A DNA stretch of 64,000 bases, from assembly GCF_947503465.1 (NCBI RefSeq), contig NZ_CANNDN010000004.1, positions 62,001-126,000 on the forward strand, given 5' to 3'. Under the pieces are notes generated by a model that had not been told where the DNA came from, made no database searches, and saw nothing but the letters and a program-made list of their open reading frames with translations. Source of the stretch: an uncultured Tateyamaria sp. GTDB taxonomy: Bacteria; Pseudomonadota; Alphaproteobacteria; Rhodobacterales; Rhodobacteraceae. The translations under genes were made by a program, and so were the position numbers. Each line of letters begins with the position of its first letter. Position 1 is the first letter of the stretch. Positions 1 through 64,000 of this stretch are shown here, one piece after another.

Positions 1-796
1 AGGTCGGGATCTGGAAATACGCCAGCCCGCCCGGATTGACCTTTGCAAGCAGTGTCCTGAGCATATGCACCTGGATCGGCGGCGGATTGTGCTGGAGCAC
101 GATCAGTGAAAACAGCACATCGCATTGCGGGACCGTGTCCAGCGCCGCAATGGTGTCCAGCAGGATCGTGTTTATGTTCTTCTTGCCGCTTGTCCTGGCG
201 TATTCGGCGCAGAGGCCCAGATTGCCGGGCGACACGTCGACGCCGTGCACCTGCGCAAACAGATCCGCCAGCGGCAATGTGATCCGGCCCACGCCACAGC
301 CGAAGTCGACACAGCTTTGGTACGCGTCGATGTCGATCCCGTTGCGCGATGCGGTTCTGCGCAGATCGGTCACCTGCAACTTGCCGGTGTCAAAGAAGTC
401 GTCAGCGTGGTCCTGGAACACATCTGCGCGGAATTCATTGGCCGTCAGGACGGACCAATGCGGTTCGCTTTCGCCCAGGCGCGTCCATTCGTCCTGCACG
501 CGGGCGAACAGCCGGTCGCGCACAGCGTCCGACACATCCACGTCGATGGACAGTTTTTCCTGTCTGAGGTTGTCGTCCAGAATGGAGCGATCGACCTGGT
601 ATTCCTTGTATTCGGGGCTGTGGATGAAGGAGTCGATGATCTGCCGGGCCGTCAGCGCCTGACGGGCCCGCTGGCGCAGGACGTCATCGCTTTCTGCGGC
701 GCGTCCAAGCAGGGTCTGGTAGCATGCTTCCACCAGCTCGCGCGACGAAAACCACCGCCCCATACCGATGTTGATCGAGAATTTTCCGATGTTCAT
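1..796 (-). CDS. SAM-dependent methyltransferase with N-terminal DUF4214-like segment (partial)
   Basis: The frame stays open from an ATG at 796 down to the window edge, so the C-terminus is missing; 265 codons are visible. Residues about 163-171 (VDFGCGVGR) are the glycine-rich SAM-binding motif I of class I methyltransferases, followed by an acidic residue in VHGVDVSP (motif II) and a motif-IV-like region ending in LIVLQH. Residues about 21-66 (CYQTLLGR ... FIHSPEY) resemble the DUF4214 helical repeat often found on secreted or surface-polysaccharide proteins. The substrate cannot be told. The methyltransferase call is well supported; the DUF4214 call is a resemblance. Confidence 0.75.
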   Translation of the reverse strand, partial: MNIGKFSINIGMGRWFSSRELVEACYQTLLGRAAESDDVLRQRARQALTARQIIDSFIHSPEYKEYQVDRSILDDNLRQEKLSIDVDVSDAVRDRLFARVQDEWTRLGESEPHWSVLTANEFRADVFQDHADDFFDTGKLQVTDLRRTASRNGIDIDAYQSCVDFGCGVGRITLPLADLFAQVHGVDVSPGNLGLCAEYARTSGKKNINTILLDTIAALDTVPQCDVLFSLIVLQHNPPPIQVHMLRTLLAKVNPGGLAYFQIPT

Positions 797-837
797 TTAC
801 AGGTAGATACCATTCTTGCGCCGGACCTGTCGCGTCT

Positions 838-1200
838 TCATGTCACGCTGGTGTCCGCCGGCAGCAATGCGACCGGCGCATCCTCTGCCCGGACGAAGTC
901 GAGCGCGGGTGTTTCGGCCACCGCGGTCAGGCGTTTGAATTCATAGCGCAGTTCGCCTGCCTCTTCATCCGAGGCGACGATCAGGCATTGAAAGAGGTGG
1001 ATGGCCCCGTCGTAGAGGTCCACATATCCGCGCAATTGCGGCGCGGCCTCGGCCTGCATGGAAAATCCGGTCTTCCACATGCGCAGCACGGGGTAGGTCA
1101 CGCCGTCGACCGACAGACGCAGGCGGGACGCTTTCTTCAGCGATTGCAAGCGCGCGCTGTCGAGCCCGGCCTGCACCTCTTTTGGTACGAATGTGGACAT
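838..1200 (-). CDS. Conserved hypothetical protein, possibly PilZ-like
   Basis: A 120-residue soluble protein with no signal peptide or membrane segment. I chose the ATG at 1200 because a purine-rich GGAAAGGAAA precedes it; the frame stays open upstream to 1485 without a better start. The central part (SRLRLSVDGVTYPVLRMWKTGFSM) and the following short beta-strands loosely recall PilZ domains, but the RxxxR plus D/NxSxxG signature is not clean, so c-di-GMP binding is only a possibility. It lies 41 bp from the partial methyltransferase on the same strand and is divergent from the hydroquinone reductase gene. Confidence 0.6.
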   Translation of the reverse strand: MSTFVPKEVQAGLDSARLQSLKKASRLRLSVDGVTYPVLRMWKTGFSMQAEAAPQLRGYVDLYDGAIHLFQCLIVASDEEAGELRYEFKRLTAVAETPALDFVRAEDAPVALLPADTSVT

Positions 1201-1418
1201 GGCAGTGTTTCCTTTCCGTCCCCGCGCCAGAAGATGGGCCGCAGCATGAGTCGTTCCAGTTAAATTCTGATGTCGGCTTGCGAGTCTTTCGGGTTGTGGC
1301 TTTCCTGTGACTCTCGTTGCATGCATGTGCGCAGGCGCAGGGCCAGTGCGCGAGCGCCTTGCTTGGTCCGGGGGGCCCGCCCAACTACATCGGCCCCAAG
1401 GCAGACAGGAGACGCGAC

Positions 1419-2396
1419 ATGGGCCTTTTGGTAGACGGTGTTTGGCACGACCAGTGGTACGATACGAAATCGAGCGGCGGGGCATTCCAGCGCAGCCAGG
1501 CCAAGTTTCGCAACTGGATCACGGCGGACGGTGGTGCGGGCCCGTCGGGAGAGGGCGGGTTTGCTGCGCAAAGCGGGCGCTATCACCTTTATGTCTCCTA
1601 TGCGTGCCCGTGGGCGCACCGGGCGCTGGTCTTTCGCAAGCTGAAGGGGCTGGAAAGTCACATCGGCCTGTCTGCCGTGCACCCCGACATGTTGTCGAAC
1701 GGGTGGACCTTTGACACCGATGACAGGGGGGCCACGGGCGACACGCTGTACGGCCTGCCCTTTGCCCGCGACATCTATACCAAGGCCGATCCGCAGTTTT
1801 CGGGCCGCGTGACCGTGCCGATCCTGTGGGACACAGAGCGCGAGACGATCGTGAGCAACGAAAGCTCGGAAATCATCCGCATGTTCAATTCCGCCTTTGA
1901 CGGGATCACCGGGAACACGGACGATTACTGGCCCGCGGACCTGCGCGCGGCGATGGAGCCTGTGAACGACCGCATCTACGACACCTTCAACAACGGTGTC
2001 TACAAGTCGGGCTTTGCCACCACGCAAGAGGCCTATGACAAGGCGGTTGGGCCGCTATTCGACACGATGGACTGGCTGGAAGACCGGCTTGCCGGCGCGC
2101 GGTACCTGATGGGGGATCGGCTGACCGAGGCGGATTGGCGGCTGTGGACAACGCTGGTGCGGTTTGATGCGGTGTATCACCTGCACTTCAAGTGCAACCG
2201 CAAGCGGCTGATGGATTACCCGAACCTGTGGGCCTACGCCCGCGACCTGTACCAGGTGCCGGGCGTGGCCGAGACGGTGAACATGGACCACATCGTGCGC
2301 CACTATCACTACAGCCACGAAAGCATCAATCCGCACCGGATCGTGCCCATCAATCCCGTCATCGACTTCGAGGCGCCGCACGGGCGCGCGGCCTAG
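1419..2396 (+). CDS. yqjG: Glutathionyl-hydroquinone reductase (YqjG/ECM4 family)
   Basis: A 325-residue cytosolic glutathione-S-transferase-like enzyme, close to the length of E. coli YqjG. The motif YVSYACPWAHR holds the catalytic cysteine (C63) that takes glutathione from glutathionyl-hydroquinones. The C-terminal alpha-helical GST domain includes WLEDRLAGARYLMGDRLTEADWRLWTTLVRFD, the typical N-capping region. The ATG at 1419 has an AGGAGA ribosome-binding site about 7 nt upstream, so I prefer it to upstream in-frame starts. It probably recycles quinones arising from aromatic metabolism, which suits an aromatic degrader. Its last four bases overlap the convergent receiver gene. Confidence 0.88.
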   Translation: MGLLVDGVWHDQWYDTKSSGGAFQRSQAKFRNWITADGGAGPSGEGGFAAQSGRYHLYVSYACPWAHRALVFRKLKGLESHIGLSAVHPDMLSNGWTFDTDDRGATGDTLYGLPFARDIYTKADPQFSGRVTVPILWDTERETIVSNESSEIIRMFNSAFDGITGNTDDYWPADLRAAMEPVNDRIYDTFNNGVYKSGFATTQEAYDKAVGPLFDTMDWLEDRLAGARYLMGDRLTEADWRLWTTLVRFDAVYHLHFKCNRKRLMDYPNLWAYARDLYQVPGVAETVNMDHIVRHYHYSHESINPHRIVPINPVIDFEAPHGRAA

Positions 2397-2752
2397 CTGA
2401 CGCCGTAATGTTCCACCATCGCCGCCAGGTCCTCTGGCGGCGTGCCCGCGGGCACGAAGGCGCAGGCATTGCTGGAATGATTGAAGATCGAACCGTCCGA
2501 AAAGAAGGTCGTGTCGGTGACAAAGATCACACGCGCCTCCGGGTGGCGATAGCTGGCGAAATCGGCCACCGCCAACGCGCTCCCTTCATCGAGGACCAGA
2601 TCCATCACGATGATATCGGCGCTGTGCACGGCAAGGTGGTCGACTGCCTCGTCCTGGCCATTCACCAGCGAGACCGTCGCACCCTGACGTTCGAGGTGCC
2701 GTTGCCACAGCACGCCCAGCTCTCGCCGGCTTTCTACGATCAATACATTCAT
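2393..2752 (-). CDS. Atypical single-domain response regulator (receiver domain)
   Basis: A 119-residue stand-alone CheY-like receiver. Asp51 in DIIVMDLVLDEGSAL fits the phosphoacceptor and VIFVTDT supplies the conserved Thr. The usual Asp-Asp pair near the N-terminus is Glu-Ser (LIVESRR), and the conserved Lys-Pro near the C-terminus is replaced (AFVPAGTPPEDL), so it may signal without normal phosphorylation chemistry. ATG 2752 is preceded by CGGAGTG. A perfect CtrA-type site lies 58 bp upstream at 2810-2824. No histidine kinase is adjacent. The family is clear; the partner is unknown. Confidence 0.75.
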   Translation of the reverse strand: MNVLIVESRRELGVLWQRHLERQGATVSLVNGQDEAVDHLAVHSADIIVMDLVLDEGSALAVADFASYRHPEARVIFVTDTTFFSDGSIFNHSSNACAFVPAGTPPEDLAAMVEHYGVS

Positions 2753-2809
2753 GGTCACTCCGAGACACCCCAACACGGCCCCGTCATTTTCGTTCTGGAC
2801 AAGATTGTC

Positions 2810-2824
2810 TTAACAATCCGTTAA
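2810..2824. promoter_or_regulatory. CtrA-type binding site (TTAA-N7-TTAA)
   Basis: The sequence TTAACAATCCGTTAA matches the full alphaproteobacterial CtrA box exactly. It lies between the receiver gene, which starts at 2752 on the minus strand, and cobC. A further half site, TTAACG, occurs about 20 bp to the right. Position suggests control of the receiver gene, but regulation of cobC cannot be excluded. Function is inferred from the consensus only. Confidence 0.55.
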
Positions 2825-2941
2825 CGTTTCACAAAATCTGTTAACGCATGTCCGCGCACTTGAAAACTGCGCAACATTCCGCTTTGAGCGGGCCAGATGT
2901 CGCCCAAACGGGCGGAAAACGCGCAGGAGCCTTGCATTTTG

Positions 2942-3877
2942 GTGCAAAAACGGGATCACGGTGGCGGTCTGGATAACGCGATATTGACCCATGGTGGGCG
3001 GCGGTCCGATTGGATCGACCTGTCCACGGGCATCAACCCGCAGCCCTTTCCGGTTCCCCCGATGACGCAGGATGCGTGGACCGCGCTGCCGGATCAGCAG
3101 GCGCGCGACCGCCTGATCCGCGCCGCACGGCAGATATGGTCCGTCCCCGATGATGCCGCAGTGCTGGCAACGCCGGGTGCGTCGGCCATCATCGCCCAGA
3201 TCCCGCGACTGGCCAAAGCGCGCACGGCGCGCATTCCGACACCAACCTACAACGAACACGCCGCCAGCTTTGCCCTGCACGGGTGGGAGGTTGTCGACAC
3301 GGGCACGGCAGAGGCATGCGTGCTGGTGCACCCGAACAATCCCGATGGGCGCCTTTGGTCCTGTGCCGATGCAGATGCCCCCCTGACTGTCATCGACGAG
3401 AGTTTTTGCGATGTCACGCCCAAGGCCAGCCTGATCAAACATGCGGCGGAACCGGGCACCCTGATCCTGAAAAGCTTTGGCAAATTCTGGGGGCTGGCGG
3501 GCGTGCGCCTTGGCTTCGTGATCGGGGATCCCGGCATGATTGCGCGGCTGGCCGAGATGCTGGGGCCCTGGCCCGTGTCCGGTATCGCGCTGGAAGTGGG
3601 GGCCACGGCACTGGAAGACCTGCACTGGGCCGACGCAACCCGCGACAGACTGGCCCGCGATGCTGACCGGCTGGATGCCCTGATGACCGCCAGGGGGGGG
3701 CAGGTCGTGGGCGGCACGCCCCTGTTTCGGCTGTATGACGTGGGCGATGCCGCCGCGTGGCAGGACCGGCTGGCGCAGGCGCGCATCTGGAGCCGCATCT
3801 TTCCCTATAGCGGCCGCTGGCTGCGGCTGGGCCTGCCTGCACGGGGCGATTGGGCACGGATCGAGGCGGCACTGTGA
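2942..3877 (+). CDS. cobC: Threonine-phosphate decarboxylase-like aminotransferase CobC
   Basis: A PLP-dependent class I/II aminotransferase fold of about 311 residues, used in cobalamin synthesis to make (R)-1-aminopropan-2-ol phosphate or its equivalent for the nucleotide loop. The motif [14 protein letters not shown] contains the Schiff-base lysine (K181), and VHPNNPDGR is the conserved cofactor-binding loop. I prefer the GTG at 2942 (or TTG 2939), because the protein then begins with the family-typical RDHGG-(x)-LD motif and an AGGAG lies upstream; an ATG at 2897 would add 15 residues without a ribosome-binding site. The stop overlaps the cbiB start by three bases within GTGA, so the two are translationally coupled. 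Confidence 0.88.
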
Positions 3878-4794
3878 GCACGGCCGCCCTGCTGGTCCTT
3901 GCGATGATGCTGGACGCGCTGGCGGGCGAGCCGCGTTGGCTGTGGTCCCGTCTGCCCCACCCCGCTGTTGTGATGGGGCGGGCCGTCCATCTGCTGGACA
4001 CCCGTCTGAACAGCGCGCCTGCTGCGCGCGCCAAGGGTGTTTTGGCCCTTGCCCTTCTTGTGGTTGGGGCGGGCCTGCTGGGCTGGGTGCTGGCCCATCT
4101 GGGTTGGGTGGTGCAGGTGATCGTCGCCGCCATCCTGTTGGCACACCGATCCCTTGTGTCCCATGTGGCGGATGTCGCCCGTGGATTGCGCCAGTCGACC
4201 GCCGAAGGTCGCCGCGCCGTGCGGTTGATTGTTGGCCGCGACGTGACCACCGCATCGGATGCGCAGGTGGCGCGGGCCGGGATCGAAAGCCTGGCCGAGA
4301 ATTTCAGCGATGGTGTCATCGCCCCGGCCTTCTGGTTTCTGGTGGCCGGTTTGCCGGGCATCCTGATCTACAAGGTTGTCAATACGGCCGACAGCATGGT
4401 GGGGTATCTGACGCCCCGCCATGCGCAGTTCGGCTGGGCCGCCGCAAGGTTTGACGATGTCCTGAACTGGGTGCCTGCGCGCCTGACCGGTGCGCTGTTG
4501 GCCGTGGTTGGTGGTGTGACCGGACACCGGGCGCAGATCAGCGCCGATGCGGGCCTGCACCGGTCACCCAATGCCGGATGGCCCGAGGCCGCGATGGCCC
4601 GCGCCCTGGGCATCGCGTTGGCCGGTCCGCGCAGCTATCACGGCACGGTCGAGGACCTTGCCTGGGTCAACGGGGCGGGGCGGCGTGACATTGGCCCGCC
4701 GGACATTGACGCCGCCCTGTCGATGGTGTGGAAAACATGGGGGCTTGCCTTGTGTCTTGTTGTCTTGGCCGGAGTTTTGATGTGCGTGTTCTGA
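3874..4794 (+). CDS. cbiB: Adenosylcobinamide-phosphate synthase CbiB (CobD)
   Basis: A 306-residue integral membrane protein that joins the aminopropanol arm to adenosylcobyric acid. Recognisable features are the N-terminal [14 protein letters not shown] segment, HPAVVMGR, the conserved [17 protein letters not shown] block and the NTADSMVGY motif, with several hydrophobic helices. Translation starts at GTG 3874, overlapping the cobC stop by four bases (GTGA). Nomenclature differs: this is CobD in Pseudomonas and CbiB in Salmonella usage. bluB, which makes the lower ligand, is 24 kb away in the window. Confidence 0.9.
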
Positions 4795-5954
4795 AGATCC
4801 TGTCCGTTGCCGTTGCGCTTTTGACATTGCCCGGTCTGGCCCTTGCCCAGTGCGGTGGCGGGTTTTCCGCCTTCAAGGCCGGACTGAAGGCCGAAGCGAT
4901 GACACGTGGCATTGCTGCGGCCACGGCGGATGCGTTTCTGGCCCCGGTCCGGCAGGATCCCGCCGTGTTGCGTGCCGACCGCGCCCAGGGCGTGTTCCAA
5001 CGCCCCTTTGTCGACTTTTCCCGCCGCCTGATTTCGCAGAACCGGATCGATACGGGCCGCGCCAAGGCCCGCCAGTGGGACGGCGTGTTCGACCGGGTCG
5101 AACGTGCCTATGGCGTGGACCGCACCGTGTTGCTGGCCTTTTGGGCGTTCGAGACGGACTACGGGTCGTTTCAGGGGGATTTCAACACCGCCAACGCGCT
5201 GGTGACCCTGGCCCATGATTGCCGTCGTCCCGGCCTGTTCCGCCCGCAGGTCTTTGCGGCGATGGAACTGTTTGCATCCGGTGATTTCGATCCGCGCCGC
5301 ATGACGGGCGCCTGGGCAGGCGAGATCGGCATGGTTCAGATGCTGCCTGCCGACATCATCGAGAACGGTGTGGACGGCGATGGCGATGGTGCGGTGCGTC
5401 TCAAGACCTCGGCCCCGGATGCGCTGTTGTCGGGCGGCAAGATGTTGCAGCATTTCGGGTGGCGCGCGGGCGAGCCGTGGCTGCAGGAGGTTGTTGTGCC
5501 TGCGACCATGGATTGGAGCCTGAGCGGTGTGGGCAAGCCCCGCCCCGTCGCCGACTGGCAGGCCATGGGTGTGCGAGCGCGCAGCGGTGCCTTGGCGAAC
5601 CTGCCTGCGTCCCTGATCCTGCCGCAGGGACACAAGGGGCCTGCCTTTCTCGCCTATCCGAATTTCGATGTGTATTTCGAGTGGAACCAGTCGTTTACCT
5701 ATGTGCTGACTGCAGCCTATTTCGCGACCCGTCTGGGGGGTGCACAGGTCTATGATGCAGGGGCCCCGGAGGCGGGGTTGGGACCCGACCAGATGAAGCG
5801 GTTGCAGACGAAGTTGCAGGCGCGGGGCCATGACGTGGGCAAGATCGATGGCATTCTGGGCGCAGGCACACGGGCAGCGGTTCAGGCCGAACAGGCGCGT
5901 CTGGGCCTGCCCGCAGATGCATGGCCGACCCCGGCGTTGCTGAACCAACTTTGA
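4782..5954 (+). CDS. Lytic murein transglycosylase, MltB/SLT_2 type, with peptidoglycan-binding domain
   Basis: A 390-residue exported enzyme that cleaves the glycan strand to 1,6-anhydro-muropeptides. It has a Sec signal peptide (residues 1-22, ending in LALA), an SLT_2 catalytic domain with the likely acid Glu124 in [12 protein letters not shown] and the substrate motif [10 protein letters not shown], and a C-terminal PG_binding_1 domain (residues about 330-390, [15 protein letters not shown]). The start is GTG 4782, with GGAG seven bases upstream and a 13-bp overlap with cbiB. The cysteine after the signal peptide lacks a proper lipobox, so it is probably periplasmic rather than a lipoprotein. 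Confidence 0.88.
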
Positions 5955-6035
5955 CAGCGCACGTTTGAGTTTTGGTAACGATTGGACTATATTCCAAGTA
6001 TCGGAAGTTTTGTTCAGTTCAATCACCGAACAAAA

Positions 6036-6073
6036 GACCCGGCAGAGTTGCGCCTCTGCCGGGTCACTCTTTT
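6036..6073 (+). terminator. Rho-independent terminator after the cobC-cbiB-transglycosylase operon
   Basis: A perfect 12-bp stem (GACCCGGCAGAG / CTCTGCCGGGTC, 6036-6047 and 6054-6065) with a six-base loop, followed by ACTCTTTTT. It ends the plus-strand operon. The A-run on the left (CAAAA) lets it also work on the minus strand. Confidence 0.85.
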
Positions 6074-6078
6074 TCAGG

Positions 6079-6177
6079 TCAGAGCCCGATCAAGAGCCGG
6101 ATGACCGCGATTGCCAGCGTCGCCAGTGCGACCGCGACCATCCATCTTCGGAAGTTTCTCTCCGTCAGTTCAATCAC
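6079..6177 (-). CDS. Possible 32-residue membrane protein
   Basis: A short minus-strand frame starts at GTG 6177 with AAAGGGG just upstream. The peptide is MIELTERNFRRWMVAVALAT and then a hydrophobic stretch with a final Arg and Leu-Ile-Gly-Leu, giving a charged N-terminus and one membrane helix. Its stop at 6079 sits next to the strong bidirectional hairpin. No homology is recognised; the evidence is only ribosome-binding site, topology and terminator. Confidence 0.35.
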   Translation of the reverse strand: MIELTERNFRRWMVAVALATLAIAVIRLLIGL

Positions 6178-6254
6178 CCCCTTTCGCGGCCCAGGTTGGG
6201 CTGCGACGCCAGGATGGTGAGAAAGTCGAGAAGATTTGGTTAAATTGCGCTGGG

Positions 6255-6605
6255 TCAGGGGCGGATCGGGAACCGCTCACCCTTCTCGGTCAGCATGACC
6301 ACCCGGCCACCGTTTTCGACATACCGATCGCAGCGCCCGAACCCGTTGCGGAAGGCGATGCAAACCGTGCCATCGGCGCCCACCTCATACCGGCCAAACG
6401 CCGTCCCGCCTCCGTTGGCATACGTGTAGGAATACGCACCGCCAACCGAAAACCTGGACTGCCCGTCGTCAAAAAATGTCAGCGTCCTGCCCTCGATCAA
6501 TGCGGTGACAGCCCCCCGATCCAGCGGCGCATCGCCGCGTCGCACGGCCCAATCGTTGGCAAAAGTCGGCGTGGCCAGCAGGCCCAGAAGCAAAATCAAA
6601 CGCAT
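6255..6605 (-). CDS. Small secreted protein of unknown function
   Basis: A 116-residue protein with a clear Sec signal peptide (MRLILLLGLLATPTFA, cleavage after residue 16). The mature part is short, glycine- and aromatic-rich and beta-like (SVGGAYSYTYANGGG), with two cysteines (TVCIAF and GRCDRY) that could form a disulfide in the periplasm. The type is common in Rhodobacteraceae but I do not know a function. It is transcribed with smc upstream on the same strand, 55 bp away. Confidence 0.65.
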   Translation of the reverse strand: MRLILLLGLLATPTFANDWAVRRGDAPLDRGAVTALIEGRTLTFFDDGQSRFSVGGAYSYTYANGGGTAFGRYEVGADGTVCIAFRNGFGRCDRYVENGGRVVMLTEKGERFPIRP

Positions 6606-6660
6606 GACGCGACGCTAGCACGTCAGGCGCACACAGACCCGTCACGACACGGTGACTGGT

Positions 6661-9600
6661 TCAGGCGACCAGCGTCTCGGCCTTCTTGAGGTCGACCGAC
6701 ACCAGTTGGCTGACGCCCTGTTCGGCCATGGTCACGCCGAACAGACGATCCATGCGCGCCATGGTGACGGCGTGGTGCGTGATGATCAGGAAACGCGTGT
6801 CCGTGCGGCGGCACATCTCGTCCAGCAGGTCGCAGAACCGGGTGACGTTCGCATCGTCAAGCGGGGCGTCCACCTCGTCCAGCACGCAAATGGGCGCCGG
6901 GTTGGCAAGGAACACGGCAAAGATCAGCGCCATGGCCGTCAGCGTCTGTTCGCCCCCCGACAGCAGGCTGAGCGTCGACAGTTTCTTGCCCGGCGGTTGG
7001 CACATGATCTCAAGTCCCGCCTCCAGCGGGTCCTCGCTTTCGACCATCACGAGGTTCGCCTCGCCCCCGCCGAAAAGGTGGGTGAAGAGCAGCGAAAAGT
7101 TGGAATTCACCTGCTCGAAGGCCGTCAGCAGACGTTCGCGGCCTTCACGGTTCAGGCTGGCGATCCCGCTGCGCAGGGTCTTGATGGCTTCTTCAAGGTC
7201 CGCCTTTTCACTGACCAGGGTGTCGTGTTCTTCCTGCACCTCCTTGGCGTCTTCCTCGGCCCGCAGGTTCACGGCCCCCAACGCATCGCGCTGGCGCTTC
7301 AGGCGTCCCACTTCGGTTTCCAACGCCTCTGCCCCCGGCATCTGGTCGGGGGTGACATCCAGCGCGGTCAACAACTGGTTGGGCGTCATCTGCTGGTCTT
7401 CGGCAATGCGTTCAGCGGCATAGGCGACAGTTTCACGCGCCGCTTCCGCGCGGGCCTCGGACCGGGCGCGGGCCTCGCGGGCCTCTGACGCCAGGCGCTC
7501 GCTTTCGCGTTCGGCCAGGGCGGCATCCCGCAACGTGCCTTCGGCTTCGGACAGGGTGTTGGCCGCTTCGGCCTTGCGCGCCTCTGCGCGGGCGATCTCG
7601 TCGCTCAGGGCCGCGCGTTTGGCGGCCAGTTCGGCCGGGGCCGCCTGGGCGGTTTCAAGCTCGGCCTCGGATGTCGCCTTGCGGTCGATCAGTTCCGCGG
7701 TGCGGCGCTCCGCCGTCTCGAGCCGGTGCTTCCAGCCGCTGATTTCCTTGGTGATCTCTTGCGCGCGCTTGAGGCGCGCCTCGCCCGTGCGGCGCAGATC
7801 GTCATGCGCCGACCGGCGCGACATCATGGTGATGCGCGCGGCCTCGACCGTCATGCGCAGGTCTTCGACCTCGGCCCGGGCCGCGTCCAGATCGGGCAAT
7901 TCCGCCAGTGCCGCCTCGGCCTCCGCCACCCGCGCCCGCGCGGCCATGGCATCCTCTTCATGCCGCGTCACGGCCAGCCCAAGGGACTCGAGCCGCCCCT
8001 CGGCCAGGTTGCGATCCGCCTCCGCGCGGCTCAACGCCCGCGCGGCGTCAGCCACCATCCGGTCCGCCTCGCGCCGGGCGGCGCGGGCCTGTTTGTCGGC
8101 CTCTGACAACGCGGCCATGCGGGCGGTCAGCGCCTCATGGGCCTGCCGGGCACCATCCGCGCGAGACGTGGCGCGTTCCAGCGATTGCTTCAACTCTTCC
8201 AGACGGTTGAGCTGTTGCAGGCGCAGGGCCGCAGCACTTGGCGCATCTTCGGCCCAGGCGCGGAACCCGTCCCAGCGCCATACGTCCCCTTCCTGCGACA
8301 CCAGCCGCTGGCCGGGTTTCAACAAAGGTTGCAGGCGGGCCGCATCATCCGCATCGACAAGGCCGATCTGCGACATGCGGCGAACCAGAACATCCGGCAC
8401 CGACACGTGCTGCGTCAGCGCGGTGACGCCATCGGGCAACGCCTGATCCGTGTCGTAGGGCGGCAGGACCGCCCAGCCCGAGGGACCATCCGCGTCAACC
8501 TCGGGCGCGCGCAGATCGTCGGCCAATGCAGCCCCCAGCGCCTTTTCAAAGCCCTGCTGAACCTGCAACCGGTCGAGGATCTGACCGCCTTCTGCCGTGT
8601 CCCGTTCCACGAGCTTGGCCAGCGCGCCCGCCTCGGCCCGCAGTGCGTTCATCTCGCCCTCGGCCTCGGACCGTTCGGCGCGCGCGTCGGCCTCGCGCGA
8701 TTGGGTTTCGGCGCGCGCCTCTTCGGCGGCGGTCAGGGCCGCGTCGGCGCGTTTCGCGGTTGCCTCGGCGTCTGTCACCGACGTCTGGGCCGCGTCGAAA
8801 TCTGCGCCCGCCTTGTCCAGCGCCGCGCGACTGGTTGCCACGGCATCGCGGGCCTTGGCCGCTTCGGCCTCGGACTTGGCCTCGACCTTGCGGCTGTCTT
8901 CGAGCAGGCGTTGGGCCGACCCGTGGCGGGCGGCCAGACGAGCGACATCCTCGGTCTTGTCGGACTGGTCGCCTTCGCGTGCCTGCAGGACCTGGCCCGC
9001 CTCGCGGGCGGCTTCGGCGGCATCGGCCAGCAGGCCATCGTGGCCTTCGCTGGCTTTCGCGATTTCGGACGCTTCCCATTCCAGCCGTTCGATCGTCTCG
9101 CCCGCGTCCTTGTTCAGCCCGCCCTCGCGTTCGATGTCGCGGGCCAGTTGGGCGATGCGGTTGGTCAGCGTTTCGATGGCCTGTTCGGCCTGCTGTTCCT
9201 GATCGGACAGCGTATCGCGCTGCACGGCGAGCCGTTGCAACACGGCGGCGGCAATCGCGTCTTCCTCGCGCAGGGGCGGCAGGTCGTCTTCCGCCGCCTG
9301 GCGGGCCTTGGCCGACAGGCGCACGGCCCCTTCGGCCTGGGCCGCGGCGGTGGTGCGGCCGCGCAATTCGTCATCCGCTGCCGCGCGCGCCTCGTCCGCT
9401 TCGCGCCAGCGGCGGTACAGCAACTGCCCTTCGGCCTTGCGCAGGCTGTCGCCGATCTCGCGGTAGCGGGCGGCCTGGCGGGCCTGGCGGGCCAGTTGCG
9501 CAAGCTGGGCGGCCAATTGTTCGATCACGTCATCGACGCGCGCAAGGTTCTGTTCCGCGCCCTTGAGCTTCAGTTCGGCCTCGTGCCGCCGTTGGTAGAG

Positions 9601-10116
9601 ACCGGAGATGCCTGCCGCCTCTTCCAGGATGCGGCGGCGGTTCTTGGGCTTGGCGTTGATCAGTTCGGCGATCTGGCCCTGACGGACCAGCGCGGGGCTG
9701 TGCGCGCCGGTCGAGGCGTCGGCAAACAGCATCTGCACGTCGCGCGCCCGCACGTCTTTGCCATTGGTCTTGTAGGCGCTGCCCACGTCGCGCGTGATCC
9801 GGCGGATGATTTCAAGCGCGTCCTGATCGTTGAAGCCCGCGGGCGCCAGCCGTTCGGAATTGTCGATATGCAGGCTGACCTCGGCAAAGTTGCGGGCGGG
9901 CCGGGTGGCGGCACCCGCAAAGATCACATCCTCCATCCCGCCACCGCGCATCGCCGTGGGGCGGTTTTCGCCCATCACCCAGCGCAGCGCCTCGAGCAGG
10001 TTGGACTTGCCGCAGCCGTTGGGGCCCACAACACCGGTCAGCCCGTCCGCGATGATCAGGTCGGTCGGGTCCACGAAGGACTTGAAGCCGGTCAGTCTGA
10101 GTTTCGAAAAGCGCAA
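6661..10116 (-). CDS. smc: Chromosome segregation protein SMC
   Basis: A 1151-residue structural-maintenance-of-chromosomes ATPase that condenses and organises the chromosome with ScpA/ScpB. Walker A GPNGCGKSN is at residues 31-39. Two long Ala/Glu/Arg-rich coiled coils flank a hinge around residues 500-620 (ALGAALADDLRAPEVDADGP). The C-terminal head carries the signature LLSGGEQTLTAMAL and Walker B VLDEVDAPLDD. The frame extends upstream, but homology begins at TTG 10116 (protein starting RFSKLRLTGFKSF), which gives the usual alphaproteobacterial length. scpA and scpB are not in the window. Confidence 0.96.
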   Translation of the reverse strand: MRFSKLRLTGFKSFVDPTDLIIADGLTGVVGPNGCGKSNLLEALRWVMGENRPTAMRGGGMEDVIFAGAATRPARNFAEVSLHIDNSERLAPAGFNDQDALEIIRRITRDVGSAYKTNGKDVRARDVQMLFADASTGAHSPALVRQGQIAELINAKPKNRRRILEEAAGISGLYQRRHEAELKLKGAEQNLARVDDVIEQLAAQLAQLARQARQAARYREIGDSLRKAEGQLLYRRWREADEARAAADDELRGRTTAAAQAEGAVRLSAKARQAAEDDLPPLREEDAIAAAVLQRLAVQRDTLSDQEQQAEQAIETLTNRIAQLARDIEREGGLNKDAGETIERLEWEASEIAKASEGHDGLLADAAEAAREAGQVLQAREGDQSDKTEDVARLAARHGSAQRLLEDSRKVEAKSEAEAAKARDAVATSRAALDKAGADFDAAQTSVTDAEATAKRADAALTAAEEARAETQSREADARAERSEAEGEMNALRAEAGALAKLVERDTAEGGQILDRLQVQQGFEKALGAALADDLRAPEVDADGPSGWAVLPPYDTDQALPDGVTALTQHVSVPDVLVRRMSQIGLVDADDAARLQPLLKPGQRLVSQEGDVWRWDGFRAWAEDAPSAAALRLQQLNRLEELKQSLERATSRADGARQAHEALTARMAALSEADKQARAARREADRMVADAARALSRAEADRNLAEGRLESLGLAVTRHEEDAMAARARVAEAEAALAELPDLDAARAEVEDLRMTVEAARITMMSRRSAHDDLRRTGEARLKRAQEITKEISGWKHRLETAERRTAELIDRKATSEAELETAQAAPAELAAKRAALSDEIARAEARKAEAANTLSEAEGTLRDAALAERESERLASEAREARARSEARAEAARETVAYAAERIAEDQQMTPNQLLTALDVTPDQMPGAEALETEVGRLKRQRDALGAVNLRAEEDAKEVQEEHDTLVSEKADLEEAIKTLRSGIASLNREGRERLLTAFEQVNSNFSLLFTHLFGGGEANLVMVESEDPLEAGLEIMCQPPGKKLSTLSLLSGGEQTLTAMALIFAVFLANPAPICVLDEVDAPLDDANVTRFCDLLDEMCRRTDTRFLIITHHAVTMARMDRLFGVTMAEQGVSQLVSVDLKKAETLVA

Positions 10117-10215
10117 GTGTGGCCCTGTCGCGTGAGTCTGGTTGGGCTGGCATGGTGGACGGAGGCTTGCGGCCCTGTCAACGGCAGCACCCCACAAACT
10201 GCGGAATGGGCGGGG

Positions 10216-10224
10216 TTATCCACA
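10216..10224 (+). promoter_or_regulatory. Single consensus DnaA box upstream of smc
   Basis: TTATCCACA matches the strict DnaA-box consensus and sits in the 128-bp gap between smc (start 10116, minus) and the lipoprotein gene. Only one copy is seen, with no AT-rich unwinding region, so it is not an origin. It could tie smc expression to replication or be chance. Confidence 0.3.
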
Positions 10225-10244
10225 AGATATTGCGGTATCGCGCC

Positions 10245-10649
10245 TCAAATCACGGTGCAATCCAGGTCCAGCACCCGTTCGCCCGTGGCCGGGCTGACAT
10301 AGCTGTCGAGGGTGTAACAGCTGTATTCGTCCTGCGGCGTCAACCGGTCGATCCGGGGACCGCCCTTGCCGCAATCAAGGATGCCGGTGGCCAGTGCCTG
10401 ATCGCCCCGCACCTCCTTGACCCTGCACCCGCTGACCATTTCCATCGCCGCCGCCGCGCGCTGTTTGATGGGACCGAAACGGGGGGCGTATTGCATGTTC
10501 GTGCGCAGGGCTTCGGCCAGACGGCCATTGACGCGCACGTCAAAGGTGGAGCCGTCCACGGTCACCGTGGTGGCGGGCAGGCCGCGAAAGTGCGGGCCTG
10601 CGGTGTTGCAGGCCGTCAAAGCAAAACACATGAAAAGAAGTACACGCAT
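10245..10649 (-). CDS. Putative lipoprotein of unknown function
   Basis: A 134-residue protein with a lipoprotein signal peptide: the hydrophobic segment LLFMCFALTAC has lipobox LTAC with Cys14 as the acylation site. The mature part contains three further cysteines (SGCRVKE, LDCGKG, YSCYTL, plus DLDC near the end) and no enzyme motif I recognise. It is probably anchored in a membrane facing the periplasm. A perfect CtrA box lies 25 bp upstream of the start, followed by the five-unit GTGYAY array at 10727-10776. Confidence 0.65.
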   Translation of the reverse strand: MRVLLFMCFALTACNTAGPHFRGLPATTVTVDGSTFDVRVNGRLAEALRTNMQYAPRFGPIKQRAAAAMEMVSGCRVKEVRGDQALATGILDCGKGGPRIDRLTPQDEYSCYTLDSYVSPATGERVLDLDCTVI

Positions 10650-10673
10650 GGCCGCACCAAACCGGATACATAG

Positions 10674-10688
10674 TTAATTCCGCGTTAA
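10674..10688. promoter_or_regulatory. CtrA-type binding site (TTAA-N7-TTAA)
   Basis: TTAATTCCGCGTTAA matches the full CtrA consensus and begins 25 bp upstream of the lipoprotein gene start, where it would overlap a minus-strand promoter. Function is inferred from consensus and position. Confidence 0.55.
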
Positions 10689-10726
10689 GATTTGCGCGCG
10701 CGCGGTACGTTAACCCGGCGCAGCCG

Positions 10727-10776
10727 GTGCTTCATCGGTGTACGGGTTGTGCACGGGTTGTGCACATATCGTGCAT
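10727..10776. repeat. Five GTGYAY-type hexamers at an exact 11-bp period (array 1)
   Basis: Hexamers GTGCTT, GTGTAC, GTGCAC, GTGCAC and GTGCAT begin at 10727, 10738, 10749, 10760 and 10771, each exactly 11 bp after the last. A GTTAACC motif lies at 10709-10715. The array sits between the lipoprotein gene (minus) and the GntR gene (plus). The same architecture recurs at 60688-60737. An 11-bp period puts each unit on nearly the same face of the helix, as expected for cooperative protein binding. Confidence 0.8.
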
Positions 10777-10847
10777 CGCGATTTTTGACCTTCATCTCTA
10801 TGAAAAGAAGGTGAATCCGCCCCGCGACTCGGCCTCCGCTTCAGCGA

Positions 10848-10876
10848 TTGCACGCCCGGCGTACTGGTCATATGAT
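10848..10876 (+). promoter_or_regulatory. Sigma-70-type promoter of the FadR-family regulator gene
   Basis: TTGCAC (10848-10853) and TATGAT (10871-10876) are separated by exactly 17 bp and lie 26 bp upstream of the ATG at 10902. Confidence 0.55.
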
Positions 10877-10883
10877 TTTACCA
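10865..10883. promoter_or_regulatory. Possible autoregulatory operator of the FadR-family regulator
   Basis: TGGTCATATGATTTTACCA begins with TGGT and ends with ACCA, the half sites typical of FadR/LldR/PdhR-type regulators, and contains TCATATGA. It covers the -10 element, which suits autorepression. The 11-bp spacing between half sites is longer than the usual family site, so this is tentative. Confidence 0.35.
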
Positions 10884-10901
10884 ATTTGCGCCGGAGATCT
10901 C

Positions 10902-11669
10902 ATGCCCTTTCGCCCCGTCCAACCCGATAAACTCTCAGCCGCCGTGATCCGGCAGATCGAGCAGCTTATCCTGCGCGGTATTCTGCGCCCCGGCGAACGG
11001 TTGCCGCCCGAGCGGGAGCTGTCAGAGCGCATGGGCGTGTCCCGCCCGTCCTTGCGGGACGCGATCGGCGCGTTGCAAGCCACCGGATTGCTGACGGCCA
11101 AGCCGGGCGCGGGGGTCTATGTGGCGGATGTGCTGGGATCGGCCTTTGCGCCCGCGTTGACCGAGCTTTTTGCGCGCCACGACGAGGCCGTGTTCGATTA
11201 CCTGAGCTTTCGGCGCGACATGGAGGGCCTTGCCGCCGAGCGGGCCGCGCGATTGGGGTCCGATACCGACCTGGCGGTGGTGCAGACGGTGTTCGAGAAG
11301 ATGGAGGCCGCCCATCCCAAGCGGAACGGAGAGGAAGAGGCACAGCTGGACGCGCAGTTCCACATGGCGATCATCGAGGCCAGCCACAATGTCATCATGC
11401 TGCACATGATGCGGTCGATGTATCAACTGCTGCGCGACGGGGTGTTTTACAACCGGCAGGTCATGTTCAAGCAGCGCACCACGCGGCAGGCGCTGCTGGA
11501 CCAGCACCGCCAGATCAATGAGGCGTTGCAGGCCCGGGACCCGGACGCTGCGCGGGCGGCGGTGCAGGCGCATCTGGATTATGTCGAACGCGCCTTGCGG
11601 GATCAGCAGAAGGCCGAGCATAACGAACAGATTGCGCGCCAGCGGCTGGATCACGAGACCGGCGCCTGA
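10902..11669 (+). CDS. GntR-family transcriptional regulator, FadR/PdhR/LldR subfamily
   Basis: A 255-residue repressor with an N-terminal winged helix (residues about 8-70: QIEQLILRGILRPGERLPPERELSERMGVSRPSLRDAI in sections) and a C-terminal FCD helical ligand domain with the His/Asp metal-site pattern (DAQFHMAIIEASHN ... HRQINEALQARDPDAARAAVQAHL). Such proteins sense small carboxylates. ATG 10902 has GGAG seven bases upstream. It stands alone: the upstream gene is divergent and the downstream atp operon convergent, so the regulated pathway cannot be read from context. Confidence 0.88.
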   Translation: MPFRPVQPDKLSAAVIRQIEQLILRGILRPGERLPPERELSERMGVSRPSLRDAIGALQATGLLTAKPGAGVYVADVLGSAFAPALTELFARHDEAVFDYLSFRRDMEGLAAERAARLGSDTDLAVVQTVFEKMEAAHPKRNGEEEAQLDAQFHMAIIEASHNVIMLHMMRSMYQLLRDGVFYNRQVMFKQRTTRQALLDQHRQINEALQARDPDAARAAVQAHLDYVERALRDQQKAEHNEQIARQRLDHETGA

Positions 11670-11680
11670 GGCTTATGTTC

Positions 11681-11741
11681 CGGGGGGCTCCGCCCCCGGC
11701 CTGCGGCCTCCCCCGTCGTATTTTTGGTCGGAAGAAACAAA
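11681..11741 (+). repeat. GC-rich hairpin followed by a shared 'CCGTCGTATTTTTGGTCGGAAGAA' type element
   Basis: After the GntR stop there is a GC-rich hairpin (CCGGGGGGC-TCC-GCCCCCGG, one bulge) and then, at 11714-11737, CCGTCGTATTTTTGGTCGGA followed by AGAA. Nearly the same 3' part occurs inverted at 41163-41186 (complement of TTCTGACCAGAAATACGACG), again next to a GC-rich hairpin. It probably acts as a terminator here. The recurrence suggests a dispersed repeat family in this genome. Confidence 0.55.
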
Positions 11742-11768
11742 AAAACCCCGGCGCAGACGGCCGGGGTT
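11738..11768 (-). terminator. Rho-independent terminator of the F0 ATP synthase operon
   Basis: A 9-bp stem (11744-11752 with 11760-11768, AACCCCGGC / GCCGGGGTT) and a seven-base loop are followed, on the minus strand, by a run of T residues. It lies 25 bp past the atpF stop. Confidence 0.8.
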
Positions 11769-11792
11769 CCTGCATCTCTGTTTCTGCGTGGC

Positions 11793-12368
11793 CTAGTGCA
11801 GGCGCGCGTCGACCTCGGCGATGGCGTCGTCGATCAGCTTGTTGCCGTCGGTGGCCGTCATCTGCTTGGCGATCACGTCGCGCGCGGCCTGCACGGCCAC
11901 GACGGCGGCGGTGTCGCGCACCTCTTTGACCGCGCCGGCTTCGGCCGAGGCAATCTGGTCCGTCGCGGCGGCCATGCGGCGTTCGATGGACGCCTTGAGG
12001 TCAGCACGCGCCTGATCTGCGGCGGCTTCGGCGTCCTTCTTGGCCTGTTCGACGATCTTGTCGGCCTGTGCCTGGACCTCTTTCTGCTTGCGCTCGTAAG
12101 AGGCAAGCAGCGTCTGGGCTTCTTCACGCAGGGCGCGCGCCTCGTTGATCTCGGACTGGATGCCGGTTGCCCGATCGTCCAGCATCTTCGAGATCATGCC
12201 GGGGACCTTGAAGTAGAACAGGACCGCGATGAACAGGATAAAGGCGACAAGGACGATGAAGTCCGTGTTGCTCAGTTTCCAGAATTCGGACGAGAACGGG
12301 TTTTTCGAGGCGGCCAGGGCCGGTCCTGCGGCCAACGTGGCGAGGGATGTGAGGGTCAGGAAACGCAT
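11793..12368 (-). CDS. atpF: F0 ATP synthase subunit b
   Basis: A 191-residue peripheral-stalk subunit. It has an N-terminal signal-like segment (MRFLTLTSLATLAAGPALAA), one membrane helix (residues about 37-54, FIVLVAFILFIAVLFYF) and a long charged coiled coil that holds F1. It is the last gene of the operon, with three bases between it and the b' stop. The two paralogous stalk genes b and b' are typical of Rhodobacteraceae. The F1 genes are not in this window, which is usual because F0 and F1 operons are separate in this group. Confidence 0.92.
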   Translation of the reverse strand: MRFLTLTSLATLAAGPALAASKNPFSSEFWKLSNTDFIVLVAFILFIAVLFYFKVPGMISKMLDDRATGIQSEINEARALREEAQTLLASYERKQKEVQAQADKIVEQAKKDAEAAADQARADLKASIERRMAAATDQIASAEAGAVKEVRDTAAVVAVQAARDVIAKQMTATDGNKLIDDAIAEVDARLH

Positions 12369-12371
12369 GAT

Positions 12372-12908
12372 CTATCCCTTCATCCGGGCGTTGACGGCGG
12401 CAGTGATCGCGCGCGCGTCGGCCTTGCCACCCATCACGGCGACGATGTCCTTGGCGGCGTCCTTGGCCACCTCCTTGATCGCGTCCTGGGCACCGGCGCG
12501 AATGTCGGCAATGGCCTTTTCGCTTTCGGCCGCCCTGGCAGCGATTTCGGCGTCCGCCTTTTCGATGGCGACGTCGAGGTCGGCCTGAATGGCGGCCTTC
12601 GTCTCACCCGCGATGCGCTGCGCCTCGGCACGCGCGTCGGCCAGCGCCTTGTCATAGGCGGCTTCGGCCGCTTCTGCCTTGGCCTTCAGGTCCTCGGCCG
12701 CGGCGATGTCATTCGTAATCGTCCCCTGCCGTTCGGCAAGGATGGCTGCGATCCGCGGCAGGGCCACGCGTGACAGCACGAAATAGATAATGACGAGGGT
12801 GATCAGCAACCAGAAAATCTGGTTGTCAAACGTTCCCACGTTCAGCTGCGGCATGCCGGCCTGTGTGCCACCGGCCACGTCGGCTGCCGCATTGGTGTTG
12901 TCTGCCAT
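12372..12908 (-). CDS. atpF2: F0 ATP synthase subunit b'
   Basis: A 178-residue second stalk subunit. The N-terminal 30 residues are polar, then comes a membrane helix ([21 protein letters not shown], residues about 32-52) and an Ala/Glu/Lys-rich coiled coil. [29 protein letters not shown] is the diagnostic b/b' stretch after the helix. It pairs with subunit b as a heterodimer in photosynthetic-type and alphaproteobacterial enzymes. It lies 112 bp after atpE; the gap contains a small CGTGA/TCACG hairpin. Confidence 0.92.
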
Positions 12909-13020
12909 AACAGTCGTTCCCCTGAGGTGACCCCGTGATCAGGGCCGAATTGCGAGCCGTACATCGGGCAGCGTGAACAGTATCACGCCGCCCGACCGTA
13001 AGGAATGCGTCTCAGAAGTC

Positions 13021-13245
13021 TTAGACGGCGAACATCAGCAGCAGAGCGACGAGGAACGAGAAGATCCCCAGGGCTTCTGCGAAGGCGATGCCGATGAACA
13101 GGGTCGCTGTCTGGCTGGCGGCTGCCGACGGGTTGCGCAGGGCGCCAGCGAGGAAGTTGCCAGCCACGTGGCCCACCCCGATTGCGGCGGCGCCGGAACC
13201 GATTGCTGCCAGGCCTGCGCCGATGTGTGCGAGTTCACCTTCCAT
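13021..13245 (-). CDS. atpE: F0 ATP synthase subunit c
   Basis: A 74-residue hairpin of two membrane helices that forms the rotor ring. Helix 1 has the glycine-rich [14 protein letters not shown] pattern, the loop has RNP, and helix 2 carries the proton-carrying carboxylate Glu57 ([12 protein letters not shown]). The sodium-ion ligands of Na-specific enzymes are not evident, so it is probably proton-specific. ATG 13245 has AAGGAG at good spacing. It is translated separately from atpB (59-bp gap), which may allow its higher expression. Confidence 0.95.
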
Positions 13246-13304
13246 GTCTAATCTCCTTACGATTGGAAGTTGGATGTATTGCGGGGCGCCTGCCCCGCGA
13301 TGCA

Positions 13305-14054
13305 TTAGTGATGCGGGTGCAGCGCGTCCTTGAGGTACACGCATGTGAGGATCGTGAAGACGTAGGCCTGGATGGCCGACACCAGCACTTCGAGCCCGTA
13401 GATCGCCATGACGCCGATGATGGCGACAGGGGCGATGGCGGCGACCTGGGCAAAGCCTGCGAACACTTTCAGAACCGCGTGGCCCGCCATCATGTTGCCT
13501 GCCAGACGGATGGAGTGGCTGACGGGGCGCACGAAGTAGGAAATGATTTCGATGATCGCGAGGATCGGGCGCAGCGGCAGTGGCGCGCTGGAGACCCAGA
13601 AGAGGCTCAGGAACGAGGCACCGTTCTTGACGAAGCCCAGGATCGTCACGGCAAAGAACACGCCGAAGCCCAGGATCGCGGTGACGGCGATGTGCGATGT
13701 GGTTGTGAACGACATCGGGATCAGCCCGAGGAAGTTGGCGCAGAGGATGAACATGAACAGCGTCATGATGTAGGGGAAATACTTGATCCCGTCCTTGCCG
13801 GTCACATCCTCGACCATCTTGTAGACAAAGCCGTACATCAGTTCGGCAATCGACTGGCCCCGGCCCGGCACGGTGGCGCGCTTGGACGTGGTCAGAACCA
13901 TGAGGGCGAAGACCGCAAGGACCGCAAGCGCCAGCCACAGCGTCACGTTGGTGATCGTGTACCAGTGCACGTCATAGCCGCCGAACAGCGGTTTGACCTC
14001 GAACTGATCCATGGGCTTGAAGGACAGCCCACCACCTTTTGCTTCGTCTGCCAT
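13305..14054 (-). CDS. atpB: F0 ATP synthase subunit a
   Basis: A 249-residue membrane protein forming the proton half-channels. The essential arginine lies in [17 protein letters not shown], and further conserved polar residues are in the last two helices ([23 protein letters not shown]). Hydrophobic segments account for five to six helices. It follows atpI by 15 bp and precedes atpE. Confidence 0.95.
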
Positions 14055-14069
14055 CCGGCTCTCTCCGTC

Positions 14070-14423
14070 CTAGCCCCGCGGGGCGTCGTCATCTGCGGCC
14101 TCTTCGGCCTCTTTCATGCTCTGGACCTCTTTCGCGCTGCGCATCATCGTCTGGATGCCGGCCGCGAAGCCCAGAAGCACAAATATGATCATGAGCCACG
14201 GTGTGGTGCCGAACAGCGCGTCCAGCCCGTATCCCATGCCAAAGCCGATCCCGATACCAGCCACCAGTTCGATCACCATGCGCCAGGCCAGCTGTGCCTG
14301 GGAGTGCGGATCCGGTGCGCGGGGTTTGGGGGCGTGTTCATCCTTGACGGCGTCGATCCTGGCGCTCAGGGCCTTCAGTCGATCTGCGTCTTCGGGGTCG
14401 GTCACGCGCCTTTGTCCCGTCAT
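14070..14423 (-). CDS. atpI: ATP synthase accessory protein AtpI
   Basis: A 117-residue protein with two membrane helices (MVIELVAGIGIGFGMGYGLD and WLMIIFVLLGFAAGIQTMM) and a charged cytosolic N-terminus. AtpI helps assemble the c-ring and may help Mg2+ uptake. ATG 14423 is chosen because the frame upstream has little coding character; GTG in RRVTDPEDAD is an alternative. It is the first gene of the F0 operon. Confidence 0.85.
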   Translation of the reverse strand: MTGQRRVTDPEDADRLKALSARIDAVKDEHAPKPRAPDPHSQAQLAWRMVIELVAGIGIGFGMGYGLDALFGTTPWLMIIFVLLGFAAGIQTMMRSAKEVQSMKEAEEAADDDAPRG

Positions 14424-14610
14424 TTGGGTTGGGGGTTGGATATGTCGGGCCGGGATGCGAGTCAACGCGCTCTTGCCTTTGCGAGAGTGGCGCCTAACCC
14501 ACTGTTTTATTGCATATTTATCTGAACAATGAAGGTAAGGGCCAATGCGCCGCACCCGCCCGGTCGGCCAATCATGCGCATATCCGCATGTTCAACCATT
14601 TGGTTGATTT

Positions 14611-15492
14611 TCATCCGCTGCGCAAAGCCGTGGTGTGATCCAACAGCCATGACCGCACCGATCGCACCGCCTTGCGCCGCCCCGATTGGCCACTGGTCAG
14701 CAGGTGGAATGACCCCTGTCGAAAGCCCACATCCGACACCCGCACCAGACGCCCTGCCGTTTCGTCCAGATGGGTGCCGTCCGACGCGCCAAGATAGATG
14801 CCCGCCCCATGCACTGCCGCTTCGAGCGCGAGATTGGCGCGCATGCGCCAGGGCGGATCCGGCACCTCCACCCTGAAACCCGCGTGCTTTGCCCAGTCGA
14901 TCCAGATGTTCGGCCCGCGATCGCGCAACAGGGGCCGTTCCGACAAATGCGCGGGGCGCAGGGTGTCATCCGACAGATAGCCGGGTGCGGCAAAAGGATA
15001 GATCGGTGCGTTGCTGAGCAGGTCCGAGGGTTGGTCCAGCGATCCGGTCTTGGCATAGCGGATGGCGAGGTCGGCCTCGTAGCGGTCCAGGTCGGCCAGG
15101 TCGTTGGACCCTACCAGGCGCAGGTCGATATCCGGGAAATCGGTCTGGAATTGCGACAAGAGCGGGATCACGATCTTGATGGCAAAGACCGGCTCGCTGT
15201 TGACCACCACACGGCCTGCAGGCGTGTCGGCCAGTCCTTCGGTCGCTTCGCCGATCACGTCGAAGGCGGGTGTTATCCGGTTGAGATAGTGATCCCCTTC
15301 GGCTGTCAGCGCCACGCCGCGGGATGCATCGCGGAACAGCTGCACGCCCAGCCGCGCCTCGAGCCCGCGCACATGGCGGCTGATGGCGGAATGGCTCACC
15401 CCCAGTTCCTCCGCCGCGCGCGAGAAACTCTCGTGGCGCGCCGCCGCCTCGAAGGCGCGCAGGGCATTGAGCGGGGGCAAGGTGCGGGACAT
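14611..15492 (-). CDS. LysR-family regulator, GcvA-like
   Basis: A 293-residue LysR protein. It has an N-terminal winged helix (LNALRAFEAAARHESFSRAAEELGVSHSAISRHV in sections; the GcvA/AmpR type starting PPLNALRAFEAAARH) and a C-terminal effector domain of two alpha/beta lobes. It is divergent from the DUF1127 gene with about 106 bp between the starts. Two inverted repeats in that gap are the expected binding sites. A direct link between this regulator and the DUF1127 gene is inferred from orientation. Confidence 0.88.
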   Translation of the reverse strand: MSRTLPPLNALRAFEAAARHESFSRAAEELGVSHSAISRHVRGLEARLGVQLFRDASRGVALTAEGDHYLNRITPAFDVIGEATEGLADTPAGRVVVNSEPVFAIKIVIPLLSQFQTDFPDIDLRLVGSNDLADLDRYEADLAIRYAKTGSLDQPSDLLSNAPIYPFAAPGYLSDDTLRPAHLSERPLLRDRGPNIWIDWAKHAGFRVEVPDPPWRMRANLALEAAVHGAGIYLGASDGTHLDETAGRLVRVSDVGFRQGSFHLLTSGQSGRRKAVRSVRSWLLDHTTALRSG

Positions 15493-15501
15493 GGGGATAC
15501 T

Positions 15502-15518
15502 TGTGCCTAAAACGCACA
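15502..15518. promoter_or_regulatory. LysR-type operator candidate
   Basis: TGTGC-N7-GCACA is a perfect inverted repeat ten bases upstream of the LysR start, with the T-N11-A form favoured by this family. It suits autoregulation. Confidence 0.45.
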
Positions 15519-15535
15519 GGTTATGTCAAACAACT

Positions 15536-15559
15536 CTGTTTGTGGTCGCGGTGAAACAG
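15536..15559. promoter_or_regulatory. Second inverted repeat in the LysR / DUF1127 intergenic region
   Basis: CTGTTT-N12-AAACAG lies 40 bp upstream of the DUF1127 start. It may be a second operator or an activation site. Only the symmetry supports this. Confidence 0.3.
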
Positions 15560-15598
15560 GCGCAATATCACCGCACCCCTCAATAAACGAGGCTTATC

Positions 15599-15808
15599 AT
15601 GCTTCTGACCCGTCAAAACGCGCTTCTGCGCGCCCTGTCTACTTGTGCCAAAATCTGGCGGCATGTTCGCAAACCCAAAGCGATCAAAGGCACCGCCTTG
15701 CCCCCGTTGAGCGATCACATCGCGCGCGATATCGGCCTGACCCCGCACGAACGCGAGCTGATGTCGCACCACTGGCCCTCGCGCGACAGCCGCCACCCGT
15801 TTCTTTGA
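15599..15808 (+). CDS. DUF1127 (YjiS-like) small protein
   Basis: A 69-residue basic protein. The C-terminal half has the DUF1127 pattern LSDHIARDIGLTPHE, with the invariant Asp-Ile-Gly. Small DUF1127 proteins of alphaproteobacteria have been linked to RNA turnover and phosphate or stress responses, but the function of this one is unknown. It starts at ATG 15599 and is followed after 38 bp by the arsR-type gene. Confidence 0.75.
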   Translation: MLLTRQNALLRALSTCAKIWRHVRKPKAIKGTALPPLSDHIARDIGLTPHERELMSHHWPSRDSRHPFL

Positions 15809-15846
15809 TCGCTTCCCCTTGGGCCAAGGCCCCGGTACAACGGGCC

Positions 15847-16179
15847 ATGGCCGATCCGCTCGACACCGTCTTTTCCGCCCTTGCCGATCCGACGCGGCGG
15901 GCCATCCTGACCATGCTTCTGGAAGATGACATGGCCGTCACGGATGTGGCCGAACCGTTCGAGATGTCGTTGGCCGCCATTTCCAAACACCTGACGATCC
16001 TGACCCGCGCGGGCCTGATCAGCCAAGAGAAACGCGGGCGCGTGAAATGGTGCAAGCTGGACCCCGACGCTATGCGGGGCGCGTCCGTCTGGATGCAGGG
16101 CTTTGGTCAATTCGAACCTGTGAACCTGGAGGCGTTCGAGCGGTTCCTGGCGCAGGAGCTGCCCGACCGTCAGGCGTGA
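15847..16179 (+). CDS. ArsR/SmtB-family transcriptional regulator
   Basis: A 110-residue winged-helix repressor (PLDTVFSALADPTRRAIL, then MSLAAISKHLTILTRAGLI as the recognition region). The single cysteine (KWCKLD) lies in the wing and no metal-binding cysteine pair is seen, so it is probably of the non-metal subgroup that often controls SRPBCC-type genes. No such target is adjacent. ATG 15847 fits the family start; a TTG at 15805 would add 14 residues. It overlaps the convergent transglutaminase gene by ten bases. Confidence 0.82.
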   Translation: MADPLDTVFSALADPTRRAILTMLLEDDMAVTDVAEPFEMSLAAISKHLTILTRAGLISQEKRGRVKWCKLDPDAMRGASVWMQGFGQFEPVNLEAFERFLAQELPDRQA

Positions 16180-17009
16180 ACGGGCTGGTTCTGCGCCGAA
16201 TTCAGGGTGTCATATCCCGACAGGTCGAACCGGCAATCCGCGCGCGCCCACCCGGCGGCGTCAAACCATATCGGTTCGGCCAGCAGCTTGAAATCCTCGA
16301 ACGGCACACCGGGCAGCGTCCAGCCCATCGAATGCGACATCGCCACCCGCACGCCCGGCTTGGGGTTGATCCCGTCCCGAATATCGCGCAGGCCCAGCTT
16401 CAGATGGTGGGCGATATCCCAATGGCGCACGCGGCCCTTCTCGCGCGTGGCGACCCAGCAATGCATGTCGGTGGTGTGGTCGCGCCGCTCAACCGGGATG
16501 AAGTAGCCCGCGACATAGCCCGCCTCGACCCCGGCGGCGCGCAGGCTGGCCACCAGATAGGCGTTGATGTCCACGCAGGACCCGGTGGTGATGTCACATA
16601 GCTGCGGCATTGCATCCGTGTCGTCATAGAAACGATCATTGGTGTGACCATAATCAAAACACGACGTGACATGGGCGACCATGGCCTCGATCCCGCCCTG
16701 CGCGACGATGTGCCGGGCCTCGTCGGTCAAAGCGGGTGCGGCGCGCGTGAACCTGCTGTCATGCGCTGCGAACATGGCATCGGGGGCTTGCGATGGCGCT
16801 GCGTCAAAGGCGTAGCGCAGTGTGATCTGATCCGCGCGCGGCGTCAGGATCAATGCGTCCTGGTCCAGGGCCGCACAGGACACCCTGCGTATGTCCGCAC
16901 CGTTCACCTCAAGGCCCAGACAGGTCGCCGCCGGCGTGCTGAGCCCGACAGGGGCCAGGATGCTGCCATCGCGGTCAACCGTGACCGTCACATTCATTTC
17001 GATAATCAT
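16170..17009 (-). CDS. Transglutaminase-like cysteine protease family protein
   Basis: A 279-residue cytosolic protein of the bacterial transglutaminase-like superfamily. The catalytic triad is visible: Cys in TTGSCVDINAYLVASLRAAG, His in TTDMHCWVAT and Asp in RHWDIAHH. An N-terminal beta-rich segment precedes it, as in the Rhodobacter family often located near circularly permuted ATP-grasp genes; none is here. The start is uncertain (ATG 17009 or 16997), because neither has a good ribosome-binding site. It follows the EamA gene with 31 bp between. Confidence 0.8.
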   Translation of the reverse strand: MIIEMNVTVTVDRDGSILAPVGLSTPAATCLGLEVNGADIRRVSCAALDQDALILTPRADQITLRYAFDAAPSQAPDAMFAAHDSRFTRAAPALTDEARHIVAQGGIEAMVAHVTSCFDYGHTNDRFYDDTDAMPQLCDITTGSCVDINAYLVASLRAAGVEAGYVAGYFIPVERRDHTTDMHCWVATREKGRVRHWDIAHHLKLGLRDIRDGINPKPGVRVAMSHSMGWTLPGVPFEDFKLLAEPIWFDAAGWARADCRFDLSGYDTLNSAQNQPVHA

Positions 17010-17040
17010 GAAACTATTTGCACCACGTTTGGTAACAGGA

Positions 17041-17931
17041 TCATGTCGCCCGCTCGTCATCCCGCAGCAGCATCGACAGCGCCACCATGGTCAGCCCGAC
17101 CCCGACCCAGACGATGCCCGGCGGCAGACCATTGCCCAGCGCCACCTCCCACAGGATCACCCAGCTGGGCGTCAGGTAGGTATAGGCCATGACCTTGGCC
17201 GACGGCAGGCGCAACGTGGCGAACTGCAACAGCACAAAAGTGGCCGACGAGGCAAAGATCGCCACATACAGGATGGTCACCCAGACGATCCCGGGCAGGT
17301 CCGCCCACGGCGTTGCCATCAGGTCGCGCCACCCCCACAGGGTCAACAGGACGGCCCCCGCAACCAGCATCCCGAAGGTAAAGACCACCGCAGGCTCGCC
17401 CCGGTTCAGCTTGCGCACCATCGGGGTATAGATGGCGTGGCTGACGCATCCAAAGAAATAGATGACCTCGCCCCGCCCGACCTCGAACGCCAGAAAGGCC
17501 GCCAGGTCCGCGCGAAAAATCACCCACAGGGCACCCGTTGCCCCAACCGCGAGGGCCAGCGCCATCCGGGGTGTCGTGATCTGGCGCAGCAGGATGTAGC
17601 CGAAGACGCCAGACATGACCGGCGTCAGGGTGAAGACGGCCGCCGCACTGACCGGAGCGGCGGTTTTCAACCCCTCGAACATCAGGACAAAGTAGATGGC
17701 AAAGGTCGCGCCCAGAACGGCATAGCGCCAGGGCGCGTTGAGCGCGGCACGCGGTATGCCGCCCCGCGCCGCAACCGCCACGCCGATGACCAGCGCCGCG
17801 ATCCAGAACCGTACGGCGTTCAGGGCGGCGGGGGCGATGTCGTTCGCCGCCAGCGCGCCCAGTGAAAAGGACCCGGCCACCAGCGCCGAAAACAGAAGCA
17901 TCGCGGCATGGCCGCGCAAGGCAGGGGTCAC
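17041..17931 (-). CDS. EamA-family (DMT superfamily) transporter
   Basis: A 296-residue integral membrane protein with ten predicted helices arranged as two EamA repeats (residues about 5-135 and 145-285, each ending in conserved Gly/Pro-rich helices such as MAYTYLTPSWVILWE). Members export amino acids or other metabolites; the substrate is unknown. GTG 17931 overlaps the LysR stop by four bases (GTGA), so the transporter is translationally coupled to the regulator. Confidence 0.85.
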   Translation of the reverse strand: MTPALRGHAAMLLFSALVAGSFSLGALAANDIAPAALNAVRFWIAALVIGVAVAARGGIPRAALNAPWRYAVLGATFAIYFVLMFEGLKTAAPVSAAAVFTLTPVMSGVFGYILLRQITTPRMALALAVGATGALWVIFRADLAAFLAFEVGRGEVIYFFGCVSHAIYTPMVRKLNRGEPAVVFTFGMLVAGAVLLTLWGWRDLMATPWADLPGIVWVTILYVAIFASSATFVLLQFATLRLPSAKVMAYTYLTPSWVILWEVALGNGLPPGIVWVGVGLTMVALSMLLRDDERAT

Positions 17932-18815
17932 AGGACGTGCCAGTCCTTGGACCGTTCCTTGAGAAACGTGAGAAAGGCCTGCACCTTGTTGGTGCGGTGC
18001 AGATCGACATGGGTGACCAGCCACAGGGGCGACGACCAATCCTCGCGCGGGGTCGTGATTTCGACCAGGTCGGGGTTGGCGCGCGCCTCCATCACCGGCA
18101 AAAATCCGATGCCAGCCCCCGCCAGAACCGCCTGTTCAAGGGCCCGCACATCTGTCGACCGGAAGGTGATGTCGTCCTCGGCCACCTGACTGCGCAGCCA
18201 TTTGTGAAACGGCGCGCGGTTGTCGGCGACATCATGGCTGACAAAGCGGTGCCCCTTGGCGGCGCCGATGTCGTCGGGGCGCCCATGTTCGGCCACGTAT
18301 CCCTTGGTCGCATACAGCCCCATGGACTGCCGCACGAAAGGCTGGACCACGTTGTCGGGCTGGTCCGGCGCGTTGCCCGCGCGGATGGCCACATGTGCCT
18401 CTCCATATTCCAGGCGGAACAGACGCTCACCCGTCAGATACCGCACGATGACATCCGGGTGTTTTTGCTGGAACTCGGTCAGCACGGGCGCCATGCGCGG
18501 CGCCATCGTGACCAGAGAGGTCACGACAAGTTCGCCCGACACTTCGGTGCCGCGTCCCTTGATGCGGCCCACCAACTGGCTGAACTGATCATCCGTGGCC
18601 TGCGCCACGCGAAACAGGTCGTCGCCCGCCTCGGTCGGGGTGTAGCCGCGCGCGTGGCGCTGAAACAGCTTGACGCCCAGCCGCCCTTCCAGCGCGTCGA
18701 TATGGCGGATGACCGTGGCATGGTGCACGCCCAGCACATCCGCCGCACCGCTCACGGTGCCCATGCGCGCCACCTGATACGCGGTCTTGATTTCGTCCCA
18801 ATTGTCCATGGTCAA
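17928..18815 (-). CDS. LysR-family transcriptional regulator
   Basis: A 295-residue LysR protein. The winged helix comprises residues about 5-65 (IKTAYQVARMGTVSGAADVLGVHHATVIRHIDALE in sections), followed by a periplasmic-binding-protein-like effector domain. It lies divergent from azoR, with a symmetric site between them, and is co-transcribed with the EamA exporter. The arrangement suggests it responds to a quinone or electrophile reduced by AzoR, which is inference. Confidence 0.87.
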   Translation of the reverse strand: MTMDNWDEIKTAYQVARMGTVSGAADVLGVHHATVIRHIDALEGRLGVKLFQRHARGYTPTEAGDDLFRVAQATDDQFSQLVGRIKGRGTEVSGELVVTSLVTMAPRMAPVLTEFQQKHPDVIVRYLTGERLFRLEYGEAHVAIRAGNAPDQPDNVVQPFVRQSMGLYATKGYVAEHGRPDDIGAAKGHRFVSHDVADNRAPFHKWLRSQVAEDDITFRSTDVRALEQAVLAGAGIGFLPVMEARANPDLVEITTPREDWSSPLWLVTHVDLHRTNKVQAFLTFLKERSKDWHVL

Positions 18816-18860
18816 CGTATTCTCTGTGCAAATTCTAACAGATGCTGTTGATTTTCAGTA

Positions 18861-18880
18861 ATTGCGTTCGAATTTGCAAT
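18861..18880. promoter_or_regulatory. LysR operator candidate between lysR and azoR
   Basis: ATTGC-N10-GCAAT with an inner TTCGAA is a clear inverted repeat, centred about 55 bp from each start. It is the best candidate for the site through which the LysR protein controls azoR. Confidence 0.45.
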
Positions 18881-18934
18881 ATCCAATTCTATCAGCACAC
18901 CACGACATTCTTATCCCATACCGAGGACCCGACA

Positions 18935-19507
18935 ATGACCATTCTGCATATCGACAGTTCTGCCCGCACCCAAGGGTCGGTGACACGTGACCTGAGCGCC
19001 CGCATCGTCGCCAAGCTGGGGGGCGATGTGATCCGCCGCGACCTGACCGAAGCACTGCCTCAGATCACCGAGACATGGGTAAACGCCAACTTCACCCCCG
19101 TGGACGACCGTGATGCCGCACAGCGGGACACGCTGGCCCTGTCCGACAGCCTGGTGGAGGAACTGAACGCCGCCGACACCATTGTCATCGGCGCGCCCGT
19201 CTACAACTTTGGCGTGCCGGCCGCCCTGAAGGCCTGGATCGACCTGGTTGCCCGCGCCGGTGTGACCTTCAAATACAGTGAAACCGGCCCCGTCGGCCTG
19301 TTGCAGGGCAAGCGCGCGATTATCGCCATCGCCACCGGCGGCACAGCCGTCGGATCCGAGATCGACTTTGCCACCGGGTACCTCAAGCACATCATGGGCT
19401 TTATCGGCATCCACGACGTCGAGGTGATCGCCGCTGACCGCGTCATGGCCCATGGCGAAGAGGCCGTGGCCGACGCCAAGGCCGAGATCGAGAAGCTGGC
19501 CGCCTGA
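18935..19507 (+). CDS. azoR: FMN-dependent NADH:quinone / azo reductase AzoR
   Basis: A 190-residue flavodoxin-fold enzyme that reduces quinones and azo compounds with NADH. Family motifs are HIDSSAR near the N-terminus, the FMN loop GAPVYNFGVPAALKAWID and the ATGGTAVGSEIDFATGYLKHIMGFIG region. ATG 18935 follows GAGGACCC. It is divergent from a LysR gene, a common arrangement for azoR. Confidence 0.9.
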   Translation: MTILHIDSSARTQGSVTRDLSARIVAKLGGDVIRRDLTEALPQITETWVNANFTPVDDRDAAQRDTLALSDSLVEELNAADTIVIGAPVYNFGVPAALKAWIDLVARAGVTFKYSETGPVGLLQGKRAIIAIATGGTAVGSEIDFATGYLKHIMGFIGIHDVEVIAADRVMAHGEEAVADAKAEIEKLAA

Positions 19508-19530
19508 TCCGCGCCACCCCTCACCGCAAT

Positions 19531-19558
19531 AAAGCCCCCGTCCGTGCGGCGGGGGCCA
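19531..19558 (-). terminator. Terminator between azoR and the small secreted protein gene
   Basis: GCCCCCG (19534-19540) pairs with CGGGGGC (19550-19556) around a nine-base loop. On the minus strand CTTTATT follows, so it mainly serves the small secreted protein gene, and it may also end azoR. Confidence 0.6.
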
Positions 19559-19564
19559 ATCGTT

Positions 19565-19750
19565 TCAATGGCAGTGGTACGGCTGCGATCCGGCATGGCA
19601 GCACTGTCCGGGGGGCGACGATTTCCGACAGCCTCCGCCGTGATAAACGGCTTGCGCGGATGACGCGGACAAAACGGACGCCGCAAAACCGGGCGTAGCC
19701 ATGGGTCCGGCCAGGGAAAAGGATGCGAGGGTTACAAATACAAGTTTCAA
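19565..19750 (-). CDS. Small secreted Cys/His-rich protein
   Basis: A 61-residue peptide starting at TTG 19750 with AGGAG six bases upstream. A signal peptide covers residues 1-23 (MKLVFVTLASFSLAGPMA ...). The mature tail is rich in Gly, Cys and His: HGGGCRKSSPPGQCCHAGSQ then PYHCH, giving four Cys and four His in 25 residues. This could bind metal or form disulfides in the periplasm. Similar GGGCRKSSPPGQCCH tails occur in other Rhodobacteraceae, but no function is known to me. A perfect CtrA box lies 36 bp upstream. Confidence 0.6.
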   Translation of the reverse strand: MKLVFVTLASFSLAGPMATPGFAASVLSASSAQAVYHGGGCRKSSPPGQCCHAGSQPYHCH

Positions 19751-19785
19751 TCGAACTCCTGTGCGCAGTGCGCGGCAATTAAAGG

Positions 19786-19800
19786 TTAACGGAAGGTTAA
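19786..19800. promoter_or_regulatory. CtrA-type binding site (TTAA-N7-TTAA)
   Basis: TTAACGGAAGGTTAA matches the full CtrA consensus. It lies 36 bp upstream of the small secreted protein gene (minus) and 65 bp upstream of the membrane protein gene at 19865 (plus), so either or both could be controlled. Confidence 0.55.
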
Positions 19801-19864
19801 CGCGCGCAACGCCGGCAGGTTCCGGGACTTGTGAACAAGCGGTTCCGATCTGTAGCGTGCCCCC

Positions 19865-20329
19865 ATGACCGTGGTCCGCAACCTGCCCAGCCAATTGATC
19901 CTCGCCCACGCCCCGTGGTTTCTGGGCGGCGGCCTGATCGTGTGCATCATCGGGTGCGCGGCGGCGGGTCTTGCGCTGCTTGCGGCAGGCGAAACCGCGG
20001 GCCTGCTGACGGTCGCAGCGGGCGCAGGTGTGCCCCTTGGCATCTTCGCGATGGCGATCAAGCGGGACCAGGTGATCTTTGACGCGCGCGCAGGCACCGT
20101 CACCGTCCAGCGCCGCACCTTGCTGAAATATGCCAGCGCGGTGCACCCGCTGGACGGCGTGCGCCGGGCCGAGGTCGAGGCGTTTTCGGACACGGCCCGC
20201 CCGGTTCTGACCTTTCACGGCAGCACGGCGCCCTATCCGCTGGTCGAAGCGTTCCAGTCCGGCAATGGCCCGCGCCATTCAGCCCAGGCCATAAACGATT
20301 GGTTGCGGACCTACCGGCGGGCAGCCTAG
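19865..20329 (+). CDS. Membrane protein of unknown function
   Basis: A 154-residue protein with two membrane helices (residues about 17-40 and 44-65) followed by a soluble beta-rich domain (DQVIFDARAGTVTVQRRTLLKYASAVHPLDGV) that recalls bacterial PH-like domains. It is divergent from the small secreted protein gene, with a CtrA box between. The stop overlaps the convergent dinB gene by four bases. Confidence 0.6.
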   Translation: MTVVRNLPSQLILAHAPWFLGGGLIVCIIGCAAAGLALLAAGETAGLLTVAAGAGVPLGIFAMAIKRDQVIFDARAGTVTVQRRTLLKYASAVHPLDGVRRAEVEAFSDTARPVLTFHGSTAPYPLVEAFQSGNGPRHSAQAINDWLRTYRRAA

Positions 20330-20886
20330 CGCCCGGACCAGATGTCGGCCTCGGTCAGGCCCATTTCGGCCAGGTCCGGTGCCCGCCGTCTGGCATCCGC
20401 GTCCCACGACATGTAAAATTCATCAAGCTGCGGCGGCTGAACCGGGGTCAGGCTGAGCAGGCCATGCACTTGCCCGCGGTGATGGATCTGGTGCTGGATC
20501 AGATGCAGAAAGGTGCGGTCGAACCGGTCCTCCTGCACCCCGCTGTCGCGCGGCATCAGCACCGTGCGGCCAGGGTCGGACAGGGTCGCATCCTCGGTCA
20601 CCGCGATCAGGCGCCGGTCGACATCCCGTTGCGCGGCCCTGAGAGCGTCAAGGTCACGATGCGGCACGTCGTCCACAAAGGCGGACGGTCCCATACACGC
20701 CCCTTCCAAAGCAGACACATAGAACCAATCTACGATCAGGATGTGGTTCAGCGTCGCGATGATCGAGCCGAAGAACGATGCGCGCGGCGCGTCCAATTCG
20801 GCCGGCGTCAATCCGGCGCACGCCCGATGCAGACGATGGTTGGCCCATGCGTTGTTGTAGGCCTGAGGAACAAACAGCTGGGTCAT
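20326..20886 (-). CDS. dinB: DinB-family metal-dependent protein
   Basis: A 186-residue four-helix-bundle protein of the DinB/YfiT superfamily. The metal-binding histidines are in IIATLNHILIVD and FLHLIQHQIHHRGQV, the typical H-x3-H pattern. Members include thiol-dependent enzymes such as mycothiol or bacillithiol transferases; in Rhodobacteraceae the role is unknown. ATG 20886 is preceded by AAGGAAAGGACAGG. It is divergent from the cytochrome c gene. Confidence 0.82.
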   Translation of the reverse strand: MTQLFVPQAYNNAWANHRLHRACAGLTPAELDAPRASFFGSIIATLNHILIVDWFYVSALEGACMGPSAFVDDVPHRDLDALRAAQRDVDRRLIAVTEDATLSDPGRTVLMPRDSGVQEDRFDRTFLHLIQHQIHHRGQVHGLLSLTPVQPPQLDEFYMSWDADARRRAPDLAEMGLTEADIWSGR

Positions 20887-21001
20887 GCGGGCCTGTCCTT
20901 TCCTTGGGCGGTGCCCAAAAAATTGTGCCGAATTGATCAGGATCAGGGCGCGCGCGCCCCCGGTCCCTATCCTGGAACCGGTACCAGACAGGAGACGGAC
21001 C

Positions 21002-21400
21002 ATGAAACACTTCATCGCCACCTTCGCCCTGATTTGCAGCGCACCGCTCAGCGCAGGCGCGCAGGACACCAGCAATGGCGCGACCCTCTATCAACGGCAT
21101 TGCGCCACCTGCCACGGGGTCGAAGCGCGCGGGGACGGTCCGATGCGCCCGGCCTTGCTGCTGCAACCGCCCGGCCTGCGCGATCTTGCGGCGCGGAACG
21201 ACGGGGTCTTTCCCATCGCCCGCGTGGTGTCCCGCATCGACGGGCGCGACCCGCTGGTCAGCCACGGATCACCCATGCCGGTCTATGGCTGGTATTTCGA
21301 GGGTGAGGACACCGCGCTGAAAGCCGAAACCGGGCAGCCCATTCTGACCAGCAAGCCCATCGTGGACCTGATGGCCTATCTGGAGAGCATTCAGGAATAG
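21002..21400 (+). CDS. Periplasmic c-type cytochrome
   Basis: A 132-residue protein with a Sec signal peptide (MKHFIATFALICSAPLSAGA) and a single haem attachment site CATCH near residue 36. Met in PMPVYGW or PMRPAL may be the sixth ligand. The short class I domain suggests a soluble electron carrier. The ribosome-binding site AGGAGA precedes the ATG. No oxidoreductase partner is adjacent, so its donor and acceptor are unknown. Confidence 0.8.
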   Translation: MKHFIATFALICSAPLSAGAQDTSNGATLYQRHCATCHGVEARGDGPMRPALLLQPPGLRDLAARNDGVFPIARVVSRIDGRDPLVSHGSPMPVYGWYFEGEDTALKAETGQPILTSKPIVDLMAYLESIQE

Positions 21401-21564
21401 CGCACGACATCCAGCCACGACTTCAACGTACATCGTGCGCCCCCGCGCGCGCGACACGCCAACACGTGCAAACAAAATCCCCCCATCGGTCGAATAAACC
21501 GCACCGACCTCGTGTTTCCTCATCACAACGACATTGATGAGTGCGACACAGAGGGAATTGAACA

Positions 21565-22158
21565 ATGCAAAAGATTGATGGGGTCAACTATCCGGACGAC
21601 GTGCAAGGGGTGCTGGACGATGACAAGCTCGGCCCGATGTTTCGGGCGTATCTTAAGAAAAAGGGCACAGAAGCGAGCTATTTGTTTCTGGATGCCGCCA
21701 ACAAAAAACAGGATCCGAAAGCACATTTCAAACAGTTCTTTGCCGACGGTGCCAAATGTGAAGTCAACGTAGAGTCCAAGCTGCTGCTGGCTGCCAAGAG
21801 ATTGGGCAAGGCGCAGGACTGGAAGTCCAAGGAGTGGAAAGGCATCTACGAAGCCGCGGTCGCCAAAACCCGCTCGGTAATCGACCTGCAGTACCTTGAT
21901 TCATTCTTCACATCCGACGCGTTCAAAGAACACCACTTCTATACGATTGAAAAAGACATGCTGCGCAAGAACTATCCAGCGCTGCTTAAGGATTTGAATA
22001 CTGCTGACAAAAAGGCGGTCGCGAATGTCGCCGCATTGTTGAAAGCCGACAAGAAAAAAGCCCCGCGCGCTGTCAAAGCCTTGGTCAAGAAAAACAAAAT
22101 CGCGGAAAAGCCCCCCGGTGTGATTAAGAAGATCAAGAAGGCATTCAAAATCAAGTAA
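21565..22158 (+). CDS. Lysine-rich protein with a possible RGS-like domain
   Basis: A 197-residue cytosolic protein. Residues about 22-125 show the pattern of a regulator-of-G-protein-signalling fold: FRAYLKKKGTEASYLFLDAA, HFKQFFADGAKCEVNV, and at the end VIDLQYLDSFFTSDAFKEHH, which matches the last helices of RGS domains (F-x-x-S-D-x-F). The C-terminal 60 residues are extremely basic (KKKAPRAVKALVKKNK, VIKKIKKAFKIK), as for nucleic-acid or membrane contact. The gene is visibly less GC-rich than its neighbours and uses AAA Lys codons freely, a sign of transfer. RGS domains are rare in bacteria. The call rests on motif impression only. Confidence 0.5.
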   Translation: MQKIDGVNYPDDVQGVLDDDKLGPMFRAYLKKKGTEASYLFLDAANKKQDPKAHFKQFFADGAKCEVNVESKLLLAAKRLGKAQDWKSKEWKGIYEAAVAKTRSVIDLQYLDSFFTSDAFKEHHFYTIEKDMLRKNYPALLKDLNTADKKAVANVAALLKADKKKAPRAVKALVKKNKIAEKPPGVIKKIKKAFKIK

Positions 22159-22517
22159 TTTAAGCAGGGCGCAGGCTTGGTTTATTCTTCGGCCTTTCCC
22201 CGCCTGCGCCCATTGTCCCCAAACCGCAAGGGGCCGCTCCCTGCACCGCGCATGAAACACCCCGGATGTGCGGGGCTGCGTTTCATCGGCACGTCCTGGC
22301 CAGACTGCCGCCTTTCACTTGACACGCAAAGCACACTCACCTATCTGCCCACCAACACCCGGAAGCTCATCCTTCCGGTCCCTTGGGTCACACCGGGATC
22401 GCCCTCCGTCAGCGCGTTGCGCCCACGGGGGCGGTCGTCGTTTGGGTCATCCCTTGGGGTCTCCACCGCCCGGTCTTATCTCGGGCATGAACGCAACGGT
22501 CGAAAGGATGCAGGCCC
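22159..22517 (+). other. 359-bp gene-free region: hairpins and ffh leader
   Basis: It holds a 10-bp inverted repeat GGGCGCAGGC / GCCTGCGCCC directly after the RGS-like gene (22166-22210 region, no T-run), then an imperfect hairpin with outer ATGAAAC / GTTTCAT and inner CCCCG / CGGGG arms (22251-22286). Next come the ffh promoter at 22319 and a leader of about 160 nt with a CCGGAAG / CTTCCGG hairpin (22370-22390). I see no 4.5S RNA signature. Confidence 0.5.
22319..22347 (+). promoter_or_regulatory. Sigma-70-type promoter of ffh
   Basis: TTGACA (22319-22324), a 17-bp spacer and TATCTG (22342-22347) make a near-consensus housekeeping promoter. The transcript would have a leader of about 160 nt before the ffh ATG at 22518. 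Confidence 0.7.
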
Positions 22518-24017
22518 ATGTTTGAAAATCTCTCCGAACGCCTCTCCGGTGTCTTCGACCGTCTGACCAAGCAAGGCGCGCTGAGCGAGGACGACGTCAA
22601 GACCGCCCTGCGCGAGGTCCGCGTGGCGCTGCTCGAGGCCGACGTGTCGCTGCCCGTCGCGCGCGATTTCATCAAGCGTGTGCAGGACGAGGCGACAGGC
22701 CAGGCCGTCACCAAATCCGTCACCCCCGGCCAGCAGGTCGTCAAGATCGTGCATGACGCGCTGGTGGCGACGCTCACGGGCGAAGGTGAGCCGGGTGCGC
22801 TCAAGATCGACAGCCCCCCCGCCCCCATCCTCATGGTCGGCCTTCAGGGCGGCGGTAAAACCACGACCACCGCAAAACTCGCAAAACGCCTCACCGAACG
22901 GGATGGCAAGCGCGTGCTCATGGCGTCGCTGGACGTCAACCGCCCCGCCGCCATGGAACAGCTTGCCATCCTTGGCACCCAGATCGGCGTCGACACCCTG
23001 CCCATCGTGAAGGGCGAAGACCCCGTCGCCATCGCCAGACGCGCCAAGACGCAGGCCAGCATGGGCGGCTATGACGTTTACATGCTCGACACCGCCGGTC
23101 GCCTGTCGATCGACGAAGAGCTGATGAGCCAGGTCGAACAGGTCCGCGACGTCGCCACCCCGCGCGAGACGATCCTCGTGGTGGACGGCCTGACGGGGCA
23201 GGACGCCGTCAACACCGCCCAGAACTTTGACGACCGCATCGGCATCACCGGCGTCGTCCTCACCCGCATGGACGGCGACGGCCGCGGCGGTGCCGCCCTG
23301 TCCATGCGCGCCGTCACCGGCAAGCCCATCAAGTTCGTGGGCCTGGGCGAAAAGATGGACGCGCTCGAAACCTTCGAGCCGGACCGCATCGCGGGCCGCA
23401 TTCTGGGCATGGGCGACATCGTCAGCCTTGTCGAAAAGGCGCAGGAAACGATTGAGGCCGAACAGGCCGAAAAGATGATGAAGCGCATGGCCAAGGGTCA
23501 GTTCAACATGAACGACCTGAAGATGCAGCTGGAACAGATGATCAAGATGGGCGGTATGGAAGGCATGATGGGCATGATGCCCGGCATGGGGAAATTGTCG
23601 AAACAGGTGGCGGATGCCGGGTTTGACGACAAGATCCTCAAGCAGCAGATCGCCATGATTCAATCCATGACGAAAAAGGAACGCGCCGCCCCCCAAATCC
23701 TGCAAGCCTCCCGCAAGAAACGCATCGCCGCAGGCTCGGGCATGCAGGTCAGCGACCTCAACAAGCTGCTGAAAATGCACCGCCAGATGTCGGACATGAT
23801 GAAGAAGCTCGGCAAGGGCAAGGGCGGCATGATGAAACAGGCGATGAAGGCGATGATGGGCAAGGGCGGCATGCCCGACATGGGCAACATGGACCAGGCC
23901 CAGATGGAAGCGGCAGCCAAGCAGCTTGGCGGCAAGATGCCCGGCGGCCTGCCCGGTCTCGGTGGTGGCGGTATGCCCCTGCCCCCCGGCCTTTCGGGGT
24001 TCGGCAAAAAGAAATGA
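22518..24017 (+). CDS. ffh: Signal recognition particle protein Ffh
   Basis: A 499-residue SRP54 GTPase that, with 4.5S RNA and FtsY, targets nascent membrane proteins to SecYEG. It has an N domain (residues 1-100), a G domain with P-loop GLQGGGKTTTTAKLA, the DTAGRL G3 motif and TRMDGDGRGGAAL, and a methionine-rich M domain from about residue 300 (QLEQMIKMGGMEGMMGMMPG) with the RNA-binding GSGMQVSDLNKLLK motif. The C-terminus has an unusually long Met/Gly/Lys tail. Its stop overlaps the NIPSNAP gene by four bases. Confidence 0.97.
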   Translation: MFENLSERLSGVFDRLTKQGALSEDDVKTALREVRVALLEADVSLPVARDFIKRVQDEATGQAVTKSVTPGQQVVKIVHDALVATLTGEGEPGALKIDSPPAPILMVGLQGGGKTTTTAKLAKRLTERDGKRVLMASLDVNRPAAMEQLAILGTQIGVDTLPIVKGEDPVAIARRAKTQASMGGYDVYMLDTAGRLSIDEELMSQVEQVRDVATPRETILVVDGLTGQDAVNTAQNFDDRIGITGVVLTRMDGDGRGGAALSMRAVTGKPIKFVGLGEKMDALETFEPDRIAGRILGMGDIVSLVEKAQETIEAEQAEKMMKRMAKGQFNMNDLKMQLEQMIKMGGMEGMMGMMPGMGKLSKQVADAGFDDKILKQQIAMIQSMTKKERAAPQILQASRKKRIAAGSGMQVSDLNKLLKMHRQMSDMMKKLGKGKGGMMKQAMKAMMGKGGMPDMGNMDQAQMEAAAKQLGGKMPGGLPGLGGGGMPLPPGLSGFGKKK

Positions 24018-24346
24018 TCACCGCGCTCATCACATATGTGATCGACCCCGCAAAGGTCGATGCGTTCGAGGTCTACGCACGCGCGTGGATACACCTCGTA
24101 ACGCGCATGGGCGGCATCCATCACGGCTATTTCCTTCCCTCCGAAGGGGCCAACAACAAAGCCTGGGCCATGTTCTCGTTCCCGTCGCTCGCCGCCTACG
24201 AAGCCTACCGCACGGAAATGGCCCAGGACGGCGACTGCCAACGCGCCTACCAACACGCGCAAGACACGGGCTGCATCCTCAGCTTCGACCGCACCTTCAC
24301 CCGCCCCGTGCTCGACGGTGCCACAGTCGCGGAACTTGGCCTATGA
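24014..24346 (+). CDS. NIPSNAP-family protein
   Basis: A 110-residue ferredoxin-like alpha/beta-barrel protein. MITALITYVIDPAKVDAFEVYARAW and the GGIHHGYFLPSEGANN segment are typical of NIPSNAP proteins, which are often dimeric and of unknown reaction. It is translationally coupled to ffh (ATGA) and to the first acetyltransferase gene (ATGA), so it is part of the ffh operon. Confidence 0.8.
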   Translation: MITALITYVIDPAKVDAFEVYARAWIHLVTRMGGIHHGYFLPSEGANNKAWAMFSFPSLAAYEAYRTEMAQDGDCQRAYQHAQDTGCILSFDRTFTRPVLDGATVAELGL

Positions 24347-24855
24347 TCCCGACCGTCACCACCGACCGGCTGATCCTGCGCGGCGCACGGCGCGACGATT
24401 TCGACGCGTTTGCGGATATGCTCGCGGCGGATCGCACCGCCTATATGGGTGGCCCGTTCGACCGGGCGGCGGCGTGGCGGCTCTTTGCCATGAACCTGGC
24501 AAGCTGGCCGCTTGATGGCTTCGGCGCTTGGATGATCACCGACCGCACCACGGGCGCATTCCTGGGCGATGTGGGCATCACCCACCCGATCCGCTTTCCG
24601 GAACCCGAGCTTGGCTGGACGCTGACAGGCGATGCCGAAGGTCAAGGCTACGCCACCGAAGCCGCAAGCGCGGCCCTCGACTGGTACTGGACCAACACCG
24701 ACGCCGACACGGTGGTCAGCTACATCACCCCTGGCAACACCCGCTCCGAAGCGCTCGCCTCCAAACTCGGCGCAACGCTGGGCCCCGATGCCCCCCTGCC
24801 CGACGGCGAAACGCCCGCGGAAACGGCGGTCTACCGCCACGGACGGCCCGCATGA
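24343..24855 (+). CDS. GNAT N-acetyltransferase, RimJ/RimL type (paralogue 1 of 5)
   Basis: A 170-residue Acetyltransf_3 protein. TTDRLILRGARRDDFDAF is the N-terminal RimJ-like motif, GDAEGQGYATEAASAAL the acetyl-CoA pyrophosphate-binding loop, and PGNTRSEALASKLGA the C-terminal arm. The substrate could be a protein N-terminus, an amino acid or a drug. It overlaps its neighbours by four bases each side, so the five genes are co-translated. Confidence 0.87.
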   Translation: MIPTVTTDRLILRGARRDDFDAFADMLAADRTAYMGGPFDRAAAWRLFAMNLASWPLDGFGAWMITDRTTGAFLGDVGITHPIRFPEPELGWTLTGDAEGQGYATEAASAALDWYWTNTDADTVVSYITPGNTRSEALASKLGATLGPDAPLPDGETPAETAVYRHGRPA

Positions 24856-25364
24856 CCGCCGCCACGACCCTCACGACCGACCGCCTGACCCTGCGCCAGC
24901 CGCAGGCCAGCGACCTGCGCGCCTACACGTCCTATTGCGCCAGCCCCCGCACCAAGTTCGTCGGTGGCCCCTTTGCCGCGCCCAAGGCCTTTGACAAGTT
25001 CGCGGCCATGACCGGCCATTGGACGCTGCGCGGCTTTGGCCGTTACATCATGGAGCGTGACGGCACACCCATTGGTCACGTTGGACCGATGCAGCTTGAT
25101 GACACGCAACCACCGGAATTCACGTGGACCCTGTGGGACGGCACATACGAGGGCCGTGGGCTTGCCACCGAAGCGGCCTGCCGGGTCCGCGATCACCTTC
25201 TGGGTGATCTCGGCTGGCCCGAGATGATCGTCCACATCCTGCCCGGCAACACCGGCTCCGTCGCAATCGCAAAGCGCATCGGGGCTGTCCTCACGAAGGA
25301 CCCCGCGCCTGAATGGTACGATGGGGCGCATGTCTACCGCCTGACCGCAGGGGTGCCCGCATGA
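24852..25364 (+). CDS. GNAT N-acetyltransferase, RimJ/RimL type (paralogue 2 of 5)
   Basis: A 170-residue paralogue of the preceding gene. The same order of motifs is seen: TTDRLTLRQPQASDLRAY, the coenzyme loop YEGRGLATEAACRV and the PGNTGSVAIAKRIGA arm. The shared GHWTLRGFGRY block (GHWVMRGYGMF and GHWDIRGFGMW in others) shows descent by duplication. It starts at ATG 24852 within the previous stop (ATGA). Confidence 0.87.
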   Translation: MTAATTLTTDRLTLRQPQASDLRAYTSYCASPRTKFVGGPFAAPKAFDKFAAMTGHWTLRGFGRYIMERDGTPIGHVGPMQLDDTQPPEFTWTLWDGTYEGRGLATEAACRVRDHLLGDLGWPEMIVHILPGNTGSVAIAKRIGAVLTKDPAPEWYDGAHVYRLTAGVPA

Positions 25365-25879
25365 TCACCCTGACCGGCACTCCAACGCTCACGACCGACC
25401 GGCTGACCCTGCGCGCCCCACGGCCCGCAGACGCGCCCACCTTTATCGCGTTCTACAAAACCGACCGCGCCCAATACGTGGGCGGCCCCAAGGACGATAA
25501 ACGCGGGTGGGAATTCTTTTGCACCGAAATCGGCCACTGGGTCATGCGCGGCTACGGCATGTTTGTCGTGACTTACACGGGCGACGACACGCCGCTTGGC
25601 ATCGTCGGCCACTGGAACCCGAAAACCTGGCCGGAACAGGAAGTCGGCTGGGTGATCTTCGACCCCGCGCTCGAAGGCAAAGGCGTCGCGTACGAGGCGG
25701 CCAAGGCCGTCATCGACTACACCTGGACCACGCTGAAATGGGACACCATCGTCAGCTACATCGCCTATCCGAACACGCGCTCCATCGCGCTGGCCGAACG
25801 TCTGGGTGCCGTGCGCGACGAAACCGCCGATACCCCCGGCAAGGCCTATGTCTACCGCCACCCGAGGCCCGCGGCATGA
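25361..25879 (+). CDS. GNAT N-acetyltransferase, RimJ/RimL type (paralogue 3 of 5)
   Basis: A 172-residue Acetyltransf_3 protein with TTDRLTLRAPRPADAPTF, GHWVMRGYGMFVV, coenzyme loop LEGKGVAYEAAKAV and arm YPNTRSIALAERLGA. It starts within the previous stop (ATGA) and overlaps the next gene in the same way. It is closest in pattern to paralogues 2 and 5. Confidence 0.87.
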   Translation: MITLTGTPTLTTDRLTLRAPRPADAPTFIAFYKTDRAQYVGGPKDDKRGWEFFCTEIGHWVMRGYGMFVVTYTGDDTPLGIVGHWNPKTWPEQEVGWVIFDPALEGKGVAYEAAKAVIDYTWTTLKWDTIVSYIAYPNTRSIALAERLGAVRDETADTPGKAYVYRHPRPAA

Positions 25880-26439
25880 CGTTCCCCTGCGAAACACCCC
25901 GCACCGGCGCCGCATCCCTTTTTGCGGTTGCCCTGCAAGGGCATCTGCCAATCCTTGCGACGGATCGCCTGATCCTGCGCGCGCCCCGCGTGACGGATTT
26001 CGACACCTACGCCGGGATCGCCTGCACCGACCGGGGCAAGCACCTGGGTGGTCCTATGACCCGCGAAGATGCCTGGCTCGACTTCTCCCAGATGACGTCC
26101 ACCTGGCTCCTGCATGGCCACGGGCTCTGGACCATCGGGCACGCGGGCGACATCGCGGGCTTCGTCGTGCTGGGGTTCGAACCCGGCGACGCAGAACCGG
26201 AACTGGGCTACCTGCTGACGACACAGTCCGAAGGCAAGGGGCTGGCCTTCGAAGCGGCCCAAGCGGCCCTGTCCCATGCGTGGGACACGCTCGGCTGGTC
26301 CACGCTGGTCAGCTATATCGACCCCGCCAACACCCGCTCGATCAAGCTGGCGCAAAAACTTGGCGCGCTGCCCGATGGCGAGATCACGGACCACACCGGC
26401 ACGGCCCTGGTCTATCGCTACCGGCGGGAGGGGACGTGA
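25876..26439 (+). CDS. GNAT N-acetyltransferase, RimJ/RimL type (paralogue 4 of 5)
   Basis: A 187-residue Acetyltransf_3 protein, longer at the N-terminus by about 18 residues than its relatives. Motifs are ATDRLILRAPRVTDFDTY, coenzyme loop SEGKGLAFEAAQAAL and arm PANTRSIKLAQKLGA. The start ATG 25876 overlaps the preceding stop by four bases. An internal start nearer the conserved core is possible but has no better ribosome-binding site. Confidence 0.86.
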   Translation: MTFPCETPRTGAASLFAVALQGHLPILATDRLILRAPRVTDFDTYAGIACTDRGKHLGGPMTREDAWLDFSQMTSTWLLHGHGLWTIGHAGDIAGFVVLGFEPGDAEPELGYLLTTQSEGKGLAFEAAQAALSHAWDTLGWSTLVSYIDPANTRSIKLAQKLGALPDGEITDHTGTALVYRYRREGT

Positions 26440-27041
26440 TGCCCCATACCGCCATCCCCGTGATCGAAACCAGACGGCTGGTCCTGCGCGGCCCGCAGCC
26501 CGAGGATTATCCGGACTTCAAGGCGACATTCGCCTCCTACCGCTCCCGCTTCATGGGCGGCCCGCTGAACCCTTACGAGGCGTGGATGCTTTACGCCGCC
26601 GAAATCGGGCACTGGGACATCCGCGGCTTCGGCATGTGGATGATCCACGACAAGGACACCGATGACACCTACGGCATGGCAGGCGGCTGGCAGCCCGCAG
26701 GCTGGCCGGAACGCGAAATCGCCTGGATCATCTGGCCCGACAAGGCAGGCAAGGGCTACGCGCTCGAAGCGACGCATGCCGTGCGCGCGCATTATTATGC
26801 CAAGGGCTGGGGCGGCGCGGTCAGCTATCTTGATCCGATGAACCTCGACAGCATCCGGCTGGCCGAACGGTTGGGCGCCACCAAGGACAAAGAGGCGCAG
26901 ACCATCGACGGCTCGGACGCCGTCTACCGGCACCCCTCGCCCGCTGCCCTGGATGGCACGCAACTGGCGCATGGGATCGAAATGGAAATCGGCCACTACG
27001 CCGACCCGATGTTCAAACCGAAAGGATGGGCGCTTGACTGA
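26439..27041 (+). CDS. GNAT N-acetyltransferase, RimJ/RimL type (paralogue 5 of 5)
   Basis: A 200-residue Acetyltransf_3 protein: ETRRLVLRGPQPEDYPDF, GHWDIRGFGMWMI, coenzyme loop KAGKGYALEATHAV and arm PMNLDSIRLAERLGA, with a 35-residue C-terminal extension absent from the others. It starts at TGATG with one base of overlap. Its end overlaps the chorismate mutase start by eight bases. Confidence 0.87.
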   Translation: MPHTAIPVIETRRLVLRGPQPEDYPDFKATFASYRSRFMGGPLNPYEAWMLYAAEIGHWDIRGFGMWMIHDKDTDDTYGMAGGWQPAGWPEREIAWIIWPDKAGKGYALEATHAVRAHYYAKGWGGAVSYLDPMNLDSIRLAERLGATKDKEAQTIDGSDAVYRHPSPAALDGTQLAHGIEMEIGHYADPMFKPKGWALD

Positions 27042-27330
27042 TGCCGTCTCCAAAGCAGCCGAAGTGCTGGCCGACCACCGCGCCAGCATCGACCGGCTGG
27101 ATGCGATCCTCGTCTATACGCTGGGCGAGCGGTTCAAACACACGCAGGCCGTGGGGAAACTCAAGGCCGCACACGACCTTCCGCCCTCTGATCACGCGCG
27201 CGAAGCCGCGCAGATCACCCGGCTCGAAGATTTGGCAAACCGGGCCGATCTGGACCCCGAGTTCGCCAAGAAGTTCCTGAACTTCATCATCGCTGAAGTC
27301 ATTCAGCACCACCAAAAACACCAATCGTAG
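27034..27330 (+). CDS. Chorismate mutase, AroQ type
   Basis: A 98-residue all-helical enzyme converting chorismate to prephenate for Phe/Tyr synthesis. The family pattern is visible: DHRASIDRLDAILVYTLGERF, VGKLKAAHDLPPSDHAREAAQI and the C-terminal FIIAEVIQHHQ. I chose TTG 27034 since AAGGATGGG precedes it and the conserved N-terminal helix begins there; the ATG nearby is out of frame. Chorismate mutase next to ffh/rpsP is common in alphaproteobacteria. Confidence 0.85.
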   Translation: MTDAVSKAAEVLADHRASIDRLDAILVYTLGERFKHTQAVGKLKAAHDLPPSDHAREAAQITRLEDLANRADLDPEFAKKFLNFIIAEVIQHHQKHQS

Positions 27331-27350
27331 GGTGGGCAATCTGCCCACCA
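27328..27350. repeat. REP-like palindrome TAGGGTGGGCAATCTGCCCACC, copy 1
   Basis: GGTGGGCA-ATC-TGCCCACC is a perfect 8-3-8 palindrome preceded by TAG. It directly follows the chorismate mutase stop. Near-identical copies are at 52440-52462 (inverted) and 52498-52520. Short elements of this kind are dispersed in many genomes and may act as mRNA hairpins. Confidence 0.75.
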
Positions 27351-27378
27351 CCCAAACAGAAACAAAAGGAAATACACC

Positions 27379-27783
27379 ATGGCTATGAAAATTCGTCTCG
27401 CCCGCGGCGGCTCGAAAAAGCGTCCCTTCTACCGCATCGTGGCAGCAGACAGCCGCATGCCCCGCGACGGCCGCTACATCGAAAAGCTGGGCACGTATAA
27501 CCCGCTCCTGCCCAAGGACAGCGAAGAGCGCGTGAAGATGAACATGGAACGCGTGCAGTACTGGCTGGGCGAGGGCGCACAGCCCACCGACCGGATCGCC
27601 CGTATGCTTGAAGCCGCAGGCGTCCTGGACAAGAAAGAGCGCAACAACCCCAACAAGGGCGCGCCTGGCAAGAAGGCACAGGAACGCGCAGAAGAGAAAG
27701 CAGCCAAGGCCGCCGAAGCGGCCGAAGCCCCTGCAGAAGAGGCGCCCGCAGAGGACGCCGCCGCAGAAGAAACGGCAGAGTAA
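27379..27783 (+). CDS. rpsP: 30S ribosomal protein S16
   Basis: A 134-residue ribosomal protein. The core (residues 1-85) has [36 protein letters not shown] and [16 protein letters not shown]. The C-terminal 45 residues are an Ala/Glu-rich low-complexity extension, common in alphaproteobacteria. A ribosome-binding site AAAGGAAA precedes ATG 27379; ATG 27385 is an alternative. In this genome bluB and others separate it from rimM-trmD-rplS. Confidence 0.96.
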
Positions 27784-27798
27784 TCAGGGGTTCGGCGC

Positions 27799-28425
27799 GT
27801 GGATGCCTTTGAGGAAGACTTCCGCAGCCAGCTTCTGACCCTGATGGCGTGGCGGCGCGACGTGCGCCGATTTCGCACCGACCCCGTGCCCGAGGCAGTG
27901 CTGATGCGCTGCCTCGACACGTTTCGGCTGGCCCCGTCGGTGGGTCTGTCCGAACCCTGGCGCATCGTCCGGGTCCAAAGCGACACGGCCCGCGCCGCTG
28001 CAATCGAAAACTACAAGACCGCCAATGCACAGGCCCTTGCCGGTTACGACGGCGATCAGGCCACCAGCTACAGCCAACTCAAGCTGTCGGGCATGGAAGA
28101 TGCCCCGGAACACCTTGCCATATTCTGCGACGACAGCACCGCACAGGGCCACGGCCTTGGCGCGGCGACGATGCCCGAAATGCGCCGCTATTCCGTGGTG
28201 GGGGCTATCACCCTGATGTGGCTCGCGGCCCGGGCGGACGGGCTGGGCATGGGCTGGGTGTCCATCCTGGATCCGGATCGGCTGTGCCGCGACCTGGCCG
28301 TGCCCGCAGGCTGGTCGCTGGTCGGCTACATGTGTGTCGGCTGGCCCGAAGAACCGTCCGACACACCCGAATTGGAACGCGCCGGTTGGGAACACCGCCA
28401 CGATCTGCCCATTGAAACGCGTTAG
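27799..28425 (+). CDS. bluB: 5,6-dimethylbenzimidazole synthase BluB
   Basis: A 208-residue flavin-destructase of the nitroreductase fold that cuts FMNH2 with O2 to make the lower ligand of vitamin B12. Diagnostic segments are WRRDVRRFRTDPVP, FRLAPSVGLSEPWR and VGAITLMWLAARADGLGMGWVSILDP. It starts at GTG 27799, 15 bp after rpsP. Together with cobC-cbiB it indicates full cobalamin synthesis in this organism. Its stop overlaps the convergent SMR gene by four bases. Confidence 0.9.
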   Translation: MDAFEEDFRSQLLTLMAWRRDVRRFRTDPVPEAVLMRCLDTFRLAPSVGLSEPWRIVRVQSDTARAAAIENYKTANAQALAGYDGDQATSYSQLKLSGMEDAPEHLAIFCDDSTAQGHGLGAATMPEMRRYSVVGAITLMWLAARADGLGMGWVSILDPDRLCRDLAVPAGWSLVGYMCVGWPEEPSDTPELERAGWEHRHDLPIETR

Positions 28426-28739
28426 CCGGCCGAAATCTTGAGCCCGGCCACACCGGCAACGATGGCCAGCGCCGACAGCACCTTGAGCGGTGTCAGCGCC
28501 TCGCCCAGAAACGCATATCCCAGCGCCACGGTGCCCAGCGTGCCCACGGCCGTCCAGATCGGATAGGCCACGCTCACCGGCAAGTCCCGCAAGGCAAGCG
28601 TCAGAAAGCCGATGCCCGCAATGACAGCGACGACGGTCACAACCGTGGCCCGCACATTCGTAAAGCCATCCGCATATTTCATGCTCATCGCAAAGGTCAC
28701 TTCAAAGACCGCCGCAAGACCAAGATAAAACCACGCCAT
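28422..28739 (-). CDS. SMR-family small multidrug / guanidinium exporter
   Basis: A 105-residue protein with four membrane helices. The essential Glu13 is in AAVFEVTFAMSMKYADGF, and the WTAVGTLGTVALGYAFLGE and LSALAIVAGVAGLKI helices are typical. Its length and motifs fit either the SugE/Gdx guanidinium exporters or the QacE-type drug exporters; I cannot separate them by eye. No guanidine riboswitch is visible upstream, but an inverted repeat at 28757 suggests a protein repressor. Confidence 0.85.
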   Translation of the reverse strand: MAWFYLGLAAVFEVTFAMSMKYADGFTNVRATVVTVVAVIAGIGFLTLALRDLPVSVAYPIWTAVGTLGTVALGYAFLGEALTPLKVLSALAIVAGVAGLKISAG

Positions 28740-28756
28740 TGCGCGTCTCCCTGTTT

Positions 28757-28772
28757 GGAACTGATTGGTTCC
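28757..28772. promoter_or_regulatory. Inverted repeat upstream of the SMR exporter
   Basis: GGAAC-TGATTG-GTTCC lies 18 bp upstream of the exporter start. As DNA it resembles a TetR-family operator; as RNA it would be a 5-bp hairpin. No regulator gene is adjacent. Confidence 0.4.
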
Positions 28773-28812
28773 TTAACTAGTATGCCTTGCGCGGGATGCA
28801 AGGCGTAAACAG

Positions 28813-28839
28813 GCATGGGCGCGGAAAACGCGCCCATGC
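28813..28839 (-). terminator. Hairpin after the GNAT gene
   Basis: A perfect 11-bp stem GCATGGGCGCG / CGCGCCCATGC with a five-base loop lies 12 bp after the GNAT stop on the minus strand. The T-run is weak (CTGTTTACG), so termination is likely but not certain. Confidence 0.6.
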
Positions 28840-28850
28840 CCGACCCGCCG

Positions 28851-29318
28851 TCAGGCCAGTGTCTTGGTGAACGTGACCTTGTCCTCGTCCGGTCCGAAAA
28901 AGCCCGGAATGGTTGCCACGTGATCATACCCGCGGGCCGCATAGAAGCGGCGCGCGCGGTCCTGATCCGGCGTCTGCGTGGTGTCGATCACCAGCAACCG
29001 GGCCGTGCCCAACGCAGCTTCGACCGACTGGATCAGGGCCGTTCCGGCCCCTGCGCCATGCAGGTCGGGCCGCGTCGCGATGGCCCGCAGGTTCCACGTC
29101 CGGTCCGTCATCGCTTCGGGCTGCACAAAGGCAAACCCGACAGGGGTGTCACCCTGCAACACCACCCGCCAGATGTCCTCGGTGTTCCCGTTCAGACCGG
29201 GGGCCATCATGTCGGGCAGCATGTCGCCCGGAAACAATGTGGCCTCGGCAATCGGGGCAAGAAACGGGATGTCGGTGTCACGCGCAGGGCGTGTTTGATA
29301 GAGGTCTGGCATAGCCAT
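28851..29318 (-). CDS. GNAT-family N-acetyltransferase
   Basis: A 155-residue Acetyltransf_1 protein unrelated in detail to the five tandem paralogues. WNLRAIATRPDLHGAGAGTALIQSVE is the acetyl-CoA loop and DQDRARRFYAARGYDHVATIPGFF the C-terminal arm, as in the subgroup that acts on small amines or amino acids. ATG 29318 (MAMPD) or 29312 may start it. It stands alone, with 285 bp of gene-free DNA upstream. Confidence 0.82.
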   Translation of the reverse strand: MAMPDLYQTRPARDTDIPFLAPIAEATLFPGDMLPDMMAPGLNGNTEDIWRVVLQGDTPVGFAFVQPEAMTDRTWNLRAIATRPDLHGAGAGTALIQSVEAALGTARLLVIDTTQTPDQDRARRFYAARGYDHVATIPGFFGPDEDKVTFTKTLA

Positions 29319-29603
29319 CCTTTCGTGTTTTCAATGTGTTGAATAGCGTTGCCAATGGGCAACGTCGCAGGTCCGATGGCACAGCCCAAACGTCCCGCCA
29401 AAGCGGGCGTTCCGTCCGTTGCTTGCGTCGCTTGCACGACGCCGGGGGCATGTGCCCGCTTATACCGACATAAAATCTCCGTCTCCGCGCCGTCGCGCGC
29501 GGTGCCCCGACCCTAGCTTAGGCACGCAGGCTCGGGCAACCGCGCACTGGACAAGCCACCGCATCGTGTCGCAAATGCATCTACTGTCCGATAAAGGAAA
29601 CCG
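29319..29603. other. Gene-free region before the rimM operon
   Basis: About 285 bp with no convincing gene. It contains hairpins CGTTGCC-AAT-GGGCAACG (29347-29364 region), CCCGC-CAAA-GCGGG and GCGTCG / CGACGC, and a likely promoter for the small membrane protein-rimM-trmD-lysE operon. Nothing matches a known RNA family that I can name. Confidence 0.4.
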
Positions 29604-29741
29604 ATGTTTGGATTGATCCGCACTGCTGTCCTGATCCTGATCGCCTTTGTGGCGGGTCTGATGTTCGAGCGCAGCCAGGCCGCCGACGCCTGTGCGGTGC
29701 AGGGCGGCGCGATGCGCGACGGGGTGTGCTGGAATGAGTGA
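29604..29741 (+). CDS. 45-residue membrane-anchored protein coupled to rimM
   Basis: ATG 29604 is preceded by AAAGGAAA. The peptide has one N-terminal helix ([20 protein letters not shown]) and a short exported tail with two cysteines (DACAVQGG and GVCWNE). The stop overlaps the rimM start by eight bases, so it is read in the rimM operon. The signal-anchor plus a Cys pair suggests a periplasmic-facing disulfide. I know no function. Confidence 0.6.
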
Positions 29742-30240
29742 TGATCTGATCTGTGTCGGGGCCATTGGCGGGGCCTATGGTGTGCATGGCGAAGTGCGGA
29801 TCAAGTCGTTCTGCGCCCAGCCCGAAGACATCGAGACATACAGCCCGCTGACCACGGAAGACGGCAAACGGTCCTTTGCGCTGGCGATTGTGCGCCCGAT
29901 GAAGAACGGCTTTGTCGTGCGCATCGCCGATGTGGCCAGCAAGGAACAGGCCGACGCGCTGAAGGGCACGCAGCTGTTTGCCCGCCGCGATCAGTTGCCG
30001 CACCTGCCGGATGACGAATTCTACTACACCGATCTTGTGGGCCTTGATGTCTACGATACCGGCGGCGGATCGCTGGGCCGGGTCAAGTCGGTGCAGAACC
30101 ACGGCGCCAGCGACCTGCTCGAGGTGCACGCACCGGGGGCAACCGCCACCGTTCTGCTGCCCTTCACCAAGGCGGCGGTTCCGACCGTTGATCTGGGCGC
30201 ACGCCGCATCGTTGCCGATCCGCCCGAGGGTCTGTTCTGA
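29734..30240 (+). CDS. rimM: Ribosome maturation factor RimM
   Basis: A 168-residue 30S maturation factor that binds S19. The N-terminal RimM beta-barrel begins [21 protein letters not shown], and the C-terminal PRC-barrel contains [18 protein letters not shown] and [14 protein letters not shown]. It starts inside the 45-codon gene and is followed by trmD after 44 bp. Confidence 0.94.
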
Positions 30241-30284
30241 TTGCGGGCATTCCCCTTGGGCTGCGGATCGCGTAACACGCGCGC

Positions 30285-31079
30285 ATGTCGACGCCACCCA
30301 AATCCCACGGCCGCAAGGCCATTCGCCCGACCCTGACACCCTCGTCCCTGATGGACGAGGCCCCTGACCTGGTCGGTGTCTGGCAGGCGCGGGTCGTGAC
30401 GCTTTTTCCCGAAACCTTTCCCGGCGTGCTGGGTGCATCGCTCACGGGCAAGGCGCTGCAGGATGGCAAGTGGCAGCTTCACACCCACGACCTGCGGGCG
30501 CATGGGGTGGGCAAGCATCGCAATGTCGATGACACGCCCGCGGGCGGCGGTGCGGGCATGGTCCTGCGCGCCGACGTCGTCAGCGCCGCCATTGCCGAAG
30601 CACAGGCACATGCGCGCGGACGCTGGCCGATCCTGTATCTGTCCCCGCGGGGACAGCGTTTTGATCAGGCCATGGCGCGCGACCTGGCGCGCTGCGACGG
30701 GGTCACGATGCTGTGCGGCCGGTTCGAAGGGGTGGACGAGCGCGTGCTTGAACACTGGAACATCACCGAAGTCAGCCTTGGCGACTTTGTGATGACAGGC
30801 GGAGAGATCGCGGCGCAGGCCCTGCTGGACGCCACGGTGCGCCTGCTGCCGGGCGTGCTGGGCAACGCGGAAAGCGCGGTGGACGAAAGCCACTCGAACG
30901 GGCTGCTGGAACATCCGCAATACACCCGCCCGTCCACATGGGAAGGGCGCGACATCCCCGAGGTGCTGATGTCCGGGCATCACGGCAATGTGGAAACCTG
31001 GCGCCGTGAACAGTCCGAACGCCTGACCGAACAACGCCGCCCCGACCTGTGGGCCGCGCACAAGGACCAAAAAGCATGA
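30285..31079 (+). CDS. trmD: tRNA (guanine-37-N1)-methyltransferase TrmD
   Basis: A 264-residue SPOUT-class knot methyltransferase that makes m1G37 and prevents frameshifting. Motifs are VVTLFPETFPG, GGGAGMVLRAD, LSPRGQ, CGRFEGVDERV, SLGDFVMTGGE and the SNGLLEHPQYTRP segment. The N-terminus is about 30 residues longer than the core; ATG 30351 is a possible start but the longer form is kept. It overlaps the LysE gene by four bases. Confidence 0.95.
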   Translation: MSTPPKSHGRKAIRPTLTPSSLMDEAPDLVGVWQARVVTLFPETFPGVLGASLTGKALQDGKWQLHTHDLRAHGVGKHRNVDDTPAGGGAGMVLRADVVSAAIAEAQAHARGRWPILYLSPRGQRFDQAMARDLARCDGVTMLCGRFEGVDERVLEHWNITEVSLGDFVMTGGEIAAQALLDATVRLLPGVLGNAESAVDESHSNGLLEHPQYTRPSTWEGRDIPEVLMSGHHGNVETWRREQSERLTEQRRPDLWAAHKDQKA

Positions 31080-31693
31080 TCGACTGGCTGCTTTTCATTC
31101 CGGCATGTTTTGCCCTCAACCTCGCCTTTGGCCCGAACAACCTTCTGGCGATGACCCACGGTGCGCGGCGCGGCATCGGCTTTGCACAGGCGCCGGGCCT
31201 TGCGCGCCTGCTGGTTTTCATACCCATGATCAGTCTCAGCGCCCTTGGCCTCGGTGTGGTTCTATCGGCCTCGGCGCTTGCATTTTCCATCGTGAAGACT
31301 GTGGGCGCTGCCTACCTCATATGGCTCGGCTTCCGGCTCTGGCGCAGCGCGCACCGTTTGCACTCAACACCCGACACCGAACAGACGCTTGACCTGCGCA
31401 GTGCCGCACGCGCCGAAGCGCTGGTGGCGATCAGCAACCCCAAGGCGATCCTGATCTTTGCCGCCTTCTTTCCGCAGTTTGTGACAACCGGCGCCTACTG
31501 GCAAAGCTATGCAGCACTCGGGGCGGCGTTTCTCGCCCTCGAAGCGCTGGCAATCCTGGCCTATGCCACAGCGGGGCGCAGCGCGGCGCGCATGGCGGCG
31601 CGGCGGCTGCCGTTGATGCAGCGGGTCTCTGGCGCCATGATGGCGATATTCGGCGTGATCCTGTTGGCGAGCCCGCAGCCCGCGCCGCGTTGA
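31076..31693 (+). CDS. LysE-family amino acid exporter
   Basis: A 205-residue membrane protein with six helices and the RhtB/LysE motif LNLAFGPNNLLAMTHGARRG near the N-terminus and SNPKAILIFAAFFPQFV in the middle. It probably exports an amino acid or derivative. Translationally coupled to trmD (ATGA). Confidence 0.85.
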   Translation: MIDWLLFIPACFALNLAFGPNNLLAMTHGARRGIGFAQAPGLARLLVFIPMISLSALGLGVVLSASALAFSIVKTVGAAYLIWLGFRLWRSAHRLHSTPDTEQTLDLRSAARAEALVAISNPKAILIFAAFFPQFVTTGAYWQSYAALGAAFLALEALAILAYATAGRSAARMAARRLPLMQRVSGAMMAIFGVILLASPQPAPR

Positions 31694-31955
31694 TGGCAGG
31701 CCTCATTCGAGGCTTGATCACACCCGGCAGGGCCCCTATACACCGCGCATTCCGACTCGGGGCTCGTCCCGACCGGACCCTTTGGCGCGTGGCACCTTCT
31801 TCGGTGATGAACGCATGCGGCTTTGGGCAGAGACAAGAAATGATGACCTGACCTCCGGCGGGCGCGGAATGCGGACCCGATGAAGACACGAGAGCTCTCA
31901 AGGCGCGACACACCTTCGTGGGAAAACCACGAGCATGAGATAGGAGACCAGGCCC
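31694..31955 (+). other. Leader region of rplS-rpmE
   Basis: About 260 bp without a gene. A small hairpin GCCTC-ATTC-GAGGC (31699-31712) follows the lysE stop, and the rest is likely to contain the rplS promoter and 5' leader. I cannot point to a defined riboswitch. Confidence 0.35.
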
Positions 31956-32345
31956 ATGGACCTGATCGCACAGCTTGAGGCGGAGCAAATTGCCGCCCTG
32001 GGGAAAGACATCCCCGACTTCAAGGCCGGTGACACCATCCGCGTCGGCTACAAGGTAACCGAAGGCACGCGCACCCGTGTGCAGAACTACGAAGGCGTCT
32101 GCATCGCCCGCAACAACGGCCAGGGCATTGCCGGGTCGTTCACCGTGCGCAAGATTTCCTTTGGCGAAGGCGTGGAGCGGGTGTTCCCCCTCTACTCGAC
32201 CAACATCGACAGCATCACCGTGGTCCGCCGCGGTCGCGTGCGTCGCGCCAAACTGTACTACCTCCGCACCCGCCGCGGCAAATCGGCCCGGATCGCGGAA
32301 GTCGCCAACTACAAACCCAAGAAGTCCGAAGGAGCCAAGGCATGA
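31956..32345 (+). CDS. rplS: 50S ribosomal protein L19
   Basis: A 129-residue ribosomal protein at the 30S-50S interface. It shows [51 protein letters not shown] and [29 protein letters not shown] lies upstream of ATG 31956. It overlaps rpmE by four bases. Confidence 0.97.
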
Positions 32346-32563
32346 AGGCCGATACGCATCCCGACTACCACATCATCGACGTCAAGATGACGGACGGCAC
32401 CGTGGTGCAAATGAAGTCGACCTGGGGCAAGGAAGGCGACCAGTTGTCGCTTGACATCGACCCGTCGGTGCACCCCGCGTGGACGGGCGGTTCGTCCCGC
32501 CTGATGGACACCGGCGGCCGCGTGTCGAAGTTCAAGAACAAGTACGCAGGCCTGGGCTTCTAA
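32342..32563 (+). CDS. rpmE: 50S ribosomal protein L31
   Basis: A 73-residue L31 ([39 protein letters not shown]). The CxxC zinc motif of zinc-binding L31 is absent, so this is the C-minus form that functions without zinc. Coupled to rplS. Confidence 0.95.
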
Positions 32564-32586
32564 AGCCGCCCGCCAAGCAAAAGAGA

Positions 32587-32616
32587 AAGCCGCTCCGTCC
32601 TGGGGCGGCTTTTTTC
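32587..32616 (+). terminator. Rho-independent terminator of rplS-rpmE
   Basis: A 10-bp stem AAGCCGCTCC / GGGGCGGCTT with a five-base loop (32597-32601) is followed by a run of six T. It lies 24 bp past the rpmE stop. Confidence 0.9.
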
Positions 32617-32687
32617 TTTGGCCTCCTCAATCTTGCTGAAACGCTGAGTCGGTCCGATACTGACGAGATCCAGTCCAGGGCCAGACC

Positions 32688-33074
32688 ATGCACACCGCGC
32701 CACTTGTCATTGCCATCGTGATTGTCACACTGCCGGTTACCGCGCTGGGGGATGTCATCGCAGCCACAAAACGCGCCAGGGCCAAAGAGTTCGACGCCGT
32801 GGCAACCGTCCAATGTGCCCAAGAGGTCGGACAAGCCCTCGCCCCCTGCGAGGCATCGGTTGCACGCGTGGCTGGATCGGCGGCGGTGGTCGTCACCTTC
32901 CCCAACGGATTTGCCCGCACGCTGACCTTTTCCGACGGAGATTTCCTGCGCGGGAACGCCACCATGTCCGGTGTCGGTACCGACACCGCGTGGCATCTGT
33001 CGGACGGAATTTATCGTCTCCGGGTGGACGACCAGCGCTTTGATATTCCCGAAACGCTGGTCACTGCAGATTAG
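32688..33074 (+). CDS. Secreted protein of unknown function
   Basis: A 128-residue protein with an N-terminal hydrophobic signal (APLVIAIVIVTLPVTALG). The mature part has two cysteines (TVQCAQ and LAPCEA) and a beta-rich C-terminus (AAVVVTFPNGFARTLTFSDGDFLRG). No family is recognised. It converges with the sugar dehydrogenase gene, overlapping by four bases. Confidence 0.6.
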   Translation: MHTAPLVIAIVIVTLPVTALGDVIAATKRARAKEFDAVATVQCAQEVGQALAPCEASVARVAGSAAVVVTFPNGFARTLTFSDGDFLRGNATMSGVGTDTAWHLSDGIYRLRVDDQRFDIPETLVTAD

Positions 33075-34363
33075 CCGCCGGGCGTCAGCTTGTAGATGAT
33101 GCCCTCGTCAATCGATGTATACAGGCTGCCATCCGGCCCCATCACAACCGACCTGAACCGGCCCGACTCCATCGGCAGGGTCATTTCGGTCACGTCCTCC
33201 ACATCCGTCACATCGGCATTCAGATGGATCACATCCAGCCGCTGCCCGATGGGCGTGCCGCCAAAGCCGATGCCCATGATGCCGACCACCATGGCCCCGT
33301 CCCAGTCGCCCCAGGCGTCGCCCTCAAGGAAAGCGGCCGAGGACATACCCTGCGACCAACCGTTGTTGTTCCAGACCGGTGGCATGGCGTCAGGGTACGT
33401 GTCGAAATCGGTCATCGGCATGAAAGCCGCGCGTTCATAACGGTTCATGCCCTCTTCCTGATTGGGGCTGTACCCGCAATAATTGTCCGGGCATTCGCCG
33501 CGCCCCGCCATGTTCGGGCGCGGGTCCCAGCCGGCATTGCCGCCGTTTTCCAGAATGGTGATTTCATCCGAATGCCACGGCCCGTGCTCTGCGGTGATGG
33601 CCTGGCCGGTCTCCGGATGAAACGCAATCCCCTGCACGTTGCGGTGGCCGTAAGTGTAGGTGCGCGCGTCAAATCCTTCGGGCGGGGTATTGTCGGGATG
33701 AGCGTTGCCATCCGTGTCGATGCGGATCACCTTGGACCCCATCATGGTCGGGCTTTGCGGCACCTCGCCATTGTGGGTGTCGCCCGTCGTCAGCCACAGC
33801 GCACCGTCCGCGCTGAACCGCACGCGACCGCCATTGTGCGCGCCGGGGCCGCCAAAGGGATGGTCCGAAGCCGCCATTTTGTAGGGCACATCATCGATAA
33901 TGTCCGTGCGATCCGACACGCCTGTGAAATCGTCGCTGAGCGTGAACCGCATCAGCCGGTTGGTGTGCGGGTCCGACATGTTCGACGTCGAATAGACATA
34001 GATGCGCCGGTTGTCGGCAAAATCGGGATCAAAGGCGACGCCCATCATGCCGGCCTGTCCCTCACAGAACAGATCTGCACCGTTGGACGCATACCCCGCT
34101 GTTTCACCCACACCGTAAAGCGCGTTTACGGTACCATCCGGCATCCGCACCGACAGCCCCTTGCACTTTTCGGTGAAAAGCATCGTGCCATCGTCGAGAA
34201 ATGCCATGTCCCACGGATTCTCCAGGCCCTCCAGGACGACCTCATGTGTCAGAGTGGTGGTGTTCTGGCCGCTTTGCGCCAGCGCAGGCGCTGATGAGAG
34301 AGCCGTCGCCGCGAGCAGCGATGCAATCAGCGGCAGTTTGGATTGAATTGAATAGCCGGACAT
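33071..34363 (-). CDS. PQQ-dependent sugar dehydrogenase (glucose/sorbosone dehydrogenase family)
   Basis: A 430-residue periplasmic beta-propeller enzyme with a Sec signal peptide (residues about 1-30, ending APALAQ). Conserved family blocks include ENPWDMAFLDDGTMLFTEK, GMMGVAFDPDFADN, NGGRVRFSADGALWLTTGD, YGHRNVQGIAFHPETG and TAEHGPWHSDEI. It oxidises an aldose and passes electrons to a cytochrome; the gene just upstream encodes a cytochrome c. ATG 34363 has AGGGAGG. A perfect 17-bp palindrome lies 83 bp upstream. Confidence 0.87.
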   Translation of the reverse strand: MSGYSIQSKLPLIASLLAATALSSAPALAQSGQNTTTLTHEVVLEGLENPWDMAFLDDGTMLFTEKCKGLSVRMPDGTVNALYGVGETAGYASNGADLFCEGQAGMMGVAFDPDFADNRRIYVYSTSNMSDPHTNRLMRFTLSDDFTGVSDRTDIIDDVPYKMAASDHPFGGPGAHNGGRVRFSADGALWLTTGDTHNGEVPQSPTMMGSKVIRIDTDGNAHPDNTPPEGFDARTYTYGHRNVQGIAFHPETGQAITAEHGPWHSDEITILENGGNAGWDPRPNMAGRGECPDNYCGYSPNQEEGMNRYERAAFMPMTDFDTYPDAMPPVWNNNGWSQGMSSAAFLEGDAWGDWDGAMVVGIMGIGFGGTPIGQRLDVIHLNADVTDVEDVTEMTLPMESGRFRSVVMGPDGSLYTSIDEGIIYKLTPGG

Positions 34364-34445
34364 AGTTTCCTCCCTGAAATGATACTTGCCGTCATCCGGA
34401 AGGTGTTTTTTGTTCTTGTGATCCGGACACGCCGAGACTTTCACG

Positions 34446-34462
34446 GTATGGTGGTACCATAC
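34446..34462. promoter_or_regulatory. Palindromic operator upstream of the PQQ sugar dehydrogenase
   Basis: GTATGGT-GGT-ACCATAC is a perfect 7-3-7 palindrome. It contains TGGTGGTACCA, the half-site pattern of FadR/LldR-type GntR repressors, and the 8-bp palindrome TGGTACCA. A second ACCATAC occurs about 50 bp upstream. The bound protein is unknown. Confidence 0.6.
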
Positions 34463-34526
34463 GCCGGTCAATGCTCGCTTCGGTGAAGGGCGGCTTTATG
34501 CCGGTCCACCATACGGTGACGCAGGA

Positions 34527-34901
34527 TCAGTCGAACGCTGTCGCCACATAGACAGAGATGTTGACGATATCCTCGTCCGACAGCTTCTTTGCGTGCGAAA
34601 TCATAAGAATCGAGTTTGGTCCGATCCTTTCACCTGCCCGGTAGCGTTCAATCTGGGTGGCAATATATGACGGCTCCAGATCGGCCAGTGCAGGGTAGCT
34701 TGATGCGCCCTGTGCCCTGTTGCCATGGCAGGCCTTGCAGGATTTTTGAAAGATGGCCTCCGCGGCATCTGCATCAATCTCGTGCTCGACGGTCAGTGTT
34801 TCAAAACTGCTCGCAGATGCGGTGTCGTCCTTCGCCTCTTCGGCCCAGGCGGCAACGCTCCACATTGCAACCGCTCCGATCAGCACACGGGTCTTTACCA
34901 T
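34527..34901 (-). CDS. Periplasmic cytochrome c, probable partner of the sugar dehydrogenase
   Basis: A 124-residue class I cytochrome c with a signal peptide (about residues 1-20), one haem motif CKACH near residue 55 and ILMISHAKKLSDEDIVNISVYVA, where Met may be the sixth ligand. It lies upstream of the dehydrogenase on the same strand with a 163-bp gap that carries an operator, so expression may be partly separate. Electron transfer from the dehydrogenase is inferred from position. Confidence 0.82.
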   Translation of the reverse strand: MVKTRVLIGAVAMWSVAAWAEEAKDDTASASSFETLTVEHEIDADAAEAIFQKSCKACHGNRAQGASSYPALADLEPSYIATQIERYRAGERIGPNSILMISHAKKLSDEDIVNISVYVATAFD

Positions 34902-34984
34902 CGTCCTGGCCTCCTCTTATACCTGACACCCGGGTGAAGCTATAGCTGCAGCCCAGCAGGTCCAATGGTTCTCGCGCGGTCGCG

Positions 34985-35629
34985 TCAGCGCGCCAGTGCT
35001 GCGGCCTCCCTGGCCAGGTTTTCGATCCCGGCCCAGTCCCCGGCCTGCACCTTGTCCTTGGGTGCAACCCAACTGCCACCGGCGCAGACGACATTGGGCA
35101 GGCTCAGGTAGCTTGCCGCGTTGCCCATGCTTACCCCGCCCGTGGGGCAGAACGAAATCTGCGGCAAGGGTGCGCCAATGGCCTTGAGGGCAGGCGCGCC
35201 GCCAGAGGCTTCGGCGGGAAAGAACTTGAGCATGTCATACCCGCGTTCAAAGAGCGCCATTGCTTCGGACGCGGTGGCCGCGCCCGGCAGAAGGGGCAAG
35301 TCCTCGGCCTCGCAGGCTGCGATCAACGCCTCGGTCGCGCCGGGCGATACGCCAAATTGTGCGCCGGCCTCCTTGGCGGCTTTGACATCATCGGGCGTCA
35401 CAAGCGTGCCTGCCCCGACAACCCCGCCTGTCACCTTGGACATGGCCGCGATCACCTCGAGCGCGGCGGGCGTGCGCAATGTCACTTCAAGCGCGGGCAG
35501 CCCCCCGGCCACCAGCGCCTCGGCCAGAGGAACGGCATGGGCCACGTCATCTACCACCAGCACAGGCACAATCGGCGCGAGGTCACAGATTTCACGGGCG
35601 CGCACGGCGGCGGCTTTGGCGGTCAGCAT
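34985..35629 (-). CDS. eda: 2-dehydro-3-deoxy-phosphogluconate (KDPG) aldolase
   Basis: A 214-residue class I aldolase of the Entner-Doudoroff pathway, splitting KDPG to pyruvate and glyceraldehyde 3-phosphate. The Schiff-base lysine is in YDMLKFFPAEASGG; the catalytic Glu is in GLPALEVTLRTPAALE and the phosphate loop in CPTGGVSMGNAASYL. It abuts edd without a gap, so they form one operon. Confidence 0.95.
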   Translation of the reverse strand: MLTAKAAAVRAREICDLAPIVPVLVVDDVAHAVPLAEALVAGGLPALEVTLRTPAALEVIAAMSKVTGGVVGAGTLVTPDDVKAAKEAGAQFGVSPGATEALIAACEAEDLPLLPGAATASEAMALFERGYDMLKFFPAEASGGAPALKAIGAPLPQISFCPTGGVSMGNAASYLSLPNVVCAGGSWVAPKDKVQAGDWAGIENLAREAAALAR

Positions 35630-37444
35630 TCAAAAATCTCCAAACACGGTCGCGCCGGTATTGGCGGACCCAACTGTATTGCGGAAGGCGTGGAACATGT
35701 CGCGGCCCACCCCCCAATGATTGTCCGAAAGATCGGCCGTGGCGTGCGGGCGGTCAAGCACCCCGTCGGTCAGCACCTCGAGTTGCCCCGTGACCGCGTC
35801 GACGCGGATCACGTCGCCGTCCTGCACCTGCGCGATCACGCCGCCATCCAGCGCTTCGGGGCAGACATGAATGGCCGAGGGCACCCGGCCCGACGCGCCC
35901 GACATGCGCCCGTCGGTGACCAGCGCCACCTTCTGGCCGCGTCCCTGCATGATACCCAGCATGGGCGTAAGACTGTGCAGTTCGGGCATGCCGTTGGCCT
36001 TGGGACCCTGGAACCGAACGACGATAACGAAATCGCCTTCCGCGAACGCGCCGGCCTTGAAGGCGGATTTCACCTGCTCCTGATCATGGAACACCCGCGC
36101 CGGGGCCTCGACCACGCGGTGTTCGGGCGCCACGGCCGACACCTTCATCACGCCGGTGCCAAGGTTGCCGACCAGGCGGCTCAGACCTCCGGTGTCCTGG
36201 AACGGGTCCGAGACCGGGCGCACGATCTTGTCGTTCAGGCTGGTGCCCGCACCGGGTGTCCAGGTCAGGTCCCCGTCAATCAGCTTGGGTTCCTGGGTGT
36301 AGTTCTCGAGCCCCTCGCCCGCGACCGTTTGCGTATCGTCGTGCAGCAAACCGGCCTTGAGCAATTCGCCGATCATGAAGCCAAGCCCCCCTGCCGCGTG
36401 GAAGTGGTTCACATCCGCCAGACCATTGGGGTAGACCCGCGCGATCAGCGGCGTCACTTCGGACAGGTCACAGAAATCCTCCCAATCCAGCACGATGCCG
36501 CCTGCCCGCGCCATCGCGATCAGGTGGATCAACAGGTTGGTCGAGCCGCCCGTCGCGTTCAGCCCCACGATGCCATTCACGAACGCCTTTTCATCCAGGA
36601 TGTTGCAGACGGGGGTATAGTTGTTGCCCAGCGCCGACAGCGACAGGGCCCGTTTGGCCCCTTCGACCGTCAGCGCCTCGCGCAAGGGTGTGTTCGGGTT
36701 CACGAAGGACGATCCGGGCAGGTGCAGGCCCATGAACTCCATCAGCATCTGGTTGGTGTTGGCCGTCCCGTAAAAGGTGCAGGTGCCGGGGCCGTGGTAG
36801 GCCGCCATCTCCGACGCCAGAAGCTCTTCGCGTGTCGCCTCGCCCGCTGCGAACCGCTGCCGCACCTTCGCCTTGTCATCGTTGGACAGGCCCGAGGTCA
36901 TCGGACCTGCGGGCAGGAATACCGCTGGCATGTGACCAAAGGATTGTGCCGCGATGATCAGGCCCGGCACGATCTTGTCGCAGACACCCAGGAAAACGGC
37001 GGCGTCAAAGACGTTGTGGGACAGTGCCACGCCGGTCGCCATCGCAATCACGTCGCGTGAAAACAGGCTGAGTTCCATGCCTGCCTCGCCCTGGGTCACA
37101 CCATCGCACATCGCGGGCACGCCGCCCGCGACCTGCGCCGTGCCGCCTGCCGCGCGGATCGCATCGCGGATGAGGGTCGGGTAGGTCTCGAACGGCTGGT
37201 GCGCCGACAGCATGTCGTTATAGGCCGTCACGATCCCGAGGTTGCCATTGCTGGCCTCGGCCAACCGGTCCTGATCCGGGCCGGCGGCGGCAAAGGCATG
37301 GGCCTGCCCGCTGCACGACAGGTGCGCCCGTGCCGGGCCTTGGGATTTTGCCGCGGCCATGCGGTCCAGATAGCGGCGGCGCGACCGCGCGCTGCGTTCG
37401 ATCACACGTTCGGTCACGCGTTCCAATGTCGGGTGCAGAGGCAT
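35630..37444 (-). CDS. edd: 6-phosphogluconate dehydratase
   Basis: A 604-residue IlvD/Edd-family [4Fe-4S] dehydratase converting 6-phosphogluconate to KDPG. Cysteine ligands occur in [30 protein letters not shown] and TPVCNILDE; the C-terminus has [19 protein letters not shown]. First gene of the edd-eda operon and divergent from mipZ. A LacI/GntR-type palindrome lies 54 bp upstream. Confidence 0.96.
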
Positions 37445-37497
37445 GATGCTCTCCTATCTCCTCATCTCGGTTTGGCCGTATCATATCACATGGTGGC

Positions 37498-37511
37498 TGA
37501 TAGCGCTAACA
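37498..37511. promoter_or_regulatory. LacI-family-type operator upstream of edd-eda
   Basis: TGATAGCGCTAACA is a 14-bp imperfect palindrome around AGCGCT, the form of LacI-family sugar repressor sites in alphaproteobacteria. It lies 54 bp upstream of edd and suits repression relieved by a sugar or sugar acid. No LacI gene is in the window. Confidence 0.6.
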
Positions 37512-37636
37512 TCATCCAACTGCAATGCCCGCGCCACGGTGCCGCAGGAAAGTTGGTTTGCCCGCTTTCAAAGGGTGCAAACACAACATATAGTGGCCCA
37601 AAATTCGCAAAGCGGATGTGCGGTAAGGGGACGGTC

Positions 37637-38446
37637 ATGGCGCATATCATCGTTGTCGGCAACGAAAAGGGTGGGGCAGGCAAGTCTACCGTGTCGATGC
37701 ATGTGGCCACGGCACTGGCCCGCGCAGGCAAGAAGGTCAGCGCGCTGGACCTGGACCTGCGGCAGCGGACCTTTGGTCGCTATGTTGAAAACCGGCGGTC
37801 CTTCCTGACCTCGGCCGAATTGGACCTGCCATCGCCGGATGTGCACGACCTGCCCGAGATCGACGCCCATGACCTGAAACCGGGCGAAAACATCTATGAT
37901 CATCGGCTGAGCGCGGCAGTTGCCACGCTTGAGCCGGACAATGATTTCATCATCATCGACTGCCCCGGATCGCACACACGGCTCAGCCAGGTGGCGCATT
38001 CGCTGGCCGACACGTTGATCACGCCCCTGAATGACAGCTTTGTCGATTTCGACCTGCTGGCCCGGATCGATGCCACGGGCGAAAAGATCCTTGGCCCGTC
38101 CGTCTATTCCGAAATGGTCTGGAACGCGCGCCAGTTGCGCGCGCAGGCGGGCCTGAAACCCATCGACTGGATCGTGCTGCGCAACCGCATGGGTGCCCAA
38201 CGCATGGTCAACAAGGAAAAGATGGAACGCGCAATCAAGATGCTGGCCCAGCGCATCGGCTTCCGCATTGCGCCGGGGTTTTCCGAGCGGGTGATCTTTC
38301 GCGAGCTGTTTCCGCGCGGCCTGACCCTGCTGGACCTCAAGGATATCGGGGTCAAGCAGCTCAACATCTCGAACGTGGCCGCACGCCAGGAACTGCGCGA
38401 CCTGATCAAGGCGCTGAACCTGCCCGAGGTCGAAATCGACTTCTGA
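37637..38446 (+). CDS. mipZ: MipZ-type ParA-family ATPase (division site placement)
   Basis: A 269-residue deviant-Walker ATPase. Residues 8-18 (GNEKGGAGKST) form the ParA/MinD-type P-loop; LDLDLRQRTFGRYVENRR and NDSFVDFDLLARID closely match Caulobacter MipZ, which forms a gradient from the ParB-parS pole and blocks FtsZ assembly away from midcell. The C-terminal FRIAPGFSERVIFRELFPRGLTLLDL is also shared. ATG 37637 has AAGGGGA upstream. Role by homology. Confidence 0.87.
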   Translation: MAHIIVVGNEKGGAGKSTVSMHVATALARAGKKVSALDLDLRQRTFGRYVENRRSFLTSAELDLPSPDVHDLPEIDAHDLKPGENIYDHRLSAAVATLEPDNDFIIIDCPGSHTRLSQVAHSLADTLITPLNDSFVDFDLLARIDATGEKILGPSVYSEMVWNARQLRAQAGLKPIDWIVLRNRMGAQRMVNKEKMERAIKMLAQRIGFRIAPGFSERVIFRELFPRGLTLLDLKDIGVKQLNISNVAARQELRDLIKALNLPEVEIDF

Positions 38447-38489
38447 CCCGGATGGGGTAAGGTGGTGCCACACCAGTTCAGGACACCCC

Positions 38490-38811
38490 ATGCCCGAGAT
38501 ATCGCCCGACCTGTTTGTTCAAATCGTCCGGTTTCGCGTTGCCCACGGGCAAGGCGACGCGTTGATGCAGGCCATCTTTGCGCATCTGGAGGATTGGGTG
38601 CGCGACTGCGACGGCTTTGTGTCCGGCAACTTCCACATCTCGGAAGACGGCAGACACGTGATCAACTATGCGCAATGGCGCGACAAAGCCGCATTTGACG
38701 CGTTCCGACACCATCCCCGCCAGGCCCGACCTGCAAGCCGCCATTGCCGCGCAAGCGCCCGAACGGGCTGATGCCAATGCCTTCACGCTTGTGCGCAGCG
38801 TCACAGCCTGA
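38490..38811 (+). pseudogene. Frameshifted antibiotic-biosynthesis-monooxygenase (ABM) family gene
   Basis: From ATG 38490 the frame encodes about 78 residues of an ABM-like dimeric barrel (DLFVQIVRFRVAHGQGDALM, DGFVSGNFHISEDGRHVINYAQW), then runs into an improbable Arg-rich tail and stops at 38771. The +1 frame from 38725 continues with PDLQAAIAAQAPERADANAF then TLVRSVTA and stops at 38811, exactly what the family C-terminus should look like. One base was gained or lost between about 38695 and 38725. It could be a true mutation or a sequencing error. Confidence 0.65.
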
Positions 38812-39247
38812 GGGCGAGTCGTTCCAGCAGGGTGCGCAATGTGGCAAGCTGGGTGTCGGTCATCCCGTCCGTCAGCGCGGCATCATACTCCGCCGCGGTG
38901 GACTTGAGATCCTCGTACACTTTCTGTCCCGTGGGTGTCAGGGCAAGGACTTCCACCCGCCGATCCGTTTCGGACCTGGTCCGCGTGATGTAGCGCCGCT
39001 CGGCCAACCGGTGCACCGCGCGACTGATCTTGGTCTTGTGCATCTGGGCCCGTGCGCCGATGTCACTGGCCGTCATGTGTCCGTAAATGGCCAAGTGGAA
39101 CAGCACCCGCCATTCGTTGCGCAACATCCCGTACTTGTCCTTGTAGACCTTCTGGAACTCCAGGCTCGACGCCTCGGCCGCCTGGTTCAGCAGATAGGGC
39201 AGGAACTGACGGACATCGAATTCTCTTGGCCGTGTCATCGGTTGCAC
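38801..39247 (-). CDS. MarR-family transcriptional regulator
   Basis: A 148-residue winged-helix protein (start MQP at 39247 or MTRPREF at 39238). The DNA-binding part runs from WRVLFHLAIYGHMTASDIGARAQMHKTKISRAVHRL in sections through the wing TRSETDRRVEVLALT. Near a fumarylacetoacetase gene, such MarR proteins often control homogentisate or other aromatic catabolism; that is inference. It converges with the frameshifted ABM gene. Confidence 0.87.
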   Translation of the reverse strand: MQPMTRPREFDVRQFLPYLLNQAAEASSLEFQKVYKDKYGMLRNEWRVLFHLAIYGHMTASDIGARAQMHKTKISRAVHRLAERRYITRTRSETDRRVEVLALTPTGQKVYEDLKSTAAEYDAALTDGMTDTQLATLRTLLERLALRL

Positions 39248-39376
39248 CGCGTTTGGTTACAGAAGGGACTATGTGCCGGATCGACCCGAGCCCGCAAGGG
39301 GACGCGACAGGCACATGTTCGCCAGTTCGGGCAAAGGGGCATTTGAACACGGGTCGATCTGGCGTAGCGTGGGTCC

Positions 39377-39553
39377 ATGATGACGTATCTCGGATACCTG
39401 ATGGGCGCCTTTATCGTCTTTGTCCTGGGCTTTGTCCTGTGGGCCTGGTGGCAGAAATTCGTGCACAACCGCCCCGACCGCTATGGCAAGGGGCCGGGCC
39501 ACGATCTGCGTGGCGCCGAACGCGGGCAATGGCACCGCACGGACAAGACGTGA
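39377..39553 (+). CDS. 58-residue membrane protein
   Basis: ATG 39377 opens a frame with one long N-terminal helix (YLGYLMGAFIVFVLGFVLWA) and a basic cytosolic tail (HNRPDRYGKGPGHDL ...). The stop overlaps a second short frame by GTGA. No clear ribosome-binding site is seen. Family unknown. Confidence 0.5.
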   Translation: MMTYLGYLMGAFIVFVLGFVLWAWWQKFVHNRPDRYGKGPGHDLRGAERGQWHRTDKT

Positions 39554-39711
39554 TTGATCCCGGCCTGATCGCAGTCGCAGCCTTTGCCGCGCCGGTGATC
39601 TGGCCGTGGGCGCCAAGGGCACAGCCAACGGTGCCCATGGGTCACACCCGACCCCAACCCGGCCACCGCCTTGAACGGACGGGGCATGCCTGTGGCGGGG
39701 GCCTCGATTGA
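39550..39711 (+). CDS. Possible 53-residue peptide in a small-gene cascade
   Basis: GTG 39550 overlaps the previous stop (GTGA), and the frame runs to 39711. The first 18 residues are hydrophobic (DPGLIAVAAFAAPVIWPW); the rest is His/Arg/Pro-rich with low complexity. It may be a real coupled gene or simply an open frame between two real ones. Confidence 0.3.
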   Translation: MIDPGLIAVAAFAAPVIWPWAPRAQPTVPMGHTRPQPGHRLERTGHACGGGLD

Positions 39712-39878
39712 TATCCTTCCTGTCATCGCTGTCCTGGACGGGATGGCTGTTGATCGCCTTCACGCTCTGGCACATGCCCACCATTGTGACACTGGCATTT
39801 TTCGGGGATAAGCTGTCCCGCAACAGGATCAGCCGCGGCGGTCGAAACCACGCGGACCTCGATTCATTTGACACCTGA
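39708..39878 (+). CDS. 56-residue membrane protein
   Basis: TTG 39708 overlaps the preceding stop (TTGA). The peptide has one hydrophobic helix (LSWTGWLLIAFTLWHMPTIV, continuing TLAFF) and a basic tail (GDKLSRNRISRGGRNH). It ends 21 bp before fumarylacetoacetase, so the small genes may be co-transcribed with it. Confidence 0.45.
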   Translation: MISFLSSLSWTGWLLIAFTLWHMPTIVTLAFFGDKLSRNRISRGGRNHADLDSFDT

Positions 39879-39899
39879 ACACGCCCACAGGACACCGCA

Positions 39900-41156
39900 A
39901 TGCCCCTGAACCCATCCTGGGTCACCAGCGCCAACAGCGCAGACACCGATTTCCCCCTCAACAACCTGCCCTACGGCGTGTTTTCGACCGACAGGCTGGA
40001 CGCACGCTGTGGCGTTGCGATCGGCGACATGATCCTCGACATGCACCAGGCCGAAGAGCAGGGGATTGTCGATCTGACGGATGCACCGCTGTTCGAATTG
40101 CCCTTCTGGAACGAGGTGATGGAGGAAGGACCCGCCGTCTGGACCGCCCTGCGCAACCGGCTGACCGACCTGCTGGCCAAAGGGTCAAGGGACCAGGCGC
40201 TGGTCGCCCCGCTGCTGGTGCCCATGGCAGACGCCACGTTGCACATGCCGCTTGTCGTGTCCGAATTCACCGACTTCTACGCGGGCCGCCACCACGCCAC
40301 AAACGTGGGCACCATGTTTCGCGGCGCCGAGAACGCGCTGCCGCCGAATTGGCTGCACATCCCGATCGGATATAACGGGCGCGCCTCGTCCGTGGTGGTG
40401 TCGGGCACGGATATCCGCCGCCCCTGGGGGCAACTCAAGTCCGCGGACCACGACACGCCCGCCTTCCTGCCGTCGCGCCGCTTCGACATGGAGCTTGAGA
40501 TGGGCGCGATCGTCGGCATGGCGTCCGACGGCCCACTGACCGTGGACGAGGCGGACGCGGCGATCTTTGGCTACGTGCTGCTGAATGATTGGTCTGCGCG
40601 CGACATCCAGGCGTGGGAATACCAGCCGCTCGGTCCCTTCCAGGCCAAGGCGACGGCCACCTCGATCAGCCCCTGGATCGTGACCAAGGCAGCGCTGGAG
40701 CCGTTCCGCACAGACACCCCGCCCCGCGAGGTCGCCTTGCTGGACCACCTCAAGGACACCGGCCCGATGGTCTATGACATCGCGCTTGGTGCCGACCTGG
40801 CCCCTGCGGGCGGGACGGCGACATCGATCACGCGGACAAACCACAAGGAACTCTACTATTCCGCCGCCCAGCAACTGGCGCATCACAGCACGTCGGGCTG
40901 CCCGATGAATGTGGCCGATCTCCTGGGCTCGGGCACGATCTCGGGCGCAACCAGGGCAGAACGCGGCAGCCTGCTGGAGCTCAGCTGGGGCGGGAAAGAC
41001 CCCCTGACCCTCGACACCGGCGAAACCCGTACCTTCCTGGAAGACGGCGACACGCTGACGCTGACGGGCCATGCGCAGGGGGATGGCTACAGGATCGGCT
41101 TTGGCACGTGCACAGGGACAGTGTTGCCTGCCTTGGAAAATCCCTACGCGCGCTAG
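39900..41156 (+). CDS. fahA: Fumarylacetoacetase
   Basis: A 418-residue enzyme, the usual length, that hydrolyses fumarylacetoacetate to fumarate and acetoacetate at the end of tyrosine/homogentisate breakdown. It has the N-terminal SH3-like domain and the C-terminal FAH catalytic core. The metal- and substrate-binding motifs are SEFTDFYAGRHHATNVGTMFRG (in two sections), SRRFDMELEMGAIVG, NDWSARDIQAWEYQPLGPF and the distal TSGCPMNVADLLGSGTISG. Homogentisate dioxygenase is not in the window. A dispersed repeat lies just after the stop. Confidence 0.94.
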   Translation: MPLNPSWVTSANSADTDFPLNNLPYGVFSTDRLDARCGVAIGDMILDMHQAEEQGIVDLTDAPLFELPFWNEVMEEGPAVWTALRNRLTDLLAKGSRDQALVAPLLVPMADATLHMPLVVSEFTDFYAGRHHATNVGTMFRGAENALPPNWLHIPIGYNGRASSVVVSGTDIRRPWGQLKSADHDTPAFLPSRRFDMELEMGAIVGMASDGPLTVDEADAAIFGYVLLNDWSARDIQAWEYQPLGPFQAKATATSISPWIVTKAALEPFRTDTPPREVALLDHLKDTGPMVYDIALGADLAPAGGTATSITRTNHKELYYSAAQQLAHHSTSGCPMNVADLLGSGTISGATRAERGSLLELSWGGKDPLTLDTGETRTFLEDGDTLTLTGHAQGDGYRIGFGTCTGTVLPALENPYAR

Positions 41157-41162
41157 GTCTTC

Positions 41163-41203
41163 TTCTGACCAGAAATACGACGGGGTCTGGGGCGGCGCCC
41201 CAG
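41163..41203 (-). repeat. Dispersed hairpin element, second copy
   Basis: The complement of 41163-41186 repeats the CCGTCGTATTTNTGGTCNGAA element found at 11714-11737, here inverted. Next to it is a GC-rich hairpin CTGGGGC-GGC-GCCCCAG (41187-41203). It lies between fumarylacetoacetase and a small membrane protein gene. Confidence 0.55.
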
Positions 41204-41229
41204 TCCCAACGGCATCAAGGCACACGGAC

Positions 41230-41439
41230 ATGTCCAACAGGTACGGCCCCACCCGCAACGATCTCATGTTCCGCTTCTGGTTCTCTGCGGTGGGGCTGAT
41301 CATGCTGACCGCCGCCCTGCTGTTTCGCGGCATCCCGCACGGCCCCGCCGGATGGGAGGCCATCGGCCTCGCCACGCTGTTTTTCGGGGGCACATTCCTT
41401 TGGACGCTGTGGAAACTGATCCGGCGGGACCACAGCTAG
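41230..41439 (+). CDS. 69-residue membrane protein of unknown function
   Basis: ATG 41230. Two hydrophobic helices (FWFSAVGLIMLTAALLF and AIGLATLFFGGTFLWTLWKL) flank a short loop; the N-terminus is polar. No family is recognised. It converges with the RidA gene with four bases of overlap. Confidence 0.55.
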   Translation: MSNRYGPTRNDLMFRFWFSAVGLIMLTAALLFRGIPHGPAGWEAIGLATLFFGGTFLWTLWKLIRRDHS

Positions 41440-41825
41440 GGGGCGGCGGCCCACACTTCGACCTCGACCGTGAATTCGGGGCGGGTAAAGCCCGACACGA
41501 TCATCAGGGTCGAACTGGGCAGCACATCCCGGTCCGCCAGAAACGCGTCGCGCGCGGCCATGTAGTCCGCCATATGCGCCCGGTCCGTGACATAGGCGCT
41601 GACATGGCAGACATCGGCCGGCCCCATCGCGGCCTCGGCCAGGATGGCGGCAATATTGGCAAAACAGATGTCGGCCTGATCGCGTGTCCCCGCGGGGACA
41701 GACCCGTCGGCGGCCAGGCCCAACTGGCCCGACACGCGCACCATGCGCCACCCGGCGGGCACCTCGACCCCGTGGGAATAGCGGGCAAAGGGCGGGGCAA
41801 TCGAGGCGGGCGCAAGAGATTTCAT
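41436..41825 (-). CDS. RidA-family (YjgF/YER057c/UK114) protein
   Basis: A 129-residue trimeric chorismate-mutase-like fold protein. Members hydrolyse reactive enamine/imine intermediates or act as specialised deaminases. Family elements are RVSGQLGLAADGSVPAGTRDQADICFANIAAILAEA in sections and the C-terminal FTRPEFTVEVEVWAA; the substrate-binding Arg of classical RidA appears to be replaced (RPEFTVEVEVW), so it may belong to a Rid2-7 subgroup. It is divergent from the amidotransferase operon. Confidence 0.8.
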   Translation of the reverse strand: MKSLAPASIAPPFARYSHGVEVPAGWRMVRVSGQLGLAADGSVPAGTRDQADICFANIAAILAEAAMGPADVCHVSAYVTDRAHMADYMAARDAFLADRDVLPSSTLMIVSGFTRPEFTVEVEVWAAAP

Positions 41826-41935
41826 GCCAGACACCCTTGCGTGAAAGGGCAAATTTTGAAACCCTGAACGCACATCTCTGGCACAGATTTTCATCTCAAG
41901 GGCCGCTGACATCCACTTCCGGGAAAGGGAAGGAT

Positions 41936-42640
41936 ATGGACAAGCGTGTCTTGTGCCTGCGCCACGGCGATGGCCCCATGGACGATCGGATCACCACCTG
42001 GTGCGGTGCCAATCAGGTACGCTGCGACGCGCGCCGTGCGTGGCAGGGCCAGGACGTGGGGCAGATCACCGACGATGTGATCGGCGTCGTGGTCTATGGC
42101 GGCAACTACAATGCCTATGACAGCAAGCTGCATCCGTTTCTGAACGAGGAATACAGGATCATCGATGCCGCCCTGAAGGCCGATATCCCGCTGATGGGCA
42201 TCTGCCAGGGCGCACAGATGATCGCCCATCACATGGGGGCATGGGCCGGGGCACCCGCACATGGCACGCATGAATTCGGCTGGTACGAGGTCGCACCGAC
42301 ACCGGATGCCGGCGATTTTCTGACCGCGCCCATGCATTTTGCGCAGGCGCATTTCCACACCTTCGACCTGCCCGCCGGCGCCACGCATCTGGCCCGCAGC
42401 CCGTTGTTTGAGAACCAGGCGTATCGTGTCGGCGACAGGGTCGTCGGCGTGCAGTTTCACCCCGAACAGACCATCACCGGCTTCATGCGCTGGCAGGACC
42501 GTGCAGAGGGTTGGGGCCGCTGGTCGGAACCGGGCGTGCAGGACCGTGCCACGCAAACGCGCCTGATGCTGGATCACGATGCCGCCCAAGGGGCGTGGAT
42601 GCGCGATTTCCTGGACCGGTTCCTGGGGCCCGCCACCTGA
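41936..42640 (+). CDS. Class I glutamine amidotransferase domain protein
   Basis: A 234-residue stand-alone GATase1 protein. The nucleophile Cys90 lies in LMGICQGAQMIAHHMGAW and the His175-x-Glu177 pair in VVGVQFHPEQ, so the amidase triad is intact. Homologues include GMP-synthase-like amidotransferases and gamma-glutamyl hydrolases such as PuuD. AAGGGAAGGAT precedes the ATG. It leads an operon whose next three genes overlap by 1-4 bases, so it may release ammonia or cleave a gamma-glutamyl conjugate in that pathway. Confidence 0.82.
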   Translation: MDKRVLCLRHGDGPMDDRITTWCGANQVRCDARRAWQGQDVGQITDDVIGVVVYGGNYNAYDSKLHPFLNEEYRIIDAALKADIPLMGICQGAQMIAHHMGAWAGAPAHGTHEFGWYEVAPTPDAGDFLTAPMHFAQAHFHTFDLPAGATHLARSPLFENQAYRVGDRVVGVQFHPEQTITGFMRWQDRAEGWGRWSEPGVQDRATQTRLMLDHDAAQGAWMRDFLDRFLGPAT

Positions 42641-43815
42641 TGGATGTGCTTGCGCCCCTGTCGCTGGTGGCTGCACCGGCCCGGTTCGGCGGCACGGTGC
42701 AGGGCGACTGCCTGCGCGGCCAACCCGTCATTCGGAACGGTGCGCTGGTCGCGCTGGACCCACCGACGGGCGGTGACGCACAGGTGATCCTGCCCCGGTT
42801 GATCGAGCCGCATTGCCATCTGGACAAGTGCCACACCATCACCCGGCTGGGCCAGGTGGGCGGCGATCTGCACCACGCCATTGCCAGCCAGTACGCCGAC
42901 AAGGTGCATTGGGACGCGCAAGACATCGAAACCCGCGCCCGCCAGGGGTTGGCCGAGGCGCAAGTCAATGGCTGCGCCCATATCCGCAGCCATGTGGATT
43001 GGGGCGATACTGCCGCCCCGCCGCTGGCGTGGTCCGTCCTGACCGAACTGGCGCAGGACCATCCGGGGCTGCAACTGGCCGCGCTGATCGGGATCGAACA
43101 ATGGGCCGACCCCGGCTTTGCCGATGCGGTGGGCGCCACGTTGGCCCGGACCGGCGGGGTCGCGGGTGCCTTTGTGCATGGTCACGACGGCGCGCCGGAT
43201 GGGGTGCGCGCAATGTTTGATACCGCAAACCGCCATGGCCTCATGCTGGATTTCCACGTTGACGAGGGGCTGGGCGATCTGTCCGGGTTGGAGATGATTG
43301 CCGACATCGCGCTGGCGACCGGCTGTGACCGGCCCATCCTGTGCGGGCATTGCGTCAGCCTGATGGATCGCGGCCCCGACGCCGTAGAGCGCATCGCGGA
43401 CAAGCTGGTTCAGGCCCGCATTGCGGTCTGCGCCTTGCCCGTCACGAACCTGTACCTGCAAGGGCGCGGCACCGGCACACCTGACCGGCGCGGTATCACC
43501 CGGATGCGTGAATTGCGCGCGGCAGGCGTGCCCGTGATTGTCGGGTCCGACAACGTCGCAGATGCGTTTTGCCCCATCGGCGCGCATGATCCGCGCGCGG
43601 CCCTCGGATTGGCCTGCCTGACGGCACATCTGGATCCGCCCCTCGGGGACTGGTTGCCCGCCATCACAACAGACGCGGCGCGGGCGATTGGCGTGGCCCC
43701 CACCCCTCTGGACGGGGCCGCCATCAAGGACGTGATGATCTGCGACGCCGCGCACACGGCTGACCTGATATCCGGGCGCGCGCCGCTGCGCCCCGCGACG
43801 GAGACACTGACATGA
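42640..43815 (+). CDS. Amidohydrolase, cytosine-deaminase-like
   Basis: A 391-residue metal-dependent hydrolase of the CodA-like subgroup. Metal ligands are in LIEPHCHLDKCHT (His-x-His), LDFHVDEGLGD, LCGHCVSLMD and the catalytic Asp in VIVGSDNVADAF. Members deaminate or hydrolyse cyclic amides, isocytosines, creatinine or related N-heterocycles; the true substrate is unknown. It starts in TGATG with one base of overlap and ends four bases inside the FAD-oxidase gene. Confidence 0.85.
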   Translation: MDVLAPLSLVAAPARFGGTVQGDCLRGQPVIRNGALVALDPPTGGDAQVILPRLIEPHCHLDKCHTITRLGQVGGDLHHAIASQYADKVHWDAQDIETRARQGLAEAQVNGCAHIRSHVDWGDTAAPPLAWSVLTELAQDHPGLQLAALIGIEQWADPGFADAVGATLARTGGVAGAFVHGHDGAPDGVRAMFDTANRHGLMLDFHVDEGLGDLSGLEMIADIALATGCDRPILCGHCVSLMDRGPDAVERIADKLVQARIAVCALPVTNLYLQGRGTGTPDRRGITRMRELRAAGVPVIVGSDNVADAFCPIGAHDPRAALGLACLTAHLDPPLGDWLPAITTDAARAIGVAPTPLDGAAIKDVMICDAAHTADLISGRAPLRPATETLT

Positions 43816-45215
43816 CATCGATTTCCGGCAAGACCGACATCGACTGGGCCGCCTTTGCCGCAGCACTTGCCCCGGTCGAGACCATCGCCGAACCCGTTCT
43901 GGTCAAGAAACGCAGCCGCGACTTCTTCTGGTATTCGCCCATACTGAACGCGGAACTGAAAACATGCTTTGGGGATCTGGTGGCACGCCCCAGGACACCC
44001 GACGACATGGCCCATGTGCTGGCCACGGCCCATGCCCATGATGCGCCCATCGTCTTGCGCGGCGGCGGGACCGGCAATTACGGCCAGGCCGTGCCCATGG
44101 CGGGTGGGTTGATCATCGACACCACCGCGATGAACCAGGTGCTTGAGATCGGCGACGGGTTTGTCCGGGCCGAGGCCGGCACCCTGATGGCCGACATCAA
44201 CGCGGCGCTGGCCGACAGCGGACAGGAAATGGCGATGTTCCCCTCGACGCAGGACATCGCGACAGTTGGCGGCTTTGTCGCTGGCGGCAGCGCGGGCATC
44301 GGGTCCATCGCCAATGGCGCGCTGCGTGACCCGGGCAACCTGATCGCGCTGACCGCCATGACGGTCGAGGCAGCGCCACAGGCACGTGTGTTCGAAGGCA
44401 CGGACACGCTGCACATCCACCACGCCTGGGGTTTGAACGGGGTGATCACCGACGTCACGCTGCGCACCGTTCCCAAACGCGATTGGGTCGGCTGCATGGC
44501 GACCTTCGACAGCTATGAACGCGCCTATGGCACCGGCCATGCCATCGCACAGGCAGACACCATCGCCGCCAAGCTGGTCACCACGGTGGACGCCCGTATC
44601 TGCGCCTATTTCCCCAGGCTTGACGGGCATATCCGCAAGGACAAGCACCTTCTGGTGTCGATGATCCCGGCCGAGGATCAGGCGGCGTTCCAATCCCTGA
44701 TCGCAGGCCACGACGGCCATGTGGACCTGATGCTGACCGAGGCCAAACGGCAAGAGATGGGCCTGCCGCACGTGTTCGACTTCAGCTATAACCACACCAC
44801 GTTGCAGGTGCTGAAGGCAGACCGTTCGGCCACGTATCAACAGGTGGGGTGCCCCATACCGCCCGACCCGCAGGCCATCGCCGCGCTGCGCCCCAAGCTG
44901 GGCGATGATGTGTGGATGCACCACGAATTCGCACGTGTGGGCGGCGACATCGTGACCTTCGATTTGCCGATCATCTGGTTTTCGACGCCCGAGCGGCTGG
45001 CCCAGATCAACGCGACCTACGAGGCGAACGGCTTTCCCGTCTACGATGCCCATACCTGGAATGTCGAAGGCGGCGGGCTCAGGGCCGACTATACCCACCT
45101 GGCGTGGAAAAAGCGCATGGACCCCAAGGGATTGCTCAACAGTCCGAAGTCGCGGTTCTGGAACGACGTAAAGGACCTGACCCCGGACCAGATCGAAGCG
45201 ATGGGAGACGCATGA
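43812..45215 (+). CDS. FAD-binding oxidoreductase (VAO/PCMH, FAD_binding_4)
   Basis: A 467-residue flavoprotein. The PCMH-type FAD site is seen in PIVLRGGGTGNYGQAVPMAGG and the ATVGGFVAGGSAGIGSIANGALRDPGN loop. The C-terminal part lacks a berberine-bridge motif. Such enzymes oxidise hydroxy acids, amines or alcohols, or remove an N-linked acetate, for example. It is translationally coupled on both sides (ATGA). Confidence 0.85.
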   Translation: MTSISGKTDIDWAAFAAALAPVETIAEPVLVKKRSRDFFWYSPILNAELKTCFGDLVARPRTPDDMAHVLATAHAHDAPIVLRGGGTGNYGQAVPMAGGLIIDTTAMNQVLEIGDGFVRAEAGTLMADINAALADSGQEMAMFPSTQDIATVGGFVAGGSAGIGSIANGALRDPGNLIALTAMTVEAAPQARVFEGTDTLHIHHAWGLNGVITDVTLRTVPKRDWVGCMATFDSYERAYGTGHAIAQADTIAAKLVTTVDARICAYFPRLDGHIRKDKHLLVSMIPAEDQAAFQSLIAGHDGHVDLMLTEAKRQEMGLPHVFDFSYNHTTLQVLKADRSATYQQVGCPIPPDPQAIAALRPKLGDDVWMHHEFARVGGDIVTFDLPIIWFSTPERLAQINATYEANGFPVYDAHTWNVEGGGLRADYTHLAWKKRMDPKGLLNSPKSRFWNDVKDLTPDQIEAMGDA

Positions 45216-46087
45216 TGCACACCACACCGCTCACCAACCGTTTCGGCGTCGACGTGCATGATATCGATCTCAGCGTGATTGATGCGGCGGGCTATGCCGC
45301 ACTCCGCGCGCTGTTCGAGGACCACTCCGCCCTCCTTTTCCGCAAACAGACACTCGACGACGCGGCCCATATCCGGCTTGCCCGGTTCTTTGGCCCGATC
45401 GAAGACCGCCTCGCGGACGAGCGCGCGGAGGACGAGGATTTCACCGTGCCGCAAGTCAGCAATGTGCGCGCGGATGGAACCACCACCGGCGACATGGACC
45501 TGCATACGCTCAACCTCAAATCCAACATGCTCTGGCATGCAGACAGCACCTTCCTGCCGGTGCCTGCGCTTACCAACATCCTGATGGCGCGGGTCGTCAC
45601 CCAAACCGGCGGCCACACGGAACTGGCGTCGTCGCGGGCGGGCTGGGCCGACATGCCCGAGACTTTGAAGGCCCAGGTGCGCGACACCGGGTTCTGGCAC
45701 CGCTATGCGCATTCGCGCGCCCGGATCAGCCCGGATCTGGCAAAGCTGCCGATGTTTCACAAATGGCCCGACCAACTGTGGCGCGCGGTCTGGCGCAACC
45801 CGGTGAACGGGGCCGAGGCGCTTTATATTGCAAGCCATGCCTATGCGGTGGCCGGGATGGACCCCGAAAAAGGGGCGGCCCTGATCGACGAACTGACCGC
45901 ATTCGTGACGCAGCCTGACTATGTCTATTCCCATAAATGGCAGGTCGGAGACGTGCTGATCTGGGATCAAAGGGCGGTTTTGCACCGGGGAACGGCGTGG
46001 AATCACAAAGAACCGCGTGTTTTGTCTAGTATTTGTGTATCTGCAACCCCGGATGACGGGGTTGACGCCATGCGCCTGATCGTTTGA
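45212..46087 (+). CDS. TauD/TfdA-family Fe(II)/2-oxoglutarate dioxygenase
   Basis: A 291-residue non-haem dioxygenase. The iron triad is His109-x-Asp111 (MLWHADSTF) and His258 (AVLHRGTAWNH), with Arg269 for 2-oxoglutarate. The pattern is nearer TfdA (2,4-D/chlorinated phenoxyacetate, alpha-ketoglutarate dependent) than classic TauD. It cleaves C-O, C-N or C-S bonds by hydroxylation. Coupled to the FAD-oxidase gene (ATGATG start). Confidence 0.87.
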   Translation: MMHTTPLTNRFGVDVHDIDLSVIDAAGYAALRALFEDHSALLFRKQTLDDAAHIRLARFFGPIEDRLADERAEDEDFTVPQVSNVRADGTTTGDMDLHTLNLKSNMLWHADSTFLPVPALTNILMARVVTQTGGHTELASSRAGWADMPETLKAQVRDTGFWHRYAHSRARISPDLAKLPMFHKWPDQLWRAVWRNPVNGAEALYIASHAYAVAGMDPEKGAALIDELTAFVTQPDYVYSHKWQVGDVLIWDQRAVLHRGTAWNHKEPRVLSSICVSATPDDGVDAMRLIV

Positions 46088-46218
46088 ACTCCGGGCGTCT
46101 CCCGCCACGGGATGGCGATAAAACGCAGGTTAACTGCAACACCAAAAAAGGTCGGGCACTCACCCCGGCCGCATAAGGGCGCAAACCGATGTTTGCGACG
46201 CCAACAGAGAGGAAGAAC

Positions 46219-47877
46219 ATGACCTTCACAACCCGTTCCGGCAAGCCGCTGCCGCAGTCCATCGTGGATTCGGCCGGCAAAGTCGGCACCGATCCGATCA
46301 ACCGCCGCGAGTTCCTGGCCACGGCCAGCAGCTTTGGTGCCTCGGCCGCCGTCGCCTACGGCATGCTTGGCCTGACCGCACCTGCAGCACAGGCCGCTGC
46401 CCACAAGCAAGGCGGCACCGTCCGCATCCAGCAGGAAGTCCGCGCCCTCAAGGACCCCCGCACCTATGACTGGTCGCAGATTGCGAACGTGTCGCGCGGT
46501 TGGCTGGAATATCTGGTCACCTATGAAAACGACGGCACCTTCCAGCCTTCGCTGCTGGAAAGCTGGGAAATCAATGACGACGCGACGCAATACACCCTCA
46601 AGGTGCGTCAGGGCGTCAAGTGGAACAACGGCGACGACTTTACCGCCGAAGACGTGGCACGCAACATCACCGCATGGTGCGACAAGGACGTCGAGGGCAA
46701 TTCGATGGCCGGTCGTTTCGCGACCCTGATCGACGCCGACACAAACAAGGCCATCGACGGCGCCATCGTCGTCGTGGACGCAAGCACCGTGCAACTGAAC
46801 CTGCCCGCATCGGACATCACGCTGATCGCCGGTATGGCCGACTATCCTGCGGCCATCACGCACCCCGACACGTCGATCGACAGCATCGACAGCCCCATCG
46901 GCACCGGCCCCTACCTGCCGGAAACGCTGGAAGTCGGCGTGAAGGCCGTTCTGGTCCGCAACGAGGACCACGCATGGTGGAACGCGGGCAACGGCGCCTA
47001 TCTCGACCGGATCGAGTTTATCGACTACGGCACCGACCCGTCGGCATTTGTCGCCGCCGCCGAAGCCGAAGAGATCGACATGACCTACTCGATCGAGGGC
47101 GATTTCATCGACATCTTCGACACGCTGGACGGCTGGCAGCGCAACGAAATCGCCACCGCGGCGACCATCGTGATCCGCCCCAACCAACTGGCCGAAGTTG
47201 ACGGCAAACAACCCTACGCCGACCCACGCGTGCGTCAGGCCCTGACCATGGCCGTCGACAACGAAGTGCTGCTGGAACTGGGCTATGCCGGTCGCGGTAT
47301 TCCCGCTGAAAACCACCACGTTGGTCCGATGCACCCCGAATACGCGGAACTGCCCCCCCGCAAGGTGGACCCCGCAGCGGCCAAGGCCCTGATGGACGAA
47401 GCCGGCATGGGCGACTTCGAGCACGAGCTGATCTCGATCGACGACGCGTGGCGCAAGGACACCACCGACGCGGTGGCGGCCCAGCTGCGTGACGCGGGCA
47501 TCAACGTCAAGCGGACCATCCTGCCCGGGTCGACCTTCTGGAACGACTGGGCGAAATATCCGTTCAGCTCGACCAACTGGAACCACCGTCCGCTGGGCGT
47601 GCAGATCTGGGCGCTGGCCTACCGGTCGGGCGAGGCGTGGAACGAGTTCGGTTACGCGAACCCGGAATTCGACGCCCTGCTGGAAAAGACGCTGGCCACA
47701 GCCGACGTCGAGGCGCGCCGCGCCCTGATGGCCGAGGGTCAGGCCATGATCCAGAACGACGGAGTCACGATCCAGCCCTATTGGCGGTCGCTCTACAACC
47801 ACACCAAGGAAGGTCTGGTGGGCGGTGCGCACCACATCTCGTTCGAGATCCGCCCGGCCGAACTGGCCTGGACCTGA
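46219..47877 (+). CDS. ABC transporter substrate-binding protein, family 5, Tat-exported
   Basis: A 552-residue SBP_bac_5 (peptide/nickel/opine) protein. The N-terminus has a twin-arginine signal, [20 protein letters not shown], cleaved near QAAA. Family blocks include [22 protein letters not shown] and [22 protein letters not shown] precedes ATG 46219; it lies 131 bp after the dioxygenase. A strong terminator follows, and no permease or ATPase gene is in the window, so its partners must be elsewhere. It probably delivers the substrate of the preceding operon. Confidence 0.9.
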
Positions 47878-47897
47878 TCCGACCAGGAACCGATCTG

Positions 47898-47928
47898 AAA
47901 GGGGCCGCCATCGCGCGGCCCCTTTTTT
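47898..47928 (+). terminator. Rho-independent terminator after the substrate-binding protein gene
   Basis: A perfect 10-bp stem AAGGGGCCGC / GCGGCCCCTT with loop CATCGC is followed by six T. It lies 21 bp beyond the stop. Confidence 0.93.
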
Positions 47929-47960
47929 ATGGAACGCCCTGAAACGCCAAAGGACACAAG

Positions 47961-48446
47961 ATGGACCAGATGCTGATCGCCGCCCAAGCCCTTGCCACCG
48001 GACTTGTCGCGTCGTGGCTGACGCTTGGCGTGCGCGACAACATCCTGCATCCGTCCGTGAACGAAACCTACACCGCCGAGGTCATGGAGATGTCGCGCAT
48101 GAGGGCGGAATACCCCGAGGCCTTTGCCCATGTGGCGCACCGCGCCGTCACCAACCGCCGCCAGCAACACTTGGCCTTTCGGATCGTGGTTGCGGCGGAA
48201 CTGGTTGCCACGCTTGTGCTGTGGGCCGGGGTGATCGGGCTGGGCATGGCCCTGTTCGGCTTCGGCAGCGCCGAGACGGGGCGCAGTATCGCGCTGGCTG
48301 GCGCGATGCTGTTTACCGCCGTCTGGGGCGGCTTTCTGGTGGTTGGAAACCACTTTTGCTATTGGTTCTGCCATGAAGGGGCGCAGAACACGCATTATCA
48401 GATGACGCTGTGGGGCGTGGGCACGATGATCTTTCTGGCGCTTTGA
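47961..48446 (+). CDS. DUF2165-like integral membrane protein
   Basis: A 161-residue protein with four membrane helices. The LGVRDNILHPSVNETYT loop after the first helix and the C-terminal NHFCYWFCHEGAQNTHYQMTLWG segment fit small DUF2165-type proteins. Function unknown. The gene lies after the terminator and has a clear start, so it is a separate unit; it converges with the box cluster. Confidence 0.7.
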   Translation: MDQMLIAAQALATGLVASWLTLGVRDNILHPSVNETYTAEVMEMSRMRAEYPEAFAHVAHRAVTNRRQQHLAFRIVVAAELVATLVLWAGVIGLGMALFGFGSAETGRSIALAGAMLFTAVWGGFLVVGNHFCYWFCHEGAQNTHYQMTLWGVGTMIFLAL

Positions 48447-48479
48447 CGGGACGGTACGCGGCGCGTCCGGTCAACGGCC

Positions 48480-48947
48480 TCAGATCAGCGCCAGACGCTC
48501 TTTCGGAACGTGCAAAAGCGCCATGGCTGCTGACGGATCGGCCCGCAGGTGCGCCCCCATTTCGTCATGCAAACGTGCAACCAAGGTGTCAGCGCGCACC
48601 TCTGTGCGCGTCACCTTGGCAAACCATGCCTCTTCACTGATCAGATCCTCGATCAGCGGGTCGATCACCGCGCCACCCCCACCGGGATAGCGGTAATACC
48701 CCCAGCCGTACCGTTTGCCCAATCGCCCTTCGGCCACCATGCGGGCCAGAACGGGGCTGACCTGATCCGCACGTCGCGCGGTCAGCACGGTGTCCAATCC
48801 GACAAGGTCCTGCGCCTCGAACGGGCCAAGGCCATAGCCCCAGGCCACAAGCGCCTCGTCCAGCTCCCACGGCGTCGAATGCAGATAAACCAACCGCTCG
48901 CACACACGCCAAAACAGGTCCTGCAACGGGGCAACCGCCAGCGTCAC
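48480..48947 (-). CDS. Stand-alone 3-hydroxyacyl-CoA dehydrogenase C-terminal domain
   Basis: A 155-residue protein with the helical dimerisation domain of 3-hydroxyacyl-CoA dehydrogenases (WGYGLGPFEAQDLVGLDT, EGRLGKRYGWGYYRYP) and no NAD-binding Rossmann domain. It could be a fragment, a partner of a separate NAD domain, or a protein with a new role. It is coupled to boxR (four-base overlap), placing it at the end of the box cluster. The C-terminal half (residues about 100-155) has no family I recognise. Confidence 0.65.
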   Translation of the reverse strand: MTLAVAPLQDLFWRVCERLVYLHSTPWELDEALVAWGYGLGPFEAQDLVGLDTVLTARRADQVSPVLARMVAEGRLGKRYGWGYYRYPGGGGAVIDPLIEDLISEEAWFAKVTRTEVRADTLVARLHDEMGAHLRADPSAAMALLHVPKERLALI

Positions 48948-49834
48948 GGCCCAAGGCCCTCGAGAAAGCGATGCTTGGCAATGATGGCCAGCAGGTCATT
49001 CAGCGAGGTGGACACAGGCTTGGCCGCGGTGTCGACCTGCGCCAGCGCCCGTTCATAGGACGGGGTGCGCTGGTCCAGCAGCGCCTTCAACTGCTCCATC
49101 GCGGCCGGATTGCCCTCCATCGGGCGCAGATCGCCCTGCGCGCGCACACGGGCCATGTGTTCACCGGGGCTGGTGCGCACCCAGACGGTGTGGAACCTTT
49201 CCAGCACGATGTCAAAGGCGGCGTCATCGCCCACGATACCCCCCGCCACCGCAAGAATCAGCTTGTCATGCTTGTCCACGATCCGCGCCACCGCCTCGGC
49301 CTCAAGCGCGCGGTATCCGTCGTGGCCATACAGTGCCATCACCTCGGACAACGGCATGCCCGCCTCGGCTTCGACCTCGTGGTTCAGTTCGATGAAGGGC
49401 ACTTTCAGCTTGTCCGCGGCCATCCGTCCCAATGTCGATTTGCCCGCGCCGCGCAAGCCCACCAGGCAAATGCGCTGCGCCCGCAGCGCCACCGGGTTCT
49501 GCGGCGCCAAGAGCGCCCGAACGCGCCCCTGCACCTGCGCAGGCGCGACCTGGTACAGACGGGCCACACGGGCCACGTCTCCGGCCATCGGGGGCGTTTC
49601 GGACAACAGGTCTTCGATGCGGACATTCAACGCGGCGGCAACACGGTCCAGCAGAATGACGGAAATGTTGCCCTCGCCCGCCTCCAACTGCGCGAGATAG
49701 CGGGGCGACACGCCTGAGCGTTCCGACAACTCACGCCGCGGCAAACCCAATGCTTCGCGGGCGGCGCGAACGCGGGTGGCAAGGCGTGCAATCATCGGGA
49801 TTGCGCCGTCAGGGATTGGTTTTGGTGATGTCAT
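48944..49834 (-). CDS. boxR: BoxR/BzdR-type regulator: XRE domain fused to shikimate-kinase-like domain
   Basis: A 296-residue regulator. Residues about 20-80 form an XRE helix-turn-helix (ALGLPRRELSERSGVSPRYL, AALNVRIEDLL); residues about 125-290 resemble shikimate kinase, with Walker A GLRGAGKSTLGR and the GGIVGDD loop. In known BzdR/BoxR proteins the kinase-like part binds benzoyl-CoA and relieves repression at promoters holding TGCA repeats. The start is uncertain (ATG 49834; TTG 49858 possible). A 59-bp gap follows the thioesterase gene, so it may have its own promoter. Confidence 0.92.
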   Translation of the reverse strand: MTSPKPIPDGAIPMIARLATRVRAAREALGLPRRELSERSGVSPRYLAQLEAGEGNISVILLDRVAAALNVRIEDLLSETPPMAGDVARVARLYQVAPAQVQGRVRALLAPQNPVALRAQRICLVGLRGAGKSTLGRMAADKLKVPFIELNHEVEAEAGMPLSEVMALYGHDGYRALEAEAVARIVDKHDKLILAVAGGIVGDDAAFDIVLERFHTVWVRTSPGEHMARVRAQGDLRPMEGNPAAMEQLKALLDQRTPSYERALAQVDTAAKPVSTSLNDLLAIIAKHRFLEGLGP

Positions 49835-49893
49835 GCGCACATTGTCTGGTATTATCAACTTGTTGTAGGGCGCATCACGCGCCGATCAACGGA

Positions 49894-50316
49894 TCAAATG
49901 TCGCAGATGTGGGCGGCCAGAAGGGCGCGCAACTCTGGCGGCGCAGGCTGGCTTTTGAACTGGTCCGCAATGATGAACACACAGGTGAACGTGCCTTCGA
50001 AACACAACACCCCGTCCTGGTGCCCATCGACCCGAAAGGTGACGGATGTGTCGCCCAGACGGGAGGGCCACACCGCGCAGATCAGCCGATGGCGGGGCGT
50101 AACGGGTGACCGGAAGTCCATGCTCATATGCACAAACGGCGTGCCGATATTGCGGTCCAGTTCCAGCTGATACCAGCCGTCACCGCCCAGATGCGCCTCC
50201 CACCAGGCGTTGATAGCATCCAGCGCAAACCACGGCAGGCGGGCGGTATAGGCGATGCGCGCCGGGTCGCAGTCGCCCCACGTCACCCGGATTTCATGTT
50301 TGAAACGGTCGCTCAA
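49894..50316 (-). CDS. Hotdog-fold acyl-CoA thioesterase (4-HBT type)
   Basis: A 140-residue protein of the 4-hydroxybenzoyl-CoA thioesterase family. The catalytic Asp is in VTWGDCDPARIAYTARLPWF. It starts at TTG 50316, overlapping the flavodoxin stop (TTGA). In box clusters thioesterases are thought to release CoA from dead-end benzoyl-CoA or epoxide products and so prevent CoA trapping; that role is inferred from literature and position. Confidence 0.85.
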   Translation of the reverse strand: MSDRFKHEIRVTWGDCDPARIAYTARLPWFALDAINAWWEAHLGGDGWYQLELDRNIGTPFVHMSMDFRSPVTPRHRLICAVWPSRLGDTSVTFRVDGHQDGVLCFEGTFTCVFIIADQFKSQPAPPELRALLAAHICDI

Positions 50317-50774
50317 GCGGCCTTGTCCGCCTGCATCAGACCCATGATCCCCTGCACCCACGGCAGTGCGATGTCCTCGGGCATGTCGAAACCGGACGCA
50401 TCATGAATGCCGCGCTCGCCCACTTGCGTGGCCCCCTGGGCCTTCATCATGTCGGCCAGCTTCATCGACCCATGGGCAAAGGTTTCGGCAAACACCATGT
50501 CGCCCAGACCGAAGATGGCAAACCGGATCCCGTTGAGGTCCGGCTTGCCCTCCGTCAGCGCCTCTTCGAACGGCAGCGCGGTCGAGGGCAAGTCGCCATT
50601 CCCGTAGGTCGACGTCACGATGATATAGAAGACGTCCTTCTCCATCGCGGCGGGGTCCACGTCCGCAAGGCTCTGGATATCGCAGTCGAACCCGTCGCCC
50701 AGTTCCGCCTCGATATCCTCGCACAGCATCTCGGAATTGCCGGTCTCGGACCCGTAGTAAATACCAACTTTCAT
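50313..50774 (-). CDS. Flavodoxin, MioC-like
   Basis: A 153-residue FMN-binding electron carrier. The phosphate loop is GIYYGSETGNSEML, with TSTYGNGDLP as the second FMN loop and FGLGDMVFAETFAHG following. ATG 50774 (or 50777) with GAGGAGT upstream. It lies between a Cys-rich small protein gene and the thioesterase gene, in the place where an electron donor to BoxB is needed. It is a plausible donor because no boxA is found nearby. Confidence 0.88.
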   Translation of the reverse strand: MKVGIYYGSETGNSEMLCEDIEAELGDGFDCDIQSLADVDPAAMEKDVFYIIVTSTYGNGDLPSTALPFEEALTEGKPDLNGIRFAIFGLGDMVFAETFAHGSMKLADMMKAQGATQVGERGIHDASGFDMPEDIALPWVQGIMGLMQADKAA

Positions 50775-50784
50775 CACATACTCC

Positions 50785-50958
50785 TCAATGCACGCGGGGG
50801 TCCGCGCCCGCCCTGTAACGGCGGCACATCTCGTCCTGTTCGTCCCGGTTCAGCATCATGTAGAGCGCAAGGCACATTCCGGTACATCCATCGCATTCCA
50901 GCGCGCAAAACGGGCGCTGGGGGGCGGTGTCGGTCAGGGCTGTTCTGTTGATCTGCAT
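50785..50958 (-). CDS. 57-residue cysteine-rich protein in the box operon
   Basis: ATG 50958 has a strong GGGAGG ribosome-binding site. The peptide contains C18-x3-C22-x2-C25-x3-C29 in FCALECDGCTGMCLALYMM, plus C44. Four closely spaced cysteines could bind a [4Fe-4S] or [2Fe-2S] cluster or zinc. It lies 11 bp after boxB and about 10 bp before the flavodoxin gene, so it is part of the operon. No known family is recognised. It may be an electron-transfer or assembly factor for BoxB, which is inference. Confidence 0.7.
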   Translation of the reverse strand: MQINRTALTDTAPQRPFCALECDGCTGMCLALYMMLNRDEQDEMCRRYRAGADPRVH

Positions 50959-50969
50959 GGGTGCCTCCC

Positions 50970-52418
50970 TCAGGCCATGTGCAGTTTCACATATTCGAAA
51001 TCGCCCGGCTTGTTGTCGATCCCGACCTTGGGCGGTGCGATCCAGCTGGCGTATTTGCCGGGCTCATAGCACGGCTTCATCAACGACTGGATAAACGCGC
51101 CATCTTCCTTGGTCGGCAACCACTCGGTCTGCCGCGCATCCCAATCCGACTGGCTGATAAACTCGCCCTCCGGCGTGATTGGCTGGTTCGCGAACACGCC
51201 GATCTTGCGGTGAAACCCCTCATGCGGCAGCTTCAGTTCAAAGTCGATACCGGTGCGCGAAATCTGCTTGTTCCAGCGGCGCAGACCGCCGGACGCATCG
51301 CGCACATAATCATCGCGCAAACGCATGTTGATGGCCGTCAGCGCAGGCACATCCTGCGTGACAATCTTGCCGTCCACGATGCTGGCGACGGCATAGGTGT
51401 CGTTCGTCAGCTTGTGGTCGTCATCAATCCGCTGCTCCATATACCGGCCCTTGATGCCGGCGTTGAACGCGTTGGCGGCATTGGTCGAAACCTCCTGCCC
51501 GAACAGGTCCAGTGACAGGGTATAGTGCAGGTTCAGCTTCTTCTGGATCGTCGGCAGGTCGATGACCCCCAGATCGCGGATCTTGCCGATGTCATAGGGA
51601 TCGTCGATCCCATGCTCCTGCATCGCGGCCAGCGTCGCCTGAATCGTGCGCGTCACGCCCGTTTCGCCCACGAACATGTGGTGCGCTTCCTCGGTCAGCA
51701 TGAAGCGGCAGGTGCGCGACAGCGGGTCAAAACCGGATTGCGCCAGCGATTCAAGCTGCATCTTGCCATCGCGGTCGGTGAAGTACGTGAACATGAAGAA
51801 GGACAGCCAATCCGGCGTCTCCTCGTTGAAGGCCCCCAGCATCCGCGGCGCATCCTCGTTCCCCGAGGACCGGACCAGCATGTCATCCGCTTCCTCGCGC
51901 CCGTCCTTGCCGAAGTATTTTTGAAGCAGATACACCATCGCCCACAGGTGCCGCCCTTCCTCGACATTCACCTGGAACAGGTTGCGCATGTCATAGAGGC
52001 TCGGTGCCGTCAGGCCCAGGAACCGCTGCTGCTCGACCGACCCCGGCTCCGTATCGCCCTGAATGACGATCAAGCGTTTCAGCATGTTGCGATACTCGCC
52101 CGGCACTTCCTGCCAGGCAGGTTCACCATAATGCTCGCCCATCGGAATGCGCCGGTCCTCCACGGCGGGGGCCAGCAGAACGCCCCAGCGATATTCCGGC
52201 ATCTTCACATAGTCGAACTTGGCCCAGCCCTTGGGGTCCACGCTGACGGCGGTGCGCAGATAGACCATGCTTTCCTGGAAATTCTGCGGGATCAGGTCAT
52301 TCCACCAGTTGATATAGCCGGGATGCCACTTCTCCAGCGCTTTCAGTACCTTGCGGTCCTGGCTCAGCCCCACATTGTTGGGGATTTGGGTGTCATAGCT
52401 GACGTTCATCACAGTCAT
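50970..52418 (-). CDS. boxB: Benzoyl-CoA 2,3-epoxidase oxygenase subunit BoxB
   Basis: A 482-residue diiron epoxidase of the aerobic benzoyl-CoA pathway. The carboxylate/His ligands fall in ...VNVEEGRHLWAM (Glu-x2-His) and MLTEEAHHMFVGE (Glu-x2-His), the ferritin-like diiron pattern. It needs two electrons per turnover from an external donor. ATG 52418 has GGAGGAGATG; the frame continues upstream through repeats but has no coding character. It follows boxC after 112 bp that hold two inverted REP-like palindromes. Confidence 0.95.
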   Translation of the reverse strand: MTVMNVSYDTQIPNNVGLSQDRKVLKALEKWHPGYINWWNDLIPQNFQESMVYLRTAVSVDPKGWAKFDYVKMPEYRWGVLLAPAVEDRRIPMGEHYGEPAWQEVPGEYRNMLKRLIVIQGDTEPGSVEQQRFLGLTAPSLYDMRNLFQVNVEEGRHLWAMVYLLQKYFGKDGREEADDMLVRSSGNEDAPRMLGAFNEETPDWLSFFMFTYFTDRDGKMQLESLAQSGFDPLSRTCRFMLTEEAHHMFVGETGVTRTIQATLAAMQEHGIDDPYDIGKIRDLGVIDLPTIQKKLNLHYTLSLDLFGQEVSTNAANAFNAGIKGRYMEQRIDDDHKLTNDTYAVASIVDGKIVTQDVPALTAINMRLRDDYVRDASGGLRRWNKQISRTGIDFELKLPHEGFHRKIGVFANQPITPEGEFISQSDWDARQTEWLPTKEDGAFIQSLMKPCYEPGKYASWIAPPKVGIDNKPGDFEYVKLHMA

Positions 52419-52439
52419 GTCTTCATCTCCTCCGTCGGT

Positions 52440-52462
52440 GGTGGGCACATTGCCCACCCTAC
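52440..52462. repeat. REP-like palindrome, copy 2 (inverted)
   Basis: GGTGGGCA-CAT-TGCCCACC followed by CTAC is the reverse complement form of the element at 27328. It sits in the boxC-boxB gap, facing copy 3 at 52498. Confidence 0.75.
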
Positions 52463-52497
52463 CCATTTTGCCGAGAACCGGCAGCGCCGGGACCTCG

Positions 52498-52520
52498 TAG
52501 GGTGGGCAATCTGCCCACCA
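52498..52520. repeat. REP-like palindrome, copy 3
   Basis: TAGGGTGGGCAATCTGCCCA followed by CC, identical over the core to copy 1 at 27328. Copies 2 and 3 face each other 40 bp apart, so the boxC-boxB transcript can form either two short hairpins or one long one. Confidence 0.75.
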
Positions 52521-52530
52521 ACCGCGCGGG

Positions 52531-54189
52531 TCAGACCCGCTCCATGTTGAAATCACCGCGCACACCGGTCCCGTACCGCTGCAACGCGCCATCTTGCCCA
52601 ACCGCATTGGGGCGGTTGAAAATCCAGTTCTGCCAGGCGGTCAGACGGCCAAAAATGCGCGTCTCCATCGTCTCCGGCCCGGCAAAGCGCAGATTCGCCT
52701 CCATCCCCGTCATCGCGTCCGGACTGAACGAAGCGCGCTCTTCCAGGAAGATGCGGATCTCATCCTCCCAGTCGATGTCATCGAGGATCATGGTCACCAA
52801 ACCGGTCTCATCCGCCTCTTCGGCCTCCAACGCCGCGCCAATGTGCCCGCGCAAACCATCCCCGTCGTCCGAGCCATAAAACCGCGTCTGCAACCGCGTC
52901 AGATCATTGCCCATCGGGTAGGCCCCGAAATTCCCCTCGCTCAGTGTGATGGTCGCAAGGGGCCGATTGTCGCCCTCGAATTCGTCTTCCATCATGTACG
53001 ACCGGTCGACCGCCCACAGCAGTTCGGCCAGCACCCCGGCAAAGCAGCTGCCATGCTCGACCAGCGCCACAAGCGAGCGCGAGGTCACATCGACCCGCTT
53101 CAACACCCGCTTCCAGTAGTGGCGGATCTCGTTGCACAGCCAGTGCTCCGGGTTGTCCAGAACCAACGCCTCGTGCGCCAGCACCGCCTGCGGGTCGCCT
53201 TGGCTTCGGATCACCCAAACGCCTGCCTCCATCTCGTTCAAACGCAGATGCAGCACCGCATCTTCCAGTTCCCGCGCCAGCCGCAGGATATAGGACTGAT
53301 CGCCCTGCGCCACCAACGCCTCGACATCCGCAGGGGCCTCTCCTTCGGGCCCCTTGATCAAAATCTCGGCCCGACGCGCATCCCGGTCCACGGTCACCTC
53401 GACCAGACCGTATGACACCGATCCATCCTCGGAAATCGTCCGCGCGATCGGCCCCAACGCAATGCCCTGCGCCACGTCCGGCTTGGGCGACGCCGCCGCA
53501 AACTCCGCCGCCCGCTCGGCCACAACCTCGTCAAAGCGGGCATTTGGCACCGCCTCGTCCACCAGCTTCCATTGCACGGCCCGCTTGCCCTTTACGCCCT
53601 CTTCGGTCGAACAGAACACATCGGCCCGGTCCCGCCGCACCATGCGCTTGTCGGTCACGCGGGTCAGACCCCCGGTGCCCGGCAACACCGCAAGCAAGGG
53701 CACCTCGGGCAGCGCCACGGACGACGTGCTGTCATCCGTCAGCATGATATGGTTGCACGCCAGCGCCAGTTCATACCCGCCCCCGGCGCACGCGCCCTTC
53801 ACGGCTGCGACATACTTCTGGCCGCTTTCGGCCTCCGCCGCCTCGTAACCGTTGCGCGTCTCGTTCGTGAACTTGCAGAAATTCACCTTGTGGGCATGCG
53901 CAGCCCCCCCAAGCATCCGAATGTTGGCCCCCGCACAGAACACCCGGTCCTTGGCCGATTTCATCACCACGACCTTCACCTCCGGGTGCTCGAACCGCAT
54001 CCGCTGGACCACGTCGTTCAACTCGATGTCGACGCCCAGGTCATAGGAGTTGAGCTTCAGCTGATAGCCATCGAACAGCCCGCCATCCTCATCCACATCC
54101 ATCCAAAGCGTGGCCACAGGCCCGTCATAGTCCACCCGCCAATGGCGATAGCGGCTGGGATCGGTGCGAAAGTCGATGATCTTGGTCAT
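52531..54189 (-). CDS. boxC: 2,3-epoxybenzoyl-CoA dihydrolase BoxC
   Basis: A 552-residue ring-cleaving enzyme with two crotonase-like modules. The first (residues about 20-230) has VVVMKSAKDRVFCAGANIRML and AAVKGACAGGGYELALACNHI; the second (residues about 280-520) includes LVALVEHGSCFAGVLAELLWAVDRSY. It hydrolyses the epoxide to 3,4-dehydroadipyl-CoA semialdehyde plus formate. It is preceded by 99 bp of control region with GTGCA motifs. Confidence 0.95.
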   Translation of the reverse strand: MTKIIDFRTDPSRYRHWRVDYDGPVATLWMDVDEDGGLFDGYQLKLNSYDLGVDIELNDVVQRMRFEHPEVKVVVMKSAKDRVFCAGANIRMLGGAAHAHKVNFCKFTNETRNGYEAAEAESGQKYVAAVKGACAGGGYELALACNHIMLTDDSTSSVALPEVPLLAVLPGTGGLTRVTDKRMVRRDRADVFCSTEEGVKGKRAVQWKLVDEAVPNARFDEVVAERAAEFAAASPKPDVAQGIALGPIARTISEDGSVSYGLVEVTVDRDARRAEILIKGPEGEAPADVEALVAQGDQSYILRLARELEDAVLHLRLNEMEAGVWVIRSQGDPQAVLAHEALVLDNPEHWLCNEIRHYWKRVLKRVDVTSRSLVALVEHGSCFAGVLAELLWAVDRSYMMEDEFEGDNRPLATITLSEGNFGAYPMGNDLTRLQTRFYGSDDGDGLRGHIGAALEAEEADETGLVTMILDDIDWEDEIRIFLEERASFSPDAMTGMEANLRFAGPETMETRIFGRLTAWQNWIFNRPNAVGQDGALQRYGTGVRGDFNMERV

Positions 54190-54217
54190 GAATCAGGTAA
54201 GCCTTTCAGGGGCTGAA

Positions 54218-54232
54218 GTAGCATTATGCTAC
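54218..54232. promoter_or_regulatory. Palindrome upstream of boxC
   Basis: GTAGCAT-T-ATGCTAC is a perfect 7-1-7 palindrome 29 bp upstream of the boxC start. It may be an operator overlapping the transcription start, or an mRNA hairpin. Confidence 0.5.
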
Positions 54233-54250
54233 ATCACAAGTAGGGAAAAA

Positions 54251-54286
54251 TGCACATAAGGCCCAAAAATATCGTGTTTTTGTGCA
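54251..54286. promoter_or_regulatory. Inverted GTGCA/TGCAC pair upstream of boxC, candidate BoxR operator
   Basis: TGCACA at 54251-54256 and TGTGCA at 54281-54286 face each other across 24 AT-rich bases, each flanked by A- or T-runs. BzdR/BoxR repressors are known to bind TGCA repeats, and this is the promoter region of boxC-boxB. The bound protein is inferred. Confidence 0.5.
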
Positions 54287-54288
54287 CT

Positions 54289-55098
54289 TTAATGCGCTTC
54301 TGACGGCGCATCTTCCAATGCCATCAGCGTGGCGCAGAACCCGGCAACGGCCGGCGTGACAATCTCCGGCGCATCCCTGTGCGGCGCATGCCCGGTCCCA
54401 TCGACAATTAGCGCCTCGACCGGGGCATAGGCACGGCCCTCCACCTCGCGCACCTGCGCCAACGTGCCATAGGGATCTTCGGACCCCTGCACGACCAGCG
54501 ACGGAATGCGCCAGTGATCAATGGCATCCCCCACATTCCAGTCGGCAAAGCCCGGATCGGTCCATGCGTCACGCCAGCCGTAAAACGCCACATCCGGGTG
54601 ATCGTGATGCCGCGCCAAGCGGTCCTTCAGATCACCGCTCTCATAGGCCGATTTCGCCGCCCGAATGGCCGCCAGCCCCTCCGGCTCGGTAAAGAAATGC
54701 GGCGCGATCAGGATGAGGCCCCGGACGCGCATGTCCGACACCGACCCGGCATAGATGGCGGCAATCGTCGCCCCGTCCGAATGGCCCAGCAGCACAGCCG
54801 ACGTCACGCCCGCCGCGTCCAGTAGCGGGCCCAGCACATCCTCCGCCTCGCGCGTCATGTAATCCAACGGGCGCGGCAACTGTACAGATGACGACCGACC
54901 ATACCCCGCACGGGAATAGGCCAGCACACCCATGCCCGTGGCCTCCGCCAACGCCTCCGGCCAATCGCGCCACAGGCCCACGGACCCAAGGCCCTCATGC
55001 AGCATCACAAGCGTCGGCGCGTCCCCGGGCGCAGGCCCCCAGCACGCGTAGTCCAGATCATGCCCCGCAACCGAAACCGTGCCCGCACGCCACTCCAT
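54289..55098 (-). CDS. Alpha/beta hydrolase of the box cluster
   Basis: A 269-residue hydrolase. The nucleophile is in VLLGHSDGATIAAIY, the acid probably in VVQGSEDPYGT and the His in DGTGHAPHRD. The oxyanion region is LHEGLGSVGLW. Similar genes accompany boxABC in several bacteria, possibly opening lactones or hydrolysing CoA esters; the reaction is not established to my knowledge. ATG 55098 overlaps the ligase stop by one base (TGATG). Confidence 0.87.
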   Translation of the reverse strand: MEWRAGTVSVAGHDLDYACWGPAPGDAPTLVMLHEGLGSVGLWRDWPEALAEATGMGVLAYSRAGYGRSSSVQLPRPLDYMTREAEDVLGPLLDAAGVTSAVLLGHSDGATIAAIYAGSVSDMRVRGLILIAPHFFTEPEGLAAIRAAKSAYESGDLKDRLARHHDHPDVAFYGWRDAWTDPGFADWNVGDAIDHWRIPSLVVQGSEDPYGTLAQVREVEGRAYAPVEALIVDGTGHAPHRDAPEIVTPAVAGFCATLMALEDAPSEAH

Positions 55099-56624
55099 CA
55101 CGCACCCTCCCGCAGCTTGAAGCGTTGGATCTTGCCCGTCGCCGTCTTGGGCAGGCTGTCCACACACTCGACCCAGCGCGGGTACTTCCACTTGCCCACA
55201 CGGTCCTTCACATGGGTCTTCAGCATCTCCTCCAACCCCTCGGGTCGGTCGCCATGGGGCACGACAAAGGCCTTGGGTTTTTCCAACCCATCCTCGTCCC
55301 GCGCGGCGACAACAGCACATTCCAACACGGACGCATGGGACGAAATCGCCTGCTCCACCTCGAACGGGCTGACCCAGATGCCGGACACCTTGAACATGTC
55401 GTCCGTCCGCCCGCAGTAGACAAACCGCCCATCCGCGCGGCGCTCGTACTTGTCACCGGTTCGCGTCCATACGCCTTCGAACGTCTCGCGCGTCTTGTCC
55501 CGCCGGTTCCAATACCCGCCAGCAGCGGACGCGCCATTGACCAGCAGCTCACCCACCTCGCCCACGCCGACATCTGCGCCATGTTCGTCGACCAGCCGCA
55601 CCTCGTATCCGGGCACCGGCACGCCCGACGTGCCATAGACCACGGCGCCCGGCGCATTCGACAGAAAGATATGCAGCATCTCGGTCGACCCGACACCGTC
55701 CAGGATCGGCACACCGGTCAGCTTCTCCCACCGCGTGCCCACGTCCTCGGGCAATGCCTCGCCTGCCGAAATACAGGTCCGCAAGGGCGCTTCAGGCGCG
55801 CCATGCGCTTCCATATGCGCCACCATCGCGGCATAAAGCGTGGGCACCCCGCAGAACACGGTCGGCTGCGCATCGGCAATCACCTGCACCATGCCGTCCG
55901 GCGTGGGCCGGCCCCCAAAGATCACCACGGTCGCGCCAACGGACATCGGAAACGTCATCGAATTGCCAAGCCCATAGGCGAAAAAGAACTTGGCCGCGGA
56001 AAACACCACGTCGTGTTCGCGCACCTGCAACACCTGCGCGCCATAGGTGTCCGCCGTCGCCTTCAGCGCGGAATGGATGTGATACACCCCCTTCGGCTGT
56101 CCGGTCGAGCCCGAAGAGTAGAGCCAGAATGCCGTCTCATCATCCGTGGCATCAAGGGTGTCAATCGGTGCCTCCGCCCGCGCCATGAACGCGTCATAGG
56201 TCTGTGCCCCGTCGCGCGCGCCGCCGATCACCACAACACGGCGCAGGTACGGATTGCCCTTCAGCGCCGGGGCCACCACGTCCCACAGCGCCTCTGACAC
56301 GACCAGCATCGTGGCGCGGCTGTCCCGCAGGATCGCATCATAGACCGGCGTCGCCAGCAACGTATTCAGTGGCACCGGAATCACCCCGGCCTTCAGCGCG
56401 CCCCAGAACAGCACCGGAAACTCGATCTGGTCCAGCACCAGCATCGCCACCCGCTCTTCGGGCCGGATGTCAGACGCCAGGAACGCGGCACCGGCGCGGC
56501 CCGACGCCTCGGCCAGCGTGCCGTAGGTCAGGCTGCGCCCCGTGCCGACCTCGCGAAAGGCAACCTTGTCGCTGCGGCCCTCGGCCACGTGACGGTCCAC
56601 AAAGTAAGATGCTGCGTTTGCCAC
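55098..56624 (-). CDS. bclA: Benzoate-CoA ligase
   Basis: A 508-residue AMP-forming aryl-CoA synthetase that activates benzoate to benzoyl-CoA. The P-loop-like motif is WLYSSGSTGQPKGVYH, then AKFFFAYGLGNSMTFP, which is typical of benzoate ligases; the adenylate motif is YGTSGVPVPGYEVR with DGVGSTEML, and the catalytic lysine is in KTATGKIQRFKLRE. GGGAGGGG precedes the ATG. It is the first box gene after an 85-bp gap from the amidohydrolase gene. Confidence 0.94.
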   Translation of the reverse strand: MANAASYFVDRHVAEGRSDKVAFREVGTGRSLTYGTLAEASGRAGAAFLASDIRPEERVAMLVLDQIEFPVLFWGALKAGVIPVPLNTLLATPVYDAILRDSRATMLVVSEALWDVVAPALKGNPYLRRVVVIGGARDGAQTYDAFMARAEAPIDTLDATDDETAFWLYSSGSTGQPKGVYHIHSALKATADTYGAQVLQVREHDVVFSAAKFFFAYGLGNSMTFPMSVGATVVIFGGRPTPDGMVQVIADAQPTVFCGVPTLYAAMVAHMEAHGAPEAPLRTCISAGEALPEDVGTRWEKLTGVPILDGVGSTEMLHIFLSNAPGAVVYGTSGVPVPGYEVRLVDEHGADVGVGEVGELLVNGASAAGGYWNRRDKTRETFEGVWTRTGDKYERRADGRFVYCGRTDDMFKVSGIWVSPFEVEQAISSHASVLECAVVAARDEDGLEKPKAFVVPHGDRPEGLEEMLKTHVKDRVGKWKYPRWVECVDSLPKTATGKIQRFKLREGA

Positions 56625-56649
56625 GTGTCCCCTCCCAAAGACTCATGAA

Positions 56650-56667
56650 GATGCTTTATCGTGCATC
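56650..56667. promoter_or_regulatory. Inverted repeat upstream of the benzoate-CoA ligase gene
   Basis: GATGC-N8-GCATC lies 26 bp upstream of the ligase start and includes GTGCAT, the hexamer also seen in the 11-bp arrays and near boxC. It may be an operator for BoxR. Confidence 0.4.
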
Positions 56668-56709
56668 CTGCGTCAGGCTGTCGCAATGTCCAGGCCGCGA
56701 TCACGCACT

Positions 56710-57582
56710 TTACTGCAACCCCAACACCCGCGCCGCGTTGTCTTTCAGAATGCCGGGGCGCACTTCGTCCTTGATGTCGATGCCTTCGAAATCCGCCAAC
56801 CACCGCTCGGGTGCGATCATCGGCCAATCCGACCCGAACAGCATCTTCTTGCGCAGGATAGAATTGCAATACCGCACCAGGATCGGCGGGAAATACTTGG
56901 GCGACCAGCCACTCAGATCGATATAGACGTTCGGCTTGTGCTGCGCGACGGCCAGCGCTTCCTCCTGCCACGGGAAACTGGGATGGGCCAGGATGATCTT
57001 CAGATCGGGAAAATCCACCGCCACGTCATCCATATACATCGGGTTCGAATACTTCAGGCGCATCCCGTTGCCGCCACGCATCCCCGACCCGACACCAGTC
57101 TGCCCGGTATGAAACAGCGCAATGCCGCCCTCATCCTCGATCGCGCGATACAGGTCATAGGCCATGCGGTCATTGGCATAAAACCCCTGCATGGTCGGAT
57201 GAAACTTGAACCCCTTGATGCCAAACTCGCGCATCAGCCGCCTGGCCTCGCGCACGCCCATCTTGCCCTTCCACGGGTCAATGGACGCAAACGGGATCAG
57301 GATGTCACTGTTCTCGGCGGCAATCTCCGCGACTTCCTCGTTGGCATAGCGGCGATAGCCGGTCTCCCGCTCCGCATCGACGGGAAAGATCACGGCGGCA
57401 ATGTTCTGCGCCCGGTAATGCGCCGCCGTCTCGGGCACCGTCGGCGGGTGTGTCCAGGGGGCGCGAAAATACGCTGCCATGGTGGATTGCAGGTCGTCAT
57501 AGCCGTCATCCGGGTGACACCCGCAGGGCTCCTCGGCATGGGTGTGGATGTCGATGGCGCGGATCTTTTCAAGGTCAATCAC
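56710..57582 (-). CDS. Amidohydrolase-2-family hydrolase, phenylpropenoid beta-ketoacyl-CoA type candidate
   Basis: A 290-residue TIM-barrel hydrolase of the ACMSD/amidohydrolase-2 group. Metal-site motifs are IDIHTHAEE, GFKFHPTMQGF, IILAHPSFPWQEEA and MLFGSDWPMIAPE. Amidohydrolases beside feruloyl-CoA ligases are known to hydrolyse the beta-ketoacyl-CoA made when a phenylpropenoid side chain is shortened (CouO-type), so this role is likely from context. Coupled to the ligase gene (four-base overlap). Confidence 0.82.
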   Translation of the reverse strand: MIDLEKIRAIDIHTHAEEPCGCHPDDGYDDLQSTMAAYFRAPWTHPPTVPETAAHYRAQNIAAVIFPVDAERETGYRRYANEEVAEIAAENSDILIPFASIDPWKGKMGVREARRLMREFGIKGFKFHPTMQGFYANDRMAYDLYRAIEDEGGIALFHTGQTGVGSGMRGGNGMRLKYSNPMYMDDVAVDFPDLKIILAHPSFPWQEEALAVAQHKPNVYIDLSGWSPKYFPPILVRYCNSILRKKMLFGSDWPMIAPERWLADFEGIDIKDEVRPGILKDNAARVLGLQ

Positions 57583-59351
57583 AGGGCAATACTCGCGGGA
57601 TCAGTGTTGTCATAAAGCCGGTCCACCAGATGGGCCCGGCGCTCCAGCAGCCTGGCAAAGTTGATGTTGCCCTTGGCGGTCACTTCGCCCGCGCCCATAT
57701 CCGGCGGGTCGGCCAGAACGAGGGCACGCACAACCCTTCGGGCCGTGCCGGTGATGCCGTCGGAATACGTTTCCATACGCTTGCGTATTTCATCGGATGC
57801 TGCGCAGCATAGCGCGGCCTCATCCACCACACCGTCCTGCGCGTCCGGCCCCGGAACAATCAGTATGCCGACCTCATCCCGCCCCGCGCCGCAGACAACA
57901 ACATCCTGTGCCAGGGGGCCAAGCACGGCCAGCATATCCAGACGCAGTTGCGCCGCCTGAACCCAGGTTCCCGTGCTCAGCTTAAAGTCCTCGGACAGCC
58001 GCCCGTCAAAGCGCAACCCCTTGTTCATATCCGCCGGGTCCACGAAACGCATCGCATCTCCGGTGACAAAAAAGCCCTCGATATCAAACGCTTCTGCCGT
58101 CTTTTCCGACGCTTCGTGGTAACGCGAAAAGACATTGTCGCCCTTCACCCGCACATCCATGCGCCCCGTCCCGTCATCGACAAGTTTCACAGACACGCCG
58201 GTCATCGGGACACCGACAATCCCGGCACCCTTGGCCGGAACATGTTGCAACAGGGCGGCGGGGGCGGTCTCGGTCAGCCCCCAGCTTGACGTGATCAGCG
58301 GCATGCGTCCCGCCGTCTCAAGCGCCATACGCTCAAGTACGCTCCACGTCTCCTGCGGCAGCGACGCACCTGCATAAAAGATCATGTCGAGGTCGCGGAA
58401 ATACGTCTCGCGCAAGCGTGCGTCGCGTTCCATCGCCGCCACCAATTGCGCAAACCCAATCGGCACGTTGAACGAGATCGTGCCCGACACCAGCCCCAGA
58501 TTCTCGACCGTCCGCCCGAATTTCGCCGGGATCGGCGCACCGTCATCAATGTACAGCGCCCCCCCGTTGGCCAGCACCAGATTGAAGTTATGCGATCCGC
58601 CAAAAACATGGTTCCACGGCAGCCAATCCACCAGCACCGGGGGGCGCGCAGCGACAAAGGGCAGGCCATCGCGGATTTGCGCCTGATTGGTCGTCATCAT
58701 CCCGTGGGTTGTCACAACCGCCTTGGGATCAGAGGTCGACCCGGAGGTCAGCAACAGCTTTGCCACCGTTTCGGGGCCGACAGCCGCATGGGCGGCATTC
58801 ACATCCGCCGACCCGTTCAAACCGGCCAACGCCTCACCGCGCCCGGACACCACGCGCGACACCAGTTTCGGGCAGTCAAACAGGTCCAAAGCCGGCCCAA
58901 ACGCGTCATCATCCGCCGCATAGACCAGCGCGGGTTTCACCAGATCACGCACATATTCCAGCCGTCCATGCGCCGCCGCGATCAGGCTGTACTGCGCGGC
59001 CACGGGCACCGTCACCAGCCCTACATACTGCGCCGCCAACGTCAGCAGTGCATGATCCACCGCATTGCCCGACAGGATCAGGATCGGCCCCGACACACCC
59101 CGCGCCAATAGCCCGGCGGCCAGCACGCGCACACGCTCCAATGCGTTTGCATACGATACTGTATGCCACCCGTCCTCGGATCGCTCCGCCAGAAACACAG
59201 CGTCGGGCGTTTGTGCCGCCCATCGGTCCAACCACACGCCCGTCGACCGATCCACCGCCGACAGCTCATGGCCCGATCGCAGCACAATCGACCCGTCCGG
59301 ACGGTCCTCGCGCACCACCTTGTGCGGCAACAATCCCAGATGATCGGTCAT
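57579..59351 (-). CDS. fcs: Feruloyl-/hydroxycinnamoyl-CoA synthetase-like ligase
   Basis: A 590-residue AMP-forming ligase of the Fcs family, longer than benzoate ligases. The motifs are LLLTSGSTSDPKAVVTTHGMM, WLPWNHVFGGSHNFNLVLANGG and SSWGLTETAPAALL. It activates ferulate, coumarate or related phenylpropenoic acids with CoA. The C-terminal catalytic Lys lies in EVTAKGNINFARLLERR. Between MarR and the amidohydrolase genes with four-base overlaps on each side. Confidence 0.88.
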   Translation of the reverse strand: MTDHLGLLPHKVVREDRPDGSIVLRSGHELSAVDRSTGVWLDRWAAQTPDAVFLAERSEDGWHTVSYANALERVRVLAAGLLARGVSGPILILSGNAVDHALLTLAAQYVGLVTVPVAAQYSLIAAAHGRLEYVRDLVKPALVYAADDDAFGPALDLFDCPKLVSRVVSGRGEALAGLNGSADVNAAHAAVGPETVAKLLLTSGSTSDPKAVVTTHGMMTTNQAQIRDGLPFVAARPPVLVDWLPWNHVFGGSHNFNLVLANGGALYIDDGAPIPAKFGRTVENLGLVSGTISFNVPIGFAQLVAAMERDARLRETYFRDLDMIFYAGASLPQETWSVLERMALETAGRMPLITSSWGLTETAPAALLQHVPAKGAGIVGVPMTGVSVKLVDDGTGRMDVRVKGDNVFSRYHEASEKTAEAFDIEGFFVTGDAMRFVDPADMNKGLRFDGRLSEDFKLSTGTWVQAAQLRLDMLAVLGPLAQDVVVCGAGRDEVGILIVPGPDAQDGVVDEAALCCAASDEIRKRMETYSDGITGTARRVVRALVLADPPDMGAGEVTAKGNINFARLLERRAHLVDRLYDNTDPASIAL

Positions 59352-59809
59352 CCCCGCCCCTCGATCCGCGCCAGCGCCTTTTTCACCGCCGCAATTTCCA
59401 CCGCGCGCAATCCGTCCAGCATGCGCCGATCATGGGCGCGCACCGCCGCCACGGCCTTGTCATATACCCGCCGCCCCGCAATCGTGCATTGCAGCGCATA
59501 GGCGCGACGGTCGTCAGCGCAGGGCGCGCGGGTGACCCAACCCGCCTCCTCCAACCGGTCCACATAAACCACCACATTCGCCCGCTCGACGGACAGGGCC
59601 CCCGCCAACTGGCTGGGTCGCAGGCCGGGATTCTCGACAATCATCGACAGCGCGGAAAAGGTCAGCATGCGCAGGCCAAACGGCTCCAACGTGCGCGCCA
59701 GATCGGCCTGAAGGACGTTGAACGCGCGCTTCATGTTGTACCCCACGAACTGGCGCAGGGCGGCATCGGTAACATCCGACTCCGTATGTTGCTCTACCTT
59801 CCGCATCAT
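59348..59809 (-). CDS. MarR-family regulator, CouR/FerR-like
   Basis: A 153-residue winged-helix repressor (MLTFSALSMIVENPGLRPSQ, ERANVVVYVDRLEEAGWVTR, CADDRRAYALQCT). MarR proteins in this position (CouR, FerC/FerR) bind hydroxycinnamoyl-CoA thioesters, which release them from the operator. A 19-bp palindrome directly upstream of the operon's first gene is the expected site. Coupled to crotonase and ligase genes. Confidence 0.9.
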   Translation of the reverse strand: MMRKVEQHTESDVTDAALRQFVGYNMKRAFNVLQADLARTLEPFGLRMLTFSALSMIVENPGLRPSQLAGALSVERANVVVYVDRLEEAGWVTRAPCADDRRAYALQCTIAGRRVYDKAVAAVRAHDRRMLDGLRAVEIAAVKKALARIEGRG

Positions 59810-60567
59810 CGAAACCTCGGCGCGCGCTTTTCAAGGAAGGCCGCCAACCCCTCCACCGCATCGGGCGAGGTCTGGGCCAGCGCGGCCGCCATGCTTTCGA
59901 CAAACAGCCCATCCTGCCGGGACATATCGGCAATCCGCGCGATCCCCTGGATCATCATGTAATTGGACAGCGGCGCGTTCCCGGCGATCTGCGCCGCAAT
60001 CTCCATCGCCCGCGGCAGCGCCTCTCCGGTGCCAACGGCATAATGCGCCAACCCCAGGGCCACGGCCTCCTCGGCGCCATATTTGCGCCCCGTCAGCATC
60101 ATCTCGGTCATCCGGTCCGGCCCCAGAATGCGCCCCACACGCACCGTCGCGCCACCGCCGACAAAGATGCCGCGCCGCCCCTCGGGCAATTGGAAAATAC
60201 AGTCCGGTTCCGCAATCCGCACATGGGTCGAGGTCGCCAGTTCCAATCCGCCCCCGATCACCGCGCCCGTCATCGCCGACACGACAGGCAGGCCCGATCC
60301 CTGCACCCGGTCCATGACCGCGTGCCAGCCACGCGAGTGATGCAACGTGCCTTCGGCATCCCGGGCCACGTGTTCCGACAGGTCCAGACCGGCACAATAA
60401 TGCCCACCCGCACCGGTGATGACGGCCACGCGCACGCCGTCGGGCGGGGCACGGAAAAACGCGTCAATCTCGGCCAGCAGCCCGTCCGACATCGCATTGC
60501 GCTTGTTGGCCCGGTTCAGGGTCAGCACCGCAATCTTGTCCTGCACATCAACCAAAAGATCGGGCAT
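59806..60567 (-). CDS. Enoyl-CoA hydratase/isomerase (crotonase) family protein
   Basis: A 253-residue crotonase. The CoA oxyanion loop is VAVITGAGGHYCAGLDLSEH and the second GAVIGGGLELATSTHVRIA, with acid residues in the LPEGRRGIFVGGG region. It probably hydrates or cleaves a phenylpropenoyl-CoA; the sequence does not show enough to name it a hydroxycinnamoyl-CoA hydratase-lyase. ATG 60567 has GAGG five bases upstream; a GTG at 60573 is also in frame. First gene of the operon. Confidence 0.88.
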   Translation of the reverse strand: MPDLLVDVQDKIAVLTLNRANKRNAMSDGLLAEIDAFFRAPPDGVRVAVITGAGGHYCAGLDLSEHVARDAEGTLHHSRGWHAVMDRVQGSGLPVVSAMTGAVIGGGLELATSTHVRIAEPDCIFQLPEGRRGIFVGGGATVRVGRILGPDRMTEMMLTGRKYGAEEAVALGLAHYAVGTGEALPRAMEIAAQIAGNAPLSNYMMIQGIARIADMSRQDGLFVESMAAALAQTSPDAVEGLAAFLEKRAPRFR

Positions 60568-60578
60568 GCGCACCTCGT

Positions 60579-60597
60579 TAGTTATGGATCATAACTA
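60579..60597. promoter_or_regulatory. Perfect 19-bp palindrome: MarR operator of the phenylpropenoid operon
   Basis: TAGTTATG-GAT-CATAACTA lies 12 bp upstream of the crotonase start, a perfect 8-3-8 inverted repeat of the size and AT-rich form that MarR proteins bind. Binding here would block transcription initiation. The best candidate is the MarR protein of the same operon. Confidence 0.75.
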
Positions 60598-60687
60598 TCC
60601 AAGCACAGGACGGCCGATTCCAGCAAGTCCCGCCATTGACCCAGCATTAAGGTTAATACGCCGCCCGCACCGTTAACCGGAAGTCGC

Positions 60688-60737
60688 GTGCACCATCGGT
60701 GTACGCACGGTGCACAGTCTGTGCATAGGTTGTGCAT
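60688..60737. repeat. Five GTGYAY-type hexamers at an exact 11-bp period (array 2)
   Basis: Hexamers GTGCAC, GTGTAC, GTGCAC, GTGCAT and GTGCAT begin at 60688, 60699, 60710, 60721 and 60732, every 11 bp. GTTAACC lies at 60672-60678, 16 bp before the first unit. Unit 2 with its spacer (CATCGGTGTAC) is identical to unit 2 of the array at 10727. It lies upstream of the crotonase-to-amidohydrolase operon and after dctM. Confidence 0.8.
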
Positions 60738-60816
60738 CGCCCAAACCCCCTGTTTTGCAGGCGTTAACCCGCATCGCGACGCCCATGCGCCGCACAAGGC
60801 ACCGAACGCCCTCGCC

Positions 60817-62169
60817 TCAGGGGATCAAAAACAGCGTGATCGCCGGAAATGCGACCAACAGGATCACGCGGAAAATGTCCGACCCGACAAAGAACAGCAC
60901 CGCCTTGTACGTCTCGGTCATCGGTGTTTCACGGTCCATCGCGTTGATGATGAACAGGTTCATACCCACCGGCGGTGTGATCAATCCCACCTCCACCACG
61001 ATCAGGACAAGGATGCCGAACCAGATCGCCACATGTTCCGGCGACATCCCGAAATCAAGGCCCGAGATCACCGGGAAAAAGATCGGAACCGTCAGCAGGA
61101 TCATCGACAGGCTGTCCATGACACAGCCAAACACCAGATAGAAAAACAGGATCACGCTCAGCACAAGGATGGGCGTAAACCCTTGGGACAAAACGAAATC
61201 CGCCAGCCATTGCGGCGCGCCGGACAGCGCGAGAAAACCATTGTATTGCGACGCGCCAAACACGATGAAAAAGATCATGGCCGTTGTCTTGGCCGTCCCG
61301 ATCAGCGACTCGCCCAGCACCCGCCACGTCAGATTGCCGCCAAAGAACGCAACCAGCCCGGTGCCCGCCGCGCCGACCGCCGCACCTTCCGTCGGCGTGA
61401 ACCACCCGGCATAGATGCCGCCCACCACCAGCGCAAAGATCGCCAGCACCGGCCACGTCTCGGCCAGCGCCTTCCAGCGTTCCGCCATCGGAACGGCGGC
61501 GCGCGTGCCGGCGCTGCCCGGATACAGGCGGACGTAGATCGAGATGGTGATGACATATCCAATCGCGGCCAGAATGCCGGGAATGAACGCGGCCAGGAAC
61601 AGTTTTGCAATGTTCTGTTCGGTGATGATCGCATAGATCACCAAGATGACCGAGGGCGGGATCAGGATGCCCAATGTCCCCCCGGCGGCCAGCGTCGCGG
61701 TCGAGAAACCCCCTGAATATCCATATCTTTTCAGCTCGGGCAGGGCCACGCGGCTCATCGTGGCGGCCGTGGCCAACGACGATCCACAGATCGCGCCAAA
61801 GCCCGCGCAGGCGCCCACGGACGCCATCGCAACGCCCCCCCGGCGGTGGCCAAGGAAGCTTTCGGCCGCCTTGAACAGCGACGTGGACATGCCCGAAAGC
61901 GTCGCGAATTGCCCCATCAACAGGAACATCGGGATGATGGTTAACGAGTAATTAGAGAATGTGGTGTATGTCTCGGATTTCAGCTTGGCGAGGATCGGCG
62001 TGGGGTTGCCGTTCATCGCGAATATCCAACCCACCAGCCCCATCATGAACATGGCCAACCCGATCGGCGCGCGCAAAAAAATCAGGCCCAAGAGGATCGG
62101 GAACGACCAGAACCCCAACTCCAACCGGGTCAGGCCCAGAAATTGGACGATATCGCGGACCCATTCCAT
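60817..62169 (-). CDS. dctM: TRAP transporter large permease DctM
   Basis: A 450-residue membrane protein with about 12 helices (Pfam DctM). Family blocks are ASVGACAGFGAICGSSLATAATMSRVALPELKRYGY in sections, AAGGTLGILIPPSVILVIYAI and GVNHPA-type loops. It is the main transport subunit, driving uptake with the sodium or proton gradient. It follows dctQ by six bases. Confidence 0.93.
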   Translation of the reverse strand: MEWVRDIVQFLGLTRLELGFWSFPILLGLIFLRAPIGLAMFMMGLVGWIFAMNGNPTPILAKLKSETYTTFSNYSLTIIPMFLLMGQFATLSGMSTSLFKAAESFLGHRRGGVAMASVGACAGFGAICGSSLATAATMSRVALPELKRYGYSGGFSTATLAAGGTLGILIPPSVILVIYAIITEQNIAKLFLAAFIPGILAAIGYVITISIYVRLYPGSAGTRAAVPMAERWKALAETWPVLAIFALVVGGIYAGWFTPTEGAAVGAAGTGLVAFFGGNLTWRVLGESLIGTAKTTAMIFFIVFGASQYNGFLALSGAPQWLADFVLSQGFTPILVLSVILFFYLVFGCVMDSLSMILLTVPIFFPVISGLDFGMSPEHVAIWFGILVLIVVEVGLITPPVGMNLFIINAMDRETPMTETYKAVLFFVGSDIFRVILLVAFPAITLFLIP

Positions 62170-62175
62170 CAGCCG

Positions 62176-62733
62176 TTAACCTTCCGGTAAGATCTGGCGT
62201 CCGGTGGCCGCTTCGACCACCCGGATCCAGGCGCAATAGATCGCCGTAAGGCCTGCGATGGCGGCGGCCCCCACGCTGGCGGCATAGGCCCACCAGACCG
62301 GGAATTGCAGAAACAGCGTCGTCTCGCCATTGCCGAGATAGCGCAGCATGCCGTCATAGAGGCGCAGTCCGATGAACACGATCACGGCGGCCAGCACGAC
62401 CTCCCAGAACGCGCGCAACCAGCCCAGCGGGCGGCGCGGCAGGGCAGAGGTGAACACATCCACCGTCGCATGCTGGCCATAGAACTGGCAGACGGGAAAG
62501 AAGGCAAAGATGGCAAAGGCGACACCGGCCTCGGTCAGCTCATAGGTGCCCCTGATCTCGTCCACACCGGACGCAATCAGAAACTGGCCCAGCCACCCGT
62601 CGCCCAGCGCATGGCCCAGCTTCGACAGCTCGCGACCGATGATCGACAGCGTCGTCAACAGGACCAGGGCAACCAGAACAATCCCCCCGATCACCGCAGA
62701 CATCCGCGACAGCCATTTCACGACGCTGTACAT
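62176..62733 (-). CDS. dctQ: TRAP transporter small permease DctQ
   Basis: A 185-residue protein with four membrane helices (VALVLLTTLSIIGRELSKLG, WLRAFWEVVLAAVIVFIGLRLYDG). In the middle of the dctP-dctQ-dctM operon, 75 bp after dctP and six before dctM. It forms the permease complex with DctM. Confidence 0.88.
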   Translation of the reverse strand: MYSVVKWLSRMSAVIGGIVLVALVLLTTLSIIGRELSKLGHALGDGWLGQFLIASGVDEIRGTYELTEAGVAFAIFAFFPVCQFYGQHATVDVFTSALPRRPLGWLRAFWEVVLAAVIVFIGLRLYDGMLRYLGNGETTLFLQFPVWWAYAASVGAAAIAGLTAIYCAWIRVVEAATGRQILPEG

Positions 62734-62808
62734 ACTTGCCTCAAATCCTTGGAAAAATCGGGCCGCAGCATTCCTGCCACGGCCCGACTTTCAATTGCGT
62801 TAAGCGGA

Positions 62809-63846
62809 TCAGCCCTCGTAGGCATCCATCAGCGCACGCGCCTCGTCGATCAGGGCCTGACCGTCGATACCCTTGCTTTCCATATCCGCGACCCATTCGT
62901 CATAGATGGGCTGCGCAGCCGCCCGCCATGCGTCAAGATCGGCGCCCGACACGGTCACGATGTTGTTGCCGTTGTCCACGGCCAGCTGACGCGCGGGCCC
63001 ATCGGAATCGGCCTGTGTGCCTCCGGCAAAGATGCTGAATTCAAGGCCCGAATTGTCGTCGATGACCTTTTGCAGATCCGCAGGCAGGCTTTCGTACCGA
63101 TCCTTGTTCATCGCCAGCACGAAGGTCAGCGTATAAAGGGCCTCGCCCTCGAACTCTGTATGGTTGCCCACCAGTTCCGGCACCTTCAGCGCGGCGGTCA
63201 CTTCCCACGGGATGGTGGTGCCGTCGATCACGCCCTTGCTCAGGCCCTCGGGCACTGCGGGCACAGGCATGCCCACCGGCGTGGACCCCATCTTTTCCAG
63301 CAGGTTGTTCACGGTGCGGGACCCGCCCCGGATCTTCAGGCCCGCCATGTCCGCAGGCGTGCGCACTTCCTTGTTGGTGTGGATCATGCCCGGTCCGTGC
63401 ACCCATGTACCCAGGATATGCACATCCTTGAACTCGGTGTCTTTCATATGTTTTTCAAACATTTGCCAATAGGCAGACGACATCGCCCGGGCATTTGTCA
63501 TCATGAAGGGCAGCTCGAACACCTCGGTGCTGGGATAGCGACCGGGGGTATAGCCGACCACGGTCCAGACGACGTCGGCCACGCCGTCAATGGCCTGGTC
63601 CATCAACTCCGGCGGGCGTCCCCCCAACTGCATGGACGGGAAACGGTCGATCTTGATCCGGCCATCGCTGGCCTCTTCGACATTGTCGGCCCAGACATCC
63701 AGAACCAGCTTGGGCACATTGGCCTGCGCCGGCAGGAACTGGTGCAGGTTCAGCGTGACCTCCTGCGCCATGGCGGCGGTGCCCGACCCGATGGCAAGGG
63801 CCGCAGCACCCACCATGTTCAGAAATGATTTGCGTGTGAGTGACAT
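62809..63846 (-). CDS. dctP: TRAP transporter solute-binding protein DctP
   Basis: A 345-residue periplasmic binding protein with signal peptide (residues 1-27, ending TAAMA). The conserved Arg that grips the ligand carboxylate is in GLKIRGGSRTVNNLLEKMG; WADNVEEASDGRIKIDRFPSMQLGG is the N-terminal fold block. Located beside hydroxycinnamate and benzoate genes, it may bind aromatic acids as TarP-type proteins do; that is inference. GGAGG precedes the ATG. Confidence 0.93.
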   Translation of the reverse strand: MSLTRKSFLNMVGAAALAIGSGTAAMAQEVTLNLHQFLPAQANVPKLVLDVWADNVEEASDGRIKIDRFPSMQLGGRPPELMDQAIDGVADVVWTVVGYTPGRYPSTEVFELPFMMTNARAMSSAYWQMFEKHMKDTEFKDVHILGTWVHGPGMIHTNKEVRTPADMAGLKIRGGSRTVNNLLEKMGSTPVGMPVPAVPEGLSKGVIDGTTIPWEVTAALKVPELVGNHTEFEGEALYTLTFVLAMNKDRYESLPADLQKVIDDNSGLEFSIFAGGTQADSDGPARQLAVDNGNNIVTVSGADLDAWRAAAQPIYDEWVADMESKGIDGQALIDEARALMDAYEG

Positions 63847-64000
63847 GAATTTCCTCCCTAATCCGGTCAGGCATCCATGGCCTGACTCGCTCTTCCGAGG
63901 GAATTGTTATGCAACGCAACTAAATCTGTCACCCGCCTTTGTAACTATATCGCCGCTTTGTGCATCGGCCCCTTATCCGCGCGGCAGGGTGGTTTCGGGG
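63847..64000. promoter_or_regulatory. Upstream region of the TRAP operon
   Basis: Gene-free to the window edge. It has a 7-bp inverted repeat GTCAGGC-ATCCATG-GCCTGAC (63867-63887) and further AT-rich sequence where a minus-strand promoter would lie. I cannot assign a specific operator. Confidence 0.4.

Follow-up and report, generated by a model that had tools for sequence, protein, structure and literature searches.

The 64,000-nucleotide stretch of Tateyamaria DNA analysed here (the window) contains two five-unit arrays of GTGYAY-type hexamers repeated at an 11-bp period. They raise the question of what such arrays do and what might read them.

The arrays, their family and the neighbouring genes

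Re-reading the sequence placed both arrays, with the hexamers and the 11-bp steps, where the first-pass annotation had put them:

10727..10776, + strand: array 1, five GTGYAY-type units, 11-bp period; intergenic, divergent neighbours
10727, 10738, 10749, 10760, 10771: starts of the array 1 units GTGCTT (a variant), GTGTAC, GTGCAC, GTGCAC and GTGCAT
10709..10715, + strand: GTTAACC box left of array 1, starting 18 bp ahead of unit 1
10777..10790, + strand: right flank of array 1, CGCGATTTTTGACC, a T-rich GTTTT-like box recurrent near here in many arrays
60688..60737, + strand: array 2, five GTGYAY units, 11-bp period; intergenic, tandem minus-strand neighbours
60688, 60699, 60710, 60721, 60732: starts of the array 2 units GTGCAC, GTGTAC, GTGCAC, GTGCAT and GTGCAT
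60672..60678, + strand: GTTAACC box left of array 2, starting 16 bp ahead of unit 1
60763..60769, + strand: GTTAACC box right of array 2, 25 bp past the array

The left-hand boxes thus stand 16–18 bp ahead of unit 1, as had been reported. The identity that had been claimed for unit 2 and its spacer holds for spacer 1 plus unit 2 (CATCGGTGTACG) and fails for unit 2 plus the spacer that follows it, and of the distances given to the gene on the left (78–121 bp), 78 bp was recovered at array 1 while array 2 measured about 115 bp.

The claim that these arrays are unlikely by chance was upheld by a window simulation, by shuffles and by a genome-wide control with the reversed pattern. Of 150 windows simulated with a first-order Markov model and scanned on both strands, 17 contained 11-bp-spaced GTGYAY runs of length 2 and none a run of 3, against observed runs of 4 and 5; a looser pattern matched 9 times in the window versus a mean of 0.56 over 100 shuffles; and the whole genome (G000) holds 79 overlapping perfect three-unit GTGYAY-N5 matches versus 0 for the reversed pattern. 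The genome scan for GTGYAY-N5 repeats that had been proposed revealed that the window arrays are two of 32. The original observation is therefore correct and too narrow, having missed a family of 32 sites and its alignment with replication. Family members consist of three to five tandem 11-bp units and occur about once per 110 kb here and once per 65–120 kb in the genomes whose array gaps were measured, with 30–60 arrays of 28–50 bp. GTTAA/TTAAC boxes lie 16–18, 26–29 or 36–38 bp ahead of the first unit in 18 of the 32 arrays, and start 24–26 or 35–36 bp past the last unit in 12.

All 32 arrays fall between genes as predicted by a custom codon-score ORF caller in place of a standard annotation: 7 in convergent, 7 in divergent and 18 in tandem gaps. 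Three arrays from other genomes (one in the congener G296, two in G232) lie inside called ORFs. A tie to the neighbouring operons is not supported, given the random orientation of flanking genes and the seven arrays between convergent genes. For array 2, Tateyamaria sp. syn59 keeps the array site but lacks the left-hand phenylpropenoid genes at that position.

A large transcription regulon, in which the arrays would serve a single regulator (CarH/LitR-like, BoxR or another) as operators and the neighbouring genes would be its targets, would fit the many arrays that lie 30–150 bp from a gene start, and CarH/CarA operators are likewise three to five tandem 11-bp repeats with TnnACA, according to the available portion of PMC9304148. 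However, convergent sites are not avoided (25 of the 99 arrays entered out of 103, versus 8 of the 79 remaining gaps of those loci), array orientation ignores gene direction, and the 64 flanking proteins match 99 Pfam families, none in more than two of them, with no functional theme. Moreover, a homologue of BoxR (E <= 1e-30), the regulator that had been put forward as a candidate along with BzdR, is missing from 11 of the 18 array-rich genomes searched. The gene-orientation statistics and the missing theme led us to reject a promoter regulon, which we regard as very unlikely.

We also considered RNA or single-stranded DNA hairpins, formed when palindromic units pair upon transcription or exposure of the template strand. 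GTGCAC is self-complementary, and when folded as DNA the two arrays of the window gave z-scores of -1.7 to -2.7. Against this, units of the GTGCAT and GTGTAC dialects are non-palindromic, spacer complementarity is no greater than with shuffled partners, and an Rfam scan of 10 array loci returned no match at the arrays, its sole match being an FMN riboswitch in one locus (L051). The lack of co-variation between spacers led us to discard the hairpin reading, which appears extremely improbable.

Orientation and spread along the chromosome

The arrays are oriented with local strand asymmetry. In a sample of 103 arrays from five genomes, comprising those of G000 and G296, 10 loci of G200 from which one mismatched array (L304) was dropped, 20 of about 57 arrays of G232 and 10 of about 11 of G073, 97 run against the local GC skew. 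When orientation was assigned by unit count alone, 85 of the 103 arrays had unequal unit numbers on the two strands and, of the 85, 82 ran opposite to the skew; when each orthologous position was counted as one locus, the figure was 62 of 68. Further named Rhodobacterales loci behave similarly among the matches listed (13 of 14, not counting two palindromic loci and a short one). By comparison, array direction agrees with net coding direction at close to the chance rate (16/32, 19/32, 5/9, 6/10 and 9/20 in the five genomes), and skew and coding direction are uncorrelated (r=-0.06). Because array direction tracks replication rather than transcription, we tentatively favor an action on machinery that travels on the chromosome or organises it over that of a promoter operator.

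Judged by parS, most arrays point toward the origin: the G-rich strand reads mostly toward parS, with 24 of 32 arrays doing so in G296 and 8 of 9 in G200. Of the eight G296 arrays that point away, six lie where local skew is also reversed, so polarity may be inherited with the segment rather than enforced. When G232 was tested with only those arrays that share a contig with parS, orientation was not significant (P=0.33), and in G073 just 8 of 10 arrays had the expected orientation (P=0.11). The parS sites occupy places separate from the arrays, which are spread over the chromosome: in G296 all 82 of the matches listed fall on the 3.86-Mb contig, and the arrays lie 31 to 1859 kb from parS. A search with an E. 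coli-type pattern found no dif in the five genomes, and the terminus was therefore taken as the point opposite parS. On this scale the origin-to-terminus distribution is compatible with uniformity (KS test, P=0.76 for the 32 arrays of G296 and P=0.18 for the 9 of G200). Gaps shorter than 15 kb are depleted, with 0 observed versus 3.7 expected in G296, 0 versus 3.3 in G000 and, with the length of one contig (C4) guessed at 200 kb, 4 versus 10.6 in G232. Spacing regularity, measured by the coefficient of variation, gave P=0.006 (G296), 0.05 (G232) and 0.07 (G000).

These patterns bear on two further explanations. The arrays could be polar replication barriers of the Tus/Ter or RTP type, deployed chromosome-wide, in which a putative bound array would stop forks, or another translocase, that approach from one direction. 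The arrays' polarity relative to the replication strand, a multi-unit complex, low copy number and presence on both replichores are what such barriers would display, but the even origin-to-terminus spread in G296, with no Ter-like concentration opposite the origin, makes this quite unlikely. Alternatively, they could be FtsK-orienting or other AIMS-type guidance sequences, with which they share replication strand bias and a lineage-specific sequence, as AIMS are characterised in the available part of PMC5993296. Arrays in G296 show no rise toward the terminus, however, they are 28–50 bp long rather than octamers, and one per 65–120 kb seems sparse for KOPS; we consider this highly improbable.

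Conservation, dialects and taxonomic range

Conservation at orthologous loci was found for 25 of the 32 arrays, each matched by an array at the corresponding site of G296. Across these 25 syntenic pairs, units are identical at 567 of 606 bases (94%), versus 230 of 380 (61%) in spacers and 2210 of 3000 (74%) in flanks. The G296 partner of array 1 (W1/L231) matches it at 22 of 24 unit bases. None of the 32 G296 arrays is syntenic with array 2; its counterpart in Tateyamaria sp. syn59 is a five-unit array at the orthologous site (L097). As judged from these alignments, the arrays are shown to be under selection on the hexamer, with positions largely kept between congeners.

Some positions are common to different genera, with synteny resting mostly on one matching flanking protein, yet the unit differs per genome (GTGCAC, GTGCAT or GTGTAC). 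This combination implies one trans-acting reader per genome. A clear array follows gltD in 13 of 29 readable genomes from nine genera.

Most sampled Rhodobacteraceae are without arrays, a match occurring in 33 of 295 genomes. Among 20 congeneric genomes, G000, G296, G297, G298, G299, G301, G308 and G310 are rich in arrays, and G300, G302, G303, G304, G306, G307, G309 and G311 are poor in them. In a sample of Alphaproteobacteria, 5 of 385 genomes matched; one is the source genome itself, and the other four hold perfect or near-perfect tandem repeats or a single match. Within the sampled Alphaproteobacteria, the arrays are confined to some Rhodobacteraceae. A five-unit scan of named genomes returned at least 120 stretches; many of the 120 matches listed have just one or two spacer types, as tandem repeats do, and varied spacers at several places were found, among the matches listed, in two groups: Rhodobacterales (Tateyamaria, Yoonia, Planktomarina, Palleronia, Jannaschia, Paracoccus and others) and Chitinophaga ginsengisegetis. 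The latter has, among the matches listed, 19 loci with longer GTGTAT or GTGCAT arrays whose spacer order is repeated between copies, 14 of the 19 running opposite to skew; such arrays are therefore not unique to Rhodobacteraceae. A plasmid search with array 2 as query gave no match. Another array query matched eight Leisingera plasmids at one place each, so arrays are not confined to main chromosomes; the three of these that were viewed lie beside nqr or urate genes, with no partition gene. Among viral contigs, 47 stretches carry a four-unit pattern, and those viewed are mostly tandem or coding repeats. We found no paper describing such arrays in the open-access literature searched.

These comparisons also bear on whether the arrays are selfish elements or short repeats of the REP/MITE kind, spreading through intergenic DNA with a strand preference at insertion, in which case orientation would be a mark of insertion rather than of function. 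The arrays are intergenic, polar and present in tens of copies, and the spacer order kept between the Chitinophaga copies points the same way. In addition, some non-orthologous arrays are alike beyond their units, over 50–200 bp at 70–90% similarity with GTTAAC boxes included, and in congeners the gltD slot is held by a different element family, as an insertion hot spot would show. On the other hand, positions are kept between congeners and in some cases across genera, and conservation of the hexamer while spacers turn over argues for unit recognition rather than recent copying. Furthermore, the degraded arrays at the gltD slot of two array-poor species (G240 and G309) look like in-place decay. 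On balance we regard an insertion origin as unlikely.

A putative reader and comparison with known systems

We propose, with a probability of roughly 0.6, that the arrays are dispersed, oriented candidate binding sites for one protein with a role in chromosome organisation or replication rather than at promoters. As the first-pass annotation had pointed out, each unit spans one helical turn, and cooperative binding is, by analogy, the natural reading. We envision a sequence-specific protein that would bind adjacent units along one DNA face in a head-to-tail row, with one protomer per turn in a CarH- or BldC-like geometry, to form a directional complex. That arrays of a genome change dialect together suggests that they track a fast-evolving reader. 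Less surely, the complex could act on, or together with, a factor that travels on the chromosome or helps to organise it, such as the replisome, SMC loop extrusion, a translocase or sister-chromosome ordering.

The putative reader is most likely, by analogy, a winged-helix protein of the MerR/CarH/BldC/Xis type, because known members bind 9–11-bp direct repeats head-to-tail. By comparison, BoxR and MraZ are unlikely readers. The BoxR homologue is present in six of six congeners with no or almost no arrays, and its distribution led us to reject BoxR/BzdR in this role. MraZ binds direct repeats beginning with GTG; mraZ was found in 20 of 20 genomes searched, yet no array lies beside it, and the 20 mraZ loci (2.1–3.2 kb, both strands) hold no two adjacent GTGYAY units.

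More tentatively, we suggest that the arrays serve as a chromosome compass, in which a fast-evolving head-to-tail protein on 30–60 intergenic arrays would give origin-to-terminus direction to replication, loop-extrusion or segregation machinery. The reader's recognition code would drift between species and drag the arrays along, and the Chitinophaga look-alikes could have arisen independently or be of older origin. Most direction-marking chromosome sequences known to date are short oligomers picked out by statistics, and few of their readers have been identified. The arrays of this family number in the tens and are large, polar and conserved one by one; each could be deleted or inverted by itself in a cultivable marine bacterium, which opens to direct test how a bacterial chromosome marks direction away from its origin and terminus. 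Their genome-specific dialects are a natural experiment in the co-evolution of a DNA-binding protein with its own sites, and gene content alone, compared between congeners with and without arrays, may expose the reader.

Several known systems share parts of this picture. The sites of matS, SlmA, Noc and RacA systems number in the tens per chromosome, are conserved and are served by one dedicated protein; they are palindromes without direction, restricted to or excluded from a domain. The arrays are likewise tens of conserved dispersed sites but are polar (85 of 103 strand-unequal) and run from origin to terminus. They also differ from parS, TGTTTCACGTGAAACA near the origin, in being chromosome-wide. 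Tus–Ter and RTP–Ter are polar single sites in the terminus half, concentrated opposite the origin; polarity set by replichore is common to both, whereas the arrays are multi-unit and extend along the whole chromosome.

BldC repeats are AT-rich 9-bp sites for promoter regulation, and we know of no chromosome-wide oriented sites for BldC, Xis or RdfS. As described in the available portions of PMC5859096 and PMC11963761, these winged-helix proteins assemble directionally on direct repeats whose number varies, a head-to-tail filament geometry of the kind predicted here for the arrays. AIMS, in the available part of PMC5993296, are clade-specific octamers that become more abundant and more strand-biased toward the terminus. 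The arrays share with AIMS and KOPS a strand bias relative to replication and clade specificity, but they are tens of 28–50-bp elements, with no terminus gradient in G296, rather than numerous octamers.

CarH, CarA and LitR, which are MerR-type proteins, offer a further parallel. CarH/CarA operators lie at promoters of carotenoid operons, and the CarH repeat is nnnnTnnACAn (PMC9304148, available portion). The 32 intergenic sites here depart from that placement, since many are away from promoters and oriented with replication, 7 lie between convergent genes and gene direction is random; the GTGCAT dialect of G232 also departs from the CarH consensus. The TGYACA of Tateyamaria arrays may fit TnnACA, the base after the hexamer being A in 99, G in 92 and C in 8 of 199 non-final units of G000 and G296. 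Both systems use exact 11-bp tandem direct repeats, and CarH/CarA protomers are arranged head-to-tail on one DNA face (PMC9304148, same portion).

Array anatomy in the window and across the genome

Re-reading of the window returned, at exactly the same coordinates, both five-unit arrays that the first-pass annotation had claimed, each with GTGYAY-type units at an 11-bp period. The features discussed here are:

6661 to 10149: gene for an SMC-type chromosome protein (Pfam SMC_N), two genes to the left of array 1
10709 to 10715: CACCGYACGCNCCGTTAACC-like box
10727 to 10776, plus strand: array 1
48944 to 60573, minus strand: BoxR-like regulator, boxB/boxC-type, benzoate-CoA-ligase-like and predicted phenylpropenoid genes, lying together; the regulator gene has HTH_3 and shikimate-kinase domains (Pfam)
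60672 to 60678: CACCGYACGCNCCGTTAACC-like box
60688 to 60737, plus strand: array 2
60763 to 60769: CACCGYACGCNCCGTTAACC-like box

The window holds one GTGYAY run of five units and one of four plus a near-unit, and 11-bp-stepped runs of at least three occurred in none of 150 simulated windows. Across the source genome (G000; 4.11 Mb in 10 contigs) the three-unit pattern gave 79 overlapping matches and the reversed control pattern none. These merge into 32 arrays on contigs C1-C4, and among the matches listed the smaller contigs C5-C10 have no three-unit match. Each unit consists of GTGYAC and a trailing, loosely specified spacer (roughly RGGYT); three to five perfect units make up an array, at times with one more degenerate unit such as GTGACC. 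In 18 of the 32 arrays a GTTAA/TTAAC box stands upstream at a distance of 16-18, 26-29 or 36-38 bp, which keeps it in 11-bp phase with the unit series; 12 arrays have such a box downstream, at 24-26 or 35-36 bp. Other arrays have GATGCACC...GCG at left and GTTTTC at right. The CACCGYACGCNCCGTTAACC-like boxes, present at many loci besides the window, stand in 11-bp phase next to about half of the G000 arrays, and GTTAACC boxes are not array-specific, being found near a second element family too. The CACCGYACGCNCCGTTAACC-like boxes may represent a separate dispersed signal.

Conservation by position and genome-specific units

In the congener G296, 25 of the 32 arrays have a counterpart in the orthologous intergenic region, with identity at 567/606 unit bases, 230/380 spacer bases and 2210/3000 bases of the 60-bp flanks. 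Judging from these alignments, the arrays are conserved by position and selected by unit. Array 2 is among the seven arrays lacking a G296 partner, and a five-unit array occupies its place in Tateyamaria sp. syn59. There, sequence to the right of the array aligns with window 60629-63990 (85%), and on the left the alignment resumes at window 56645 and continues downward (84%), so that the phenylpropenoid genes are absent and the array persists. These alignments also point to Tateyamaria or a near relative as the source of the window.

At least one perfect three-unit match was found in 33 of 295 sampled family genomes, three or more in 26 (a hand count from the match table) and a single reversed-control match in each of four; within the genus, a match occurs in 15 of 20 genomes. 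Nothing comparable appeared outside the family in a 385-genome class sample. On three Leisingera plasmids (L297, L298, L299; 109-251 kb) one array of three to four units was found per plasmid, between annotated genes. Different genera share positions: of the 10 G073 arrays fetched, 5 have at least one flanking protein in common with a G200 array. The unit varies by genome, GTGCAT in G232, G063 and G084, GTGTAC in G249, G256 and G284, and GTGCAC/GTGTAC in G000. Directly after the gltD stop codon, the 29 readable genomes comprise 13 with a clear array, 2 degraded, 8 with a different repeat, 5 with nothing and 1 ambiguous, and the G232 array in this slot is GTGCAT like its others. Arrays at old positions carry the local dialect, the strongest argument for a putative trans-acting reader.

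Chitinophaga ginsengisegetis (Bacteroidota, outside the class) has at least 19 dispersed stretches with longer arrays at an 11-bp period (L094, L096, L101, L105, L114, L117, L132, L135, L137, L143, L163, L166, L173, L177, L178, L180, L190, L199, L200). Their units are GTGTAT or GTGCAT, and their spacers vary inside an array in an order that recurs between loci; 14 of 19 among the matches listed run opposite to GC skew. They may belong to the same system, be a convergent case or form a repeat family.

Gene context and probable polarity relative to replication

All 32 G000 arrays are intergenic by gene prediction: the neighbouring genes are convergent at 7, divergent at 7 and tandem at 18, and the tandem genes run with the array in 10 cases and against it in 8. 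Of the 99 arrays counted in five genomes, 25 sit in convergent gaps, 21 in divergent and 53 in tandem ones; the other gaps of 90-600 bp at these loci comprise 8, 22 and 49 respectively. Convergent sites are not avoided and, if anything, are over-represented relative to those gaps (P=0.03). The 64 flanking proteins in G000 match 99 Pfam families, each in at most two proteins. These orientation counts and the lack of a recurring family speak against the arrays forming one regulon. An FMN riboswitch lies about 1.4 kb from one array (L051:3944-4088).

Array direction was opposite to the sign of local GC skew in 97 of 103 arrays from five genomes (G000 30/32, G296 31/32, G200 9/9, G073 8/10, G232 19/20). 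The bias held when orientation was set solely by the strand with more units (82/85), with one locus per orthologous position (62/68), and, among the matches listed, in named Rhodobacterales from another collection (13/14, leaving out two palindromic loci and one short one, and with several skews near zero). At these loci skew does not correlate with coding direction (r=-0.06) and so most likely reports the replication strand. The spacers are G-rich on the array strand and the surrounding strand is C-rich, so that drift in base composition would not yield this polarity. Sites for parS (G000 C1:2.464-2.466 Mb, G296 3.304-3.306 Mb, G200 0.217 Mb) place the predicted origin, toward which 24/32 arrays point in G296 (P=0.007) and 8/9 in G200 (P=0.04); 6 of the 8 G296 arrays pointing away lie where local skew is itself reversed. 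The same test on the parS-bearing contig of G232 was not significant. In G296 the arrays are uniformly distributed in distance from the origin (KS P=0.76). Arrays also keep farther apart than random placement would give.

Congeners carry a second dispersed intergenic element, CRCGCAGTTT-N11-TGTGCAGTTT pairs with a period of 21 bp, often present as two pairs some 74 bp from each other (G297 loci L403, L407, L392, L399, L411, L415, L418), which occupies the gltD slot (L344-L348, L352, L353) where other species have GTGYAY arrays. It runs opposite to skew at 7/7 examined G297 loci and 10/12 for G295 and G297 together, and inconsistently in G302 and G303. This element may be a functional counterpart of the arrays, or it may mark the slots as insertion hot spots. 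A mobile-element origin of the arrays themselves is the main rival explanation and seems to us improbable. Function is read solely from polarity and spread, and a signal read relative to replication favors a chromosomal role; we therefore prefer, at a probability of roughly 0.6, a model in which the arrays serve chromosome organisation, replication or segregation.

Comparison with known head-to-tail complexes

With 11 bp per unit over three to five units, all units fall on one DNA face, and a directional complex on the array would require head-to-tail protein contacts. Published work describes CarH and CarA binding head-to-tail to 11-bp repeats, nnnnTnnACAn, in about three to five copies (PMC9304148), and BldC, Xis and RdfS forming head-to-tail filaments (PMC5859096, PMC11963761). 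The TGYACA of this genus fits the CarH core, whereas the GTGCAT dialect does not, and the arrays differ from CarH operators in position and distribution. We therefore infer that the arrays would work like a CarH/BldC-type head-to-tail complex in how DNA is contacted, rather than as CarH operators.
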